Assembly (NCBI GenBank): GCA_947503525.1
Contig: CANNEA010000004.1
Location: 248,001 to 312,000 of the forward strand
Length of the DNA stretch: 64,000 bases
DNA from: an uncultured Carboxylicivirga sp.
GTDB taxonomy: Bacteria; Bacteroidota; Bacteroidia; Bacteroidales; Marinilabiliaceae
Direction of reading: 5' to 3'
This document shows positions 1 to 64,000 of this stretch, one piece after another (within the stretch, counting starts at the first letter, position 1; each line of letters opens with the position of its first letter). Under the pieces are notes generated by a model, which had not been told where the DNA came from, did no database searches, and saw only the letters and a program-made list of their open reading frames with translations. A program made the position numbers and the translations under genes.

Positions 1-226
1 CTTCCTGGCAATAAGCATTTTCAAAAACTAATCCGTTTGCGGCCAATTTATCAATGTTTGGAGAAATGGCTATTTCGGAACCATAACATCCTAATTCAGG
101 ACGAAGATCATCAACAGCAATAAAAAGAATATTAGGCTTTCGCTTTTCCTTATGCTCATCTGATTTATGTATTTTGCAACTTGTTGCCAGTATAATTAAA
201 ACCAACACCCCTATTAAATACTTCAT
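1..226 (-). CDS. Sulfatase, S1 family, N-terminal part (truncated by window edge)
   Basis: The first 75 residues of a sulfatase whose remainder lies beyond the left edge. The ATG is at 226-224. A short hydrophobic segment ends in ATSC, a lipobox, so the protein is probably a lipoprotein. It is followed by the family signature [19 protein letters not shown], whose Asp pair supplies calcium ligands. This block and the next thirty residues closely match the sulfatase at 15153-16844 (iduronate-2-sulfatase-like, probably S1_7), so the two are paralogues. The CxPSR formylglycine motif would come just after the cut and cannot be seen. It starts 40 bases after the GH16 gene stops and could be co-transcribed with it. 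Confidence 0.9.
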
Positions 227-266
227 AATATTTCGATATTAAATCGTACCACCTTAATACTGAGTT

Positions 267-1784
267 TTAAGAATTGATTGTAGAGCATTTTATAAACTTC
301 AAAACTTTATGCCCTCTGTCGGATTCAAAGCTTAAAAAATAAACGCCATCAATTAAAGACGCTATAGTAAGCGTATACTGTTCCGACATAGGGGAAACCT
401 CATTTTTGTAATGTACCGATCCGCGAGTATCAAATATGGACAAGCTTCCGGCCAAGCCCTCAAAACCTTCTATTGTAATACTTGTAGATGCCGGATTTGG
501 GTATAACTTTAGAGTAGGTAAAAACTCATCATCAATTCCAACATCCTGCTTTACAATTTTGATCTCTTTTAACGGTTCATCCAGGTAAACATCACTATCA
601 TCTTTTGTTGTCCTAAAAACAGGAATAATCTCATAATAATGCCCTTCAGTTAATTCATCAGACGGTACCAAATTGGAAATATCAAACTCTACTTTAGCTT
701 GACCGGCCTGCATACCAACTGTGTTTGCATCTGTTGCCGCCCATTGCTTTTGAATTACGCCTTCAGCATTCTTTTCAACCAAAGTAACCTTTACACCACC
801 CCAACTCTCCGCCGAAACCAAATGTCCTGTTCCGGCATCGTAATACAGATCAAAAATAAAAGGCTTTGTAACAGGAAATTCATTGCTAGTATAAGTTTCA
901 CGATCAACTATTATCTGTGGTGGAGCTTCCCAAACACGCACATAATCGCAAAACATCTCAGTTGGAAAACCAGGTTCAGGGCTTGATTCCGGAAATGGCA
1001 TTACCGTTCTAACCCCATCAATATATTTCTCATATGGCGTTCGTAAACCCATCGAAACGGTTACGTGCATAGGCAAATGCCAGTAATGGTTTTTCTTTGC
1101 TCCACGTTGCACACCATCAACATACCAAAAAATTGAATCTGGTCTGTTCAAAACTCCATATGTATGATACTCATCTCTTGGATCCCATGGTGCATCCCAT
1201 GAGTTATGACAGAGTTCAGTATCTCCCTGCCCGGGACGTTTCCATGTTAATACTCCATTTTCAAGTATTCGGGTATGTAAGTTCATTTCAAGGCGTTGAT
1301 AGTTATTTGGGATTTGAAAAATCTCAATAACATCAATCTCGCAATATTTTACACCACCTTCTTCTGTAGGATCGGGTTGTCCTACACTATAGATCCAAAA
1401 AGCCGGACATGTTCCTTGCCCCTTTTCACTTGCTTTAATTCGTGTTTCAAAATATCCATAAGTTATTTCATCACTTATCTGTGCAATTCCTGAAGTAAAG
1501 TAGAATTTCTTATCAGCACCAGCCACCTTACGCGTATGCTCCTTTTGTTGCATTCGTATTATCAAATCCGTTTCCGAAGTGTAGGCATTTTCAGGTTCCC
1601 ACGACCAAGTACCCCAATCTCGCACATCGGTGTTCCATTTAGATGAATTTAATGTTCCACTATTAAATTCATCAGAATACTCAGGCTTTAAATCCCATTT
1701 CATATCCTGATGTGATACCGGTTTTTGAGCAAATAATGATATGCTTGAAACGATAAACAGAGCTACGATCAATATCCTTCCCAT
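267..1784 (-). CDS. cgkA: GH16 endo-hydrolase, kappa-carrageenase-like, with T9SS sorting domain
   Basis: Probable secreted kappa-carrageenase cutting beta-1,4 bonds. Residues 1-20 are a signal peptide. The catalytic domain spans about 30-290 and holds the GH16 motif CEIDVIE, with E149 as nucleophile, D151, and E154 as acid/base. Segments TCPAFWIYS, WKRP, APWDP, WYVDGV and DYVRVWE resemble known kappa-carrageenases as I remember them; I could not align them. A linker of about 130 residues follows, then a type IX secretion C-terminal domain beginning LKLYPNP, so the enzyme is exported or surface-anchored. It lies downstream of SusCD cassette 1, separated by a hairpin at 1869-1899. Subfamily is inferred; a related beta-galactanase (porphyranase or furcellaran-type) remains possible. 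Confidence 0.85.
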   Translation of the reverse strand: MGRILIVALFIVSSISLFAQKPVSHQDMKWDLKPEYSDEFNSGTLNSSKWNTDVRDWGTWSWEPENAYTSETDLIIRMQQKEHTRKVAGADKKFYFTSGIAQISDEITYGYFETRIKASEKGQGTCPAFWIYSVGQPDPTEEGGVKYCEIDVIEIFQIPNNYQRLEMNLHTRILENGVLTWKRPGQGDTELCHNSWDAPWDPRDEYHTYGVLNRPDSIFWYVDGVQRGAKKNHYWHLPMHVTVSMGLRTPYEKYIDGVRTVMPFPESSPEPGFPTEMFCDYVRVWEAPPQIIVDRETYTSNEFPVTKPFIFDLYYDAGTGHLVSAESWGGVKVTLVEKNAEGVIQKQWAATDANTVGMQAGQAKVEFDISNLVPSDELTEGHYYEIIPVFRTTKDDSDVYLDEPLKEIKIVKQDVGIDDEFLPTLKLYPNPASTSITIEGFEGLAGSLSIFDTRGSVHYKNEVSPMSEQYTLTIASLIDGVYFLSFESDRGHKVLKFIKCSTINS

Positions 1785-1829
1785 GTTTTCCTTCTTTAAT
1801 GTTTTAATTTTTCAGCCTAACCTGACCAA

Positions 1830-1837
1830 CAAATAAA
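1830..1837 (-). promoter_or_regulatory. Possible -7 box for GH16 gene
   Basis: On the minus strand this reads TTTATTTG, one base from the Bacteroidota -7 consensus TAnnTTTG and identical to the box at 22681-22688. It lies between the hairpin after cassette 1 and the GH16 start, so GH16 may have its own promoter. No convincing -33 element is seen. Confidence 0.3.
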
Positions 1838-1868
1838 AGAATGATAGTCAGTTACAGAGATTCACACT

Positions 1869-1899
1869 AATTCCTTCTTGCCATAAGCAAGAAGGAATT
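1869..1899 (-). terminator. Hairpin after SusCD cassette 1
   Basis: A perfect 13-bp inverted repeat (1869-1881 with 1887-1899) around a 5-base loop, just after the stop codon at 1910. On the minus strand the stem is not followed by a real T-run, so it may be a partial terminator or an mRNA 3'-end-protecting hairpin between cassette 1 and GH16. Confidence 0.6.
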
Positions 1900-1909
1900 T
1901 GCTAAATTG

Positions 1910-3661
1910 TTATGGGCGTGTACCTGCATCAACTTTTCTTAATTCAAAATCATCAAGATAAAATGTTTGTTGACCTGATACACCAGTATTGTTAACTGCT
2001 TCTACATAGTATGAATAGCGTGTTTTATCCAAACTGTTATAGTCAACAGGGAAATTGACAATTTTTTTAATTGTCACCCATTCACCTCGTTTAACACTTT
2101 CAATATCCCAAAGAATATTAACATCAACCGCCCATGAAGTAGATTTACGAGCGATATCAGTACGTAATACCTTAATATCAGAGCCTTCTTCGATGTAAAT
2201 TTTATGGCTTACTTCAAAAGCACCAGCTTCAATATCCACATTATCGCCAAAGTTCATTCCAAACAATCTCCACTTGGCATTGATATCACCATTATACATC
2301 ATACTGGCATCACCTTCATTAGCTATCACAATGGTTCGTGACCATTCCGGAGCATTGGCATCCTGAGCTCCAACCCAATATCCAGGACAGTAAGCTGCAT
2401 TTAAACCGGCACCCGTTCCTTCAAATCCTGCCCAATCCTTCTTAGAAGCTAATACATCTTCGCCACCAGAAGGTATGCCCACAAGTTTAGCATCAAATGA
2501 TTGGAAAGAACGTTCATCGACTGATTCAATACTAGTTCCTGTTGCATCAAAACTAACTGTAATCTCATCATCACCATAAATTGATGCAGCCAAACTCAGG
2601 TTTATTCGTGTTAAATTAATCGGATCAACTGTTACTTCATTTACTCCAATAGTTTGGTTATAGCCAGTTCTTGCATTTTTAACCTGCACATTAAATCCAC
2701 TTTCCGGTGCATCACCTAATGATTTAACTTCACCACTTACATTAAATGCAATCGATGTTTCACTTGTCCAAACTGCTCCATCAGCATAGGTAAAAGGTTG
2801 CGAAGAACTCACTACTTCGAGCCTTAATGGTATAGCCTTTTGAGCCCTACCAGCAGGTATACCAGTTACATTACGTTCTGTTAGCACATTACCCAATCCG
2901 GTAGTTTTATAACCATACACATTAAAATAAGCAATTGCTACAGAATCATTGCTTGTCATAGGTTCACTATGGTTTCTAATAGTCCAAATACGTGAATTCG
3001 GCTTAACTAAGTCAATATCTATTTCATCAGTTAAATCAATGAACATTAAGCGTTCTCCAACTTCCACATCAATCGCTTTCCAATTATCGGATATCGAATC
3101 AATCTCCTCATCAGCCGCTATCTCAAGCTCAACAGTTCCCGGAACTAAGGTACCATCAGGGTTTTCAATCACTCTACATATCCTATATGCAGGTTTTGTA
3201 GGCCCATAAACATCTACTGTAAATGTGGTATCAATTACCCAAATACCATTTTCTTTATAGGCATATCTTGGACGAACACCATTATAAGCAACTGAATCCG
3301 AGAAAGTATTCTTCAACCGAACTGATTTACGTCCGGACTCCATAAACAATACATTTATAGCAGGATCTGTTGTAACTAAACCTCTGTTTTCATCTATCCA
3401 GTACTCTAAACTATCACCTTGCTTAAAACCTTTTTTAAGAAAGTAGCTTCCGTTTTCAATTATCCATTGATGACTTAAAGGGTTTTGCGAGGCATCAATA
3501 AAACCCATCATTTCGCCCTCTGATACCGTGTACTCAGTTAAAGTTGGCATACTGGTATACCATGTTACATCTGATACCGGAAACGGCTGCTTATATTCAT
3601 CCTCACAGGCAAACAAGGTAACCAAAACAAGGACTAGTATGTATATATTAAATTTCTTCAT
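1910..3661 (-). CDS. Surface glycan-binding lipoprotein, cassette 1 (SGBP/SusE-F position)
   Basis: 583-residue lipoprotein with lipobox LFAC (C19) and no catalytic motif that I recognise. It occupies the usual position of a surface glycan-binding protein, 18 bases after the SusD stop. Its N-terminal half (PKD-like beta domains) resembles that of the protein at 45001-46656. Its C-terminal 170 residues, from GFEGTGAG onward, nearly repeat those of 24472-25908, including motifs YIEEGSD, RGEWVTIK and TFYLDD, and all three proteins end in RP. The C-terminal part looks like a carbohydrate-binding beta-sandwich. The likely role is capture of oligosaccharides for the SusC partner. Ligand specificity is unknown. 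Confidence 0.8.
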   Translation of the reverse strand: MKKFNIYILVLVLVTLFACEDEYKQPFPVSDVTWYTSMPTLTEYTVSEGEMMGFIDASQNPLSHQWIIENGSYFLKKGFKQGDSLEYWIDENRGLVTTDPAINVLFMESGRKSVRLKNTFSDSVAYNGVRPRYAYKENGIWVIDTTFTVDVYGPTKPAYRICRVIENPDGTLVPGTVELEIAADEEIDSISDNWKAIDVEVGERLMFIDLTDEIDIDLVKPNSRIWTIRNHSEPMTSNDSVAIAYFNVYGYKTTGLGNVLTERNVTGIPAGRAQKAIPLRLEVVSSSQPFTYADGAVWTSETSIAFNVSGEVKSLGDAPESGFNVQVKNARTGYNQTIGVNEVTVDPINLTRINLSLAASIYGDDEITVSFDATGTSIESVDERSFQSFDAKLVGIPSGGEDVLASKKDWAGFEGTGAGLNAAYCPGYWVGAQDANAPEWSRTIVIANEGDASMMYNGDINAKWRLFGMNFGDNVDIEAGAFEVSHKIYIEEGSDIKVLRTDIARKSTSWAVDVNILWDIESVKRGEWVTIKKIVNFPVDYNSLDKTRYSYYVEAVNNTGVSGQQTFYLDDFELRKVDAGTRP

Positions 3662-3679
3662 CTCTTCTTTTTTTATAGG

Positions 3680-5488
3680 TTACAATTCACTGTTATCCAC
3701 TTCTTCAACAGATGGTATTGGAAGCCACGCGTGTTTGTTGTAATCGAAATTCGCTGCTGCCTGTTCAAAATCTTTCATCATCACAGCTGCAGGATCGGTA
3801 GCATCATAAGTATCTGTAATAGTGCTGAATTGTTTATTTCGATTGGCATTCTCACCTTGTGTAACAAAGTAATTAGCCGAATACCAGGTTTGTGCAGCTC
3901 GCTTTTCAAAATTTGATTGAAGCTTACCCCAACGACGCAAATCGAACCAACGAATACTATGTCCTTCAATAGATGTTTCCAGTGGTTTTTCTACTTCCTG
4001 AAGACGTTCTAATAATGTAGACTGGTTATAGGCTACTTCATTATAGCTATAACTAATATCGCCATTACTTAAACCAATTAATTCTAATCCCCAGCGCTTA
4101 CGTACCATATTAATGGCGTTTAAAGCATCGTCCAATCGATTTTCATAGATATAGCATTCTGCTAACATCATATATACGTCGCCCAAACGATTAACTGTTA
4201 TATGCTTACCCGATAATTGCTTTCCTCCCGGTAAATCCTTTTCATCTTCCAAAATATCATGATTGATATGATGCTTAAAACGAGAAAAACCGTTTTGAGT
4301 ACGTTTATCATTGCTAGGCAATGGTATTCGATTATGAGCTAAGCCATTATAGTATGCCGTATATTCATCCTGAACCAAAGCAATCATTGCAGATGCTCTT
4401 CTTGAAACAGGACGCCAAACCTTCTCTGTTTCACCGGTGGTTTCATTTATGACTTTATCCACCTGATTATCTTCTACCTGAAGACTATCAATGGTTTCAT
4501 TTAAATAGGCATGCGTAATCCATAATGAAGGAAATACATTATTAGCATTAGAACCACGTCCATCAAAAGCAAAAGCCAAACGGTTTGTCATTCTATCCTC
4601 ATCCCAATTTCCATATTCTGAATTAAATACCGATGAAAAAGCAATCTCAAAAATTGATTCCTCATTCATGGCTCCTGCAGTTGTAAAGAGTTTTTCTAAA
4701 TCTTTTACTAATTCATACTGACCATTATTAATTACATACTCAAACTTAACACGAGCAGAATCAATTTGTGCTAAATCAACATTACCTGGATCTGGTAAAG
4801 TAGCTTCGTATAAATAGCTCGTACCTAACAAAGTTGCTGCGGCTCCTTTTGTTGCTCGTCCCCGATCTCCCGCCTCAGGATAAACATCGGGTAAATTATC
4901 GAATGCGAACTGAAGGTCATTACGAAAAAACTCAATCACTTCAGCTGAAGGTGACAATTTTTTCATAAAATCCTCATATTCTCCAGGAACCTTATCCTTA
5001 ATAATGATGTTACCTTCGTTGTATGTAGAATGTAAATAAAAGTGGTATAATCCTCTTAGGAAACGAGCCTGAGCCATTTGAATATCCCAAGCTTCCTGAT
5101 TATTAACATCCTTCATATTCTTCAAACCATCAATTACTTGATTTGCCCGAAAGATGCCCATATATAATATTTCCCACTTCTGAGTTACAACAGAGTTAGA
5201 ATTATGGTAGTTATGCGTGTACCAAACAGCTCCTTCACCCGAATAAGTAGGTCTTCCAAAACCTGGCGTTGCCATGTCAGAACGTGGAGCCTCTTCGCGT
5301 ATATTTAGGGCAAAATCACTCAATAAAGTCGCATAGGCTGCTGTTAGAGTTGAATTGGTCTGATTTAGATTTTGCCAGTAACTATCCTTATCTGACATAT
5401 TCGGGTTAGCTTCTTCCAACCAGTCGGTGCATGAATTGAATGCCACAATAGCAAGCAATGCAATGTATATTAATATATTTCGTCTCAT
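3680..5488 (-). CDS. susD: SusD/RagB family outer-membrane lipoprotein, cassette 1
   Basis: 602-residue SusD homologue: the lipobox ends at C20 (FNSC), followed by the typical DWLEEANPN start of mature SusD proteins. Family landmarks are FLRGLYHFYLHSTYNEG in the helical TPR region, DVYMMLAECYIYENR, and the C-terminal block with IEGHSIRWFDLRRWG. It caps the TonB-dependent channel encoded 8 bases upstream (5497-8610) and binds glycan at the cell surface. The closest relative in the window is the SusD at 46698-48440, which shares most of these blocks, indicating that the cassettes duplicated as units. Start chosen for the good lipoprotein signal. Confidence 0.95.
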   Translation of the reverse strand: MRRNILIYIALLAIVAFNSCTDWLEEANPNMSDKDSYWQNLNQTNSTLTAAYATLLSDFALNIREEAPRSDMATPGFGRPTYSGEGAVWYTHNYHNSNSVVTQKWEILYMGIFRANQVIDGLKNMKDVNNQEAWDIQMAQARFLRGLYHFYLHSTYNEGNIIIKDKVPGEYEDFMKKLSPSAEVIEFFRNDLQFAFDNLPDVYPEAGDRGRATKGAAATLLGTSYLYEATLPDPGNVDLAQIDSARVKFEYVINNGQYELVKDLEKLFTTAGAMNEESIFEIAFSSVFNSEYGNWDEDRMTNRLAFAFDGRGSNANNVFPSLWITHAYLNETIDSLQVEDNQVDKVINETTGETEKVWRPVSRRASAMIALVQDEYTAYYNGLAHNRIPLPSNDKRTQNGFSRFKHHINHDILEDEKDLPGGKQLSGKHITVNRLGDVYMMLAECYIYENRLDDALNAINMVRKRWGLELIGLSNGDISYSYNEVAYNQSTLLERLQEVEKPLETSIEGHSIRWFDLRRWGKLQSNFEKRAAQTWYSANYFVTQGENANRNKQFSTITDTYDATDPAAVMMKDFEQAAANFDYNKHAWLPIPSVEEVDNSEL

Positions 5489-5496
5489 GTCGTCAA

Positions 5497-8400
5497 TTAA
5501 AAGTTCAGATTAACACCAAATGAATAAAGCGATGTAACAGGGTAGTTACCTTTATCTAATCCTCGATTAGTAACATTACCTCCTACCTCAGGATCAAATC
5601 CTTCATAATTCGTAAAAGTCAATGGATTTTGAGCAGTCAAATAAAATCTACATTTACTTATCCTCGCCTTTTCAGTCCATAATTTTGGAAGCGTATAACC
5701 TAATGTTAGGTTGCGAATTCGTAAATAGCTACCATCTTCTACCCATAAATCGGTATTACCATAAAAGTTGGTATGGTGGTTCGGTTCTCCTCGATAGGAC
5801 GGTATGGTTGATGCTGTATTTTTAGGTGACCATTGCGAAACCATATCTCTATGTCGATTCCAGGCATATGCCGTAGCTTTGGCTCCATTCATTATTTCAT
5901 GGCCAAGAGCGGCATATAATTGCATTGAAAAATCAAGATTTTTGTAGCTTATATTAGTATTAAATCCAATTTCAAACTCAGGTAAACCACTACCTGAATA
6001 GACACGATCTTTATTGGTTATCTCACCATCACCATCCGAATCTACATACATCAAATCTCCCATTTGAGCTGTACCTTCCACTTTTTTATATTCTTCTAAC
6101 TTCTCTGGTGTATCAACTACTCCATTTGTTGGAAACAAGAAAAATGAACCGATTTCATATCCTTCAGCTAATACTGTAACTTGACTTTGACGTGTTCGAC
6201 CAGCTATTAAACCATTATCATTTAAGAATGTAAATCCTTCCAGACCTTTCACCTCAGTCACCTTGTTTTCATTGGTTGAGAAAGTTCCATTAAATTCCCA
6301 TTTTACCTGACCGGTCCTGGCTTTATATCCCAATGCTAACTCAATTCCTTTGTTGGTCATATTACCAACATTAAGAAATACCAATGAACTACCAGGCACA
6401 AACATATTTGTTGATGGCAAAGATCCATTTGATGCAGGTACCTGAATTGGCATTAACATATCACGTTTAGTGGTTTCATAATATTCTGCGGCCAATGTTA
6501 TTTTGTTATTTAATAAGGCTAAATCAATTCCAATATTACTTTGGATTGAAGTTTCCCACTTTACGTTAGCATTGGCATAACTGGTTTGTGCACTACCAAA
6601 GGCCTGATCGCCTCCAAAAATATAATCACTACCATTGATAATACCTGCTGAGAATGAATATGGTGAGAAGTTTTGGTTACCTACTTCACCATAACTGGCC
6701 CGAAGCTTAACATTATTAATCACTGATTTTAATCCTGAAAAGAAAGCTTCATCGTGCATATTCCATGCAACCGATGCTGAAGGGAAAGTTCCCCATCGAT
6801 TACTTTCTGCAAATTTTGAAGAACCATCGTGACGTAAGGAAGCACTTAATAAATATTTGCTTTTATAGTTATACTGAACACGACCAATAAAACCAATTAA
6901 CTTATTATGATAATCGTTACCCAGTGAAGTTGCCAGTGGATTAGCCACAGCACCATCAATTACATTAATGTTATTATTGGTAACTCCATCTTTTCGTGCT
7001 CTAAAACTTTCGTATTTGTATTGCTCAATAGACTGTCCGCCATAGAGCGTTATATTATGTTGCTTAATTCGTTTCCGATAGGTAAGCCCCCAGTTAAAGT
7101 TGGTTGATCTGCTGTGTGCAGCAGTATTTTCAACAAAGCTATCACGAATTGGATCACTGGTTAAATCACCTTCGGCGTCATAAACCTCTTGAAAAGGACT
7201 AAATTGATGACTGTAATCATTGGAGCCTCGAACCGCCATTCGACCGTTAACAGTAAGCCCTTTAAGTAATTGATAATTAACATTAAAATTAGCAAAACCT
7301 ATGGTACGAGCTGTTGTATTCGTATTTTTAAAACTGGACAATACCCAGTTTACGTTTTGTGCTTCATGATCACCGGTGGCATAAATTGGTCCATTACTGG
7401 CAAAATCCAGTTCCTGATTGGTTGGATGATACTTAATGGATTGAGTAATAATACCACCTGGAGATCGTGCTATATCTTCAAAAGTCACACCTACATTCGC
7501 GTTAATACTGATCTTATTATGCTTATAAGTAGTGTTGATACGTGTATTCAATCGCTCAAAATCAGAATTGATTACAACGCCTTCCTGATTAAAGTATCCA
7601 ACAGTTACGTTGTATGATATATCTTTCGAACCACCTGACAAATTTAAGTTATAATCCTGAACCGGTGCAAAATCTCTAAAAACAGCATCACTCAACTGCG
7701 TGTTATTTTGGAAAAAATATGGTGAACGTAACATGGCTAATCGTGATTCATCATCCATTGTGCCGTAGCGACTATTCATTTCCATAATATCGGCATACAC
7801 TTGTTCTGTAGAATTCATTAAAGGTGTTCCTGATCGAATATCCTGTAAACCATAACTACCATTCAAAGCCACACGCATTTTTCCCTCTTTACCCTGTTTA
7901 GTGGTAATCAATATTACACCTGCAGCACCTCTTGTTCCATAAATAGCACATGATGCAGCATCTTTTAGAATATCTATGGTTTCAATTTCGTTAGTACTTA
8001 AACGCGGATCGCCCTCCATTGGCACACCATCTACAACATATAATGGCGTATTACTGCCATCAATAGAACTTACACCACGAATAAGAATGTTAGATGCTTC
8101 ACCAGGTTGACCTGAATTGGCTGTAACGTTAACTCCAGCCACTAAACCTTGCAAAGCATTTCCAAGATCAGAGGTTACTGTTCGTGTAATTGCTTCAGAT
8201 TTAACCTGTGCAACAGCTCCTGTCAATTCCTTTTTCTTAACCGTACCATAACCGATTGCGACGACCTCATCAAGACCAATCACATCAGCTTTCATAACCA
8301 CATTAATAAGGCCTTTATCAATTTCAACTTCCTGATCAGCCATTCCGATAAAACTAAATTGAAGAACCTGGCCTAACTTAGCTTGAATGGAATAATTACC

Positions 8401-8610
8401 ATTTAAATCTGTTATCGTGCCATTTGTCGTTCCTTTAACCACAACACTCACTCCAGGTATTGGTAATCCATCCTCTGACGATTTAACCACCCCCATCACC
8501 GTATTTGTTTGAGCCATTGTTGCTAAACTAAAAAGGAAAAGTATCCCCAAAGCGACTAGCAACGGCCTACTTAAATACGTTTTTAATAAATACTTACTTT
8601 TGTATTTCAT
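5497..8610 (-). CDS. susC: SusC/RagA TonB-dependent outer-membrane transporter, cassette 1
   Basis: 1037-residue TonB-dependent receptor that imports oligosaccharides. Signal peptide about 1-33; carboxypeptidase-D regulatory-like domain about 35-115 (GVVKSSEDGLPIPGVSV, ITDLNGNYSI); then the SusC signature DEVVAIGYGTVKKKELTGAV, a plug domain with NILIRGVSSIDGSNTPLYVVDG and DILKDAASCAIYGTRGAAGVILITTK, and a long beta-barrel ending in Phe as outer-membrane barrels do. There is no STN domain, so signalling through an anti-sigma factor is not expected. It is first gene of cassette 1 and is clearly paralogous to 48460-51546. Confidence 0.97.
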   Translation of the reverse strand: MKYKSKYLLKTYLSRPLLVALGILFLFSLATMAQTNTVMGVVKSSEDGLPIPGVSVVVKGTTNGTITDLNGNYSIQAKLGQVLQFSFIGMADQEVEIDKGLINVVMKADVIGLDEVVAIGYGTVKKKELTGAVAQVKSEAITRTVTSDLGNALQGLVAGVNVTANSGQPGEASNILIRGVSSIDGSNTPLYVVDGVPMEGDPRLSTNEIETIDILKDAASCAIYGTRGAAGVILITTKQGKEGKMRVALNGSYGLQDIRSGTPLMNSTEQVYADIMEMNSRYGTMDDESRLAMLRSPYFFQNNTQLSDAVFRDFAPVQDYNLNLSGGSKDISYNVTVGYFNQEGVVINSDFERLNTRINTTYKHNKISINANVGVTFEDIARSPGGIITQSIKYHPTNQELDFASNGPIYATGDHEAQNVNWVLSSFKNTNTTARTIGFANFNVNYQLLKGLTVNGRMAVRGSNDYSHQFSPFQEVYDAEGDLTSDPIRDSFVENTAAHSRSTNFNWGLTYRKRIKQHNITLYGGQSIEQYKYESFRARKDGVTNNNINVIDGAVANPLATSLGNDYHNKLIGFIGRVQYNYKSKYLLSASLRHDGSSKFAESNRWGTFPSASVAWNMHDEAFFSGLKSVINNVKLRASYGEVGNQNFSPYSFSAGIINGSDYIFGGDQAFGSAQTSYANANVKWETSIQSNIGIDLALLNNKITLAAEYYETTKRDMLMPIQVPASNGSLPSTNMFVPGSSLVFLNVGNMTNKGIELALGYKARTGQVKWEFNGTFSTNENKVTEVKGLEGFTFLNDNGLIAGRTRQSQVTVLAEGYEIGSFFLFPTNGVVDTPEKLEEYKKVEGTAQMGDLMYVDSDGDGEITNKDRVYSGSGLPEFEIGFNTNISYKNLDFSMQLYAALGHEIMNGAKATAYAWNRHRDMVSQWSPKNTASTIPSYRGEPNHHTNFYGNTDLWVEDGSYLRIRNLTLGYTLPKLWTEKARISKCRFYLTAQNPLTFTNYEGFDPEVGGNVTNRGLDKGNYPVTSLYSFGVNLNF

Positions 8611-8980
8611 AAACTAAAGGTTTATTAGTTAACTGTTATCTGATTTTTCATTTCAAAAAGTGGTTAATTTCCAATACTCATGCACTACCCACTTACGTCC
8701 ACTCTTTATTGGACTTTACAAATCTATCTTGAGGAACTAAAAAGCATGTATTTAAACATCAATTTAAATGTCTTCACAGATACATACATTATATCACCTT
8801 CATAAACATTCAATTACAAGAATTAACACTTTAGTTGATCATGCTTTTTAACACAATTAAATAATACAACTGAGCTTTTTTTCGACTATTATTTGAGCAT
8901 TGTATTTATCAAATACGGTGGTAATTCAAACAATAGGCAATGTTAATTTCAGTTAGATTGTATAGCGTTATAAGATGTTT
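8611..8980. other. Intergenic region before SusC cassette 1
   Basis: AT-rich non-coding stretch between the SusC start and the terminator of the gene at 9041. It holds the candidate -7 box above and a short perfect dyad, GTATTT-ATC-AAATAC, at 8902-8916. No ORF or RNA gene is recognised. Confidence 0.6.
8719..8726 (-). promoter_or_regulatory. Candidate -7 box for SusC cassette 1
   Basis: The minus strand reads TAGATTTG, a perfect TAnnTTTG box 109 bases before the SusC start. No -33 TTTG is seen at 19-21 bp, and the ATTTTACC half-sites found at other promoters in this window are absent here. Confidence 0.35.
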
Positions 8981-8990
8981 GAAGCTAAAA

Positions 8991-9019
8991 AAGCTGTTCA
9001 TTACAATAATGAACAGCTT
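8991..9019 (-). terminator. Rho-independent terminator after gene 9041-10129
   Basis: Perfect 12-bp stem (8991-9002 with 9008-9019), 5-base loop, followed on the minus strand by a T-run. It lies 21 bases after the stop codon and separates this gene from SusC cassette 1. Confidence 0.85.
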
Positions 9020-9040
9020 CCTCGAACTATAAATTGTGAA

Positions 9041-10129
9041 TTACTCTACAAGAATCTTTCTTATTGATGAAGATGACCCTTCTGTTACCTTTACAAAGTA
9101 AATACCCTTTGCAAGATCTGAAACCGGAATAGTAACCTGTCCGCTTACCTGGTTTACGGTTTTAACTTCACTTCCGGATACATTGAAAATGGAAATATTA
9201 CTAACATCTTCAATTACCACATTGACAACGGACTTAGCAGGATTTGGGTACAAACCAAAATTAAGTTCATTATTATTAATGCCCGTTACGGTTGCCGACC
9301 AAGCAAATGCAAAGTCATTGTCTTTATAAGTACTTGTATTAACTACATCACGTAAACGCAGACGAATAATTCCACCTGGATCAGCAATAAACGGATCGCC
9401 TGCTCCATTGGAAGCTAATGTTGTTGCTACACCTGTAAGTTCAAGGCTTGTTCCAATACCAATAGATTCAATTTTGTGGAATTGAGGCCATAAATAATTT
9501 GTCCCATTGATAGTAGCCTTATGCATTAGAATAATCTCATAAGTGTTACCATCATCAGGTACATCCACATTGATATTGTAATAAATATCACTTCCTATTT
9601 CAATATTCTCTCCACTATTAATAGTTACTCCATTGACATCACCGTATCGGTATTCAACACTATTTATAGCTAGAACAGTAACAGAGGATTCAACCCAATT
9701 AATTGAGAAATCAATAGCATCAGTCCATATAGCAGGTGCTACACCATTAACTCGCTGAGCCATTCTTAAAACTCCCGCTCCGGCATCCTGGCTACCCGTA
9801 AATGTAAAACTTCCAGAAAATTCAGTAATTGTATTTGATACGCTTTGCCAACCTGCAGCTCCCAGCCAACCTACTGGATTTTCGTCGCCATTCTTAGGAC
9901 CTAAGGGCCAAAAATCCAATTCATAGGTATTTCCATCATCAGGAATAGTAACCTGAGCCACATAATTAATAGTAGAACCAATAACGACGTCATCACCTTC
10001 AGTTAGTACATTACCATCAACTGAATAAGTAACGCTTGTGAACACGCTTGGGCCTTCTCCTGCAAATAGCTGTGAACTAAATGCACTAACTAAGGCAATT
10101 AATAATAATTTTAGTAAAGGTCTTTTCAT
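9041..10129 (-). CDS. Secreted protein with duplicated beta domain and T9SS sorting domain, unknown function
   Basis: 362 residues. Signal peptide 1-23 (ends LFAG). Two tandem copies of a roughly 120-residue domain follow (about 28-147 and 153-283); both carry GS-x-I-x-Y followed by VPDDGNTYE or IPDDGNTYE. The rest is a type IX sorting domain starting FGLYPNP. No catalytic motif is recognised; a carbohydrate-binding or adhesion role outside the cell is inferred from the PUL context. It is a single-gene unit with its own terminator at 8991-9019 and a TAAATAA-N11-TACGTAA element at 10205-10229 upstream. Confidence 0.75.
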   Translation of the reverse strand: MKRPLLKLLLIALVSAFSSQLFAGEGPSVFTSVTYSVDGNVLTEGDDVVIGSTINYVAQVTIPDDGNTYELDFWPLGPKNGDENPVGWLGAAGWQSVSNTITEFSGSFTFTGSQDAGAGVLRMAQRVNGVAPAIWTDAIDFSINWVESSVTVLAINSVEYRYGDVNGVTINSGENIEIGSDIYYNINVDVPDDGNTYEIILMHKATINGTNYLWPQFHKIESIGIGTSLELTGVATTLASNGAGDPFIADPGGIIRLRLRDVVNTSTYKDNDFAFAWSATVTGINNNELNFGLYPNPAKSVVNVVIEDVSNISIFNVSGSEVKTVNQVSGQVTIPVSDLAKGIYFVKVTEGSSSSIRKILVE

Positions 10130-10204
10130 AACTTGATATTTAAAGGTTATTTAAAATATTTACTGCAAGTTAGATAGCGATATAAAAATGAATGTGCGCA
10201 GTAG

Positions 10205-10229
10205 TAAATAAGAATGTCTCTATACGTAA
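10205..10229 (-). promoter_or_regulatory. Shared upstream element TAAATAA-N11-TACGTAA
   Basis: Plus-strand TAAATAA (10205-10211) and TACGTAA (10223-10229) with 11 bases between them, 76 bases before the start of gene 9041-10129. The same arrangement occurs at 21210-21234 and 32280-32304; here and at 21209 the identity covers GTAAATAAGAATGTC. Probable regulator binding site; the protein is unknown. Confidence 0.5.
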
Positions 10230-10296
10230 ACCACTGACTTATTGCACATAACTAAGACAAACTAAAACATTATTTCTGTATTTTTTCCAAAAAAAA

Positions 10297-10323
10297 AGCC
10301 AATGGCATCAATTACCATTGGCT
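10297..10323 (-). terminator. Rho-independent terminator after gene 10352-11818
   Basis: Perfect 9-bp stem (10297-10305 with 10315-10323), 9-base loop, and nine T residues on the minus strand. A second perfect 8-bp hairpin (10324-10331 with 10344-10351) lies between the stop codon and this one. Together they end the operon that begins at 18868. Confidence 0.9.
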
Positions 10324-10351
10324 ATCGTTCTAATTCATAAAATAGAACGAT

Positions 10352-11818
10352 CTAAAACGATGAATCTAAAACATTTATCTCTCCGTTTTTAGACTTAATA
10401 CATAATTTCAACTTGGCATTTTGGGGCAATGGCTGTAATACTTGAGTAAAAATAAAAGCATGAAGTGGATCAACTTTATCCAAACTAAGTTCTTTTATCA
10501 ATTCTCCGTTCTGAGTGAAAACTTGTAATAGAGCCTGCCCGGCAACAAAAACACCGTATTCACCACTCACTTCTTTTGTCGATTCATTAATATGCAAATG
10601 CTTTGTTATAACTCCTGTTTTATTAACATCTAATACAGGTAATGAAGCCACCTGAGCAGCTCCGTGCATTTCATAATAATTAAAAAACTCGCCTGGATTC
10701 AAAGAATATAAAGGTGTTTTAACTTCCGTTTCAAGGTATCCGGTTTCCATGCCACTATTGAAAATTGCAATATTAAGGCCATCCTCATATTCCAATTGAC
10801 TATTATAGGGCTCAAATAACTTGGCAAATACAGTATTACTCAATTTATTGGCATAGCACAACCAAGGCTTTGAAGCAATCATATGAAAACCACTCATAAG
10901 ATAGTAATCGTAGTGTATTTCAAAGACTCCAGGCGCCACCTCGCCAGTCCAGTTGGTTCCAACATTAAAATACTTCTCCACATGTTCCGGATTATTCTTA
11001 TCCAATGGCATCCGGTTATTATTGATATATCGCCATCTCCATTCCGGTTTAGTTGTAACATGAAACTGTTCTCCATCAGAGAGTCTTAATTCAGGACTAA
11101 ATGGCACATAAGCCAGAAAGTTTTCCCCATCTTCCAGATGAGTTTCACTTCTAGATACATGTTGGCTTGATATCATTATCCCTCTTTTTACAGGTTTTTG
11201 TCCCTTATTAATAAGGGTATGCTTAATATATACCAAGCTTGAATTTTCCTCAATATATAAGCTGCGTCTATACTGCAACTGCTCATCTACTTGCGATGGC
11301 ACACTAAATTGCTTGGTCTTATTATCGAAAAGTGGCACTGGTAAATTCTGAATACCTGATTCTACTTCAATGGTTTGGTAAGCGCTTTTATCTTTGCCTA
11401 TTTTCACATGGTATGGACTATCTCCAATTACTACAGGCGGAGGCCAACGCTTTGTTTTCTCACCAGCTACATTAATTGCACAATTATTTAATGGTGTTGG
11501 AACTAATCGGTAACCTCCAAAATTTCTCCAGTCCTTCATTTTCACTTCATCACTTGGAGCAAATGATTGCCCCAATAACTTAGGATTCAACCAAAGCGAT
11601 GGCACTTCTCCTAAATTATACTCCAAAATACGACCAGCTGCTTCAGGAACTACAGCCAGACTGATAAATTCATTTTGAGCCACATACACACTGTCCCAAC
11701 CCCAGTTTTTATAATTATTTCGAACACTAACTAATTCTGCATCATGTTCATTCCTGCATGCCCCTAATAAGCAAAGCACTGATACAATAACACTGCCTAT
11801 TCCTAAAATTCTTCTCAT
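10352..11818 (-). CDS. Lipoprotein, DUF4380-like / mutarotase-like fold
   Basis: 488 residues with lipobox LGAC (C21). The stretch YVAQNEFISLAVVPEAAGRI followed by LEYNLG resembles the start of DUF4380 proteins, which share the galactose-mutarotase (aldose-1-epimerase-like) beta-sandwich. WRNFGGYRLVPTP and PPPVV fit the same family. It is the last gene of the operon GH127, sulfatase, FAD oxidoreductase, MFS transporter, so it probably binds or converts a released sugar in the periplasm or at the membrane. No activity is established for this family to my knowledge; catalytic residues cannot be assigned. Confidence 0.6.
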   Translation of the reverse strand: MRRILGIGSVIVSVLCLLGACRNEHDAELVSVRNNYKNWGWDSVYVAQNEFISLAVVPEAAGRILEYNLGEVPSLWLNPKLLGQSFAPSDEVKMKDWRNFGGYRLVPTPLNNCAINVAGEKTKRWPPPVVIGDSPYHVKIGKDKSAYQTIEVESGIQNLPVPLFDNKTKQFSVPSQVDEQLQYRRSLYIEENSSLVYIKHTLINKGQKPVKRGIMISSQHVSRSETHLEDGENFLAYVPFSPELRLSDGEQFHVTTKPEWRWRYINNNRMPLDKNNPEHVEKYFNVGTNWTGEVAPGVFEIHYDYYLMSGFHMIASKPWLCYANKLSNTVFAKLFEPYNSQLEYEDGLNIAIFNSGMETGYLETEVKTPLYSLNPGEFFNYYEMHGAAQVASLPVLDVNKTGVITKHLHINESTKEVSGEYGVFVAGQALLQVFTQNGELIKELSLDKVDPLHAFIFTQVLQPLPQNAKLKLCIKSKNGEINVLDSSF

Positions 11819-11902
11819 CTTTTATAATTTGATAATTATAGCACAGCTTATTATCTTGTCTGGAAAACAATCACATACAACTAATTATCAGCATCTATGA
11901 TT

Positions 11903-13162
11903 TTACTCTTTTTTAAAAGTTTCTTTAATTAGGAAAGCGCAAACTGTGGCTCCAATAAAAGCGATTGGCATTACCCAAATTGCTGTTTGAAAAGCATTTT
12001 GTAATTCAGCGGAAGTAGCACCTTCTCCTCCTCCAAATAAGGTTACAACCTGACCAAAAAGAGGTTGTCCTATCGCACCCATTCCCATTAATACAACAGA
12101 TGCCAAACCATTGGCGGTACCAAGAACTTTATCATCATTTGACTCCCCAATTACAGGGTATCCCACACTTTGAGAAGCCGTAATTACTCCTAACAATAAA
12201 AACAAAACATAAAACAATCCAGCACTAGTGTTGGGTGGATATATAATTAACAACATGATTAGCAATGATAAAATTGCTCCTCCTATCATTACTTTTTTAC
12301 GCGATTTAAGCAAATCTGATAACCATCCTCCAATTGGCGATCCAATCATGGTTCCAATAAATATCATTCCAACAATACCGGTAAACGTTGCTTCATCAAA
12401 TGACGGATTTACAAACTTAAGATATGTGGTTCCCCACACTGCACCTAACAACAGCACTGACAAATTAAGTAAGCCTATGAAGAGTCCAGCCAACCAATTC
12501 TGTCGGTTAGCGGCAGCCATTCGCAAACCTTGCCACAATGATATATTCTGTGATGCCAAATCTGGCTCCATACCTGCAGGAAAATCTTTAATAAACATCA
12601 ATGCCAATACTGCTAGAACAATACCTAAAGCCCCATTTAACATCATGGTAGCTTGACCACCAAAGTTCTCCAATAAAAATAACATGGGTGAACCTGACAC
12701 CCAACCTCCAAATACACCAAAAGTAACCAGCAATCCGGCCACCAATGCCAGCTGACGTGATGGAAACCAACGTGGAGCTAAGCGAAAGGGTGCCATAAAA
12801 GCCACACAATGAATTGCTCCCATGATAAAACGTAAAGCCATCGACACATACAAATTACTTGTAAAATTTAGTCCGAATACACATATTACTTCAAGTATAA
12901 TAGAAGCAATAATGACTTTCTTCACAGAAAATCGATCCAGTAATAGCCCTACCGGTATTAAAAACAAAACAGTTCCATAAAGAAAGGTGCCTGCATAATT
13001 ACCAAATGCCGCAGTTGTTTCAATGGAAAGTAATTCCATAAAAAAAACTTTCATGGCTTCAGTACTAAATAATGTCATTTGAATGAATCCATAAAAAAAG
13101 AATGCTCCGGCTGTAAAAACAGATAAGGACGATTTAAGAGAAGATGTACTTTGATTATTCAT
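11903..13162 (-). CDS. Major facilitator superfamily sugar transporter
   Basis: 419-residue polytopic membrane protein with about 12 hydrophobic segments. The cytoplasmic loop LLLDRFSVKKVI after helix 2 matches the MFS A-motif region, and a related loop, GGWLSDLLKSRKKVMIGG, follows helix 8, as expected for the duplicated halves. It sits between the FAD oxidoreductase and the mutarotase-like lipoprotein, so it probably imports a monosaccharide or a sugar acid made by the upstream periplasmic enzymes. The substrate cannot be read from sequence. The gap of 43 bases from the oxidoreductase supports co-transcription. Confidence 0.85.
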   Translation of the reverse strand: MNNQSTSSLKSSLSVFTAGAFFFYGFIQMTLFSTEAMKVFFMELLSIETTAAFGNYAGTFLYGTVLFLIPVGLLLDRFSVKKVIIASIILEVICVFGLNFTSNLYVSMALRFIMGAIHCVAFMAPFRLAPRWFPSRQLALVAGLLVTFGVFGGWVSGSPMLFLLENFGGQATMMLNGALGIVLAVLALMFIKDFPAGMEPDLASQNISLWQGLRMAAANRQNWLAGLFIGLLNLSVLLLGAVWGTTYLKFVNPSFDEATFTGIVGMIFIGTMIGSPIGGWLSDLLKSRKKVMIGGAILSLLIMLLIIYPPNTSAGLFYVLFLLLGVITASQSVGYPVIGESNDDKVLGTANGLASVVLMGMGAIGQPLFGQVVTLFGGGEGATSAELQNAFQTAIWVMPIAFIGATVCAFLIKETFKKE

Positions 13163-13205
13163 CGAAATAAATTTAGAGTTATTACTGATTGAGATTTAGA
13201 CTGGT

Positions 13206-15122
13206 TTAATAACAACGCACTTCAAACAACTTAGCTGTTTTAGCCCCATAGGTATCATTCAGCTTTATGCGAATTGCTGTTACCATAACCTTTTCAAACT
13301 CAAATTTTATCAATCGGGTTCTATTTTTATTCTCTTGTCCAAGTAGAATCCACTTGCCATTCACGCGAGCTTCAACATCTAAAGATCTCAGCAATTCTTG
13401 AGGAACATCGTTCCAAAAAATATCACTTACCTTGGAATCTTTCCGCATCATTATGTTTCGCTTCACATTGGTATCGCATTTAACTTCCACTTGAGAAAGA
13501 GTTACAGGCTTTTCCCATTCCAATTGAACCTTAGCCGGCAGGCTATCTGATTGCCAATGATGAACAACACCCTCAAAGTCACGTGATACACCATCAATTA
13601 ATAAATTGGCAGCACCTGATTTTGTTGAGGAAGCAAAAATAACATTGGCCGTACGGGCTTTGTTTTTATCATCCTTTGCTACGCGATTAGGAATAAATGC
13701 ATCATCACGCAAAAGCTGCTCCTGTAATTCATCTATATAGGATTCAGATATACTTCGAGGATTAACCCCTTTTTGAATGCACAAGGCTGCAGCAGTTCCA
13801 ACAGCTTGGCCCATTAATGAACATGTAGCCATTACCCTGGACGAAGATAAGGCAATATGGGTTTGACTAATGTTACGTCCTGCAAACTGCAAGTTGGTAA
13901 TATTCTTTGAATACAAACTTCGATAAGGAATTTGGTAAACCTTTTTAAAATGATAATGAAAATAACTCGGTGGATCTGATAAGTTTTCAATCCCCGCCCA
14001 GCAATGTTCATCAAGCGACCATCCGCCATATGCAACCGCATCATCAAATTGCTTATGCTCAGTTAAATCCTTTTCGGATAAAATATAATCGCCAATAAAG
14101 CGACGAGATTCACGTTTGCTTGGTAAAGCGCCCACCCAATCCAATGCATGATTCTCTGCCTCCGGAAAATTACCAGAATTCTTAATGTAATCCCAAACTC
14201 CATGCAGGTAGCCCATAAGCTTATGTCGGTTTATTTCCTGATCCGCAATAATGTCATCTTTGCTTCCTATTTCAATCCACCATATTCCGTCGTAAAAGCC
14301 TTTAAACTTGCGTTTGGGATTTGATTTTTCAGCTTCATATTTTATGACATAATGTGGAGGCTCATATGGCATTGGCTTACCCATATCCTTTGAAGATAAC
14401 AACAGGGTGGCTCCCATTTGCCAACCATCTGGTTCATCCGGAGCATACTGTTCATTAAACTCTGCTTTACCTTCTCGACCTGTTCGATATAAAGCACCTG
14501 CAGTTGCGGCTAAAAGTCCGTCTCCTGAACAATCAATAAACTGCTTGGCAGTAATGGTGTACTCCGTTTCTGTGGTTAATTGCCAACATACAGCTGACTT
14601 AATTATAGAACCATCCATAATGGCTTCAGTCGCTTGAGTATTAAGCATCAATTCTAAATTCGGTTCTCGAGTTACAAAATCATAGAAAACATGATCTTGA
14701 ACGGGGAATGATTCTTGCTGATTATAAAAGCGATTATGCAACAATAATTCTTCGATGATGCCAGTTTCCCTTTCCGGTGTATTTCCTGGTTTTAAATGAT
14801 TAACACCATTAATATGCACACGCATTTCACTAGAAGCATTGCCTCCTAACACCGGCCTGTCCTGAATAAGTACAACTTTGGCTCCATTGCGTGCAGCAGA
14901 TACAGCTGCACAAATCCCAGCTAAGCCTCCACCCAATACAGCTACATCAAATGTAGTTGCAATCTGCCGATCAGGTTTACGCATTTCATCCCGTCCCATT
15001 TGTTGCCAACGGTCTGCAGATCGATCTTTATTATCACTTGTACCTACTGATCCACTCAATGGAATTATACTTGCTGCAAGTGCACCCTTTGCTCCTTTTT
15101 TAAAGAAATCACGCCTTTTCAT
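13206..15122 (-). CDS. Tat-exported FAD-dependent oxidoreductase (FAD_oxidored family)
   Basis: 638 residues. The N-terminus KRRDFFKKG fits the twin-arginine RRxFxK pattern, so export as a folded flavoprotein is likely. Residues 59-87 form the FAD-binding beta-alpha-beta unit (VAVLGGGLAG...), followed by VLGGNASSEMR and, at about 200, FIDCSGDG. The last 140 residues look like a discoidin/F5-8C-type galactose-binding-like domain (GVSRDFEG, WEKPVTLSQVEVK). Databases often label such proteins 'xanthan lyase' without evidence. It shares the architecture and many blocks with the paralogue at 60603-62516. Position between a sulfatase and a sugar transporter suggests oxidation of a carrageenan-derived sugar; substrate unknown. 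Confidence 0.85.
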   Translation of the reverse strand: MKRRDFFKKGAKGALAASIIPLSGSVGTSDNKDRSADRWQQMGRDEMRKPDRQIATTFDVAVLGGGLAGICAAVSAARNGAKVVLIQDRPVLGGNASSEMRVHINGVNHLKPGNTPERETGIIEELLLHNRFYNQQESFPVQDHVFYDFVTREPNLELMLNTQATEAIMDGSIIKSAVCWQLTTETEYTITAKQFIDCSGDGLLAATAGALYRTGREGKAEFNEQYAPDEPDGWQMGATLLLSSKDMGKPMPYEPPHYVIKYEAEKSNPKRKFKGFYDGIWWIEIGSKDDIIADQEINRHKLMGYLHGVWDYIKNSGNFPEAENHALDWVGALPSKRESRRFIGDYILSEKDLTEHKQFDDAVAYGGWSLDEHCWAGIENLSDPPSYFHYHFKKVYQIPYRSLYSKNITNLQFAGRNISQTHIALSSSRVMATCSLMGQAVGTAAALCIQKGVNPRSISESYIDELQEQLLRDDAFIPNRVAKDDKNKARTANVIFASSTKSGAANLLIDGVSRDFEGVVHHWQSDSLPAKVQLEWEKPVTLSQVEVKCDTNVKRNIMMRKDSKVSDIFWNDVPQELLRSLDVEARVNGKWILLGQENKNRTRLIKFEFEKVMVTAIRIKLNDTYGAKTAKLFEVRCY

Positions 15123-15152
15123 ATTCGTTGATGCTTCGATTGTTAGCCTTGA

Positions 15153-16844
15153 TTAATTAACTCTGTAAACTTCAGATATATGAACCTTGTTGTAGTTCCT
15201 TTCATTCCATCCTCCTTTGGACTGGGAAATCAAACGCTTAAGTAAATCAGGATCCTGATCTGCAATATTTATTGTCTCCATTGGATCTGTGTGATGGTCA
15301 TACAATTCAATATATAATGGATCAGCGTCTTGTTTCCGCCTGTCTTTCCATAATATCAAACGGTAACGATCAGTTCGCATGGCGTAAGCCATTAGGAAGT
15401 TCTCAAAAAGTTCACGATCCCACTTATTACCCATCTGATTCTGAATTCTACTTTCTACATCAGAAATAAGAGGACCAAAAAAGGTTTCTCGCATACCTGG
15501 TCTTAAAGGCAATGCGCCCCATTCTCGTAATGCCGTTGTTGGAAATTGACTAAAAACAGCATCCTTCCATTTCTGACCGGGATCATTCATAAGGGGTGCA
15601 TAACTTTTTCCATCCAGATGATCAGGTAAGTCAATGCCTGCCAGCTCGCACAGAGTGGGATAAATATCAACCAACTCTACCAATGCATTGGTGGATACCC
15701 CTCTGATCTTTTCGGTCATATCAGGTGAATATATCATCATAGGTACACGGGTTGCAATTTCATAGTTGGTTGCCTTTCCCCAGATTCCTTTATCGCCTAA
15801 ATGCCATCCATGATCGCCCCAAAGCACGATAATGGTATTATCAGCCACTCCTGCTTCTTCAAGAGCATCAATCATTCGGCCTATTTGTGCATCGATATAA
15901 CTTACGCAAGCCAGATAAGCATGCTTTAATTCGCGCGACAAATCAGGTGTAAAATCTCCTTTTTTTGGAATATTTGAGCGTACCCTCAGCTCAAATGAAG
16001 CATGAAGTCCCATAGAGGCACCTTCCTCCGGCGCATGCTTTTCATCAGCCATAGGTATTTCTTCCGGCTTATACATGTCCCAATACTTCTTGGGCGCCAC
16101 CCAGTTTAAATGTGGCTTTTTCATTCCTAATCCCAAGAAGAATGGCTTATCGGGATTATTAGCCAGCATATCTTTTAAAGTTGCGATAGCTAAATCGGTA
16201 TTATAACCATCTCCGTAAGTTTGATCAGGCACATCGGCACATTCGAAAGCAGGCCCACTTGCCAATCCATACTTAGCTTGCTCTCCATATTTAGCAAACA
16301 TGTCTTTTTTATTGGCAGTTTGACTTTCCACATTTTCTTTAAGTGCAAAGCCAACAGGTTTTGGCAAGTCCTTCATAGCCGGATGTTGTTTAGCCGGCTT
16401 TCTGCTCCACGAAGGCTCATCAAAGGCATCTTTACCATGAAAAATTTTACCGCAATAAACCGTTTCATACCCATTATTTCGGAAATGCTCAGGTAAAGTT
16501 ATCACATCAATATCTCCATCTCTAAGTAGTCTATAATTATGTGTTATCCCAATAGTTTCGGGTCGTGCTCCTGACATTAAACTGGCACGTGAAGGCCCAC
16601 AAATAGCCTGCTGACAATAAGCACGATTGAACAACAATCCACTTGCTGCTAGTTTATCAATATTTGGAGAAACAGCAATTGGGGAACCATAGCAGCCTAA
16701 TTCGGGACGAAGATCATCTACAGCTAAAAAGAGAATATTTGGCTTTCTATTCGTATGCTCTTTTTCTTTTGAAGAACAATTAATAAACAGCAATGCTATT
16801 AATATGTATATGGGTATTCTGATCATAACGAAAGTTTTATGCAT
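15153..16844 (-). CDS. Sulfatase, S1 family (iduronate-2-sulfatase-like, probably S1_7)
   Basis: 563-residue sulfatase removing sulfate esters from imported carrageenan fragments. Formylglycine motif CGPSR at C82; calcium ligands in [10 protein letters not shown] (D43, D44); GKIFHGK and WGDHGWHLGDKGIWGKATNYE complete the active-site set. Lipobox-like FINC at C23 (Asn at -1 is unusual), so a periplasm-facing lipoprotein is likely. The start at 16844 lies 2 bases after the GH127 stop; an internal ATG at 16826 (MIRIPIY) gives a cleaner signal sequence. It is paralogous to the truncated sulfatase at 1-226. S1_7 members act on carrageenan in Zobellia; the precise position specificity here is inferred only. 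Confidence 0.93.
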   Translation of the reverse strand: MHKTFVMIRIPIYILIALLFINCSSKEKEHTNRKPNILFLAVDDLRPELGCYGSPIAVSPNIDKLAASGLLFNRAYCQQAICGPSRASLMSGARPETIGITHNYRLLRDGDIDVITLPEHFRNNGYETVYCGKIFHGKDAFDEPSWSRKPAKQHPAMKDLPKPVGFALKENVESQTANKKDMFAKYGEQAKYGLASGPAFECADVPDQTYGDGYNTDLAIATLKDMLANNPDKPFFLGLGMKKPHLNWVAPKKYWDMYKPEEIPMADEKHAPEEGASMGLHASFELRVRSNIPKKGDFTPDLSRELKHAYLACVSYIDAQIGRMIDALEEAGVADNTIIVLWGDHGWHLGDKGIWGKATNYEIATRVPMMIYSPDMTEKIRGVSTNALVELVDIYPTLCELAGIDLPDHLDGKSYAPLMNDPGQKWKDAVFSQFPTTALREWGALPLRPGMRETFFGPLISDVESRIQNQMGNKWDRELFENFLMAYAMRTDRYRLILWKDRRKQDADPLYIELYDHHTDPMETINIADQDPDLLKRLISQSKGGWNERNYNKVHISEVYRVN

Positions 16845-16846
16845 TG

Positions 16847-18868
16847 TTAATTATCCCACATATATGGAATCCAAACTGTCATTTCATTCTGCCCTCTGTT
16901 ACTCCAACAGAAATAAGGGATTAATTGAGTGTTATATGATTCCCATTGCGGAGCTTTCAATTCATGATACATCCCTTTTTCACCCTCTTTGCGTAATTTA
17001 ACCGAGGCGGAAATAGTAGTAACACCACCCAAGAAATCGGGTCGATATTCAGGTTTTAATTCGGATGAAGCCGGCAAGTATACATCCAGTATTTCGGTGC
17101 CTTCCGGCAAATCAGAAGTTTCGATGCAATACACAACCGGACCACGTTGCACGGCTACCTGATTTCGCGTTTCTTCAATTCTAGGATTGCCTTCCATTAA
17201 CTTAACCTTCATAGGCATATCAATCGATATTACATCCCCTTTTTTCCACTTTCGATTAATGGTAACATATGTGCCGTGTTTAACTTCAATTCCAAGATCT
17301 TTGCCATTTACCAATAATATGGTTCCATCAGCCCATTCTGGAATCCTAAGGCTTAAATCAAAAGCTTTCTTTTTGCATTTATTAATGCTTATATCTACTT
17401 TTCCTTCCCATGGATATTTAGTGACCTGAGAAAGCTCAATATATGAGCCATCCGGCATCTGTGTAGATAAATGGTTTCCTCCATAAAGATTAACAGCCAG
17501 TCCATTGTCGGTTAAACTATAGGCCCATCCGGATACTTTAGCTACTGTTCGTACAAGGTTTGGAGGACAACAAAAACAATTTAAGTACGGTTGACGATAA
17601 GGCTGTTCTACACCATTCTTCTTTTTATATTTGATGGCGCCTTCAACCATACGGAGAGGATTGGCATAGAAGTAATCTTTTCCTTCAATACCTATACCAG
17701 ACAGCGCACTATTAAAAAGGACCTGCTCCATTACATCAGCGTATTTTGCCTCGCCATGAAGACCTAACATACGATAGCTAAACATGGAGTTACAAATATT
17801 GGCACAAGTTTCATTATATGCTGTTGCATTGGGCATATTATATGCTTGCAAAAATCCTTCATGAATAACATCGTTATGACGGGATAAACCATGATGTGTT
17901 TGACCACATGCCCCGGTGATATACATCTTTTTATCTGTCACATCTAACCATAAACGATCCAGTGCCTCCAGAAGGGCAGTTTCTCCGGTTTCAGCATAAA
18001 CATCAGCAGCTCCAGCATAATAATACAAGGCAAGAACAGCATGGCCTACGGCATATTTCTCTTCACGAAGAGGTGTTCTTTCCTGAACCATATCACCCAC
18101 AAATTTAGCACGAGCTGTCTTGTCAGGAGCTACACCATATTTACCACGCATATTAATGAAGTGCTCTGCTAATTCTAAATACTTTTCATCTCCCACAGTA
18201 CGATACAACTCCACCAAACCCATAATTTGTGTTTGGTTAAAACCAAAGCGTTCCAATTCTTTTGGTAATGGAATAAAGGTAGAATGTAGGTAGTTGGCAT
18301 ATTTTATAGCGATATCCAAGAAGTTTCTTTTTCCGGTAATTCGATGATGAATGCAGGCACTTGTAAAAAGGTGCCCAGCATTATACATTTCATGATATTG
18401 CCGATTGCCAAAACGTTCAATTCCTTGAATTGTGACTTGAGTTTGCAAGTAACCATCTTCTTGTTGAGCATGGCCAATTATCTTAATAAACTCATCCAGC
18501 TCATCTAATATTTTTTCATCTCTATTTTGCGAATAGACATAAATCTTAGCCTCCATGAACTTGTAGAAATCACCATCATGCCATTTCATTCCTTTGTGTT
18601 CTCCACTCTTTTGACCTGCAGCAATCTTAAAATTATTCAGCGCATGCCCCACATCACCGCAAAGAACCTCTCCCATATAGGGTATCATATTGTGCTCGCA
18701 CACATGGAATTTATCAGCCCAAAAACCTTCAGTCCAAAGGCAGTCACCCATATTAATGCTTTTAAACTTAACATTAGGACTTTGCTGATTATTTATAATT
18801 CCGCTAGTTTGGGCAATGCCAGTACTCAAGACTAATAGCCCAATAAAAATTAAGACTAGTTTTTTCAT
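16847..18868 (-). CDS. GH127 enzyme, candidate 3,6-anhydro-D-galactosidase, copy 1
   Basis: 673 residues with a signal peptide cleaved near AQ20, so periplasmic. GH127 zinc-thiolate site is intact: E353 and C355 in ETCANIC, then C433 and C434 in CFCCPPN; in the founding beta-L-arabinofuranosidase the equivalent of C433 is the nucleophile. Marine GH127 members cleave alpha-1,3-linked 3,6-anhydro-D-galactose from desulfated carrageenan oligosaccharides, which fits the anhydrogalactose pathway at 37521-42005. First gene of the operon running to 10352. Very similar to copy 2 at 19108-21126, indicating tandem duplication. Beta-L-arabinofuranosidase activity is the alternative but fits the context poorly. 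Confidence 0.9.
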   Translation of the reverse strand: MKKLVLIFIGLLVLSTGIAQTSGIINNQQSPNVKFKSINMGDCLWTEGFWADKFHVCEHNMIPYMGEVLCGDVGHALNNFKIAAGQKSGEHKGMKWHDGDFYKFMEAKIYVYSQNRDEKILDELDEFIKIIGHAQQEDGYLQTQVTIQGIERFGNRQYHEMYNAGHLFTSACIHHRITGKRNFLDIAIKYANYLHSTFIPLPKELERFGFNQTQIMGLVELYRTVGDEKYLELAEHFINMRGKYGVAPDKTARAKFVGDMVQERTPLREEKYAVGHAVLALYYYAGAADVYAETGETALLEALDRLWLDVTDKKMYITGACGQTHHGLSRHNDVIHEGFLQAYNMPNATAYNETCANICNSMFSYRMLGLHGEAKYADVMEQVLFNSALSGIGIEGKDYFYANPLRMVEGAIKYKKKNGVEQPYRQPYLNCFCCPPNLVRTVAKVSGWAYSLTDNGLAVNLYGGNHLSTQMPDGSYIELSQVTKYPWEGKVDISINKCKKKAFDLSLRIPEWADGTILLVNGKDLGIEVKHGTYVTINRKWKKGDVISIDMPMKVKLMEGNPRIEETRNQVAVQRGPVVYCIETSDLPEGTEILDVYLPASSELKPEYRPDFLGGVTTISASVKLRKEGEKGMYHELKAPQWESYNTQLIPYFCWSNRGQNEMTVWIPYMWDN

Positions 18869-19043
18869 TCAAAAGTTATTAGTTATCATTTTCAATATTC
18901 GTAAGCTAAAGCTATTAAACAGAGGGCTTTTGATTGTATGCCTTCATATATGATATGTACTCAGGAATAAATCAACACAACAACCTATACTAATGCCACT
19001 TACATAGCTTCCAAATCAGGTTTTTCTTCACCAAAAACAAAAA

Positions 19044-19072
19044 ACCCAACAGAACAATACATTCTGTTGGGT
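19044..19072 (-). terminator. Rho-independent terminator after GH127 copy 2
   Basis: Perfect 11-bp stem (19044-19054 with 19062-19072), 7-base loop, then a T-run on the minus strand. It separates the two GH127 genes into different transcription units. Confidence 0.9.
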
Positions 19073-19107
19073 ATTCACTTACAAACCTCCAGTAAGTAGG
19101 TGTATTA

Positions 19108-21126
19108 TTACCAAACAACAGGCATAAAAACGGTCATTTCAGCATGCCCACGATTGCTCCATGAGTAATAAGGAACTAATTGTGTTTTATATTTTTCGAA
19201 TTGAGGCTTCGATACTTTTTTATACATACTTTCTTCATTGTTGTTAGTCCGTATCAACAACTCACCTTCAATAGTAGTAACACCATTCAGAAGCTCAGGC
19301 TTAAATTCTGCCATTAGTGGTGAATCACTATTCAAGTATACATCAACAATTTTAGTACCTTCCGGAAGATCTGGTGTTTCAACACAATATACAATTGGCC
19401 CACGTTTAATCGCAACTTGATTCCTCACTTCTTCAATACGCGTATGCCCCTCTACCATAGCTATTTCCATTGGCATATCAACAGTAATCACATCACCTTT
19501 TCTCCAAGTACGATTGATAATAGCAAACTGACCTGCCGCAGTAGCAACACCTGCATCCTTACCATTCACCGTTACTTTAGTTCCTTCTGCCCAGTCCGGA
19601 ATACGCAACATGACATCAAAAGCACCCTTTTTACACTTATTGATCGTCAATGAAACTTGACCTTCCCATGGATAATTTGTTACCTGAGTCAATTGAAGAG
19701 TTGAACCATCTAATAATGTTGTATTTAATTTATTGCCACCATATAAGTTAACGGCAATTCCATTCTCTGCTTTACTATACGCCCATCCTGAAATCTTACT
19801 TACAGTACGAACTAAGTTTGGAGGGCAACAAAAACAATCCAGATAAGGCTGACGATTAGGAAACTCTGTAACTAACTTATCGTAGTCGCGCGAACCATCA
19901 ATTACGCGCAATGGATTGGCATAATAATAATCTTTACCTTCAAGACTAATGCCAGAAAGGCCACTATTATACATTACTAACTCCATTATATCAGCATACT
20001 TCGACTCCCCGTGAATATCTAACATACGCTTGCTAAACATTGAATTACAAATATTGGCACACGTTTCGTTATAAGCCGTCATATTAGGCATCATATAAGC
20101 ATCAATAAATCCTTCCTCAATCATCTGACGATTAGTAGAAGCCCCATAATGAGTCTGCCCTAAAGCACCAGTCACATACATTTTCTGATCTGTTACATTT
20201 ACCCATAAACGATCCAAAGCATCAATCAGTGCTTTTTCGCCAGTTTCAGCATAAACATCGGCAGCACCAGCATAATAGTATAGTGCTAATACAGCATGAC
20301 CAACTGCCTCATCTTCTTCGCGTAGAGGCGTAAATTCCTGTACCATATCCCCAATTGGATAACCAACAGTAGAGGGCGTTTCTTCAACTTTGTATTTTCC
20401 ACGGTTGTTGATGAACTTCTCTGCTAAAGCTAAATACTTTTTGTTACCAACTGTTCTATATAGTTCAACTAAGCCCATTATTTGAGTTTGATTAAACCCA
20501 AAACGACCATACTTCTGATCTTCTGGCATGAAGATGGTGTATAAATAATCGGCATGCTTTACAGCAATATCAAGGAAATTATTCTGACCTGTAATGCGAT
20601 AATGAATACAAGCACTTGTTAGTAAGTGACCGGTATTATACATTTCGTGATACTTTCGATTGTCGTAACGATCAACCTTATCATTCAACTGAATTTGTGT
20701 TTGAAGGTAGCCATCTTCTTCCTGAGCTTTTCCAATAATGCGAATGTACTCATCTAATTCTTCTAGTAATTTAGGATCTTTTGTTTGTGCATAAACGTAT
20801 GCTTTTGCCTCCATAAACTTATAGAAGTCGCCATCGTGCCAGCGCATACCATGATGATGTCCTTCTTTTTCGAAAGCTGCGATTTTAAAATTATTCAATG
20901 CATGCCCTGTATCACCACACAATAATTCCCCCATGTATGGCACCATATTTTCATTTGCTACCTTAAACTTATCTGCCCAAAAACCTTCTGTCCAGATACA
21001 CTCACCCATGTTAATACTTTTGAGTTTCACATGTGGGCTATTGGCATTATTAATAATTCCTTTTTCCTGTGCAAAACCACTCTGTAGTAAAACTACTCCA
21101 AGTGCCACTAACAGTAATTTCTTCAT
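19108..21126 (-). CDS. GH127 enzyme, candidate 3,6-anhydro-D-galactosidase, copy 2
   Basis: 672 residues; signal peptide ends near AQ20. Zinc and catalytic residues are conserved: E354 and C356 in ETCANIC, C433 and C434 in CFCCPPN. Long blocks match copy 1 exactly (HALNNFKIAA, GFNQTQIMGLVELYRTVG, ALYYYAGAADVYAETGE), while the region 145-160 and the segment after residue 410 differ, so the copies may favour different neighbouring sulfation or linkage states. It follows a sulfatase by 117 bases, and that gap carries its own putative regulatory element (21210-21234). Ends at the terminator 19044-19072. Confidence 0.9.
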   Translation of the reverse strand: MKKLLLVALGVVLLQSGFAQEKGIINNANSPHVKLKSINMGECIWTEGFWADKFKVANENMVPYMGELLCGDTGHALNNFKIAAFEKEGHHHGMRWHDGDFYKFMEAKAYVYAQTKDPKLLEELDEYIRIIGKAQEEDGYLQTQIQLNDKVDRYDNRKYHEMYNTGHLLTSACIHYRITGQNNFLDIAVKHADYLYTIFMPEDQKYGRFGFNQTQIMGLVELYRTVGNKKYLALAEKFINNRGKYKVEETPSTVGYPIGDMVQEFTPLREEDEAVGHAVLALYYYAGAADVYAETGEKALIDALDRLWVNVTDQKMYVTGALGQTHYGASTNRQMIEEGFIDAYMMPNMTAYNETCANICNSMFSKRMLDIHGESKYADIMELVMYNSGLSGISLEGKDYYYANPLRVIDGSRDYDKLVTEFPNRQPYLDCFCCPPNLVRTVSKISGWAYSKAENGIAVNLYGGNKLNTTLLDGSTLQLTQVTNYPWEGQVSLTINKCKKGAFDVMLRIPDWAEGTKVTVNGKDAGVATAAGQFAIINRTWRKGDVITVDMPMEIAMVEGHTRIEEVRNQVAIKRGPIVYCVETPDLPEGTKIVDVYLNSDSPLMAEFKPELLNGVTTIEGELLIRTNNNEESMYKKVSKPQFEKYKTQLVPYYSWSNRGHAEMTVFMPVVW

Positions 21127-21209
21127 TATATTGATTTTAATTAGATTATTAAATTGTTTTCGATTGATGTAAAAGTATTAGTCAAAGGCACATTATTTGT
21201 GCTACTGCG

Positions 21210-21234
21210 TAAATAAGAATGTCCTTCTACATAA
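21210..21234 (-). promoter_or_regulatory. Shared upstream element TAAATAA-N11-TACATAA
   Basis: Plus-strand TAAATAA (21210-21216) and TACATAA (21228-21234), 84 bases before GH127 copy 2 and inside the gap after the sulfatase. It matches the element at 10205-10229 over 15 identical bases in its left part, so GH127 copy 2 may have a separately regulated promoter. Confidence 0.5.
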
Positions 21235-21243
21235 AATCCAGCT

Positions 21244-22635
21244 CTAGTTCTGTTTGTCTACCATTTTGTATTTGTCCATGCGCTCAATGTCTACATTTTC
21301 GAATTTGCGTTGCAGTAACCAAAGTGGACGCTCCAGAGTTGATTCCCATTCAAAAATCATTTTATACAATTCCCTCACTCTTTCCGGGTTCTCTGAGGCC
21401 AAATCATTCTGCTCGCTCTCATCCTCCATTATATTATAAAGCTCAGCAGGACGATCAGGGAAACGTATTAACTTCCAATCACCATGACGAACTGTTGCCC
21501 GGCAATCTTTTTTCCAGAATAAGCTTTCATGTGGACGTCCTTCCTTCTCTCTCTTAATAAAAGGCAATATATCTACGCCATCAATATCCTTTAGGTCACT
21601 TATAGTTCCACCACCAGCAGCAAAAAATGTAGGCAACAAATCAAATGTGCTTATCGGCTGATGATATTCTGACTTTTTATCAATTTGTCCGGGCCAACGC
21701 ATTATAAAAGGAACACGTATACCACCTTCTAATTGATTTGATTTTGTTCCGGCAAGTGGTAAATTGTCTGAAGCATTTTTATCAGTAGGACCTCCGTTAT
21801 CGTTGGTAAAAACAACAATGGTATTTTTCTCTAAACCTAATTCTTTCAATTTATCAAGGATTACTCCACAAGCTCTATCTAAAGCCAATGTCATTCCGGC
21901 TACCTGCTGACGTTTACCCGAAAGTTGAGGAAACTGATCCATGTCTTTTTGTTCAGCTTCCATAGGGGTATGAACTGCATTGAATGATACAAATGCAAAA
22001 AATGGCTTATCTTGGTTTCGTTCAATAAAGTCAGCCGTCTCCTCTCCTAAGCGATCGGTTAAATAACGTTGTGGCTCAGCATACTCTCCGAAACCTCGTT
22101 CCAACCAATTTTCTTTTGCCGTTTTATTAAGAGGTTCATAATCGTAATAGCTTCGTGCCCCTCCTCTAAAACCATAAAATTCATCAAATCCACGATTTGT
22201 AGGATGAAAACGATCTGCACAACCTAAATGCCACTTACCGAAGACAGCTGTGGTATAACCGAGTTTTTTCATATAATCACCCATGGTGGATTGATCAATC
22301 GGCACACCCATATCATCACCATCTAGTCCTGAGTTTTTACTCATGTACTGTGGAACATTGTTCTCTTCAAATCCAAATTTTTGCTGGTATTTTCCTGTAA
22401 TTAGCCCAGCACGTGAAGGCCCGCAAGTGGATGCCGTAACATAAGCCTGTGTGAACCGAACACCTTGCTTTGCCAACTTATCCAGATTAGGTGTATGCAT
22501 TACTTCACTGCCTTGAAAACCAAAATCAGCATAACCGGCGTCATCAGAAAACAACAGTATAATATTAGGTTTATCCTGCGCTTGACCAGTAAAAGCAAGG
22601 ATAAAGAGTATAATAAAAAGATTTATTAAGCGCAT
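21244..22635 (-). CDS. Sulfatase, S1 family (possibly S1_19)
   Basis: 463-residue sulfatase with a cleavable signal peptide ending near GQAQ20, so soluble periplasmic. Formylglycine motif [11 protein letters not shown] with C71; calcium ligands in [18 protein letters not shown] and [12 protein letters not shown] supply the remaining active-site residues. CGPSRAG, followed by a GFDEFYGF block, resembles the sulfatase at 36058-37512, and both look like carrageenan-type S1_19 enzymes, though the subfamily is my judgement. It is the first gene of the unit with GH127 copy 2 and lies behind one of the three conserved 21/28-bp promoters (22681-22745). Confidence 0.93.
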
Positions 22636-22680
22636 TTGAGTAACAATTTAGTTTCTATGTATTTTCAGTAATATACTTTA

Positions 22681-22745
22681 CAAATAAAATAAATCTATCC
22701 TGCGAGTGATTAGTTAAACTTATCTCCTTATTACAATATTTTACC
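22681..22745 (-). promoter_or_regulatory. Promoter with 21-bp-spaced operator half-sites, upstream of sulfatase 21244-22635
   Basis: Plus-strand coordinates: -7 box 22681-22688 (minus strand TTTATTTG), proximal half-site 22717-22724 (AACTTATC, degenerate), distal half-site 22738-22745 (ATTTTACC, inside TTACAATATTTTACCCC). Half-sites are 21 bp apart and the gap to the -7 box is 28 bp, exactly as at 31119-31183 and 43080-43144. Confidence 0.6.
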
Positions 22746-22919
22746 CCTGTTTAATATTTGTAAGCATCTGAAGAATATAGGCCGACACCCCTGTATGCTA
22801 AAGTATAATTGTGCTACTAATAATTTCACTTGACTCAGATTACTTAAAACAAGTTAAGCAACAATTCTAGAGTGTATACAGAATCTATTTAGTTTATAAA
22901 TAGTACAGGCTAAACAGTG

Positions 22920-24254
22920 CTAAAAGCCCAACAATTGCAACATCAATACGGCAAACATTCCAAACAAACCCATAATTAGAGATTGGACTGTAAAGGTTTT
23001 ATAAAGAATGGCTGGTGGCGCTTCATGAAGGCGGTTCAATAGCCAAAAGAAGCTTGAGTTAGCATGAAACACAATAAATGCACCTGCACCAATTAGCGCT
23101 GCAGCAATTTCTGGTGAAACCGGTAAACTATCAATCATCGGTCCTAACATTGAAGCTGTACCTACCAATGAAACAGTTATAGAACCTGTTGAAATGGTTA
23201 ATACGGAAGCAACGACAAAAGGAAGCATTATGCCCAAAAATGGAAACTCAGAAAAAACAGCAATAATATCATTCTGAATTCCCGTTTCTTTAATTACAAA
23301 TCCCAGGGAACCACCTGCACCGGTAATCATTATGACCAAAGCTGATTTTAGAATAGCTTGTTCTACTAATTTGTTAATTGTATTTTTTCGATTCTCTTTT
23401 TTAATTTGAAACCCGGCTAATATCGCACCAATTAATACTGCAACCATAGGTGAGGATACAAATAAAATCACCTTTGAAATAATTGTTTGTGATTCGAATT
23501 GAAAAAATGAACCTGAAGCTATTAGAAATATAGGCAGCAATATTGGTAATATATCTAAAAGAAAGTTTCCCTTCATTGCAGAATTCTGAGCACTTGCATC
23601 TACAACTGGGAATACAGTTTCCTTTAATTTTGTATCATAATCCAGCCATGAATTTTTTAGGTAAAGTTTAACCCAAAGTATACCCCCTGCCATTGCACTA
23701 CAAGCAACAATCGAATTTATGAATAGCATCCGTCCCATGTCGACATTTAATAATGCTGCTACAGCCATTGGCCCGGGAGTAGGCGGTATAAGCGTATGCG
23801 AAACAGTTAAACCCGCTGCTAATGATAATCCGACATACAGGATGGGCTTTTTACTTTTAACCGAAAGTGATTCAATAACAGGCTGAAGAAGAATATACGC
23901 TACATCTACAAAAACAGGAATTGAAATAAGGTAGCCGGTAAATCCCATCGCCCATGGCAATCTCTTTTGTCCAGCCCATTTTATAATTTTATCAGAGATA
24001 CGAAATGCTCCACCTGTTTCTTGTAATATCTCCCCAATAAATGCACCTAAGATTATAATAATTGCAATCCATCTTAAGGTTTCACTAAACCCTTTTAAAA
24101 GCACTTCAACAGTTTGCACTCCTCCCATTCCTGTTGCAATACCCAAAGCTAAAGCAATTAATATTAAAGCTATAAAGGGATGGAACTTCCATTTTGAGAT
24201 GGAAAGAATCAATAAGAATAAAAAAAATATTAGTATAGCTAGATTTACAAACAT
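22920..24254 (-). CDS. GntP-family sugar-acid:proton symporter
   Basis: 444-residue integral membrane protein of the gluconate permease family: about 12 hydrophobic segments, with the conserved GAFIGEILQETGGAFRISD and HTLIPPTPGPMAVA regions typical of GntP proteins. Such permeases import gluconate or other aldonic acids across the inner membrane. No other sugar-acid enzyme is adjacent; it stands alone between the sulfatase/GH127 unit and SusCD cassette 2. Its presence suggests that a carrageenan-derived sugar is oxidised outside the cytoplasm, possibly by the FAD oxidoreductases in this window, and imported as an acid. That link is inference. Confidence 0.85.
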   Translation of the reverse strand: MFVNLAILIFFLFLLILSISKWKFHPFIALILIALALGIATGMGGVQTVEVLLKGFSETLRWIAIIIILGAFIGEILQETGGAFRISDKIIKWAGQKRLPWAMGFTGYLISIPVFVDVAYILLQPVIESLSVKSKKPILYVGLSLAAGLTVSHTLIPPTPGPMAVAALLNVDMGRMLFINSIVACSAMAGGILWVKLYLKNSWLDYDTKLKETVFPVVDASAQNSAMKGNFLLDILPILLPIFLIASGSFFQFESQTIISKVILFVSSPMVAVLIGAILAGFQIKKENRKNTINKLVEQAILKSALVIMITGAGGSLGFVIKETGIQNDIIAVFSEFPFLGIMLPFVVASVLTISTGSITVSLVGTASMLGPMIDSLPVSPEIAAALIGAGAFIVFHANSSFFWLLNRLHEAPPAILYKTFTVQSLIMGLFGMFAVLMLQLLGF

Positions 24255-24276
24255 CGGTATAAATATTATTCACAAT

Positions 24277-24284
24277 CAAAAATA
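24277..24284 (-). promoter_or_regulatory. Candidate -7 box for GntP permease
   Basis: Minus strand reads TATTTTTG, a perfect TAnnTTTG, 23 bases before the start codon. The region above it lacks the ATTTTACC half-sites, so regulation may differ from neighbouring units. Confidence 0.4.
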
Positions 24285-24378
24285 GAGCATCAATTTAAAA
24301 CATAGTAAGTTCATAAATTCTTTCATAATAAGACGAAATAGTATCAACTTATTTTAGAATTAGTCTGGTATAAAAATA

Positions 24379-24406
24379 AAAGGCCATCTCATTTGAGACA
24401 GCCTTT
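24379..24406 (-). terminator. Rho-independent terminator after SusCD cassette 2
   Basis: Stem 24379-24384 with 24401-24406, an internal 2-base bulge and an inner TCTCA/TGAGA stem, followed by an interrupted T-run on the minus strand, 66 bases after the stop of gene 24472. Confidence 0.8.
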
Positions 24407-24471
24407 CATTTTCTATGCAAAATATGTATGAAACAAATTCACTTATTTCATCCTATTAATTCGAACAATTT

Positions 24472-25908
24472 TTAAGGACGTGGTGCTATATCAACTTTTC
24501 TTAATCCCATGTCATCCAGATAGAAGGTTTGATCTCCTGTTACGCCTGGATTAACGCCTGCTTCTACATAATACGAGTATCGCATTTTATCAGAGTTATT
24601 ATAGGCAACCGGGAAGTTTATAACTTGCTTAATGGTAACCCATTCACCGCGCTTGATATTCTCAACATCCCATGTAGCAGAAACATCATCGGCCCAACCA
24701 TTGCCTTTTCTGGCAGTGGCTGTGCGAATAGCCTTAAGGTCTGAACCTTCTTCAATGTAAATTTTATGAGTTACTTCATAGGCTCCTGGCTCTGTATTTA
24801 CATTATCGCCAAAGCCCATACCAAACAAAATCTTATCATCAAAAGCCCCTGAGAAACTCATACTAGCTATTCCTGAAGCCATCATTTCAGTTGTGCGCAT
24901 CCATGGTAAACCACCGTTTCCAACCCAGTAGCCAGCAGCACCGCCGGCGTCAGCACCGCCTTCTCCTTCAAAACCTCCCCAAGAGTTTCCTGCTAATAGG
25001 TCATCGCCTGCAACAGGAATAGCTACATTTTGAGCATCAAATGATTTCATAGGCTGTTCATCAACTGATAGAATAGTATTACCTTCTTCATTGTAGGCAA
25101 TCGTGATTTTGTCATCAGCGTAAATTTCTTCAGCAAGTGTAAGCACTAACTGGGAAGAATTATCCGCAGCAATACTAATATCTGTGATTTCAAAATCCTT
25201 ATCTATAAATTTACCGGCATGCATAACATGAACCGTAAATCCGGTTAGTGGACTATCGCCCAGGCTTCCTACTTCACCCTTAACGTCAAAGGAAAACGAC
25301 ATTGCACCCGTCCATATCGCACTATTTTCAATAATACTTAATGGCACAACATCTCTTACATTAATCATTACCGTTTTTGAGGTTGCTCTATGGGTTGGCA
25401 CAGATGGTGTAAAATCAACTTTTAGTTCCTGATTCTCACCAAGAGGCAACACTGTACCAATTGCGGGTGTATACACAAATGTTCCTTCCACATCGGCAGT
25501 AGCATTTAATTGCTCTTCGCTTAATGGAGTTCCTTCAGAAAGAACAGCTGGATTTTCCCAGGTAATTACCGGAGTATACTTATCCACAATATTAATAGAG
25601 ACCTTTTTTGTAGTACTTGAATAGTTCTTAGTATCCCTAGGGGTAAATGTCGCAGTCAGTTCCTGGTTATCGCCCTTTGGTAAAACTGTACCTAAAGCAG
25701 GTGTGAAAACAATTGTTCCCGGAACATTTGCTGTAGCATTTAGCTGTGTTTTGGTCAATGGTAATCCTTCAACTAGTTCGGCAGGATCTTCCCATGTTAC
25801 AACCACTTCCTTTATCAATAATAATTCATCTTCCTTACAGCTGTTAACAGTTGTAACTAATAAACCAAGAATGAATATATTCAGGAATAATATTACTTTT
25901 TTCTTCAT
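24472..25908 (-). CDS. Surface glycan-binding lipoprotein, cassette 2, with two Ig-like repeats
   Basis: 478 residues, lipobox VNSC (C24). After the lipid anchor come two tandem repeats of about 80 residues (VTWEDPAEL...TALGTVLP-type and ITWENPAVL...), each with the pattern LNATA-x-V-x-GT followed by GTVLP; these resemble MBG/bacterial Ig-like spacer domains. The C-terminal 300 residues match the glycan-binding half of the cassette 1 protein (1910-3661), including YIEEGSD and RGEWVTIK, and end in RP. So a shared binding module sits on a different stalk. Third gene of cassette 2, 33 bases after SusD. Function inferred from position and homology within the window. Confidence 0.75.
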   Translation of the reverse strand: MKKKVILFLNIFILGLLVTTVNSCKEDELLLIKEVVVTWEDPAELVEGLPLTKTQLNATANVPGTIVFTPALGTVLPKGDNQELTATFTPRDTKNYSSTTKKVSINIVDKYTPVITWENPAVLSEGTPLSEEQLNATADVEGTFVYTPAIGTVLPLGENQELKVDFTPSVPTHRATSKTVMINVRDVVPLSIIENSAIWTGAMSFSFDVKGEVGSLGDSPLTGFTVHVMHAGKFIDKDFEITDISIAADNSSQLVLTLAEEIYADDKITIAYNEEGNTILSVDEQPMKSFDAQNVAIPVAGDDLLAGNSWGGFEGEGGADAGGAAGYWVGNGGLPWMRTTEMMASGIASMSFSGAFDDKILFGMGFGDNVNTEPGAYEVTHKIYIEEGSDLKAIRTATARKGNGWADDVSATWDVENIKRGEWVTIKQVINFPVAYNNSDKMRYSYYVEAGVNPGVTGDQTFYLDDMGLRKVDIAPRP

Positions 25909-25941
25909 TTTTTCAGTTTTTGAATTTTACAAATGCCTGTA

Positions 25942-27654
25942 TTAATATCCATAGTTCTGAATCATGTTAGGCGCCTTTTCAACTTCAGATTGTGGAATTG
26001 GCAAATAGTATTGTCTGTCCCACCAAGGGCGTGTAACAACAGTATACTCTTCAAAACTTAAACTTCCATCAGTCTTTTTTGTCCATTTCAAACCTTGCAC
26101 ATCAAAGCCAAGATGACTAACATTCATCCAACGACGTTCATCATAGAAGTTATGTCCTTCAAAACACAATTCAATGCGGCGTTCGCGTTTAATGGCTTCA
26201 AGTAATTCATTGCCTGAGGCTGTTATTTCAGGAAGTAAAGCCCTACTTGCTACCTTATTTAGGTACTTTCTGGCATCATCTTCATTTCCCTCATGATACA
26301 TTGCTTCGGCATAGTTTAAATATATCTCGGCCAAACGATACAGAATATATGGACGACCTGCAGAAATATCAGTTAAATCAGTTAGACTCTCATCATGGAA
26401 TTTTTTAATATTATACCCTGTTTTTGAAGAATGCAGTGCATTACCTAATCCTTGAGGAGAATCTAAACCATGAGGATAAGCATTAACATTCTCTGATAGA
26501 TAATATTGTACATCTCGTCCGCGAAATTGTGCTCCATTATAATTAAGTGTAGCATAGTAACGCATTTCACGTCCTTCATTAGGCTGCAAAGGATCAAATG
26601 AAGCTCCGGCAGTGCTTGTTCCATCTGCCATGTTATACTGTAATGAAAAATTGTGAGTTGGCGAAATCAATGCCCAACCACCGTATCCATTTGGACTTTG
26701 TGTCATATCAGGCAATGAGTTAACGTCTACTCCATAGTCATAGTATTCTGAATTAAAAGGTCGAGCAAAAATGATATCTTCATTTACAGACAAAAATAAT
26801 TCTTGATAAGCTGCAGCATCAGCTACAGAAATTAATTCACGATCGCTCACTGCATCAATTACAGCCTTAGCTGCATCAGCGGCATCTTTCCACTTAGTGG
26901 ATTTACTATACGAATAGAGTGCAGGATTCTCTGATGGTACATTAGCAGGATCGTGCAAATCACTAGCAGCATATAATAATGTACGTGATTTTACCGCCAA
27001 TGCTGCCAGGCTAGTTGCCCTACCAAACTCACCTTCCGGGCGTGTAGGAGGCAATACTGCAGCGGCTGCATCTAACTCTTCCACAATAAAATCAACACAA
27101 TCCTCATAGCTATCACGTACTAAATTAAAATCGTCCTCAAGGCCCAGGGCTCTTTTCATAATTGGTACACCACCGTAATTCTTAATTAATTTAGCATACA
27201 AATTAGCTCTTAGGAAACGCATTTCAGCCTTAAGTACATTAACTTTATCAGGATCAGCCTGCATTGCCGGGCTGTCATCAATTCGATCTAAAAATTCGTT
27301 AGTCAAACGTACATAGTCCCAGTAATTCCTCCATCTTTGAGCAAAAACACCAACATTACTTGTGGTCCAACCTGCCCTAACGCGATATAAATCAAGATCT
27401 TTAAAATTAAATTTTCCTTCAAATGATGCACCCTCAATGTTAAATCGGCGCGACCACCACTGGAAACGATTCATCCCCCAACTCTCTGTACTATTGTATG
27501 CCGTAAACACCAGGCGTTCTACCTGAACCGGATCACTATAGATTAAATCTTCTGCAAATGCATCCTTTGCTTCTGTTTCCAATACATCTTCACACCCTGT
27601 AAGTGCAACCAGTATCAGTGAGAAGAATAGAAATGCTATATTTATTTTTTTCAT
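25942..27654 (-). CDS. susD: SusD/RagB family outer-membrane lipoprotein, cassette 2
   Basis: 570 residues; lipobox ends at C21 (LTGC). SusD features are FLRANLYAKLIKNYGGVPI, RATSLAALAVKSRTLLYAASD, YLNYAEAMYHEGNEDDARKYLN and the closing RRIELCFEGHNFYDERRW block. It is a different SusD type from cassettes 1 and 3, which are alike. It pairs with the SusC upstream (gap 109 bases). The gap is longer than in the other cassettes, where it is 8 and 19 bases. Confidence 0.95.
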   Translation of the reverse strand: MKKINIAFLFFSLILVALTGCEDVLETEAKDAFAEDLIYSDPVQVERLVFTAYNSTESWGMNRFQWWSRRFNIEGASFEGKFNFKDLDLYRVRAGWTTSNVGVFAQRWRNYWDYVRLTNEFLDRIDDSPAMQADPDKVNVLKAEMRFLRANLYAKLIKNYGGVPIMKRALGLEDDFNLVRDSYEDCVDFIVEELDAAAAVLPPTRPEGEFGRATSLAALAVKSRTLLYAASDLHDPANVPSENPALYSYSKSTKWKDAADAAKAVIDAVSDRELISVADAAAYQELFLSVNEDIIFARPFNSEYYDYGVDVNSLPDMTQSPNGYGGWALISPTHNFSLQYNMADGTSTAGASFDPLQPNEGREMRYYATLNYNGAQFRGRDVQYYLSENVNAYPHGLDSPQGLGNALHSSKTGYNIKKFHDESLTDLTDISAGRPYILYRLAEIYLNYAEAMYHEGNEDDARKYLNKVASRALLPEITASGNELLEAIKRERRIELCFEGHNFYDERRWMNVSHLGFDVQGLKWTKKTDGSLSFEEYTVVTRPWWDRQYYLPIPQSEVEKAPNMIQNYGY

Positions 27655-27763
27655 GTGTCTAAATTTTAATATTTATTGGTCACATGGAACTCGCCACAGT
27701 TATCTTCCTATTATAAGAGAACCTTCACCATAGCTCGTTTCATTTCTTTATAATCTTATTATT

Positions 27764-30700
27764 CTAGAAAGTGAAATTAACACCTACAGTATATGTCTTC
27801 AAAGAAGGATATCTACTTCCACGGAAATTATTGTATCCTGCGGCTTCCGGATCTAAGCCCATTTTATGAACATCAGAAAACATTGTTAATAGGTTAAATC
27901 CTCTTACAAACAGTTTCAAATCACCTACTTTAATCTTATCCTTTTTAAAAGTATAACCTAAATCAACTTGTTTAAGTCTTAGGAAAGACGCATCATGCAA
28001 CCAAAAATCAGCACCTTGAAAATTTTCAGCTGAGCCACTTTGATTTCCGCTATAAGGATCTCCCTGAGCAAATGCTCTTGGGTATCTTGAATTACGATTA
28101 CTCGTTGTCCAGCGTTCGGTGAAAACATGTTCTGGTTTAGCACCTGACTGATCAAAGAAAACCAACATTTCAGCCTTAGCTTGACCTTGGAATAAGAAAT
28201 TAAAATCCCATCCACCATATTGTAATCCTCCATAAACACCGTACTGTATCTCTGGAACATTAGACGTAAATTTACGAATACGGTCATTGGAATCAATAAC
28301 ACCATCTCCATTTGTATCTACATAATAAGGCTCTCCTTCAACAGTACCTTCTAACTTTGCAGTGGCTGCATCAACTTGTTCCTGATCAGGGAAAATACCA
28401 AATGTTGGGTAAACAACATATGAATCCAAAGGACGACCTTCACGTTTCATTAACTCCGGTACATCAGCAGCTTCATCCATGTATACCACTTTATTTTTAG
28501 CATGGGTAAAATTGGCTCCAACATTGTAATTCACTCTACCAATTTTATCATTCCAATCCAACTGAAACTCCCAACCGAAATTATCTACCTTACCTAGGTT
28601 TTCATCTGGCAATTGCAGTCCGGCTGCATCAGGAATAGATGCTGTACGTTGAATCAGAATATCAGTTCTTTTCTGATAGAAATAGTTAACATCAGTGGTT
28701 AAACGGCGATCAAGAATCGTAAAATTAACACCTATATTTTTAGTATCTGCTGTTTCCCATGTTGCATTAGGATTTGGCACATTGTTACTTCGGTAGCCAT
28801 TGTATATAGTACTTCCAAAAATATAGGAATTAGGTTGAGTCCATTGCTTTACACCTGCGTTATTATATGGTCCACCGTAATCATAGCGTGTTAAATGTTG
28901 GAATGGTGGAATACGGTCGTTACCCATAATCGCCCAAGAAGCTCTCATTTTAAAGGTATTTAACCAACTATCAGTAAAGTCCATAAATGATTCATCAGCC
29001 AATGACCATGAAACAGCTACACCAGGGAATGTACCGAAACGTTTACCTTCTGCAAAATTACTTGATCCATCATGACGTAAAGTAAGATCTAAAAAGTATT
29101 TCTTTTTGTAGTCATATGAAATGGATCCAAAATAGTTTAAACGTGCCCACTCATATGCCACTCCCGACGATTGTTGGCCGTCATCACTACCTGCAAATAA
29201 CTCAGGGTGATCATTGGTTGGAAAGCCTCTACGCTCTGCCCAGAAAGTACGTGACTCTGAGGTCATCTGCTCGAATCCTACAAAACCTCTTATTGTATGG
29301 CTCTCAGCAAAAGTACGATCATAGTGAATTGTTGAATTCAACATGAGTTCATCATATTTCCAAAAACTTTCTCTTAAAATTCGCTGATTACCACGTTGAG
29401 AAAAACCATTAATAGCAACATATTCTTCAGTACCTTCTTGATATTGATAAACGGTCCAAGGCGTATACCACGATTTAATATCATTACTTTGCTTGCGAAT
29501 ACCTGCAAAACCTTTAATACTTAATCCATTTGTAATCCAATCTAAATCCCAGTCATAAGAGAATCGTCCCCGTAAATCATTCTCTGTACGGTCAACAAAA
29601 CCTGATTGATTGCTTGACATCACTAGAGGGTTGGCTCCGTTTTCTCCACCCCAACCTGGTAATCCATTAGGATACACACCAACTTCGGTTGGAAAGTTGG
29701 TATAAATGTGCTTATAAATATATGATTCATCTACACCTGGCTCTTTACGTTTACCAAAACGACCTGATAAATCAACTCCAAGTGTAAAATCTTTCCATAA
29801 TTTAATGTCAAGATTTGAACGCACCTGATATTGTTTAAACTTCAGATCACCAGAATCGTACATACCCACCTGATTGACATAATCGCCACTTACAAAATAT
29901 TTCACATTATCCGAGCCACCTGAAACCGAAACTGAAGTTCGAGACTCAGGAGAATAATCAGCAAAAGTTAAATCTGTCCAATTAGTGTTTGGATAACGAA
30001 TCGGATCACTTCCTGATTCATATAAGGCAATATCCTCATCTGTAAATGGTCGGTCTGTGCCGTTACGCTCTGCAATTTCATTCTCATATACAGCAAACTG
30101 TGACGAACTCATAGGCTTAGGAATAGCCGAGAAACTGGACATATTGTATGTTGATGAAATATTAAATGTTGGCTTACCAGACTTACCTCTTTTGGTTGTA
30201 ATTAATATTACACCATTAGCAGCACGAGCTCCATAAATGGCAGCAGCACCATCTTTTAATACAGTTAAGGATTCAATATCGTTTGGAGCTAAATGTGAAA
30301 ATGTAGCTGCCGTAACTCCATCAATTAAGATCAAAGGCGAGTTGTTACCTAATGTTGATTTACCTCTAATCAACAGTGTCATATTATCCGTTTCACCAGG
30401 ATATCCACCTCGGTCAGAAATAATTAAACCAGGTACTTTACCAGATAAAGACTTCGCTAAATCCTGACTTGATGTTCGCTGTAACTCTTCTGTTTTTACT
30501 GTACTAATTGATCCGGTTACTTCACCCTTTTTACGAGTTGTATATCCAATAGCTACAACTTCGTCAAGACCAATTGTGCTGCTCTCGAGTGTAATATTGA
30601 TAACGGACTGATTGCCAACCAAAATTTCTTGTGTTGTCATTCCAACAAAAGACACCACAATTGTTGCGTCAACCGGAACATTTGCAAGCGTATAGTGACC

Positions 30701-30937
30701 ATCTAAATCAGTTATTGTACCAACAGTCGTTCCTTTAATAGAAACAGTAACACCTGGTAACGAAATCCCTTCAGTGTCAATAACAGTTCCACTTATTGTT
30801 GTCTCTTGAGCAAAAACGTTTGAGAGGTTAACAAATAAGCATAAAAAGGTAACCATACACAACCTAAGTATGTATGTACTATTAACGCCATACAATTTAG
30901 GTACATTACCTTTAAACTTAAAAATCAATGATTTTTT
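27764..30937 (-). CDS. susC: SusC/RagA TonB-dependent outer-membrane transporter, cassette 2
   Basis: About 1057 residues from the ATG at 30937 (MKKSLIFKFK), preferred over an upstream in-frame ATG at 30979 because it gives a compact signal sequence ending NVFAQ. Carboxypeptidase-D regulatory-like domain (GTVIDTEGISLPGVTV, ITDLDGHYTL), SusC signature DEVVAIGYTTRKKGEVTGSI, plug with LIRGKSTLGNNSPLILIDG and ANGVILITTKRGK, then the barrel ending VGVNFTF. It is the divergent member of the three SusC proteins and probably imports a different fragment class. Transcribed from the conserved promoter at 31119-31183 with a long leader holding a GC-rich hairpin. Confidence 0.96.
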   Translation of the reverse strand, partial: KKSLIFKFKGNVPKLYGVNSTYILRLCMVTFLCLFVNLSNVFAQETTISGTVIDTEGISLPGVTVSIKGTTVGTITDLDGHYTLANVPVDATIVVSFVGMTTQEILVGNQSVINITLESSTIGLDEVVAIGYTTRKKGEVTGSISTVKTEELQRTSSQDLAKSLSGKVPGLIISDRGGYPGETDNMTLLIRGKSTLGNNSPLILIDGVTAATFSHLAPNDIESLTVLKDGAAAIYGARAANGVILITTKRGKSGKPTFNISSTYNMSSFSAIPKPMSSSQFAVYENEIAERNGTDRPFTDEDIALYESGSDPIRYPNTNWTDLTFADYSPESRTSVSVSGGSDNVKYFVSGDYVNQVGMYDSGDLKFKQYQVRSNLDIKLWKDFTLGVDLSGRFGKRKEPGVDESYIYKHIYTNFPTEVGVYPNGLPGWGGENGANPLVMSSNQSGFVDRTENDLRGRFSYDWDLDWITNGLSIKGFAGIRKQSNDIKSWYTPWTVYQYQEGTEEYVAINGFSQRGNQRILRESFWKYDELMLNSTIHYDRTFAESHTIRGFVGFEQMTSESRTFWAERRGFPTNDHPELFAGSDDGQQSSGVAYEWARLNYFGSISYDYKKKYFLDLTLRHDGSSNFAEGKRFGTFPGVAVSWSLADESFMDFTDSWLNTFKMRASWAIMGNDRIPPFQHLTRYDYGGPYNNAGVKQWTQPNSYIFGSTIYNGYRSNNVPNPNATWETADTKNIGVNFTILDRRLTTDVNYFYQKRTDILIQRTASIPDAAGLQLPDENLGKVDNFGWEFQLDWNDKIGRVNYNVGANFTHAKNKVVYMDEAADVPELMKREGRPLDSYVVYPTFGIFPDQEQVDAATAKLEGTVEGEPYYVDTNGDGVIDSNDRIRKFTSNVPEIQYGVYGGLQYGGWDFNFLFQGQAKAEMLVFFDQSGAKPEHVFTERWTTSNRNSRYPRAFAQGDPYSGNQSGSAENFQGADFWLHDASFLRLKQVDLGYTFKKDKIKVGDLKLFVRGFNLLTMFSDVHKMGLDPEAAGYNNFRGSRYPSLKTYTVGVNFTF

Positions 30938-31118
30938 CATAAATTTACATTTTGGGGTGATTAATCTTTTTTTCCTCATCCAGCAGGGAAGCGGATCCAG
31001 CGCTTTCCTGCTTTCTTGTTTTAATTAACTAATTCTTAAAAAGTCACTTTGTCTATTGTGTAAATTCAAATGCAATAGCTCTCGTAATTAACACTAAGCT
31101 GTGCATTATTTTACATTA
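30938..31118 (-). other. Long 5' leader of SusC cassette 2
   Basis: About 175 bases between the predicted transcription start (near 31112) and the SusC ATG. It contains a GC-rich inverted repeat, 30983-30993 with 31001-31011 (10 of 11 pairs), in otherwise AT-rich DNA, and an extra ATTTTACA copy at 31108-31115 over the start site. No ORF is recognised. Confidence 0.4.
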
Positions 31119-31183
31119 CAAAGTAGATTATAATTTAAGGAAAAGAACTGGCGAATTTTAACCTTTGATTACATTATTTTACC
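31119..31183 (-). promoter_or_regulatory. Promoter with 21-bp-spaced operator half-sites, upstream of SusC cassette 2
   Basis: -7 box 31119-31126 (minus strand CTACTTTG), proximal half-site 31155-31162 (ATTTTAAC), distal half-site 31176-31183 (ATTTTACC within TTACATTATTTTACCCT). Spacing 21 bp between half-sites and 28 bp to the -7 box, identical to the two sister promoters. The AraC gene lies directly next to it. Confidence 0.6.
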
Positions 31184-31272
31184 CTTCTTGTTTGATAAAG
31201 GGTAATTTTTGGTTAAAACCGGATAGGCATCAACTTGTATGATATCTCCACATGAGTTGATGAAAAAATCAC

Positions 31273-32130
31273 TTATAAGCTATTTCTGAAGTTATTAGGT
31301 GTCACTCCCATTATCTGCTTAAACTGCTTATTAAAGTTAGTGATGGAGTTATAACCAACTTTGTAACATACATCAGATACAGGTAAGTCATCTTGTGCCA
31401 GCAAGCGAGATGCATTACGAATACGAACCTCATTTAAAAACTGCACATATGACTTATTGGTCATCTTCTTGAAGAAACGACAGAAAGAATTAGTAGTCAT
31501 GCATGCTACATCAGATACATCCTGAAGGCTTATATCATTTGCATAATTATTCGATATATATTTCAACACATCATCGAGGCGTTCAGAATTATCGGTTGTA
31601 TACTGTCGCATATCAGTTGAGGATAGTACTTTTTTATCCTCTGTTAATGATAGTCGACACAACAGATCAAGCAATTTTACCGACTGCTCTGCTGGTGTTA
31701 GTTCAATGATACTGATAAAATCGTTATGTAACATTCTACTCACATCACGACCAAACGAAACGCCATACTTCGACTGTTCAAGCATTAGATTCAAATCATG
31801 AAACTCGGGTAAATTAAAGGTGCCTTCACCAATAAAATCCTTGGTAAATTTCAGAATGATGGTTTTAACCTTATTTGTATCATCTTCGCTGTAGTACGAT
31901 GGATCGTTCCGCCAGAGGTGCGGAAGATAAGGACCAACAAGCACCAAATCTCCTGGGTGAAATTGAGAAACACTGTCGCCAACAAACCGAATACCATTAC
32001 TTTTAGAAATATAAAGCAGTTCATATTGCGCATGATAATGCCATGAAGAATCTAAACAAGGAATTTCCTTTTTAGTAATATCCACACGCTCATTTTTAAA
32101 GCTATCAGTATTTTTAAGAATCAATTTCAT
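31273..32130 (-). CDS. AraC-family transcriptional regulator
   Basis: 285 residues. N-terminal cupin-like sensor domain (about 1-110) with HYHAQYELLYI and PGDLVLVGPYLPHLW, then a linker, and a C-terminal double helix-turn-helix at about 183-285 with the AraC signature VCYKVGYNSITNFNKQFKQIMGVTPNNFR. No signal peptide, so cytoplasmic. The sensor probably binds a mono- or disaccharide from carrageenan. It is the only regulator in the window, next to one of three promoters with 21-bp-spaced repeats, a spacing typical of AraC half-sites; it is the best candidate activator of this locus. A TAAATAA-N11-TACATAA element precedes it, so autoregulation is possible. Confidence 0.93.
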   Translation of the reverse strand: MKLILKNTDSFKNERVDITKKEIPCLDSSWHYHAQYELLYISKSNGIRFVGDSVSQFHPGDLVLVGPYLPHLWRNDPSYYSEDDTNKVKTIILKFTKDFIGEGTFNLPEFHDLNLMLEQSKYGVSFGRDVSRMLHNDFISIIELTPAEQSVKLLDLLCRLSLTEDKKVLSSTDMRQYTTDNSERLDDVLKYISNNYANDISLQDVSDVACMTTNSFCRFFKKMTNKSYVQFLNEVRIRNASRLLAQDDLPVSDVCYKVGYNSITNFNKQFKQIMGVTPNNFRNSL

Positions 32131-32279
32131 AAATATCAGCTAACAAAATTCACTGCTACATCTACCTATATAATAAAAGAGTAATTTCTATTTAATAAAC
32201 ATTAAACTTTCGTCGATCGAAGATATGTGTTGAAATGAGACTAAATGTATTCCAGTGTAATAAATCTTGTACGTAGGAA

Positions 32280-32304
32280 TAAATAAATATTCTTCCATAC
32301 ATAA
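32280..32304 (-). promoter_or_regulatory. Shared upstream element TAAATAA-N11-TACATAA before araC-type gene
   Basis: TAAATAA (32280-32286) and TACATAA (32298-32304) on the plus strand, 150 bases before the regulator start. The inner 11 bases differ from the copies at 10205 and 21210, so only the two half-sites are conserved. Confidence 0.4.
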
Positions 32305-32360
32305 TGAATAATCATTTAAGACTATAATAAAAATAAAAGCAATGAGCAACCAATAATTAA

Positions 32361-32391
32361 AAACCCACCAGTATGAACTACTGATGGGTTT
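32361..32391 (-). terminator. Rho-independent terminator after VOC gene
   Basis: 13-bp stem with one mismatch (32361-32373 with 32379-32391), 5-base loop, and a T-run on the minus strand, 20 bases after the stop at 32412. Confidence 0.88.
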
Positions 32392-32411
32392 CTCTCTTTA
32401 TACTTTGTTAC

Positions 32412-32741
32412 TTAATTTGATATCTCCATAAACTCTACCGGTGAGCCATTATGAATTATAAAGGCTACACGTACGCCTTCTCCCGGAGAAAATGTTTCAA
32501 CTAATATTTCCTTACCTTCAATGGCTTCCTCAATGTTATCAACCTGATAAGCGATGTGTGCAACTTTTTGAAACATTTCAGGCATTGGACTGTTTTCATC
32601 GCACTTTATCCACTCTACACCAAACTCATCGTTAGCAAAGTCAGTATAATGAATTTTTCCTGGCTCATAAAAACCATCCCATTGTTTCTCTTCGCTAGTT
32701 GGAATTCCAATATGGCTAAACTTATATTTTATCTCTTCCAT
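32412..32741 (-). CDS. Small VOC/glyoxalase-superfamily protein
   Basis: 109 residues, no signal peptide, so cytoplasmic. The opening YKFSHIGIPT and the later KVAHIAYQVDNIEEAI, then VAFIIHNGSPVEFMEI, match the beta-alpha-beta-beta-beta pattern of vicinal-oxygen-chelate proteins, with His and Glu in likely metal positions. It begins 10 bases after the GH2 gene and ends at the terminator 32361-32391, so the two are co-transcribed. VOC proteins include glyoxalases, epimerases and isomerases; a role in handling a reactive anhydrosugar or aldehyde is a guess. Confidence 0.7.
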   Translation of the reverse strand: MEEIKYKFSHIGIPTSEEKQWDGFYEPGKIHYTDFANDEFGVEWIKCDENSPMPEMFQKVAHIAYQVDNIEEAIEGKEILVETFSPGEGVRVAFIIHNGSPVEFMEISN

Positions 32742-32751
32742 TTTGTCTAAT

Positions 32752-35988
<3,237 letters not shown>

Positions 35989-36004
35989 TTAACAATTCAA
36001 AAAA

Positions 36005-36041
36005 AAGGTTTAAACTGGAGCATTCGCCAAGTTTAAACCTT
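36005..36041 (-). terminator. Rho-independent terminator after sulfatase 36058-37512
   Basis: Perfect 12-bp stem (36005-36016 with 36030-36041), 13-base loop and eight T residues on the minus strand. It lies in the 81-base gap before GH2 and ends the operon that begins at 43057. Confidence 0.9.
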
Positions 36042-36057
36042 ACTAACTACATTTATT

Positions 36058-37512
36058 TTAATCCAACTGAAAGGTCTTTTCAAACTGAGGCATATTATCG
36101 TCGCGCCAATCGATACCTGTAGCTTTATCGTGAAACCAATGTGGTTGCTGATGCGTTTGACTCCATTGTTCAGCTTCAATAACCAAAGCTTTCAATATTT
36201 CAGGATGAGTATCACTTAAGTCCAAATCCTCACTCATATCTTCAACAATATTAAAGAGTTTCCATGGTTCCTGGTTTACTTTAAGCGCTTTCCACTCGTT
36301 TAGTCTTACTCCAACATCGGTGTATCCCACCCGATGCCTTAAACAATAAATCATATCATCATCATGTGGATTTTCTCCGGCTTTGATATCGTCCCAGATA
36401 TCTAAACCATCTAATTTTTTGTTTTCAGGAATACTTGCCCCTGCCAACTTTGCAAAGGTGGGGTAAAAATCGATGGCTAAAATTGGATGTTCAAAAACTT
36501 GACCTTTTTGTAATTGATCGGGCCAATGGAAAAACATAGGAACACGGTATCCTCCTTCATGGGTGCTTCCTTTACCTTCTTTTAAAGGATAATTATTGGC
36601 TCCTTTAGAAACTTTACCTCCATTATCGCTTAAAAACACAATTAAAGTATTGTCATACTCACCAGTTTGTTTCAAAGCATCGACCAATTGTTTTACTCCA
36701 CGATCAACCGCGTAAACCATACCGGCATAGGTTCTTCTATCCTGATCTTTAATATCAGCAAATAGAGCCATATCCTCCTCTTTTGCTTCCAATGGAACAT
36801 GAGGAGCGTTATAGGCTAGATATAAAAAGAATGGATCATCTTTTTTAGCCCCTTCTTTAACAAACTGTACTGCTTCTCGAGATAAAGCATCTGTTATGTA
36901 TTCTGTTTCTTGAACTTCCTTACCATTGCGTTCCAAGGGCAATAAGTATTCAAAAATGACTTTCTTACCTGCCTTCTTTTGTTTTTCATATATGACTCTA
37001 TACTCCTCTGGAAAATACTTATGACCACCACCTAGAAAACCATAATACTCATCAAACCCTCTGTTATTAGGATGAAAGGCCTCAACAGATCCTAAATGCC
37101 ATTTACCAATAGCCCCTGTATAATAACCAGCATCCTGAAGCACAGAACTTATGTACTTCTCGTTTAAATCAATGCCTTTGCCAATGGTTTCTGAGTTTGG
37201 CGGCAAATTAAACTGTGCTCCTATTTTATGAGGATATCTACCTACCATCAAGCCCGCGCGGCTTGGGCCACAAAATGGATGAATCACATACGCTGAAGTA
37301 AATTTCATTCCTTCATTGGCTAATTGATCCAAGGCTGGCGTTTTTATATCAGTTGATCCATTAAAACCAACATCAGCGTAACCTAAGTCATCACACATAA
37401 CAACCACAATATTGGGTCGTGGAGCTTCTGCCTTATCAATTCTAGTTGAACAAGCTACGAATGACAGCAATAAACTAACGGCTAATGTACATGTTCCTAA
37501 TTTCATTTTCAT
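36058..37512 (-). CDS. Sulfatase, S1 family (probably S1_19)
   Basis: 484-residue lipoprotein sulfatase; lipobox SFVAC with C21. Formylglycine motif [11 protein letters not shown] at C81, calcium ligands in MCDDLGYADVG, GKWHLGSVEAFHPNNRGFDEYYGF, and FLSDNGGKVSKGAN. The CGPSRAG motif and following blocks resemble S1_19 enzymes that desulfate kappa/iota-carrageenan galactose-4-sulfate; the subfamily is inferred. It is the last gene of the anhydrogalactose operon, 8 bases after the kinase, an unusual placement of a periplasmic enzyme behind cytoplasmic ones that ties desulfation to monomer catabolism. Confidence 0.93.
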   Translation of the reverse strand: MKMKLGTCTLAVSLLLSFVACSTRIDKAEAPRPNIVVVMCDDLGYADVGFNGSTDIKTPALDQLANEGMKFTSAYVIHPFCGPSRAGLMVGRYPHKIGAQFNLPPNSETIGKGIDLNEKYISSVLQDAGYYTGAIGKWHLGSVEAFHPNNRGFDEYYGFLGGGHKYFPEEYRVIYEKQKKAGKKVIFEYLLPLERNGKEVQETEYITDALSREAVQFVKEGAKKDDPFFLYLAYNAPHVPLEAKEEDMALFADIKDQDRRTYAGMVYAVDRGVKQLVDALKQTGEYDNTLIVFLSDNGGKVSKGANNYPLKEGKGSTHEGGYRVPMFFHWPDQLQKGQVFEHPILAIDFYPTFAKLAGASIPENKKLDGLDIWDDIKAGENPHDDDMIYCLRHRVGYTDVGVRLNEWKALKVNQEPWKLFNIVEDMSEDLDLSDTHPEILKALVIEAEQWSQTHQQPHWFHDKATGIDWRDDNMPQFEKTFQLD

Positions 37513-37520
37513 TTCTTTTT

Positions 37521-38615
37521 TTATCGCACCACACGACCTGATCCGGATCCACCCATTAAGGCTTCCACTTCAGAGCGTGAAGAATAATTAAAGTCACCAT
37601 TTATCGAATGACATAAGCAAGAAGCTGCTACAGCAAAACGAATCGCTTGGTCTGGTTTTGACAATTCAGGTGTATTTAAGGCAAATACTAAGCCGGCGCC
37701 AAAAGAATCACCTCCACCAACACGATCAACTATCGCCTTTATTTCATAGGGCATATATTCCCCTTGCCCATTTAAAGGTGCAAAATGAGCCGTATCAGTT
37801 GTTGCATCATACAACATAGCACCCCAATTATTATGAGTGGCTGATAGACTCTCGCGTAAGGTGATTGCCACTTTCTTTACATTCGGAAATTGCTTTACAA
37901 TCTCCTTTGCTACATCAAGGTACTTATCTATATCTAACTGCCCTCCTTCAATATCCGTATCGCCGGCAGAGATTCCTAATACATCATGTGCATCTTCTTC
38001 ATTGGCAATTACAACATCAACAAATGGTAAAATAGCACGCATCGTTTTTTCAGCCAAAACATTTGCGGCTGTACCATTTTGCCATTGCCAAAGTTTTTTT
38101 CTGAAATTCAAATCGCACGAAACAGTCAAACCTTTTTCTTTAGCAGTTCGAACAGCTACCTCTGTGGCATGTGCTGAAACTTCAGATAAAGCAGGTGTGA
38201 TACCAGTAGTATGCAACCAAGCTCCATCTTTCAGCAATTCACACCAGTCGTATGCTTCGCCCTTTGTCATTGACACTGCAGAATAGTCACGATCGTACAT
38301 TACACGACTTGGACGCTGATTAGCACCACGTTCAACGAAGTATAAACCAAAACGACCATAATCAGTAAGTTTAATTCCTGATGTATCTACATCGATTCCT
38401 TTAAGCACTTGCAAACAAGCTTCAGTCATTTCATTATCAGGCAAAGCAGTAACAAAACGTACTTTACCGCCTAGCATGGCAATTGAAGAAGCTACATTAG
38501 CTTCAGCTCCTGCGAAAGTCATATCCAACTTCCCTGGCATACTCTGACGAAAGCGCTGAAAGTTTTCAGGACATATACGCCCCATTATTTCTCCGAATGT
38601 TATAATTGTTTTCAT
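37521..38615 (-). CDS. dauC: 2-keto-3-deoxy-galactonate kinase (PfkB family)
   Basis: 364-residue cytoplasmic PfkB/ribokinase-family kinase. N-terminal GEIMGRICPEN is the sugar-binding start typical of 2-keto-3-deoxy-gluconate kinases; DRVGGGDSFGAG carries the catalytic base D303 and the anion hole. In the anhydrogalactose route it phosphorylates 2-keto-3-deoxy-galactonate to the 6-phosphate. It lies between the aldolase (44 bases) and a sulfatase (8 bases). The name dauC follows the Zobellia carrageenan regulon nomenclature as I recall it; substrate stereochemistry is inferred from context. It could equally act on 2-keto-3-deoxy-gluconate. Confidence 0.88.
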   Translation of the reverse strand: MKTIITFGEIMGRICPENFQRFRQSMPGKLDMTFAGAEANVASSIAMLGGKVRFVTALPDNEMTEACLQVLKGIDVDTSGIKLTDYGRFGLYFVERGANQRPSRVMYDRDYSAVSMTKGEAYDWCELLKDGAWLHTTGITPALSEVSAHATEVAVRTAKEKGLTVSCDLNFRKKLWQWQNGTAANVLAEKTMRAILPFVDVVIANEEDAHDVLGISAGDTDIEGGQLDIDKYLDVAKEIVKQFPNVKKVAITLRESLSATHNNWGAMLYDATTDTAHFAPLNGQGEYMPYEIKAIVDRVGGGDSFGAGLVFALNTPELSKPDQAIRFAVAASCLCHSINGDFNYSSRSEVEALMGGSGSGRVVR

Positions 38616-38659
38616 GATTTTAGGTTCTAGCTACCAGCAGTTAGCATCTGGTACTTATG

Positions 38660-39334
38660 TTATATATTACGAATCTCCTTAATTAAAGTGTGTATTTCTC
38701 TGGCATTACGTGTTATTAATTCCCAGTTTTCATCGAGTATCATATTGCGCTTTGCAATCCACGATCCGCCAATGGCAGTTATTAATGGCGATTCCAAATA
38801 CGTTCTGGCATTCGCCATATTACATCCGCCTAATGGAATGAATTTAAGATCAAGGTATTGATAAGGTGCCACCATGCTTTCCAGATGTGCCATACCTCCA
38901 GAAGTTTCAGCAGGAAAAAGTTTTAAAACCCGACAGCCTTCATGGATTGCCATTTCAATATCTGTTGGTGTCATTATACCAGGGGCAAAATCTAAGCCTT
39001 GCTTACGTGCCTCTGCTATTACCTTAGGGTTACAACCAGGAGCTACTGCAAAATCAGCACCAACATCTACCACAGCCTTAACCTGTTCGGTAGACAAAAC
39101 AGTTCCAAAACCAAGCGTTATTTCAGGCACTTCTTTTTTGATTGCCTTAGCAGCTTCGATAGCAACTGGTGTGCGTAGCGTTAATTCAATGGCATCGACA
39201 CCTCCGGCCAATAAGGCCTTTGCCAAAGGCACAGCATGTTTAACTTGGTCTACCACTAACACGGCCATTACTCCAGCGTCATCAATACGCTTTATCATTT
39301 CAGGCCCCATAGCCTGCTTATCAAATGTGTACAT
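38660..39334 (-). CDS. dauD: 2-keto-3-deoxy-6-phosphogalactonate aldolase (KDPG aldolase family)
   Basis: 224-residue class I aldolase. Schiff-base lysine K138 in RVLKLFPAE; catalytic Glu E50 in GVDAIELTLRTP; phosphate-binding GGCNMANA and GGSWIA near the C-terminus. It splits the 6-phospho keto-acid into pyruvate and D-glyceraldehyde-3-phosphate, completing the anhydrogalactose pathway. It lies between the aldehyde dehydrogenase and the kinase, in the same operon. Specificity for the galacto epimer rather than KDPG is inferred. Confidence 0.92.
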   Translation of the reverse strand: MYTFDKQAMGPEMIKRIDDAGVMAVLVVDQVKHAVPLAKALLAGGVDAIELTLRTPVAIEAAKAIKKEVPEITLGFGTVLSTEQVKAVVDVGADFAVAPGCNPKVIAEARKQGLDFAPGIMTPTDIEMAIHEGCRVLKLFPAETSGGMAHLESMVAPYQYLDLKFIPLGGCNMANARTYLESPLITAIGGSWIAKRNMILDENWELITRNAREIHTLIKEIRNI

Positions 39335-39423
39335 TTTCTTAGATTATAGATTAATAGATGATTAGATAATGGTCAAACTTACGACTCCACAAACAAAACC
39401 TCTAATCAGCTATAATTCAAACA

Positions 39424-40860
39424 CTACAATGCTGTTGAAATACGTTTCTTAACCAAATAGTCGTTAAGAGCAAGGTATGAGCAATCGTGCCCAATTCCAC
39501 TTTCTTTTATACCTCCATGGGGAAGATAGATGGCGTACTTAACACCATTCACTTGCACTTCTCCAAACATTAATTCTTCTGATACTTTACGAATAACAGA
39601 TTGATCGTTGGAAAATAAGTAGGAAGCCAAACCATACTCGGTATCATTTCCTAAATCAATGGCTTCTTCAACAGTAGAGTACTTCATCATAGCAGCAACA
39701 GGTCCGAAAATTTCTTCACGAAAACAACGGCTATCTCGTTTAATACCAGAAAGTATAGTTGGTTCAATGTAAAATCCTTTAGCAAAACCTTCAGGAACTT
39801 TACCGCCCATTACCAATTCAACACCAGATGCCACATCATCGGCCACCATTTTCAACACTCGTTCCTGATCGCGCTTGGTCACCAAAGGTCCCATATCAGG
39901 CTTTTCTTCAATCCCAAAACCTATTTTAAGTGCTTTGGCCTTAGCTGTAAATATATCTAAGAATGTATCATAAACCTCTTCATGAACCAGAAAACGATTA
40001 GGAGATACACATATCTGACCTGAATTACCATATTTTAAGGCAACTCCCAATGTTGCAGCTAATTCTAAATCAGCATCCTTATGAACAATAAATGGTGCAT
40101 TACCACCAAGTTCAAGACTAACATGCTTAACGGTTGTTGCCGAATCTGCAATAACTCGTTTACCAGAAGCTGATGAACCAATCATGGTTAACACCTTTGG
40201 TATAGGACTCTTTGTCATGGTAGTTGCGACTTCGCTAACAGGCCCACTAATAACATTAATAACACCTGCAGGAAAGTTGATACTTTCAGCTATCTCTCCC
40301 ACTAAATAAGCCGAAATTGGTGATAATTCAGAAGGCTTAATAACGATCGAACAACCAGCTGCTAAAGCAGGTCCAATCTTATAGCCTACATTCAGCAATG
40401 GGAAATTCCAGGCTAAATAAGCAACAGCCACACCAACTGGTAAATTAACTATCTGATGATGATGCGTATTTTCCGAATCAGGAATAATTTCATCGTGCAT
40501 ATTTTTCATGGCTTGCGGATAAAACTCTAAACCATCTGCCAGTAATTCCACATCTTCAGCAGCCCCTTCATAGGTTTTACCCATTTCATAAACCACGGCT
40601 TTTCTCAATTCATCTTCACGTTTTAATATTTCGGCGCGAAGTTTCATCATCCATTCGGTACGTTCTTTAAGTGGCAACTTTGACCATACCTTAAAACCCT
40701 TTTGTGCTTCAATTAAAGCTAATTCAGCATCTTCCTTTTGGGCATAAGCAATAGAACCAACAGCTTCTTCTATAGCTGGGTTAATAATATCCTTCTTGGC
40801 TCCTGAGATGGCATCAACTAACTTGCCACCTATATACATTTTCTTATATCCGAAATTCAT
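39424..40860 (-). CDS. dauA: 3,6-anhydro-D-galactose dehydrogenase (ALDH family)
   Basis: 478-residue NAD(P)-dependent aldehyde dehydrogenase. Catalytic Cys C284 in GNSGQICVSPNRF, general base E250 in LELGGNAPF, oxyanion Asn N152 in AWNFP, and cofactor lysine K175 in IVIKPSE. In carrageenan and agar users an ALDH of this type oxidises the open-chain aldehyde of 3,6-anhydrogalactose to anhydrogalactonate. Neighbours supply the next three steps, which makes this role much likelier than a generic aldehyde dehydrogenase. D rather than L stereochemistry is inferred from the GH127/GH16 context. Confidence 0.88.
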   Translation of the reverse strand: MNFGYKKMYIGGKLVDAISGAKKDIINPAIEEAVGSIAYAQKEDAELALIEAQKGFKVWSKLPLKERTEWMMKLRAEILKREDELRKAVVYEMGKTYEGAAEDVELLADGLEFYPQAMKNMHDEIIPDSENTHHHQIVNLPVGVAVAYLAWNFPLLNVGYKIGPALAAGCSIVIKPSELSPISAYLVGEIAESINFPAGVINVISGPVSEVATTMTKSPIPKVLTMIGSSASGKRVIADSATTVKHVSLELGGNAPFIVHKDADLELAATLGVALKYGNSGQICVSPNRFLVHEEVYDTFLDIFTAKAKALKIGFGIEEKPDMGPLVTKRDQERVLKMVADDVASGVELVMGGKVPEGFAKGFYIEPTILSGIKRDSRCFREEIFGPVAAMMKYSTVEEAIDLGNDTEYGLASYLFSNDQSVIRKVSEELMFGEVQVNGVKYAIYLPHGGIKESGIGHDCSYLALNDYLVKKRISTAL

Positions 40861-40877
40861 ATGATTATTTTTTTATT

Positions 40878-42005
40878 TTACTTACAAAAACTTTTAAAAG
40901 CATCCTCATCAATAGTAACGCCTAAACCGGGTTTATCTGAAACTTTAATTTCTCCATTCTTGACCTCGAAATCCGGAATGGTAACTTGATCTCTAAGATC
41001 ATTATCAGTTCGATCATGTTCCATCCAGAAGTTTGAATTGAACATACGGCCAGGCACATTATCCAAGTTACTAATAAAATGCATAGCCGCCGAAATCGCA
41101 ATGTAGGTACCCCAACTATGAGGAACAATTTCTTTACCATAGGTGGAAGCTAAGGTTGATATTTTCTTCACTTCGGTAAGACCACCACAAGCGGCTATAT
41201 CTGGCTGAGCAATATCTACAGCGTTGCTTCTTAATAATTGGTGAAATCCATATCGTAAATATTCACATTCCCCACCTGCAATTGGAATTGTTGTTGCATT
41301 TCTTAATTCCGCATATTGAGAATAAAACTCTGGTGATACAGGTTCTTCAAACCATCCAATGTCATATTCTTCAATAGCCTTTGAAAGTTTTACGGCTTCG
41401 CGCAAATTATAGGCATGATTAGAATCAACCATCAGTTCCATATCATCACCAATCGCTTTTCTTACCTCACGCACCATCTCAATATCCTTTTCAATGGTCA
41501 TACCGACCTTCATCTTAACCGCCTTATATCCTAGTTCTTTATACTCAATAGCTTCATCAGCCAGAGCCTTTGGCAAGTTCTTTTCTTCTCTGAAGTATAA
41601 ACCTGTAGCGTATGGTGTTATTATATCTCTTTTTTTACCACCTAACAATTGATGTACTGGCACATTCAAAATCTTTCCTTTGACATCCCATACAGCCATA
41701 TCAATTGCACTTATAGCGGCTACCAAAATACCTCGGCGAGCATAATCCAAAGAGCGGCGATACATTACATCCCAAATGGTCTCATTATCTAATGGATTCA
41801 TACCAATTACATATTGCGACAATAACTTTACGCCAGCTGCCAAAACATCTGCGGGCCCGTATCCTTCCCCCCATCCGACTACACCTTCGTCAGTACTTAA
41901 CTTCACCAAACATATTTTTCGCTCACTATATGACCATTGAGAAAAATAAAATGGCTTATCCAACTTATCATTTAATACAAAGACCTCTATAGATTTTATT
42001 TTCAT
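40878..42005 (-). CDS. dauB: 3,6-anhydro-D-galactonate cycloisomerase (enolase superfamily)
   Basis: 375 residues from the ATG at 42005 (MKIKSIEVFV); an in-frame GTG at 42029 is less likely. Mandelate racemase/muconate lactonizing enzyme subgroup: KMK bases K164 and K166, metal ligands D194 (VDSNH), E220 (WFEEP) and E246 (GGECE), and the opposite His H296 (PHSWG). Opening of the anhydro ring of 3,6-anhydrogalactonate to 2-keto-3-deoxy-galactonate is the known reaction of such enzymes in red-algal sugar pathways. The ALDH follows 17 bases downstream. D-galactonate dehydratase is the alternative; context favours cycloisomerase. Confidence 0.88.
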   Translation of the reverse strand: MKIKSIEVFVLNDKLDKPFYFSQWSYSERKICLVKLSTDEGVVGWGEGYGPADVLAAGVKLLSQYVIGMNPLDNETIWDVMYRRSLDYARRGILVAAISAIDMAVWDVKGKILNVPVHQLLGGKKRDIITPYATGLYFREEKNLPKALADEAIEYKELGYKAVKMKVGMTIEKDIEMVREVRKAIGDDMELMVDSNHAYNLREAVKLSKAIEEYDIGWFEEPVSPEFYSQYAELRNATTIPIAGGECEYLRYGFHQLLRSNAVDIAQPDIAACGGLTEVKKISTLASTYGKEIVPHSWGTYIAISAAMHFISNLDNVPGRMFNSNFWMEHDRTDNDLRDQVTIPDFEVKNGEIKVSDKPGLGVTIDEDAFKSFCK

Positions 42006-42037
42006 TTTTTCCAGTATCAAGTTTATCACTCATATTC

Positions 42038-43057
42038 CTAGCCAACTGTATTGGAATATCCTATTACGATCATTCCTATACAAATGACTACTACGCCAAA
42101 CATTAACCAGCCAAATGGTTTTTTAGCACCAGTCCACTCTTTATTGAAGTATGCCCAAACATTACTAACAATTAAGCCCCCACCCATAAGAATTGGCCAA
42201 CCTATTACCGAGCCCATATTACCCATTAAAGTAGCTCCTTGGCCATATACTCCAAGGGCACCAAACCAACACAGAGCAGCTACAATAGACCACATATATG
42301 CTTTGCCTGATTTAGCCTCATTAAAGGAATTCCAACTTTTATTTTTAAACAATAGAAATACAGCATATATAGCATTTAGGATAAATGCCCCCCACAATAC
42401 AACAACCCAAATAGCCAAACTACTATTACGCGCTGTTGCTCCAGCTTCCTGAGCAAAATATCCTATTCCACTACCTTCTGCAAAACCTGCGTCAAAACCA
42501 ATTCCTAGGAAAGCAGAAAAGAATCCACTCAAAACAGCAATTATAAGACCTGCTTTAAGGTTGATCTTTTTACCTTCTTCTTGCTTACTTTGTTTATCTC
42601 GTAAGATACCAGCATATGCAGTTAAAGCTACACCAATTACCATAACAATAACGCCTCCCAATACATACGGCAAAGCAGCCGCATTAGGATCATCTTTCAT
42701 AAAGTATGGAATAAGACTGCCTGCTGCAGCACATAAGCCTAGCACAATACCATAGGTTAATGACATGCCGATATAAGGAACACTTTTACCAAACATTATA
42801 CCTCCGATCCCCCACACTGCTCCAAATATCATGGCCAGGATTTTAATATCAAGAGGAGCCTGAGCAATGCTATGAAATAGGTCAGGCACAACAATTAACG
42901 CCCATGCTGTTGGTAATATAATCATCGCAAACAACGAGTGGACTAACCACCAGGCTTCCCACTTAAGTGGAGCCATAAACTTCATTCCAAGACCAAATGA
43001 GCCCTGAAAAAGGGTCGCAAATAAGACTAATGCTAAAGGTAAAAATTCAAATTCCAT
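42038..43057 (-). CDS. RhaT-like sugar:proton symporter
   Basis: 339 residues from the ATG at 43057 (MEFEFLPLAL); the upstream in-frame ATG at 43093 adds a charged tail and is less likely. About ten hydrophobic segments. GLGMKFMAPLKWEAWWLVHSL and AVWGIGGIMFG match the L-rhamnose-proton symporter family. As first gene of the anhydrogalactose operon it is the best candidate for importing 3,6-anhydro-D-galactose into the cytoplasm. The operon lacks rhamnose isomerase, kinase or aldolase genes, so true rhamnose transport is unlikely. Confidence 0.85.
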   Translation of the reverse strand: MEFEFLPLALVLFATLFQGSFGLGMKFMAPLKWEAWWLVHSLFAMIILPTAWALIVVPDLFHSIAQAPLDIKILAMIFGAVWGIGGIMFGKSVPYIGMSLTYGIVLGLCAAAGSLIPYFMKDDPNAAALPYVLGGVIVMVIGVALTAYAGILRDKQSKQEEGKKINLKAGLIIAVLSGFFSAFLGIGFDAGFAEGSGIGYFAQEAGATARNSSLAIWVVVLWGAFILNAIYAVFLLFKNKSWNSFNEAKSGKAYMWSIVAALCWFGALGVYGQGATLMGNMGSVIGWPILMGGGLIVSNVWAYFNKEWTGAKKPFGWLMFGVVVICIGMIVIGYSNTVG

Positions 43058-43079
43058 GCTTATATACTTTTGATTAATA

Positions 43080-43144
43080 CAAAGAAATGACATGTATCAC
43101 TGAATTAATTTGCTGATTTTACCTAGTACTTACATTATTTTACC
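43080..43144 (-). promoter_or_regulatory. Promoter with 21-bp-spaced operator half-sites, upstream of the anhydrogalactose operon
   Basis: -7 box 43080-43087 (minus strand TTTCTTTG), proximal half-site 43116-43123 (ATTTTACC), distal half-site 43137-43144 (ATTTTACC within TTACATTATTTTACCCC). Both half-sites are perfect here; spacings of 21 and 28 bp match those at 22681-22745 and 31119-31183. Confidence 0.65.
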
Positions 43145-43179
43145 CCACATTGCTTAGAATAAAAATTGATCGAAAAAAA

Positions 43180-43213
43180 GAAGGCACCTGTATAAATTCA
43201 TACAAGTGCCTTC
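43180..43213 (-). terminator. Rho-independent terminator after sulfatase 43236-44792
   Basis: Stem 43180-43187 with 43206-43213, extended after one mismatch by 43189-43192 with 43201-43204, then seven T residues on the minus strand. Confidence 0.9.
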
Positions 43214-43235
43214 AATGATTTTATTTAATTGAGTT

Positions 43236-44792
43236 TTATTTCAACTCAAGCTTTTGTGTTTTGGTGTAATCTGCCCCTCTCAATTCAATAAAAGCATCCA
43301 TTAACTCTTTAAGTTTGTCAGGATTTTCACTAGCCAGATTGTGTTGTTGAGCAATATCCTCTTTTAAATTGTATAGCAATGGTACAGGACTATTGCCTAC
43401 CTCTATATTAACTTGTTTATTGAGAGCTTTACCTTTGTAAGCAGGTATCAATAGCCAATTACCTTTGCGCAAAGCGGTTCTGGTTGTGGCTTCTATGATT
43501 AAACTTTCTCTTCCTGACTCACTCTTTCCCATAAATACATCCAACAAATCTTTACTATCAGTTGATTGCTCTTCAGTTCCGACTAAGGTTGCAATGGATG
43601 CAAATAAATCCATCTGACAAACCAAAGCATCAGAAACTTTTGGTTCAATTGTTCCTTTCCAATAGGTAATAAATGGCACTCGCGTTCCTGCTTCAAATAA
43701 ACTATACTTGCCACCACGCAATTCTCCGGCGGGCTTATGCTTTCCTAACTTTTCAACAGCATCATCATTATAACCATCGTTTAACACAGGGCCATTGTCA
43801 CTTGAAAATACAATTAGAGTATTCTCCAAAACACCTTCCTCTTCCAGAGTTTTAACAAATTCACCAATACACCAATCAGCTTCCAGTATTACATCACCGC
43901 GTGGCCCCATACCAGATTTTCCTGCAAAACGCGGATGAGGCGTACGAGGCACATGAGGTTGTTGCATGGCATAATACAAAAAGAAAGGTTGTTCTTTGTG
44001 AGATTTAACATACTCTTGGGCTTTTAGCAAGAAATGATCAGCCATATCTACATCTGACCAACGTGCTTTTTCTCCTCCCTTCATATATCCAATTCGCGGA
44101 ATCCCGTTTATGATTGTAGAGTTATGCCCATGATGCCACATCATTTCGCACAGTTCCGGATTTTCTAAACCTGTTGGTTGTCTTTCAAAATTGTTTTTAT
44201 AATCAATTTCTATTGGATCATCCGCCTCTAAACCCTCAACATGACCATCTTGCAAATAGACAGTTGGAACACGATCTTGAGTTGCTGCCATATAATAAGC
44301 ATAGTCAAAACCAACCTCATTCGGTCCAGGTGTTACTTTCTCATTCCAATTGACAAGACCTGATCCTAAACCTAAATGCCATTTACCAACTAAGGCCGTT
44401 TGATACCCATTGGCTTTTAACATTTTTGGTAAGGTTTTTTGATCTGTTCCAATGATTAATGGGGCTGTTCCCGGAAGAATCTTTGCGCTCTTATTTTTCC
44501 ATGGATACATACCTGTTAGAAGGGCATACCTACTGGGTGTGCAAGTTGCTGATGAAGCATAACCATTTGTAAATTTAATACCTCCCTTTGCTAAGGCATC
44601 AATGTTTGGCGTTTCTAATTCAGTGGCTCCACATGAACTTAAATCACCATACCCCAAATCATCTAAATAAATAACTACAACATTTGGTTTAACTGTAGTT
44701 TCTTCTTTTGCTTCTTTACTTTTTACCTGACATGAACTGAATAATACCAATAAAATGGCAAACAATCCAAATGACATATTTTTTTTATTCAT
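43236..44792 (-). CDS. Sulfatase, S1 family (possibly S1_16 or S1_17)
   Basis: 518-residue lipoprotein sulfatase, lipobox LFSSC with C21. Formylglycine motif CTPSRYALLTG at C84, calcium ligands in YLDDLGYGDLS, GKWHLGLG, and FSSDNGPVLNDGYNDD. The CTPSR variant and the MAATQDRVPTVYL segment set it apart from the other sulfatases here. S1_17 enzymes belong to the Zobellia carrageenan set; the assignment is tentative. It is transcribed alone, with terminators on both sides (44957-44974 upstream, 43180-43213 downstream), and has a palindrome in its promoter region. Confidence 0.93.
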   Translation of the reverse strand: MNKKNMSFGLFAILLVLFSSCQVKSKEAKEETTVKPNVVVIYLDDLGYGDLSSCGATELETPNIDALAKGGIKFTNGYASSATCTPSRYALLTGMYPWKNKSAKILPGTAPLIIGTDQKTLPKMLKANGYQTALVGKWHLGLGSGLVNWNEKVTPGPNEVGFDYAYYMAATQDRVPTVYLQDGHVEGLEADDPIEIDYKNNFERQPTGLENPELCEMMWHHGHNSTIINGIPRIGYMKGGEKARWSDVDMADHFLLKAQEYVKSHKEQPFFLYYAMQQPHVPRTPHPRFAGKSGMGPRGDVILEADWCIGEFVKTLEEEGVLENTLIVFSSDNGPVLNDGYNDDAVEKLGKHKPAGELRGGKYSLFEAGTRVPFITYWKGTIEPKVSDALVCQMDLFASIATLVGTEEQSTDSKDLLDVFMGKSESGRESLIIEATTRTALRKGNWLLIPAYKGKALNKQVNIEVGNSPVPLLYNLKEDIAQQHNLASENPDKLKELMDAFIELRGADYTKTQKLELK

Positions 44793-44877
44793 ATTCCTGA
44801 TAATATTTCTGTAGTTTTATTCCGCATATAATTGTATTGCGAATAAGTCAATTATTCTAAATTTAATTGTGCTTCTG

Positions 44878-44894
44878 TATACAATTATTGTATA
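44878..44894. promoter_or_regulatory. Palindrome TATACAAT-T-ATTGTATA, possible operator
   Basis: Perfect 8-bp inverted repeat around one base, 86 bases before the start of the sulfatase at 43236-44792. It fits a dimeric repressor or activator site and differs from the direct repeats elsewhere in the window. AT content is high, so chance is possible. Confidence 0.35.
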
Positions 44895-44956
44895 TGATCG
44901 TTCAAAACAAACCAAATCTTCTATGCATTATATCGATTTGCACAAATACAAAAAGA

Positions 44957-44974
44957 GACTGCCCGTTGGCAGTC
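44957..44974 (-). terminator. Rho-independent terminator after SusCD cassette 3
   Basis: Perfect 7-bp GC-containing stem (44957-44963 with 44968-44974), 4-base loop, then T-rich sequence on the minus strand, 26 bases after the stop at 45001. Confidence 0.88.
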
Positions 44975-45000
44975 CCTTAAAATCTTTAGGTTTTGGAATG

Positions 45001-46656
45001 TTATGGCCTTGCTTCCAAAGGTATCAACTGCATATCATCAAAATAAATTAACTGCGTACCTGATACATCAGGATTATCAGCTGCCAATATCTTAATGCCA
45101 TAATTTTTAGTTGGTTGTTCATCAATATTAACAACCTTACTTAAAGTTACCCATTGGCCTTTCTCTATTTCAGAAATATCCCAGGTATTGGCATATACCG
45201 GCGCAGTCATATACGTTTTGAAGGCTTTAAGCGTGGTATTCTCATCTACATAAACCTTTATTTTTTCGATATATGGACCAGCCGGAGCAACTGCTCCGTT
45301 GGCAATAAAACTAGAAGCTTGAATTTTAAACGTTGTTCCAGCACCATCAAATGTACAACTCATACTTGCTGTTCCACTTGCTGCGACATCCTCGGAACGT
45401 GCAAAAACAATTGGATTTTGATTACCTACCCAGAAACCATCAGCAAAACCTTTCTTAAAGTTCGCACTTGCTATTTCAAAGCCCATCTTATCCGTATTAG
45501 TTACACTTCCTCCTATAATCATAGTTGTATTCACATCTGAAAATTCCTGTAAGTCACGTAGATCTAGTGATTGAATTACTCCACCTGCGTAAGAAATATT
45601 AATTTCATCAGTATTGTATACCGGCTCTGCTAATGTTAATTCGATCATAGTAGCATCATCATCACTAACCTCAGCTTTTGTTACAAGTATATTCTGATCA
45701 AAACCAGCAGTTGTATTAACTACATGCACTGTAAAATTCGCTTCTTCATTGTTGAACGGTGTAACTTCACCAGTTACATTAAAACCAATATTACCATTTT
45801 CCAGCTCTTTAGCTTTACCTGTAATTTCAAATGGTTGAGATGATTGTACTACTTCTACCTTCAATGGAACTATCTTAGTAGTTGCTCCAGCTGGCAAACC
45901 ACTTCCTCGACTAACAGTAACACTACTTCCTGTTGCAGTACCCATTGTAAAAAAAGAAATAACAGAGGCAGAATCATTACTTGAAATAGGTGATCCTCCA
46001 GCAATATCCCATGTTCGACGATTAGGTCGCCCAATGGTTGTCATATCAACAAAAGTTAATTGCTGTCCTACTTCAACCGTTACCGTTTTCCAGCTGTCCT
46101 GTTCTGCATCATCAGGCATTTCGTCAGCTGCAACTTCAAGCACCAATTCTTCTCCAAAAAATACTTTAAAAGCTGGTTCAATAGTGGCATAAACGTCAAC
46201 CATAAAAGTGGTATCAATTACCCACTGATCTCCCTTCTTAACTGACTGTAACAACACTTCATCTTTCGTAAAAAACGCTACTGAATCACTATAAGTATTA
46301 TACAAGTTAATGGTCTTAATACCACTTTCCCTGAATAAAACATGCGCACGGGCATCATTACTTATATTCCCGGCATTAGGTACAATAAAATCGGTATAAA
46401 CCGAATCTTCTTTAGTGAAATCCGGACGTAAAAAATAGCATCCCTGATCAATAGTCCATTTATGGCTTAAAGCTCCTTTTGACAAATCAACAAAGGAAAT
46501 ATAATCCTCCTGTGCTATCTGAAAAAGATTCTCTACAGCAGTTTCACTTACAACCCATTCTACATCCGAAAAGCTGAATGGTTGTTCATATTCTTTTTCA
46601 CATGACCATCCTATGACCATTAGAATTAGAAACGTATATATTTTATAATTTTTCAT
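45001..46656 (-). CDS. Surface glycan-binding lipoprotein, cassette 3
   Basis: 551 residues from the ATG at 46656 (MKNYKIYTFL); the longer in-frame start at 46692 spoils the signal. Lipobox GWSC with C19, followed by EKEYEQPFSFSDVEW, which mirrors EDEYKQPFPVSDVTW in the cassette 1 protein. The N-terminal half is homologous to that protein (HKWTIDQGCYFLRPDF versus HQWIIENGSYFLKKGF). The C-terminal domain is more distant but ends the same way (FDDMQLIPLEARP). No catalytic motif. Presumed glycan capture protein for SusC/SusD cassette 3. Confidence 0.8.
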   Translation of the reverse strand: MKNYKIYTFLILMVIGWSCEKEYEQPFSFSDVEWVVSETAVENLFQIAQEDYISFVDLSKGALSHKWTIDQGCYFLRPDFTKEDSVYTDFIVPNAGNISNDARAHVLFRESGIKTINLYNTYSDSVAFFTKDEVLLQSVKKGDQWVIDTTFMVDVYATIEPAFKVFFGEELVLEVAADEMPDDAEQDSWKTVTVEVGQQLTFVDMTTIGRPNRRTWDIAGGSPISSNDSASVISFFTMGTATGSSVTVSRGSGLPAGATTKIVPLKVEVVQSSQPFEITGKAKELENGNIGFNVTGEVTPFNNEEANFTVHVVNTTAGFDQNILVTKAEVSDDDATMIELTLAEPVYNTDEINISYAGGVIQSLDLRDLQEFSDVNTTMIIGGSVTNTDKMGFEIASANFKKGFADGFWVGNQNPIVFARSEDVAASGTASMSCTFDGAGTTFKIQASSFIANGAVAPAGPYIEKIKVYVDENTTLKAFKTYMTAPVYANTWDISEIEKGQWVTLSKVVNIDEQPTKNYGIKILAADNPDVSGTQLIYFDDMQLIPLEARP

Positions 46657-46697
46657 TGTCTTTTGTTTTGAAAAAATGAAACACAAATTCAAGTACT

Positions 46698-48440
46698 CTA
46701 ATTCGAAATATTAGGATTGTTTAATGTTTCGCTCAGAGGTAATGGAAAGTAATCGTGTACTTCATTAACATAATTGGATGCGGCCAACTCATACTCATTT
46801 ATAGCTATACCATAAGTTGCAGGTTCCTCTGTATATAAGAAACAATTCTTTCGGGTCAGTGTCTCTCCTGTAGTAGGATCAAGATAGGTGAAGTTACCTA
46901 TATACCATGTTTGCTGAGATAGCTCTTGAAAACGTTGTTTGGTGATTCCCCAGCGACGCATATCGATAAAACGCATTGAATGACCTTCAATGGAACATTC
47001 CAAAGGTTTTTCGATATACATTAAACGATCCATTAAAGTATTTTTATCGTAAGTAATACCATCAAAGTCTGGTCCGGAACCATCATCAGTGCCTAACAAT
47101 TGAAGTGCCCAACGCGCTCGTACTTCATTAATGTAGCTTAATGCCCCAGTAATATCGTCTTCCTGAATTAAACATTCGGCCAACATCAGGTAGACTTCTC
47201 CTAAACGATTAACTACAACATTTTTACCCGACTTCCAACTCGTTCCTCCAATATTCTCCTCATCGTCAACAACTGAATGATTGGTATAATGCTTAAAGTA
47301 AGCCACTTTATTTTGAAGAAATACTTTTCTAACTCCACCATCTTCAAGAGCATAATTTCGTAAATAATACTCCGTATCTAAATCCTGAGGAAGAGCTATC
47401 ATAGCAGATGCACGTAAAGTAGCTGAACGTAATCTTGAATTACCATTATCATCGATCACATAGTTTCTGGAATCATTCAGATCCATCTCTTCATTCTGAT
47501 ATTCGTATACTAACCATGATGAAGGCACAAACTCCGATGATCCGGTTGGACTTGAGTATCGTGATAAACGTTGAACCATTGACTCTGGTTGCCATTGTGT
47601 ATATTCACTGTTAAAATCAAGTGTATACGAAATCTCAAAAATAGATTCTTTATTAAACTCACCTGCATTAGTAAATAGTAAAGACATATCATCCACCAAC
47701 TCATATCCGTAATCAGAATTATGAATTAACTCAGAAAAATAAGGCTTAGCCAATGCGTATTCACCTTGATACAAATGACTTGTCCCTAATGCATTGGCAG
47801 CTGCTCCTTTAGTAATTTTACCCTTCTCATCAAACTGATAAGGTAAATTGTCGTATGCATATTTCAAATCCTCTCTGAAAAATTTAATAACTTCTTCAGA
47901 AGTAGATATAGGTCTGTATATATCGTCAACTGATTTGGCATATGAATCGTTAATGGGCACATTACCATTGTTGTATGACGAATGCAAATAAAAATGGAAT
48001 AAACCTCTGAAGAATTTAGCCTGAGCCATTTGCTCTGTCCATCTTTCTTCTTCAACACTACCTTCTAATCGACTTAAACCTTCAATAACCTGATTGGCTC
48101 TGAATATACCTTGGTAACACAATGCCCATTTATCATTGACCTGAGCTGTTGCATTATTGTATAGTTGCGAATACCATGGTGCCATGGCATCTAATGGTTT
48201 ATTTCTATCCCCTGGAAATGCCATATCAGATCGATATGATTCCCGTTGAATCAACATGAGGTATTGATCCATTAAGCCAGCATATACACCGTTAAGTGTT
48301 GCCTGAGTTTCATCCAGATTAGCCCAGTAAATATCAGCACTCGGCCTGTTTGGATTGGTTTCCTCCAGATAATCACTGCATGCGGCCAATGGCATAATCA
48401 ATGCTACTATTATTGCTATATATAAGTTTCGATGTTTCAT
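46698..48440 (-). CDS. susD: SusD/RagB family outer-membrane lipoprotein, cassette 3
   Basis: 580 residues from the ATG at 48440 (MKHRNLYIAI), which has AAGGAG 9 bases upstream; the longer in-frame start at 48470 would include that site. Lipobox PLAAC, C21, then SDYLEETNPNRPSADIYW. Shares FFRGLFHFYLHSSYNNG, VVNRLGEVYLMLAECLI and ECSIEGHSMRFIDMRRWG with the cassette 1 SusD. Gap of 19 bases to the SusC stop. Confidence 0.95.
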   Translation of the reverse strand: MKHRNLYIAIIVALIMPLAACSDYLEETNPNRPSADIYWANLDETQATLNGVYAGLMDQYLMLIQRESYRSDMAFPGDRNKPLDAMAPWYSQLYNNATAQVNDKWALCYQGIFRANQVIEGLSRLEGSVEEERWTEQMAQAKFFRGLFHFYLHSSYNNGNVPINDSYAKSVDDIYRPISTSEEVIKFFREDLKYAYDNLPYQFDEKGKITKGAAANALGTSHLYQGEYALAKPYFSELIHNSDYGYELVDDMSLLFTNAGEFNKESIFEISYTLDFNSEYTQWQPESMVQRLSRYSSPTGSSEFVPSSWLVYEYQNEEMDLNDSRNYVIDDNGNSRLRSATLRASAMIALPQDLDTEYYLRNYALEDGGVRKVFLQNKVAYFKHYTNHSVVDDEENIGGTSWKSGKNVVVNRLGEVYLMLAECLIQEDDITGALSYINEVRARWALQLLGTDDGSGPDFDGITYDKNTLMDRLMYIEKPLECSIEGHSMRFIDMRRWGITKQRFQELSQQTWYIGNFTYLDPTTGETLTRKNCFLYTEEPATYGIAINEYELAASNYVNEVHDYFPLPLSETLNNPNISN

Positions 48441-48459
48441 CTCTTTGCTCCTTTTAATA

Positions 48460-51400
48460 TTAAAAATCAAGATTAATACCTATTGAGTAAGTTGAACTCA
48501 CAGGGTAGTTTCCTTTATCAAGGCCGCGATTCGCAACATTTCCACCAACTTCAGGGTCATAACCTGTGTACTTCGTAAAAGTTAATGGATTTTGAGCTGT
48601 TAAATAGAAACGGCAAGAGCTAATTCCAGCCTTCATCAACCAGGACTTAGGCAAAGTATAACCCAAGGTTACATTCCTTAATCTTACATAGGATCCATCT
48701 TCTAACCAGAAATCAGTATAAGCTCTATAATTATCATGTTCTTTACTTGTGCCTCTAAACAATGGAATCTCAGAATGAGGATTCACATCAGACCACATAT
48801 AAACTAAATCCTTATGGGTTTCAAAACTATAGGCAGCAGCTTTGCCTCCATTCATAATCTCATTGCCAACGGCAGCATACCAGTTCATGGAGAAGTCAAA
48901 GCTATAATAATCTAAACTCAAATTTAATCCGAGCTCATAATCGGGTAATCCACTTCCACTATATTCTCTGTCTTCATCAGAAATCTTACCATCTTTATTT
49001 GTATCACGATACATTAAATCTCCCATCTTAGCTGTAGCTACTAATTCTTGATATTTAGCTAATTGTTCTGGAGTTTTAATTACACCATCGGTAGGATTCA
49101 GAAAAAAGGATCCTGCTTCATGTCCGAGCATGATGGCAGTAACTGTGGAGTAAATATCTCCGGATAAAAGGGTACTATTTGAATTAACAATTACATCACT
49201 TGAACCAAACATATTGGTTACCTCATTATGATTGGTCGTAAATGTTCCACCTACATTCCAATTAACTTGCCCGGTTCTTCCACGATACAATAGAGCCAGC
49301 TCGACTCCTCGATTAATCATATCACCAACATTTAAAGTAACATTAGCTTCATTTTTTAATCCAACACCTGCTGAGGATGGCAGTTTAACCGGGAATAACA
49401 TATCCTTTTTCTCGGTGTTATAATAATCAGCCGTTAATGTTAATCTATTATCGAAGAAACCCAGATCAACACCAATATTTGATTGAATTGAAGTCTCCCA
49501 TTTTACGTCAACATTAGGGTAAGTTTTCTGAGCTGTACCTAAAGCCAATATATCTGAATGTCCGGTTGAGTATGAATAATCAACGTTCTGAGAAATTGCT
49601 CCGGCATATAAATAGTTACCTATGCGTTCGTTACCAGTAGTACCGTAACTTGCTCTAATTTTAAAAGAATTAGCAACGCCTCTTAAACCACTCCAAAATT
49701 TCTCATCAGCAACATTCCAACCTACTGAAGCCGAAGGAAAAACTCCCCATCGGTTCTTCTCTGAAAATTTTGATGAGCCATCGCGACGTACACTGGCACT
49801 AAATAAATAACGCCCTTTATAATCATATTGTACTCTTCCCAGTGTACCCAATAATTTAGAATTGTAATTCTCACCAGAGAAGATCGTCGGGTTCATGGTT
49901 CCACCATTAATCACTTTAATGTTATTATTGGTGATACCTTCTTTACGTCCATAAACATCATCGAAAGTTCGTTCTTCAACCGAAAAATTAACTAAAGCTC
50001 TAACTGTATGCTTCTTATTAAATTTCTTGATATAACTCAAAGCACCTTCCAAACTAAACGAAGTAGCCCTATTGCGACGAATATAACTATAGCTCTTAGT
50101 CGGGTCAACATCAGGTACTCCTTGATCATACACAGTATAAAATGGAACAAATTGTCTTCCATGATTACTGGTCACACCTGTACCAATCTTTGAAATGAAT
50201 TTTAAATCCTTTGTGATTTTGTAATCCAGATTAATATTAGCATTCAAGCGATCTCGTTTATTAAAATCTTCCTTTTTAATGGCCTGAAGTACATTATCCA
50301 TTTTAGTTCTATTCCCGCCTGATGCATCAATCTCTGTTGTTGAAGCATCAACAGCAGGAAAATAAGGTAAGTAACGGAATGCTTGAGTCAGCATATTACC
50401 TACTGGTTTTTGTTGATCTTCCAGTGAAAAATTAATACTCGCAGCTACTGTTAAACGATTCTTCGTAAACTTTGTATTAATACGTCCGTTATAGCGTCTA
50501 AAACTAGAGTTGATAATAACTCCATCCTGATCAAAGAAACCGAATACAGCACTCGCTACCAAATTATCTGTTCCTCCAGATAATGTTACATTATAATTCT
50601 GAGTCGCAGCATTGTCTACTTGCATCATATCCACAATGTTTGTCTCATTGGTTAACCAATGTGGATATTTACCTGCAATATCGGTTGGGTATAATGGTTC
50701 GGCATTTCTATTTTCAATAGCCTCGTAATAAAGCTGTTCTGTTGTTGTCATCAAAGGCGTTCCGGAGGTAATATGTTGAATACCATATGAACCGTCAACA
50801 CGTACCTTCATGGCCCCTTTCTGACCTGATTTGGTGGTAATCAAAATTACACCTGCCGCACCACGAGTACCATAAACAGCACAAGAAGCAGCATCCTTTA
50901 AAATATCAATGGTTTCAATTTCATTGGCACTCAAGCGAGGATCACCTTCTTGTGGAATTCCATCGACTACAAAAAGAGGGGTATTATCTCCACCTATTGA
51001 TGATACTCCACGAATTTGAATATTTGAAGATGCACCTGGCTCACCGGAACTAGCAACAACATTTACTCCAGCTACCTGACCTTGTAAAGCCATGCCAATA
51101 TCAGATGTGATATGACGAGTGATGTCCTCTGATTTAACTTGAGTTACAGCACCGGTTACTTCCTTTTTTCTCAATGTACCATAACCAATGGCTACAACCT
51201 CATCTAATCCGATTACTTCAGCTTGCATAACAACATCATGAATAGCTTGACTCACCGTAACAAAGGCATCTTGCATCCCAATAAAATTGAGGTGTAATAC
51301 TTCACCTTCTTTAACTGAAATACTGTAATTACCATCTAAATCAGTAATTGTACCATTGGTTGTTCCTTTTATTACAATACTTACTCCCGGGATTGGCGCA

Positions 51401-51546
51401 CCATCTTCGGATGATGTTACTTTTCCTTGAACGGTAATATTTTGAGCAAGCGATGGTAAAGTGCAAATCAACAACATCACTATTGTCATCAGCACCGATC
51501 GCATGACCTTATCATTTAGATTGAATGTTTTTTTATTATTTTTCAT
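48460..51546 (-). CDS. susC: SusC/RagA TonB-dependent outer-membrane transporter, cassette 3
   Basis: 1028 residues with a signal peptide ending near LAQ35. Carboxypeptidase-D regulatory-like domain (GKVTSSEDGAPIPGVSIVI), SusC signature DEVVAIGYGTLRKKEVTGAV, plug with IQIRGVSSIGGDNTPLFVVDG and SCAVYGTRGAAGVILITTK, barrel ending IGINLDF. Highly similar to the cassette 1 SusC (5497-8610) along its length, for instance WKFNGT/WNVGGTFTTN, GNEIMNGGKA and SCRFYLTAQNPLTFT. A candidate -7 box lies 35 bases upstream (51581-51588). Imports carrageenan oligosaccharides by inference. Confidence 0.97.
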   Translation of the reverse strand: MKNNKKTFNLNDKVMRSVLMTIVMLLICTLPSLAQNITVQGKVTSSEDGAPIPGVSIVIKGTTNGTITDLDGNYSISVKEGEVLHLNFIGMQDAFVTVSQAIHDVVMQAEVIGLDEVVAIGYGTLRKKEVTGAVTQVKSEDITRHITSDIGMALQGQVAGVNVVASSGEPGASSNIQIRGVSSIGGDNTPLFVVDGIPQEGDPRLSANEIETIDILKDAASCAVYGTRGAAGVILITTKSGQKGAMKVRVDGSYGIQHITSGTPLMTTTEQLYYEAIENRNAEPLYPTDIAGKYPHWLTNETNIVDMMQVDNAATQNYNVTLSGGTDNLVASAVFGFFDQDGVIINSSFRRYNGRINTKFTKNRLTVAASINFSLEDQQKPVGNMLTQAFRYLPYFPAVDASTTEIDASGGNRTKMDNVLQAIKKEDFNKRDRLNANINLDYKITKDLKFISKIGTGVTSNHGRQFVPFYTVYDQGVPDVDPTKSYSYIRRNRATSFSLEGALSYIKKFNKKHTVRALVNFSVEERTFDDVYGRKEGITNNNIKVINGGTMNPTIFSGENYNSKLLGTLGRVQYDYKGRYLFSASVRRDGSSKFSEKNRWGVFPSASVGWNVADEKFWSGLRGVANSFKIRASYGTTGNERIGNYLYAGAISQNVDYSYSTGHSDILALGTAQKTYPNVDVKWETSIQSNIGVDLGFFDNRLTLTADYYNTEKKDMLFPVKLPSSAGVGLKNEANVTLNVGDMINRGVELALLYRGRTGQVNWNVGGTFTTNHNEVTNMFGSSDVIVNSNSTLLSGDIYSTVTAIMLGHEAGSFFLNPTDGVIKTPEQLAKYQELVATAKMGDLMYRDTNKDGKISDEDREYSGSGLPDYELGLNLSLDYYSFDFSMNWYAAVGNEIMNGGKAAAYSFETHKDLVYMWSDVNPHSEIPLFRGTSKEHDNYRAYTDFWLEDGSYVRLRNVTLGYTLPKSWLMKAGISSCRFYLTAQNPLTFTKYTGYDPEVGGNVANRGLDKGNYPVSSTYSIGINLDF

Positions 51547-51580
51547 TACTTAAAGGGTTTTACCGCCTTGTCTTAATTTA

Positions 51581-51588
51581 CAAATATA
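51581..51588 (-). promoter_or_regulatory. Candidate -7 box for SusC cassette 3
   Basis: Minus strand reads TATATTTG, a perfect TAnnTTTG, 35 bases before the SusC start. No good -33 box and no 21-bp repeat are seen, unlike cassette 2. Confidence 0.45.
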
Positions 51589-51742
51589 TGTTCCTAAACC
51601 CATATCATTAACACAAGAAAGTTACAATTGATAATCATTTATTCACGAACAGAATTTATTGCATCCTTCTGTTTAAGAACTAACCTGTTAAAATGAGTTG
51701 TTTAAATTGAGAATTGTTGGTTTTCATATTATTGATTTTTAG

Positions 51743-53650
51743 TTATTTGAATTCAGTATTATTAATTGAACGGTCACCTTGAAGCATGACCTTAGCCTTC
51801 CCTTTATAATTATTGTTAGTAAATTCTACGTTGTGAGAGGCATTCAACTTAATGACCGGATTGGAAGGATACTTTTGAGCAAATTTGCCCGAATTAGTAA
51901 TCGTATTGCCAGTAAACTTTAAACCATCAACATTTGTAATTTGTAAAATCAAATTATCAAATTGATTAAATGTATTATCTGAAATTTCAATATTCTTAAA
52001 GGCAATATTCTTGTTTTCATCATCCGTATCAAAACGAATTACACCACGATCGAACCCGCTGTGCTGACAGTCCTGAAATGTATTGTTACGTATGTATATA
52101 TTGGCTGCATTGCCTGATTCATACCAATGACTGCTTTCAACAGGAACTAAAATCGCTTCCATCTCTGTATGGAATGTATTGTGCTCAATAACAGTAAGCT
52201 TAGGTGTTGAAATCAATAAACCACGAGCACGATTATTAGCTATATCACAATTATGAACCAGTACTTCAGGATAAGCGCTGATGTTTTCAACAAAATCACC
52301 AACTTGAAGGGAAGATGGAATTTCTTCATTAAAGGTGATAATCTGGTAACGACCGTTTAGATATTGTATATCTTTTACTGTTAACTGATCATATGGAAAA
52401 AAAGAATCATCTAAACGTACCAGACCAATTGTATCATTAGGATTGGCAACAACAAAACCTTGTTGTTGGTGATGTCCCATTCTTACACCAATTCGATTCG
52501 CATCAATTATATCCTCTACAATTTGGTAGGTACCGTGAATATTTGAAGCATCATCCAGTTGATTGTGAAAAGTACAATTCTTTAAAACAACTTTTCCTCT
52601 ACAACCTACAAAGTGGGTAGCATCAGCTGTAGTAGAAACCATTCTTCCTTTGGAAGGTGTAATATTAAAGCCATCAAGAATTAGGTCAGCTGAATTTTCT
52701 GCAATAATACCCATACCACCTGCATGATGGACATTTACATTTTGAGCATTAAAACCATAAGTTGATGTTACACGAAATGCTGGTGCAACCCGGTTAAACC
52801 CTTGTTCACCTTTCATAGTTAATATGGTACCAATTGGTGGGAGTTTTTTAGAATGGTTGTGAATTCGTACTAATCCAGGCTTAATCTCTTCAACAATCAG
52901 TTTATTCTCGCGTCCAATACTCTTATATTCAGGAGCTCTGTAATCGTAGGTATATTTATAATTAATATTTTCAATATAACGACTCACCTCAGCCTTTCTT
53001 GAATTAGTTAGATTGGTGTAAGCTTCAGTATCGTAGGCTATTGCCACTCGCTGTGGATCGTATAAAATGCTTTGCCCAATAGTGTGTTCATAATACTCCT
53101 TTATAAAATGCAATTGTTTATTTCGAATCTCGTAAGGATATTCCTCAGATATTTGCATATCAAAAGTCCCCTTCTTCTTATCATGTGCTACAATAAGTCC
53201 TTCACTGTGAAAGGGCTCATGCCAATCAATTGATACATTTTTTATGGTTATATCCTTACTTTTATCTACCAAAAATGGAATCATTATACCATGAAAAATA
53301 AAAGTAGATCCTTGTCCATCAATTGTTAGTTTATTAATATTCTTTATGGGAAAAGCTGTCCTAATCATTACATCGCAATGATTAGAAATATGACAAAACT
53401 CTTCTAGTCCCTTTTCAGGATAGAAGTGATATGTACCCTTCTCGAATATTAATTCAGAAACTTTATGGTCATTCACCTTTAATACTTCAGCTAATACCGC
53501 TTGCGTAGCATCGTCAGATATTGAAGTTTTAAATGTTATAACATTAGCTTCAGAATCGGATGTAATACAACTAAGTATTGTGAAACTTAAGATCAGCATT
53601 CCAAATCCGACTAAATAGTTTCTTTTCTTATTCATGTTTTTATTTTCCAT
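51743..53650 (-). CDS. GH110 alpha-1,3-galactosidase, lipoprotein
   Basis: 635 residues from the ATG at 53650 (MENKNMNKKR), which has GGAGAAG 6 bases upstream; in-frame alternatives are 53686 and 53635. Lipobox TILSC, C28. A right-handed beta-helix with the GH110 hallmarks FEKGTYHFYPEKG near the N-terminus, NVNVHHAGGMGIIAENS, and the active-site region STTADATHFVGCRGKVVLKN with NQLDDASNIHGTY. GH110 removes terminal alpha-1,3-D-galactose by inversion and has been found in marine carrageenan users. It would handle units where the anhydro bridge was never formed, complementing GH127. It has its own 21-bp direct repeat upstream (53707-53742). Confidence 0.88.
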   Translation of the reverse strand: MENKNMNKKRNYLVGFGMLILSFTILSCITSDSEANVITFKTSISDDATQAVLAEVLKVNDHKVSELIFEKGTYHFYPEKGLEEFCHISNHCDVMIRTAFPIKNINKLTIDGQGSTFIFHGIMIPFLVDKSKDITIKNVSIDWHEPFHSEGLIVAHDKKKGTFDMQISEEYPYEIRNKQLHFIKEYYEHTIGQSILYDPQRVAIAYDTEAYTNLTNSRKAEVSRYIENINYKYTYDYRAPEYKSIGRENKLIVEEIKPGLVRIHNHSKKLPPIGTILTMKGEQGFNRVAPAFRVTSTYGFNAQNVNVHHAGGMGIIAENSADLILDGFNITPSKGRMVSTTADATHFVGCRGKVVLKNCTFHNQLDDASNIHGTYQIVEDIIDANRIGVRMGHHQQQGFVVANPNDTIGLVRLDDSFFPYDQLTVKDIQYLNGRYQIITFNEEIPSSLQVGDFVENISAYPEVLVHNCDIANNRARGLLISTPKLTVIEHNTFHTEMEAILVPVESSHWYESGNAANIYIRNNTFQDCQHSGFDRGVIRFDTDDENKNIAFKNIEISDNTFNQFDNLILQITNVDGLKFTGNTITNSGKFAQKYPSNPVIKLNASHNVEFTNNNYKGKAKVMLQGDRSINNTEFK

Positions 53651-53706
53651 TTGTACTTCTCCATTAATCTCTTTACAAATTTTCACAATTGATAAGTTTG
53701 TTTAGA

Positions 53707-53742
53707 ACTTATGGGTAATAATGATGTACTTATGGGTTATAA
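53707..53742 (-). promoter_or_regulatory. 21-bp-spaced direct repeat upstream of GH110
   Basis: ACTTATGGGTAATAA (53707-53721) and ACTTATGGGTTATAA (53728-53742) on the plus strand: 14 of 15 bases identical, start-to-start distance 21 bp, 57 bases before the GH110 start. The core GGGTAATAATG resembles GGGTAAAATAATG of the ATTTTACC operators read on the other strand, so the same regulator might bind in inverted orientation. Confidence 0.6.
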
Positions 53743-53858
53743 ATTCGAAATCTCAACCATCCAATAACCAACACTAAACACTATCTTTCAACAACTTATA
53801 TAAATACCACTGAATAACTTTTTTAATCCGTTCTAATTATTCTTCATTTAAATCAAAA

Positions 53859-53893
53859 AGTCCGGAACAATAGCATAACTACCATTCCGGACT
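53859..53893 (-). terminator. Rho-independent terminator after GH42-like gene
   Basis: Perfect 9-bp stem (53859-53867 with 53885-53893), 17-base loop, followed by five T residues on the minus strand, 36 bases after the stop at 53930. Confidence 0.85.
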
Positions 53894-53929
53894 AACCCCA
53901 ATTCCCCCAGTGTAAATGATTAAGTTTAT

Positions 53930-56488
53930 TTAGTTTTTCAAATAAATAAAGCTTTGTTTTTTATCTCCTGTTATTACACTAACAATATATTCTCCAACAG
54001 GATAATTTAATAAATCCTTAGATATTTGATTTGTATAGTTTATTGAATCACGATGTAAAACCTGCCCTGACATATTCGTAATTAATAACTCAACATTGCT
54101 TTGTGATTCATAGAATTCAAGAGTAAAATATCCCGATGATGGATTTGGAAATAACCTGGCCATATCTGCATCATACAGATGATTACTACTTATGCCCGTT
54201 TCATTTTTCTCATCCTTAACTTCAATAAACAACACCTCATACTTTCCTAACTTAACCTCATTAGCAATTTCAACTCCATTTAATAGATTGATACATTTGG
54301 TTCCATTAATAGGGTTCTTTAATTCAATACTAATGCTAGTCTCAGTTTTTCCAAGATTAATAATGGATAACACATTATTTCCAGCGGAATTTTTGACACA
54401 TTTCCATGTGCATGATTTACTTTTTGATGTATTCAATTCATTTAAGAAAACATCCGGCATTAATCTTTTGGCATTAACTATTTCAAAAGCTTTAGTATTA
54501 AAATCTTCAAGTGTACTAACCGTAATAACATTACCGCCATTCAATCCTGATAAAGTCTCACCATATTCATTCTTTTGTAGACTCACATAATCTATTATAA
54601 TGGTTCCTCCATTATCCAGGTATACTTGCAAGGCCTCCAATTCCGATTGTGTTACATTTTGAGTTTCGTGTATTAATATGACGTCCCAATTTCCATTATC
54701 CTGAGTATTTATAATACTTTGTGTTGTAAAGCCAAGAGGTACACCTTCGAAGAATAAATCCTCGTACAATTCAAAAACCTTATCCATATATGTAGCATCA
54801 TTAATGGCCGAAGTTTCTGAATAAAAGATGCGAATCGGTTTACGTTGACCTTGCATCGTAGTAATTTCTTCGGAATAGGAGTTTAAATCCATGATGGTTT
54901 CGGCTACTTCCTTGGTTACCCGAGGTTGCTGATTGTTGGAACCAGCATATCCTTTTCCAGGTTCCCTGCGAAACGAGCCATCTACATCGCGAGGCCAATA
55001 CCAAATCTGACTGGCATTAAGACCTTGTGTATGCGCCAACCAAAAAGTAGCTCTGGCATAAAGTGGATTCATGAATAAATCGCGTGAACGCCCCGTCGAT
55101 AGATAATGAGCCTCTGTATTATAAACCAACTTTTCAGGGCTCACCGATTTCAAAAAATCGTAACTCATACACATTTCACGCCATTCAAAAGCATAATTAG
55201 CTTCCCACTCATGATCTGGTCCCCATAGTTTATTATAAGCAGCACCAGCATCATTCCCAATTATCTCGCTCAATTCGGTTAACATCTCCAAATCAATACC
55301 ATGCCCTCTTTTATTATTCGACCACAGGTTAGGCATAATCTTAAGGTGTACTTTGGCATCATCATCATACTTACGTATCTCAGATTTTAACCAGGTATAC
55401 CACTCAGTAACCCGATAATTATTAAATCGTGTCCAATCATACCACATTGGCGTTCCTTGCAAAGCATTATCAATTGGAATAACAATCTGAACAGCATCAA
55501 AAGACGCAAAACTTGTTTCCCATAGAGCATTCAAATTCGCAATATCCTGATGTTTATCTTCTAACCAAATTCTAAATTTATCGAAGGTATGTTCTGATAC
55601 CGGCCCACTGGCCCAATCCAATTTGTCGCCAGTTGTTGTAGTATAAAAATGCGGCTCGTTACATAACATGTAACCCAATTCGGAATACTTATTATCCGCC
55701 ATATAAGGGATTGTTCCAGCCAACAAATCACCCATCATTTTTTTTGCACCTGGATTATCGATATCATAACCAGTAAAAGTATCATCACGCATTATAAAGT
55801 CCGGACCATATTCCTCTTCAGCCCAATCATTCACACCTTTGTTATTAATAAAAATAAAACCTAAGTATCCGGAAGCTTTACCTGGAAGATCACCAACTTG
55901 GTTTTGGTTTAAATCACCATTCTTATTTAAGACATGAGCTGGAGAAATATAGTAGCCATCTTGCTGTCCAAAAAACTCCTCCAGATCAGCATCTTCAGGT
56001 TTCCAAGTATAATCAGTAATAAAAACAGGTTGTCCATTGTATCTCAATTGATCACCTTGATGGCTAACCTGACTCCAATCAACTATCGGTGTTGGCTTAC
56101 GCTTATATTCTTTGCTAATTACTTTTTGGAGGGTAGCAATAGAAGCATCTAACATTAATATAACATCGCCTCGTTCCCAATCAGCAAGGTCCTCAGCCAT
56201 TTCATGTGCAGTATTTTTATAGATAGCAACCTTGGCAAAATATTCAGAATTAATACTAACATTCTGTTCATCCCAATCTGCAAAAGTCAAAAATATTTCA
56301 GCTGTACGTACTGACAATTTCTCGCGCAGCACATCATGACCTAAGACCTCTGCTTCGCTTATTAAGGTTTCTAATATTGTAATCTTATTTTGCGCCTGTT
56401 GTTCTAAAGTTTGTCCCACCAGAACGATGGATATATTAATAGAAGTAAAGAGAAAAAAGGCTCTAAGAAAGGTAGATAATTTAATCAT
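53930..56488 (-). CDS. GH42-like clan A glycoside hydrolase with T9SS sorting domain
   Basis: 852 residues; signal peptide ends near VGQ26. After a helical region (30-130) comes a TIM-barrel catalytic domain about 135-530 with acid/base E278 in LCNEPHFY and likely nucleophile E459 in YNTEAHY, the pattern of GH42 and related clan A families. A beta-galactosidase trimerisation-like domain follows (IRIFYSETSAIND, LDNGGTIIIDYVS), then a type IX sorting domain starting ARLFPNPSSG. Export suggests it acts on large fragments. GH167, which releases neocarrabiose units in Pseudoalteromonas as I recall, is a plausible assignment; I cannot confirm it. Confidence 0.75.
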   Translation of the reverse strand: MIKLSTFLRAFFLFTSINISIVLVGQTLEQQAQNKITILETLISEAEVLGHDVLREKLSVRTAEIFLTFADWDEQNVSINSEYFAKVAIYKNTAHEMAEDLADWERGDVILMLDASIATLQKVISKEYKRKPTPIVDWSQVSHQGDQLRYNGQPVFITDYTWKPEDADLEEFFGQQDGYYISPAHVLNKNGDLNQNQVGDLPGKASGYLGFIFINNKGVNDWAEEEYGPDFIMRDDTFTGYDIDNPGAKKMMGDLLAGTIPYMADNKYSELGYMLCNEPHFYTTTTGDKLDWASGPVSEHTFDKFRIWLEDKHQDIANLNALWETSFASFDAVQIVIPIDNALQGTPMWYDWTRFNNYRVTEWYTWLKSEIRKYDDDAKVHLKIMPNLWSNNKRGHGIDLEMLTELSEIIGNDAGAAYNKLWGPDHEWEANYAFEWREMCMSYDFLKSVSPEKLVYNTEAHYLSTGRSRDLFMNPLYARATFWLAHTQGLNASQIWYWPRDVDGSFRREPGKGYAGSNNQQPRVTKEVAETIMDLNSYSEEITTMQGQRKPIRIFYSETSAINDATYMDKVFELYEDLFFEGVPLGFTTQSIINTQDNGNWDVILIHETQNVTQSELEALQVYLDNGGTIIIDYVSLQKNEYGETLSGLNGGNVITVSTLEDFNTKAFEIVNAKRLMPDVFLNELNTSKSKSCTWKCVKNSAGNNVLSIINLGKTETSISIELKNPINGTKCINLLNGVEIANEVKLGKYEVLFIEVKDEKNETGISSNHLYDADMARLFPNPSSGYFTLEFYESQSNVELLITNMSGQVLHRDSINYTNQISKDLLNYPVGEYIVSVITGDKKQSFIYLKN

Positions 56489-56510
56489 TGAACACTGATA
56501 TTGGGTTTAT

Positions 56511-56530
56511 GGATCTAAAAGTATAGATCC
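56511..56530 (-). other. Hairpin in 5' leader of GH42-like gene
   Basis: GGATCT and AGATCC (56511-56516, 56525-56530) flank an 8-base loop, 22-42 bases before the start codon. It could be a leader hairpin or an operator; evidence is limited to the symmetry. Confidence 0.3.
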
Positions 56531-56653
56531 AATAACTCAATATTGTCTCTTATCGTTTATTTAATGTATTCAATGGTAAAAAGCGAGTTTATCCGAGTTG
56601 AAAAAGGAATAAATTCTTTATAAATAATCTTATAGCAGCCCACTTACTCCCTT

Positions 56654-57568
56654 TTATTTTAATTGAATTATAGCTTCCCCAAATGCAATACCAAGGCGCT
56701 TTTGACCTTCTGTATTGTAATGGGTATTATCAATATGTTTCGGGTAATCGGTCCAACTGCGATCGGTACTAGTTGGCAACATTATACAATTACTAGTTGA
56801 TTTAGCCACTTCGGCCATTCCTTCGCGAACTATACGCGGACCATCTTTAAAACGGCCATAGGTAGAATTAATTTGCCCAAAGACAAAAGGCAATTCAGGT
56901 AAGCTAAAGTTATCTCGATAAGCTTGGATTAAAGTTTTCAAATTAACTTCATACGATAAGGCACTCACCTCTTTTGCAGCATCATTCTCGCCTTGCATCC
57001 AAGCTATGCCAATAATATCATAACTTTTACCTTCCGATATAAGTCGGTCTAGGTTTTCATTAACAAGTGTAATGTGCTCATTAAATAATTTCGCCTTTTG
57101 CTTTTCTCCTTCCTTTTCAACCATTTGAGCTTTTTCTGCTGACCAATTCGGGTTCCAGGCACCATAAAGAGCGGTTCCTCCCATTGAAGTTTTAATCAGT
57201 AATATTTCTGATTCGGGATATGCATCAGCCAGACTTAGACCAATAAACAACTCCGGACCAAAAAACTTCTCAAAGTTGTATTTCTTTGACTTTGCTGGAG
57301 CTAAATAGTAGCTCAAGGGTTCAAATTTTCTTTTTTGACTCAACATTATCCGTGGGGCAATTTCCATTATTCTTGCCTGAATTGAATCTGACAACTCATC
57401 ATAGTTGCCTGATCCTGCCATATTTGACTGACCTGCCAGCAATACTACTTTTACCTTATCTTGCTGTGAACAGGCTATTAATGATAGAAAAAGCATGGAC
57501 AAAAACATCGCTGTTCTTGCCCATTTAATGTATGCTGTGAAATTACTCTTATTACTATTTTTAGTCAT
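56654..57568 (-). CDS. SGNH carbohydrate esterase lipoprotein (SASA/sialate-O-acetylesterase-like)
   Basis: 304 residues, lipobox SLIAC with C33. SGNH blocks: nucleophile S48 in LLAGQSNMAG, glycine of KTSMGGTALYG, Asn of WMQGEND, and catalytic D280/H283 in DNTHYNTEGQ. This is the SASA domain found in CE6-type acetyl-xylan esterases and sialate O-acetylesterases. It starts 5 bases after a sulfatase stop, so the pair is one operon. A role removing acetyl or other acyl groups from algal galactan is inferred; carrageenan is not normally acetylated, so the real substituent is an open question. Confidence 0.85.
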   Translation of the reverse strand: MTKNSNKSNFTAYIKWARTAMFLSMLFLSLIACSQQDKVKVVLLAGQSNMAGSGNYDELSDSIQARIMEIAPRIMLSQKRKFEPLSYYLAPAKSKKYNFEKFFGPELFIGLSLADAYPESEILLIKTSMGGTALYGAWNPNWSAEKAQMVEKEGEKQKAKLFNEHITLVNENLDRLISEGKSYDIIGIAWMQGENDAAKEVSALSYEVNLKTLIQAYRDNFSLPELPFVFGQINSTYGRFKDGPRIVREGMAEVAKSTSNCIMLPTSTDRSWTDYPKHIDNTHYNTEGQKRLGIAFGEAIIQLK

Positions 57569-57573
57569 ATGAA

Positions 57574-58971
57574 TTATTTGCTATTTGTCATTCCTCCATA
57601 AGGATAATGTGGATTTTCACTACGCTGCTCAATAAATAATTGTTCAACTTCACTAACAACATCAGGATGTTGATCAGCAATATTATTCGCCTCCGAAATA
57701 TCCTTACTTAAATCATAAAGCTCTATTGGAGAATCCACACCATAACGAACTGCTTTCAAGTTATTAATTCGAACAGCCTGACGAAAAGCATCTGGCTTTC
57801 TACCATTTTTATGAAATTCCCAATTTAAAAAATCACGCTCAGGTGCATTTTTGCCTTTCAGAACCGGTAATATTGAAACACCATCAGTTTGTTCGGGAGC
57901 TTGTATCCCAACAGCTTCAGCTATTGTTGGCATAATATCTTGTCCACTACCTATAAAATCTGAAACTGAACCTGCTTTAATTTTTCCACGCCAGTAAGCC
58001 AAGGTAGGAACACGAATTCCTCCTTCGTAAACATCACGTTTAAAGCCTTGTAAATCGCCATTACTATTAAAAAATTCATAATCATGTTCCCCTTCTCCTG
58101 TTGGGCCATTATCGCTGGTGAATAATATTAATGTATTATCCAATTCTCCCATAATATCCAACTTCTCTAATAAGCGCCCTATTTGTTGATCAAGCAGTGT
58201 TATTTTAGCCGCATGTCTTCGTTCTACTTCAGGCCAACCTCTATCGGCATACAATTCCTTGTCATGAATGTAATATTCGTGTGCATGTGGCGCTCTGTAA
58301 CTCATAAACAGGAAAAAAGGTTTGTCCTTATCCAATTGCTCATCCAGATAATTAAACGCTAATTCTGTACGAAATTCATCCTTACAGTTCCACTCCTTTT
58401 CATAATAATAAATCGAATCTTCTTTCGCATTTATCCAATGCATTTGCTCATCGTAACGAATTCCTTCAAAGGGACTAGCCCATTGTTCCTGAATGGCATA
58501 ATCAAATCCACGAGCAAAAGCCCAAGTACTTAAATCATTAGGATCCTCAACATGCCACTTGCCAATAAAAGCAGTTTGATAACCTGCATCCTTCATCATA
58601 TCCCCCAAAGTGAGATCAGTCTTCTTCAATGGGATTCGATCAAATCGCTTATTAACCACATCATAGCCTTTATTGCCTCTTATCGTATTAAAACCAGAAC
58701 TAATACCTGTCAACAATACCGCTCTTGAAGGCGAACAAACAGGTGCTCCGGCATAAAAATTAGTGAATCGCATACCATCTTTAGCCAACTGATCGAGCAC
58801 CGGTGTTGCTATTACGTCCTGTCCATAACAACCTAATTCCCCATAACCCAAATCATCAGCTAATAACACTAACACATTGGGTTTTGAAATTTTCTTTTCC
58901 GCTTGCTGACATGACGAATTGATCAACAAAAGACCAAACAATAGAAGGTTCAGATATTTGAATAGATTCAT
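57574..58971 (-). CDS. Sulfatase, S1 family, lipoprotein
   Basis: 465 residues, lipobox INSSC with C21. Formylglycine motif CSPSRAVLLTG at C79, calcium ligands in LADDLGYGELG, GKWHVEDP, and FTSDNGPTGEGEH. The CSPSR variant differs from the CGPSR and CTPSR enzymes elsewhere in the window, so it probably belongs to another S1 subfamily and attacks another sulfate position. Co-transcribed with the esterase downstream. Confidence 0.93.
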   Translation of the reverse strand: MNLFKYLNLLLFGLLLINSSCQQAEKKISKPNVLVLLADDLGYGELGCYGQDVIATPVLDQLAKDGMRFTNFYAGAPVCSPSRAVLLTGISSGFNTIRGNKGYDVVNKRFDRIPLKKTDLTLGDMMKDAGYQTAFIGKWHVEDPNDLSTWAFARGFDYAIQEQWASPFEGIRYDEQMHWINAKEDSIYYYEKEWNCKDEFRTELAFNYLDEQLDKDKPFFLFMSYRAPHAHEYYIHDKELYADRGWPEVERRHAAKITLLDQQIGRLLEKLDIMGELDNTLILFTSDNGPTGEGEHDYEFFNSNGDLQGFKRDVYEGGIRVPTLAYWRGKIKAGSVSDFIGSGQDIMPTIAEAVGIQAPEQTDGVSILPVLKGKNAPERDFLNWEFHKNGRKPDAFRQAVRINNLKAVRYGVDSPIELYDLSKDISEANNIADQHPDVVSEVEQLFIEQRSENPHYPYGGMTNSK

Positions 58972-59081
58972 TGTATTAGATTAGGATTAAATAGTTTAAC
59001 GCTCATTTTACATTAATAAAGGGAGCAACATGCATGAAAGTCATAATTTTAGCCCCGCTTTTTTTATAGTATTTCTCGTGC

Positions 59082-59435
59082 TTACTTTACACTTTTCATT
59101 TCTTCTCGTACACGATCTAAAAATGGTCTTAACTCCTTTTTAGTTTTACCAGTCATCTTGCTCAAAAAAGCAGTTAATTCCTGATTATTTTTCTTATAAA
59201 TCACTTTTGCTTCTTCTTTGGTTTTATTCCCCGCTTTTACTTCTTTATTGATTGCGGCTACTGCCTTAGCCTGCACCGAATAAAACTCATGCAAGTCACT
59301 TTTATGGTCTTCGCTTAAATTATATTCCTTAACTGTTTCATCAACAAAATAATTGACCTTTTTCTCAACATGCTTTTGCGCCATTACAGTTCCACAGATA
59401 GCAATTAATGCAAATAGTAAACTTAGCTTTTTCAT
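59082..59435 (-). CDS. Small secreted helical protein, unknown function
   Basis: 117 residues; signal peptide ends near VMAQ20. The mature part is highly charged and predicted helical (VNYFVDETVKEYNLSEDHKS, KAGNKTKEEAKVIYKKNNQE), loosely like small periplasmic Spy/CpxP-type or DUF-class proteins. Rich in Lys and Glu, no Cys. It follows the gene at 59464 by 28 bases and is last in the FAD oxidoreductase operon, so an accessory or chaperone role for those proteins is possible. I do not recognise the family. Confidence 0.65.
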   Translation of the reverse strand: MKKLSLLFALIAICGTVMAQKHVEKKVNYFVDETVKEYNLSEDHKSDLHEFYSVQAKAVAAINKEVKAGNKTKEEAKVIYKKNNQELTAFLSKMTGKTKKELRPFLDRVREEMKSVK

Positions 59436-59463
59436 CCTTTTTTGTTTTTAGTGATTTCTAATT

Positions 59464-60600
59464 TTATAAATATTCTATATGTTTCTTTTTATAACGTTCA
59501 AGCCTTTTATGTTCTTTCTTTGTGAGTTCTGCACTATTTAAATAATAGTATGCACGACGCGATAAAACAACATCCTCCTTAAGCAAGGAAAAGCAAAAAC
59601 AAATCACATCTTGAGAAGCACTATTCCTCTCTTCCATCAATTCAAGTAAAACATTTAACTCTTGGTAATCTTTTACTTGTGAGTAATGTTTCAATATCTC
59701 ATCAAAGTAATCTCTTGAAGATGGTTCTGCTATGTAACTCTTCAATGATTGAAGCGTTTTTAACCTTAGTTGATTATTCGATGCTTGCGATAAGCTATAC
59801 ATGACATCAAAATATACCTGTGTAGGTAGTCCTTCAAAATAAGGCTGGGCAACTTTTAATAATTGTGGAAATTCATGAATATTTGAAACTACCGTTTCTA
59901 CAATTCTTCCGGAATCAACTTTCTTGTCATTAAACCAATTTATCGCAAACACTTTAAAAGAGATATCATCCGATTCTAGATATTCCTCCACTTTTTCTGA
60001 CGATAAACTTTGGCTTGTAATTCTTTTAATATGGTCCCTTACATTACCATTGGCATAGTGCCACAACGCAAAACAGGTTAACGCTGCTCCATCCACAGAC
60101 GCATCTGCTTTAAAATTAACTAAGGTTGCACCGGAATAGCCATCCAATTCAACGCCATGTTCAACCTCGTTTTTCTTTACAATATCACTTAGATTTAAAT
60201 TTTTAAATCGAGAATTTTCATCTTTGAGAATGGCACTCAACAATTCATAATCTTCATTTGTAAAAGGTTTACCTTCCACCTTTTCTAGTTCCACATTAGC
60301 TGGTAATTCATATCTAAGGAATGTTCCAATGGGCGACCAAAACAAGCGCACAGTATCCACTTGACAAACACCAGCTTCACAATACACTGAAATGACATCC
60401 ATATAGAATTCCACAGGCTGTCCGGTTTCGTTCTTTATTTCAAACAAGTCATAAGTCCGCCCTCCTTCACTTTCAAAAGCAGGATGCAGGATCCTAATTT
60501 GATGAGTGAACACCGAATTCGAGAGGTGCTTGAGTTGAGGCATAGCAAAACTCAATAGCACCAAACTCAATAGGCTTAATATGACTTTACGATTTATCAT
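59464..60600 (-). CDS. Exported protein with flavinylation-like DxxSGAT motif and HEAT-like C-terminus
   Basis: 378 residues; hydrophobic N-terminus 7-20. Residues 150-160 read LDGYSGAT, matching the D-x-x-(S/T)-G-A-(T/S) motif where FMN is attached covalently in FMN-binding proteins (D153, S156, T159). The preceding 110 residues (FWSPIGTFLRYELP, PFTNEDYELLSAIL) could be a divergent FMN-binding-type domain. From about 190 the chain looks like helical repeats (VEEYLESDD, LLKVAQPYFEGLP, LKTLQSLKSYI). It starts 2 bases after the FAD oxidoreductase stop. A flavin-carrying electron partner of that enzyme is inferred, not shown. Confidence 0.6.
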   Translation of the reverse strand: MINRKVILSLLSLVLLSFAMPQLKHLSNSVFTHQIRILHPAFESEGGRTYDLFEIKNETGQPVEFYMDVISVYCEAGVCQVDTVRLFWSPIGTFLRYELPANVELEKVEGKPFTNEDYELLSAILKDENSRFKNLNLSDIVKKNEVEHGVELDGYSGATLVNFKADASVDGAALTCFALWHYANGNVRDHIKRITSQSLSSEKVEEYLESDDISFKVFAINWFNDKKVDSGRIVETVVSNIHEFPQLLKVAQPYFEGLPTQVYFDVMYSLSQASNNQLRLKTLQSLKSYIAEPSSRDYFDEILKHYSQVKDYQELNVLLELMEERNSASQDVICFCFSLLKEDVVLSRRAYYYLNSAELTKKEHKRLERYKKKHIEYL

Positions 60601-60602
60601 TA

Positions 60603-62516
60603 TTAATAACAGCGCACTTCAAATAATTTAGCATTCTTATAACCCCAGGTATCCTGCAGTTTAATGCGTATTGCCGATGTCTTAACCGGCTCAAAACTGG
60701 TCTTTATCAATCTGGTAATGTTCACGTCTACCTTGGCTACTTCTTGCCACTTACCTTTAACACGTACCTCCACAGCGGCCTTCTTAATCAATTCTGGTGG
60801 TACATCTAAAATCTGCTTTCTTTTTATGTTTTTAGCTGGATTCTTATGCATCATTAAATATCGATGCACATTGGTATCCCCCTTCAATTCAACTTTTGAA
60901 AGAACAACAGGCTTTTTCCACTCCAGCTGTAGTTCAGCATTCACGCCATCTGCTTCCCAGTGGTGAAGCTCTTCTCCTCTATCACGGGATACACCATCCA
61001 ATAATAATTTCACATCGCCAGAAACTGTTGATGAGGCCATTAAAACATCTGCCTTACGAGCTAAATCATCTTTATCATTTGCAGGACGATGAGGAATAAA
61101 AGCATCATCACGCAATAGTTGTTCCTGAAGCTCATTCATATGCTTTGAACGTAACTCACGAGGATTAAGTCCCTTCTTCACACACATTGATGCACCGGTC
61201 CCCACAGCTTGCCCCATCATTGCACATGTAGCAATGATCCGTGTTGAGGACAAGGCGATGTGCGTTAAGCTAGCATTTCGACCAGCAAATGATAGATTTG
61301 CAATATTTCTGGAATATAAAATGCTGTATGGCACTTCGTATACTTCTTTATTTTTCGCATGAAAATAACTGGCTGGCTCCTTCAAATTTTCAATACCTCC
61401 AGGATTGTGCTCATCAAGCGACCACCCACCAAACCCAATAGCATCCTCAAAATGACGACATTCTAATATATCATTCTGAGTAAGCATATAATCACCAACA
61501 AAGCGACGTGATTCACGACGACCAGGTATGGAACCAATCCAATCCAAGGCTAAGTTATCAGCTTCAGGAAAATCACCTGAGTTTTTAATATGATCCCATA
61601 CGCCATAAAAATGAGCCATTAATTTATGTCTGACATTTTCGCGATCAGCAATAATGTCAAATTCATTACCTACCTCAATCCACCAAAATCCTTCTTTTAT
61701 TTGTTTAATTCGTCGATGTTTATCCTTAAAAGCAGTAACATGATCGAAAGGGATCGCATAATCGGGAGCTTTAAATGGCATTGGACGTCCCATATCCTTA
61801 GTGATCATCATGATGCAGTCTCCCATTGTCCAACCATCTGGCTGATCGGGTGCATATGATTCATTAAATTCAGCTTTACCTTCTCTCCCTGTTCGATACT
61901 CTGCACCAGCCATCGCCGCCATCAATCCATCACCCGAGCAGTCAATAAATTGTTTGGCAGTGATAACAAACTCAGTTTCATTTGTTAAACCCCAACACTT
62001 AACTGACTTGATGAAATCCCCTTCGACCTGGGCATCAATCGCCTGAGTATTCAGCATCAGTTTCAAATTCGCCTCACGCGTTACATAATTATATAATACA
62101 TGATCCCAAACAGGATATGACTCTTGTTTATTATGAACCCAGTTTTCAATTAAAATCTCTTCAACAATACCCGTTTCGCGTTCCTGAGGAGCTCCATTAA
62201 CGGTTACACGCATTTCACTTGATGCATTACCACCAAGTACTGGTCTATCCTGCACCAATATGGTTTTAGCTCCGTTTCGTGCCGCAGAAACTGCTGCAGC
62301 GATACCTGCAATACCAGCGCCAATAACTACAACATCACAATCTACATTTTTTGAACGATCAGGCACAGCCATTTTTCCAGTGGCAACCTGATACCATTTA
62401 TCTTTAGTTCTATCAATCTGATGTACATTCTGTGCAGAGGCTGCTCCAACAAGTGGTAATAAACTTGCGGCTACTGCTCCTTTAGCTCCTTTTTTAAAGA
62501 AATCGCGTCTCTTCAT
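60603..62516 (-). CDS. Tat-exported FAD-dependent oxidoreductase (FAD_oxidored family), copy 2
   Basis: 637 residues from the ATG at 62516, where MKRRDFFKKGAKGAVAAS provides the twin-arginine signal exactly as in copy 1; the longer in-frame start at 62603 would bury it. FAD motif VVVIGAGIAGIAAAVSAARN, then VLGGNASSEMR, FIDCSGDGLMAAMAGAEYR and the discoidin-like C-terminal domain ending KLFEVRCY. Closely related to 13206-15122. First gene of a three-gene operon with a DxxSGAT protein. Oxidation of a galactan-derived sugar in the periplasm is inferred from location and family; no substrate is known. Confidence 0.87.
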   Translation of the reverse strand: MKRRDFFKKGAKGAVAASLLPLVGAASAQNVHQIDRTKDKWYQVATGKMAVPDRSKNVDCDVVVIGAGIAGIAAAVSAARNGAKTILVQDRPVLGGNASSEMRVTVNGAPQERETGIVEEILIENWVHNKQESYPVWDHVLYNYVTREANLKLMLNTQAIDAQVEGDFIKSVKCWGLTNETEFVITAKQFIDCSGDGLMAAMAGAEYRTGREGKAEFNESYAPDQPDGWTMGDCIMMITKDMGRPMPFKAPDYAIPFDHVTAFKDKHRRIKQIKEGFWWIEVGNEFDIIADRENVRHKLMAHFYGVWDHIKNSGDFPEADNLALDWIGSIPGRRESRRFVGDYMLTQNDILECRHFEDAIGFGGWSLDEHNPGGIENLKEPASYFHAKNKEVYEVPYSILYSRNIANLSFAGRNASLTHIALSSTRIIATCAMMGQAVGTGASMCVKKGLNPRELRSKHMNELQEQLLRDDAFIPHRPANDKDDLARKADVLMASSTVSGDVKLLLDGVSRDRGEELHHWEADGVNAELQLEWKKPVVLSKVELKGDTNVHRYLMMHKNPAKNIKRKQILDVPPELIKKAAVEVRVKGKWQEVAKVDVNITRLIKTSFEPVKTSAIRIKLQDTWGYKNAKLFEVRCY

Positions 62517-62647
62517 AATGTGAATTTGACTTTTCAATCGGTTAACTATATGGTAAAAATGGGGATCGACCAACGGTGTTTTATGCCTATGAGTAAATAT
62601 CATGTGCTCTCACGTACATATATAGATAAACACTTGTCTTTCAAATA

Positions 62648-62698
62648 ATGATTCTCTATTTATACACCCTGAAATATTGAAATGATTCTATTTACATA
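62648..62698 (+). promoter_or_regulatory. Direct repeat in the divergent promoter region
   Basis: AATGATTCTCTATTTATACA and AATGATTCTATTTACATA-type copies, about 32 bp apart, lie between the divergent genes at 62516 and 62736. They resemble the reverse complement of the GTAAATAAGAATG half of the element at 10204 and 21209. A weak candidate for a shared site. Confidence 0.3.
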
Positions 62699-62735
62699 GG
62701 TTATTCTGAATTGTTGAACCACAAAAAATACCGTT

Positions 62736-63782
62736 ATGAACAGAACCATATTAAAAGCAAGCTTTTTAATTTCATTCCTTGTAATTGGTATTTCCATCAA
62801 CTGCAAGAAACCTAAAAATGACTCACTAAAAACGGCAGAACTATTTGTTGAGTTGCCTGACTATTGTCCAACACCAGATGCTTTTGACATAGCACCAGAT
62901 GGTAGTCTAACTTTATCCTGCCCCAATTATGCTGACAAAAACACACCCGGCTTATTAGTAAGCATTAGTAAAGAAGGAAAAGTATCGAAACTAGCCCAAC
63001 TTCCCGGATTAACAGATAAAGGTTCGTGCACACCAACAGGAATTGCTTACGCGCCTGATGGTTCTTTATTTGTGTGCGATAACCAAGGGACTAACAAGGG
63101 ACGTCTATTAAGAGTAAGTTTTAAAGATAATAATGACGTTACAACAGAAGTAGTGGCTTATAACATAAATGGACCGAATGGAGTACGTTACTTTGATGGA
63201 GCATTATTTGTAACAACTCCTAAACTTCCCAAATTTAAAACCGAGAAACTGACAAGTGGTGTATATCGCTTTTCGGAGCACGATCGTGATGTAGAGATAA
63301 ATAACGACAGCACAGACACAAGATTGATTTTTACAACACAAACACAAAATCCTGAACGACAATTTGGTTTAGATGGATTAGTTTTCAATAAAAAAGGACA
63401 TCTCTTGGTTGGTGATTTTGGCGATGGAACGATTTACCAACTATCCTTAAGGAAAAGTGGAGCCGTAACAGAAAGTTCTATTTACGCACAGTTACCAAAC
63501 AATGCAGGTATTGATGGTATGGTTATGGATGATAAGAATACTATTTATGTGGCTGGGTTTTCTCAAAATCAAATTTTCAAGATTGATAAAAAGCGTAAGG
63601 TATCAGTGATTGCTCAATATTCTGATAACAACGGGGCGAATGGTGAAATTGATCAGCCTGCTGACCTTATTATTTATGATGGTAAACTTATTATCTCCAA
63701 CTTTGATTTAATGGTCACAAAAGGCATGATCAATACTGCGCATAGCAAACCCTACACACTATCGTACATTGACATTGAATAG
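62736..63782 (+). CDS. SMP-30/gluconolactonase-like beta-propeller lipoprotein
   Basis: 348 residues, the only clear plus-strand gene. The signal segment ends in ISINC (C23), an atypical lipobox with Asn at -1, followed by KKPKNDS. The mature part has repeated blade motifs PDGSL, PTGIAYAPDGSLFVCDN, NGPNGVRYFDG, FGLDGLVFNKKGHLLVGDFG and GIDGMVMDDKNTIYVAG, typical of six-bladed SMP-30/lactonase propellers. It is divergent from the FAD oxidoreductase operon with a 219-base shared promoter region. A sugar-lactone hydrolase would fit an oxidoreductase neighbour; catalytic metal ligands could not be assigned with confidence, so a binding role is possible. Confidence 0.75.
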   Translation: MNRTILKASFLISFLVIGISINCKKPKNDSLKTAELFVELPDYCPTPDAFDIAPDGSLTLSCPNYADKNTPGLLVSISKEGKVSKLAQLPGLTDKGSCTPTGIAYAPDGSLFVCDNQGTNKGRLLRVSFKDNNDVTTEVVAYNINGPNGVRYFDGALFVTTPKLPKFKTEKLTSGVYRFSEHDRDVEINNDSTDTRLIFTTQTQNPERQFGLDGLVFNKKGHLLVGDFGDGTIYQLSLRKSGAVTESSIYAQLPNNAGIDGMVMDDKNTIYVAGFSQNQIFKIDKKRKVSVIAQYSDNNGANGEIDQPADLIIYDGKLIISNFDLMVTKGMINTAHSKPYTLSYIDIE

Positions 63783-63783
63783 G

Positions 63784-64000
63784 CTAAATTTTTAAAAGCT
63801 TCTTTTGACCGTAAAGTCTGGAATTATAAAGCGCTAATAAATAGAAACCTTTAGGTAGATTTAAGCTTGAAATATTAACATTCAATTTTTCTTGCTTAAT
63901 GTTTATTGATTTTGTCAATAACTTTCTGCCAGACATATCCATTAACTCGATATGTGTAAAACCATGTGTTGTTGCCAATTCAAGACTGAACTCATCTTTA
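63784..64000 (-). CDS. C-terminal end of a T9SS-secreted protein (truncated by window edge)
   Basis: The last 72 residues of a longer minus-strand protein continuing past the right edge; no stop codon occurs in frame up to 64000. FSLELATTHGFTHIELMDMSGRKLL followed by LPKGFYLLALYNSRLYGQKKLLKI is the second half of a type IX secretion sorting domain. It converges with the SMP-30-like gene with a 1-base gap. Likely another extracellular enzyme or binding protein of this locus; its catalytic part is outside the window. Confidence 0.8.
   Translation of the reverse strand, partial: KDEFSLELATTHGFTHIELMDMSGRKLLTKSINIKQEKLNVNISSLNLPKGFYLLALYNSRLYGQKKLLKI

Follow-up and report, generated by a model that had tools for sequence, protein, structure and literature searches.

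A predicted operator and promoter register for a CgrA-type regulator at a carrageenan-type locus

Gene content and three repeated promoter sites

The window analysed here, a stretch of 64,000 nt, carries a carrageenan-type locus according to Pfam, which covered 37 of the 48 ORFs of at least 100 aa. It holds a RhaT-like symporter, an enolase-family enzyme, an aldehyde dehydrogenase, a KDPG-type aldolase and a PfkB kinase, together with sulfatases, a GH2, two GH127, a GntP permease, three SusCD pairs, a GH16 and a GH110-type protein. Three gene groups lie on the minus strand, the coding strand on which all three promoters described below are read. The first begins with a RhaT-like sugar symporter (42038..43057), likely the counterpart of ZGAL_3157 and the first gene of an anhydrogalactose operon; its start at 43057 is preferred over an ATG at 43093, because the latter would put the -7 box (43087-43080) inside the gene. 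Closely spaced genes at 32412..42029 form the remainder of this probable operon and encode a DauB-like member of the enolase family, a DauA-like aldehyde dehydrogenase, a DauD-like KDPG aldolase and a DauC-like PfkB kinase, furthermore an S1 sulfatase, a GH2 and a 109-aa protein without assigned function. The Dau names were given by protein family and by the gene list in PMC5698469. The second group (24472..30937) is an outer-membrane uptake unit with SusC (27764-30937), SusD (25942-27654) and an Ig-like protein, for which a cgtA/cgtB-like role appears plausible. The third (15153..22635) consists of an S1 sulfatase (21244-22635), two GH127, which by family would be of the 3,6-anhydrogalactosidase type, and a second sulfatase. 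The leader of the SusC gene in the second group (SusC cassette 2; 30935-31112, minus strand, about 177 nt) folds better than its shuffles (z -2.9) and contains a GC-rich hairpin, GCAGGAAAGCG/CGCTTCCCTGC, about 45 nt upstream of the SusC start; an Rfam search of the window gave no match at gathering score.

Upstream of each of the three groups lies a 21-bp direct repeat with the minus-strand consensus GGTAAAATAWTGTAA-N6-GNTAANNT. Read on the plus strand, the distal half-site ATTTTACC begins at 22738, 31176 and 43137, the proximal copy 21 bp lower at 22717, 31155 and 43116, and 28 bp separates the proximal half-site from a TTTG-type box at 22681-22688, 31119-31126 and 43080-43087. The first-pass annotation had given these positions and spacings and had named an AraC-type gene as the only regulator in the window; re-reading the sequence found every coordinate correct, and the Pfam search likewise found one regulator. 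On the minus strand, the distance from the first G of the operator to TTTG is exactly 61 bp (+61) at all three sites. The distal half-site GGTAAAATAATGTAA comprises box 1 (GGTAA) and box 2 (TGTAA), and box 1 is the same in the proximal half-site. Predicted operator 1 (22717..22745, minus strand) reads GGTAAAATATTGTAA-TAAGGA-GATAAGTT (whole site GGTAAAATATTGTAATAAGGAGATAAGTT) and has a degenerate proximal half-site, GATAAGTT; predicted operator 2 (31155..31183, minus strand) reads GGTAAAATAATGTAA-TCAAAG-GTTAAAAT (whole site GGTAAAATAATGTAATCAAAGGTTAAAAT) and sits 89 bp past the stop codon of the AraC-type regulator gene; predicted operator 3 (43116..43144, minus strand) reads GGTAAAATAATGTAA-GTACTA-GGTAAAAT (whole site GGTAAAATAATGTAAGTACTAGGTAAAAT). 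The corresponding minus-strand -7 boxes are TTTATTTG (22681..22688), CTACTTTG (31119..31126) and TTTCTTTG (43080..43087), none of which is a perfect TAnnTTTG. Setting TAnnTTTG to -12 to -5, as described in PMC9723704, predicts starts at about 22676, 31114 and 43075 and lets the half-sites begin at about -69 and -48.

An unrelated second 21-bp direct repeat, TAACCCATAAGT / TTACCCATAAGT, was observed on the minus strand at 53707-53739, where the GH110-type ORF 51743-53686 begins. A TTTG follows 60 bp from its start, and the repeat is its own only match in the genome at up to three mismatches. This TTTG lies just inside the longest ORF (GTG at 53686), hence the gene itself probably begins further downstream. 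The repeat may be an operator for a different regulator of the AraC or hybrid type.

The regulator encoded at 31273..32130 (minus strand) is a protein of 285 aa with a cupin sensor domain and two helix-turn-helix motifs. Pfam gave a helix-turn-helix match and a weak cupin match and found neither a histidine kinase nor a receiver, which sets the protein apart from hybrid two-component regulators. A double helix-turn-helix domain at the C-terminus and a cupin ligand domain with dimer helices at the N-terminus, as in AraC, place it in the AraC/XylS family. In an alignment of the window protein with 28 of 59 orthologs, an HxH...E...H set in the cupin domain (H31, H33, E37, H71) is invariant in all 29 sequences, and a bound metal is possible. 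Besides the genome of the window itself, four of 71 family genomes hold clear orthologs (76-87% identity), and all other listed proteins reach at most 40%; six more AraC-type proteins in the own genome show 30-38% identity (E up to 1e-40). This sequence gap to other AraC proteins and the carrageenan-PUL context mark the protein as a probable CgrA ortholog.

Recurrence of the site at cgrA orthologs

The gapped pattern occurs three times in the window and in none of 100 dinucleotide shuffles. Across the own genome (6,556,515 bases), allowing up to three mismatches gave ten matches, namely the three window sites with none and seven sites with three, while a reversed control pattern gave 11; the 15-base distal part alone, at up to one mismatch, matched six times (the three window sites exactly) versus seven times for the control. 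A family search at up to two mismatches yielded 13 matches in five genomes with an ortholog (control 4) and ten in 66 genomes without one (control 16).

A scan of named genomes returned 61 loci, 59 of which hold orthologs at 60% identity or more. These 59 loci represent 57 assemblies, two assemblies giving two loci each, and come from Labilibacter, Saccharicrinis, Flexithrix, Echinicola, Algoriphagus, Lutibacter, Tenacibaculum, Polaribacter, Flavobacterium, Aquimarina, Saprospiraceae and others. The remaining two (L125 and L127; 27-29% identity, not orthologs) were moved to the controls beside L022-L046. Further family searches drew 397, 338 and 393 genomes; these sets overlap, and the latter two were limited by completeness in order to bring in other genomes. 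Three Flavobacteriaceae genomes (G071, G073 and G704) carry a second cgrA-like gene with 58% identity to the window protein, beginning about 1, 10 and 2 kb from the first, respectively.

A matrix built from 13 own-family sites, the three window sites included, found 100 positions of at least 16 bits in the 59 loci (1,060,724 bases) versus none in each of two dinucleotide shuffles, and 129 positions at 14 bits versus 4 and 2. The 27 control loci around AraC paralogs (134,659 bases) gave one position at 16 bits, and the motif is thus not wholly exclusive to CgrA orthologs. Leaving out three loci from training genomes (L067, L068 and L124) resulted in a held-out set of 56 loci, 53 of which contain together 126 sites of at least 14 bits, some of them from close relatives and not independent. 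Their logo reads GGTAAAATAATGTAA-N6-GGTAAATTT. TTTG, which lies outside the matrix, stands at +61 in 87 of these sites, with 9 at the next-best offset, and is absent from exactly +61 in the other 39. A conserved TTG at the -33 position was not found among the 126 sites, and conservation in columns 37 to 49 is close to background. Nearly all sites (123) are non-coding, though 87% of the loci is coding sequence, and 119 have a same-strand gene start within 520 bp downstream. Five of the 59 loci lack a site of 14 bits; one of these is L124, a locus from a training genome with 20 kb covered. Eleven more loci from ten genomes outside the first set gave 24 matches of at least 14 bits, with at least one match in ten of the loci and TTTG at +61 in 14 of the matches. 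At some sites, TTTG at +61 is replaced by a box resembling TTTACA or TTTAG, perhaps a weaker variant of the -7 box.

Since the matrix itself fixes the 21-bp spacing, spacing was tested apart with a free pair count. The 56 loci contain 128 GGTAAWWT...GGTAA pairs with a distance of 9 to 60 bp; 21 bp accounts for 78 of them, and no other distance for more than four. Exact 7-mer repeats outside the known sites also have their maximum at 21 bp, with 49 counts compared with 37 for the runner-up, 15 bp; this peak comprises 24 places, several of which are GGTAA pairs missed by the matrix (L087, L099, L102, L110 and L112). A wider count of any-sequence repeats (101 at 21 bp) was discarded because its mask covered one strand only, so that it mostly re-read GGTAA sites on the opposite strand.

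The site is linked to the regulator gene and to carrageenan-type genes. At 38 of the 57 loci with room for it, a site of at least 14 bits lies within 220 bp past the end of cgrA; the remaining 19 comprise 13 with a looser G[GAT]TAA pair, also spaced by 21 bp, no more than 330 bp past the gene and six without such a pair. The genes behind 129 sites, three of them from a training genome, were labelled by their best match to the window proteins; not all of these labels are strong, and a gene without a label may intervene. By this count, the sites are followed by SusC of cassette 2 (17), sulfatase 21244 (13), GH127 (12), another SusC (10), DauB (8), DauD (8, two at only 26-27% identity), sulfatase 36058 (8), the symporter (5) and GntP (5). 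For 25 sites the next ORF has no match among the window proteins, and five have no ORF in reach. Sites in other species also precede dauD-led operons (six at 69-78% identity).

Returning to the own genome, we searched it with a sequence-only model of 65 sites from other genera, none from the own family. The underlying alignment (A1) was drawn from the 126 held-out sites: a site qualified if it scored at least 17 bits and had TTTG at +61, and identical sites were collapsed into one row, which left 65; TTTG is invariant in A1 through this selection and was therefore excluded as evidence. The three window sites were recovered with E = 5.4e-10, 8.0e-9 and 7.3e-8, followed by a match at 0.046 that looks like the site of an AraC paralog; a run on the window alone, with filters off, gave 5.3e-12, 7.8e-11 and 7.2e-10, with the next match at 0.18. 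The three-promoter pattern is real and far above chance. A genome-wide scan, as proposed in the first-pass annotation, has been run and did not refute that reading: the gapped motif is not equally common elsewhere, and the three sites are the only strong matches in 6.56 Mb.

Proposed activation mechanism and alternatives

We consider it highly probable that the CgrA-type activator 31273-32130 has its operators in the three sites; it would act in a class-II-type manner on a carrageenan regulon with the primary-sigma polymerase. By sequence, the sites show the features of such promoters, namely direct half-sites about 21 bp apart, a proximal half-site at a fixed distance from the polymerase site and the lack of a -33/-35 element. 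Half-site starts at about -69 and -48 differ by no more than a few bases from those of araI1 and araI2 in E. coli, and class II activation was proposed on these grounds. Two subunits would bind head to tail on the direct repeat, two helical turns apart and on one face of the DNA, and the pair would cover about -69 to -32, judged by the distance to the -7 box. The proximal subunit would occupy the position of the -33 element and recruit RNA polymerase with the primary sigma factor, in the manner of class II AraC promoters. The cupin domain would bind the inducer, probably 3,6-anhydro-D-galactose or a closely related product of carrageenan breakdown, and the inducer would turn on uptake (SusCD), desulfation and anhydrogalactosidase activity (sulfatase/GH127) and anhydrogalactose catabolism. 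The analysis shows the sites, their spacing, their specificity in the genome, their conservation and their link to cgrA, as well as the predicted fold of the regulator; we infer binding, activation, start sites and inducer. The inducer is suggested because anhydrogalactose induces ten PUL genes in Zobellia and a cgrA deletion grows poorly on carrageenans (PMC5698469). It may nevertheless differ, since sites stand before dauD-led operons and Zobellia dauD is reported there to be induced by carrageenan and not by anhydrogalactose alone. Two further proposals of the first-pass annotation, an AraC-type operator in place of the -33 element and a regulon of the three carrageenan units, gain comparative support from recurrence of the site at cgrA orthologs across Bacteroidota, its position 5' of carrageenan-type genes, the single -7 spacing and the missing -33 TTG.

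It is unlikely that another regulator, a hybrid two-component sensor or an AraC paralog encoded outside the window, binds the sites and that cgrA is merely a neighbour. In Bacteroides thetaiotaomicron, the motifs of hybrid sensors (HTCS) with AraC-type DNA-binding domains are direct repeats averaging 21 bp in Bacteroidetes PULs (PMC3878776), a likeness to the sites described here. HTCS are membrane hybrid sensors, whereas the window regulator is a cupin-AraC protein with the -7 register fixed at +61. The six other AraC-type proteins of the own genome are candidates too, and the sites of some paralogs share this core and geometry; these paralog sites, however, differ in box 2, and the best one in the own genome scores 17.3 bits in the CgrA model versus 35.8-42.6 for the three window sites. 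Moreover, the sites track cgrA orthologs in 53 of 56 held-out loci and adjoin the gene in 38 of 57, and the 66 family genomes without cgrA show no excess over the control.

AraC both activates and represses or loops, which counts in favour of a CgrA that binds the sites and, when no inducer is present, mainly represses or loops. The ΔcgrA phenotype on solid media, which is said to indicate complex regulation in Zobellia, points the same way (PMC5698469). We nonetheless regard this reading as very improbable, as the fixed -7 spacing and the lack of a conserved -33 TTG suggest that an activator is needed, and deletion of cgrA lowers growth in Zobellia (PMC5698469). That the repeats reflect chance, or mobile or duplicated AT-rich sequence, has a negligible probability despite their AT-rich flanks: shuffles yielded 0 of 100, conservation marks the repeat boxes and the -7 box, with the intervening columns close to background, target genes differ from locus to locus, and genome-wide scans and conservation at ortholog loci already contradict it.

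Relation to known systems and to paralog sites

E. coli AraC at araI1-I2 differs from the CgrA-type system proposed for the window in its inducer and half-site sequence and in having a -10 element where the window has the Bacteroidota -7 box TAnnTTTG. Another close system is that of Zobellia galactanivorans, from which CgrA (ZGAL_3159), required for normal growth on carrageenans, and its carrageenan regulon are known (PMC5698469). By family and context, the window resembles it in combining an AraC-family regulator with anhydrogalactose catabolic genes, GH127 and sulfatases in a carrageenan PUL. It differs in that its SusCD lies inside the PUL, as the same paper reports for other Bacteroidetes; the regulator belongs to the core system of clades 1 and 2 of the Bacteroidetes. 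In the main text of PMC5698469, term searches found no operator, direct repeat or start site, and a published CgrA operator was not found in the literature searched. New here would thus be the predicted operator and promoter register of a CgrA-type regulator; CgrA, its regulon and, for AraC-type hybrid sensors, direct repeats averaging 21 bp were already known.

Some AraC paralogs (37-39% identical) share the 21/61 geometry with a different second box. Among 25 paralog loci (up to 1.5 kb on each side), this geometry with a G[GAT]TAA core was found at three (L024, L027 and L030). In 23 larger loci, which total 382,710 bases and coincide in part with the 25, it occurred six times, compared with a mean of 0.16 over all 462 spacing combinations and 3 for the next best, a count in which L178 re-reads the earlier L027 match, L180 was chosen for the fourth-best genome match, and L189 and L190 are near-identical. 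At most paralog loci examined, a 21/61 site was not found. The six sites are L179:6764, L180:12223, L178:6862, L189:9777, L190:8336 and L198:10424 (minus-strand count); two belong to contig 8 of the own genome, L179:6764 directly after the paralog gene and L180:12223 before a SusC gene. Three of the six carry GTGGTCA as box 2, one carries GAGCTCA and the last two carry CTGGTTA, versus TGTAA for CgrA. CgrA and four such paralogs have similar first recognition helices but differ in the second (SITNFNKQFK versus SLTSFNRVFK). A shared box 1 with a regulator-specific box 2 would fit this helix comparison, as far as a few cases suggest. Tentatively, and with slightly more doubt than confidence, we propose a clade-wide rule for soluble cupin-AraC regulators in Bacteroidota, in which GDTAA-N16-GDTAA-N35-TTTG would be fixed and the distal box 2, read by the second helix-turn-helix, would give the identity of the regulator. 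If the rule is true, targets would be predictable genome-wide from geometry and a short code.

The finding is well supported and useful, but not surprising. It adds one more case of an activator site replacing the -33 element, here in a phylum whose promoters are unusual. The same site recurs with the same spacing near relatives of the regulator in dozens of other bacteria, and the site model can serve to catalogue members of the regulon across dozens of marine Bacteroidota. As the regulation of marine polysaccharide degradation is less known than its enzymes, our results provide the carrageenan regulon with an explicit predicted operator, a promoter register and a candidate regulator.
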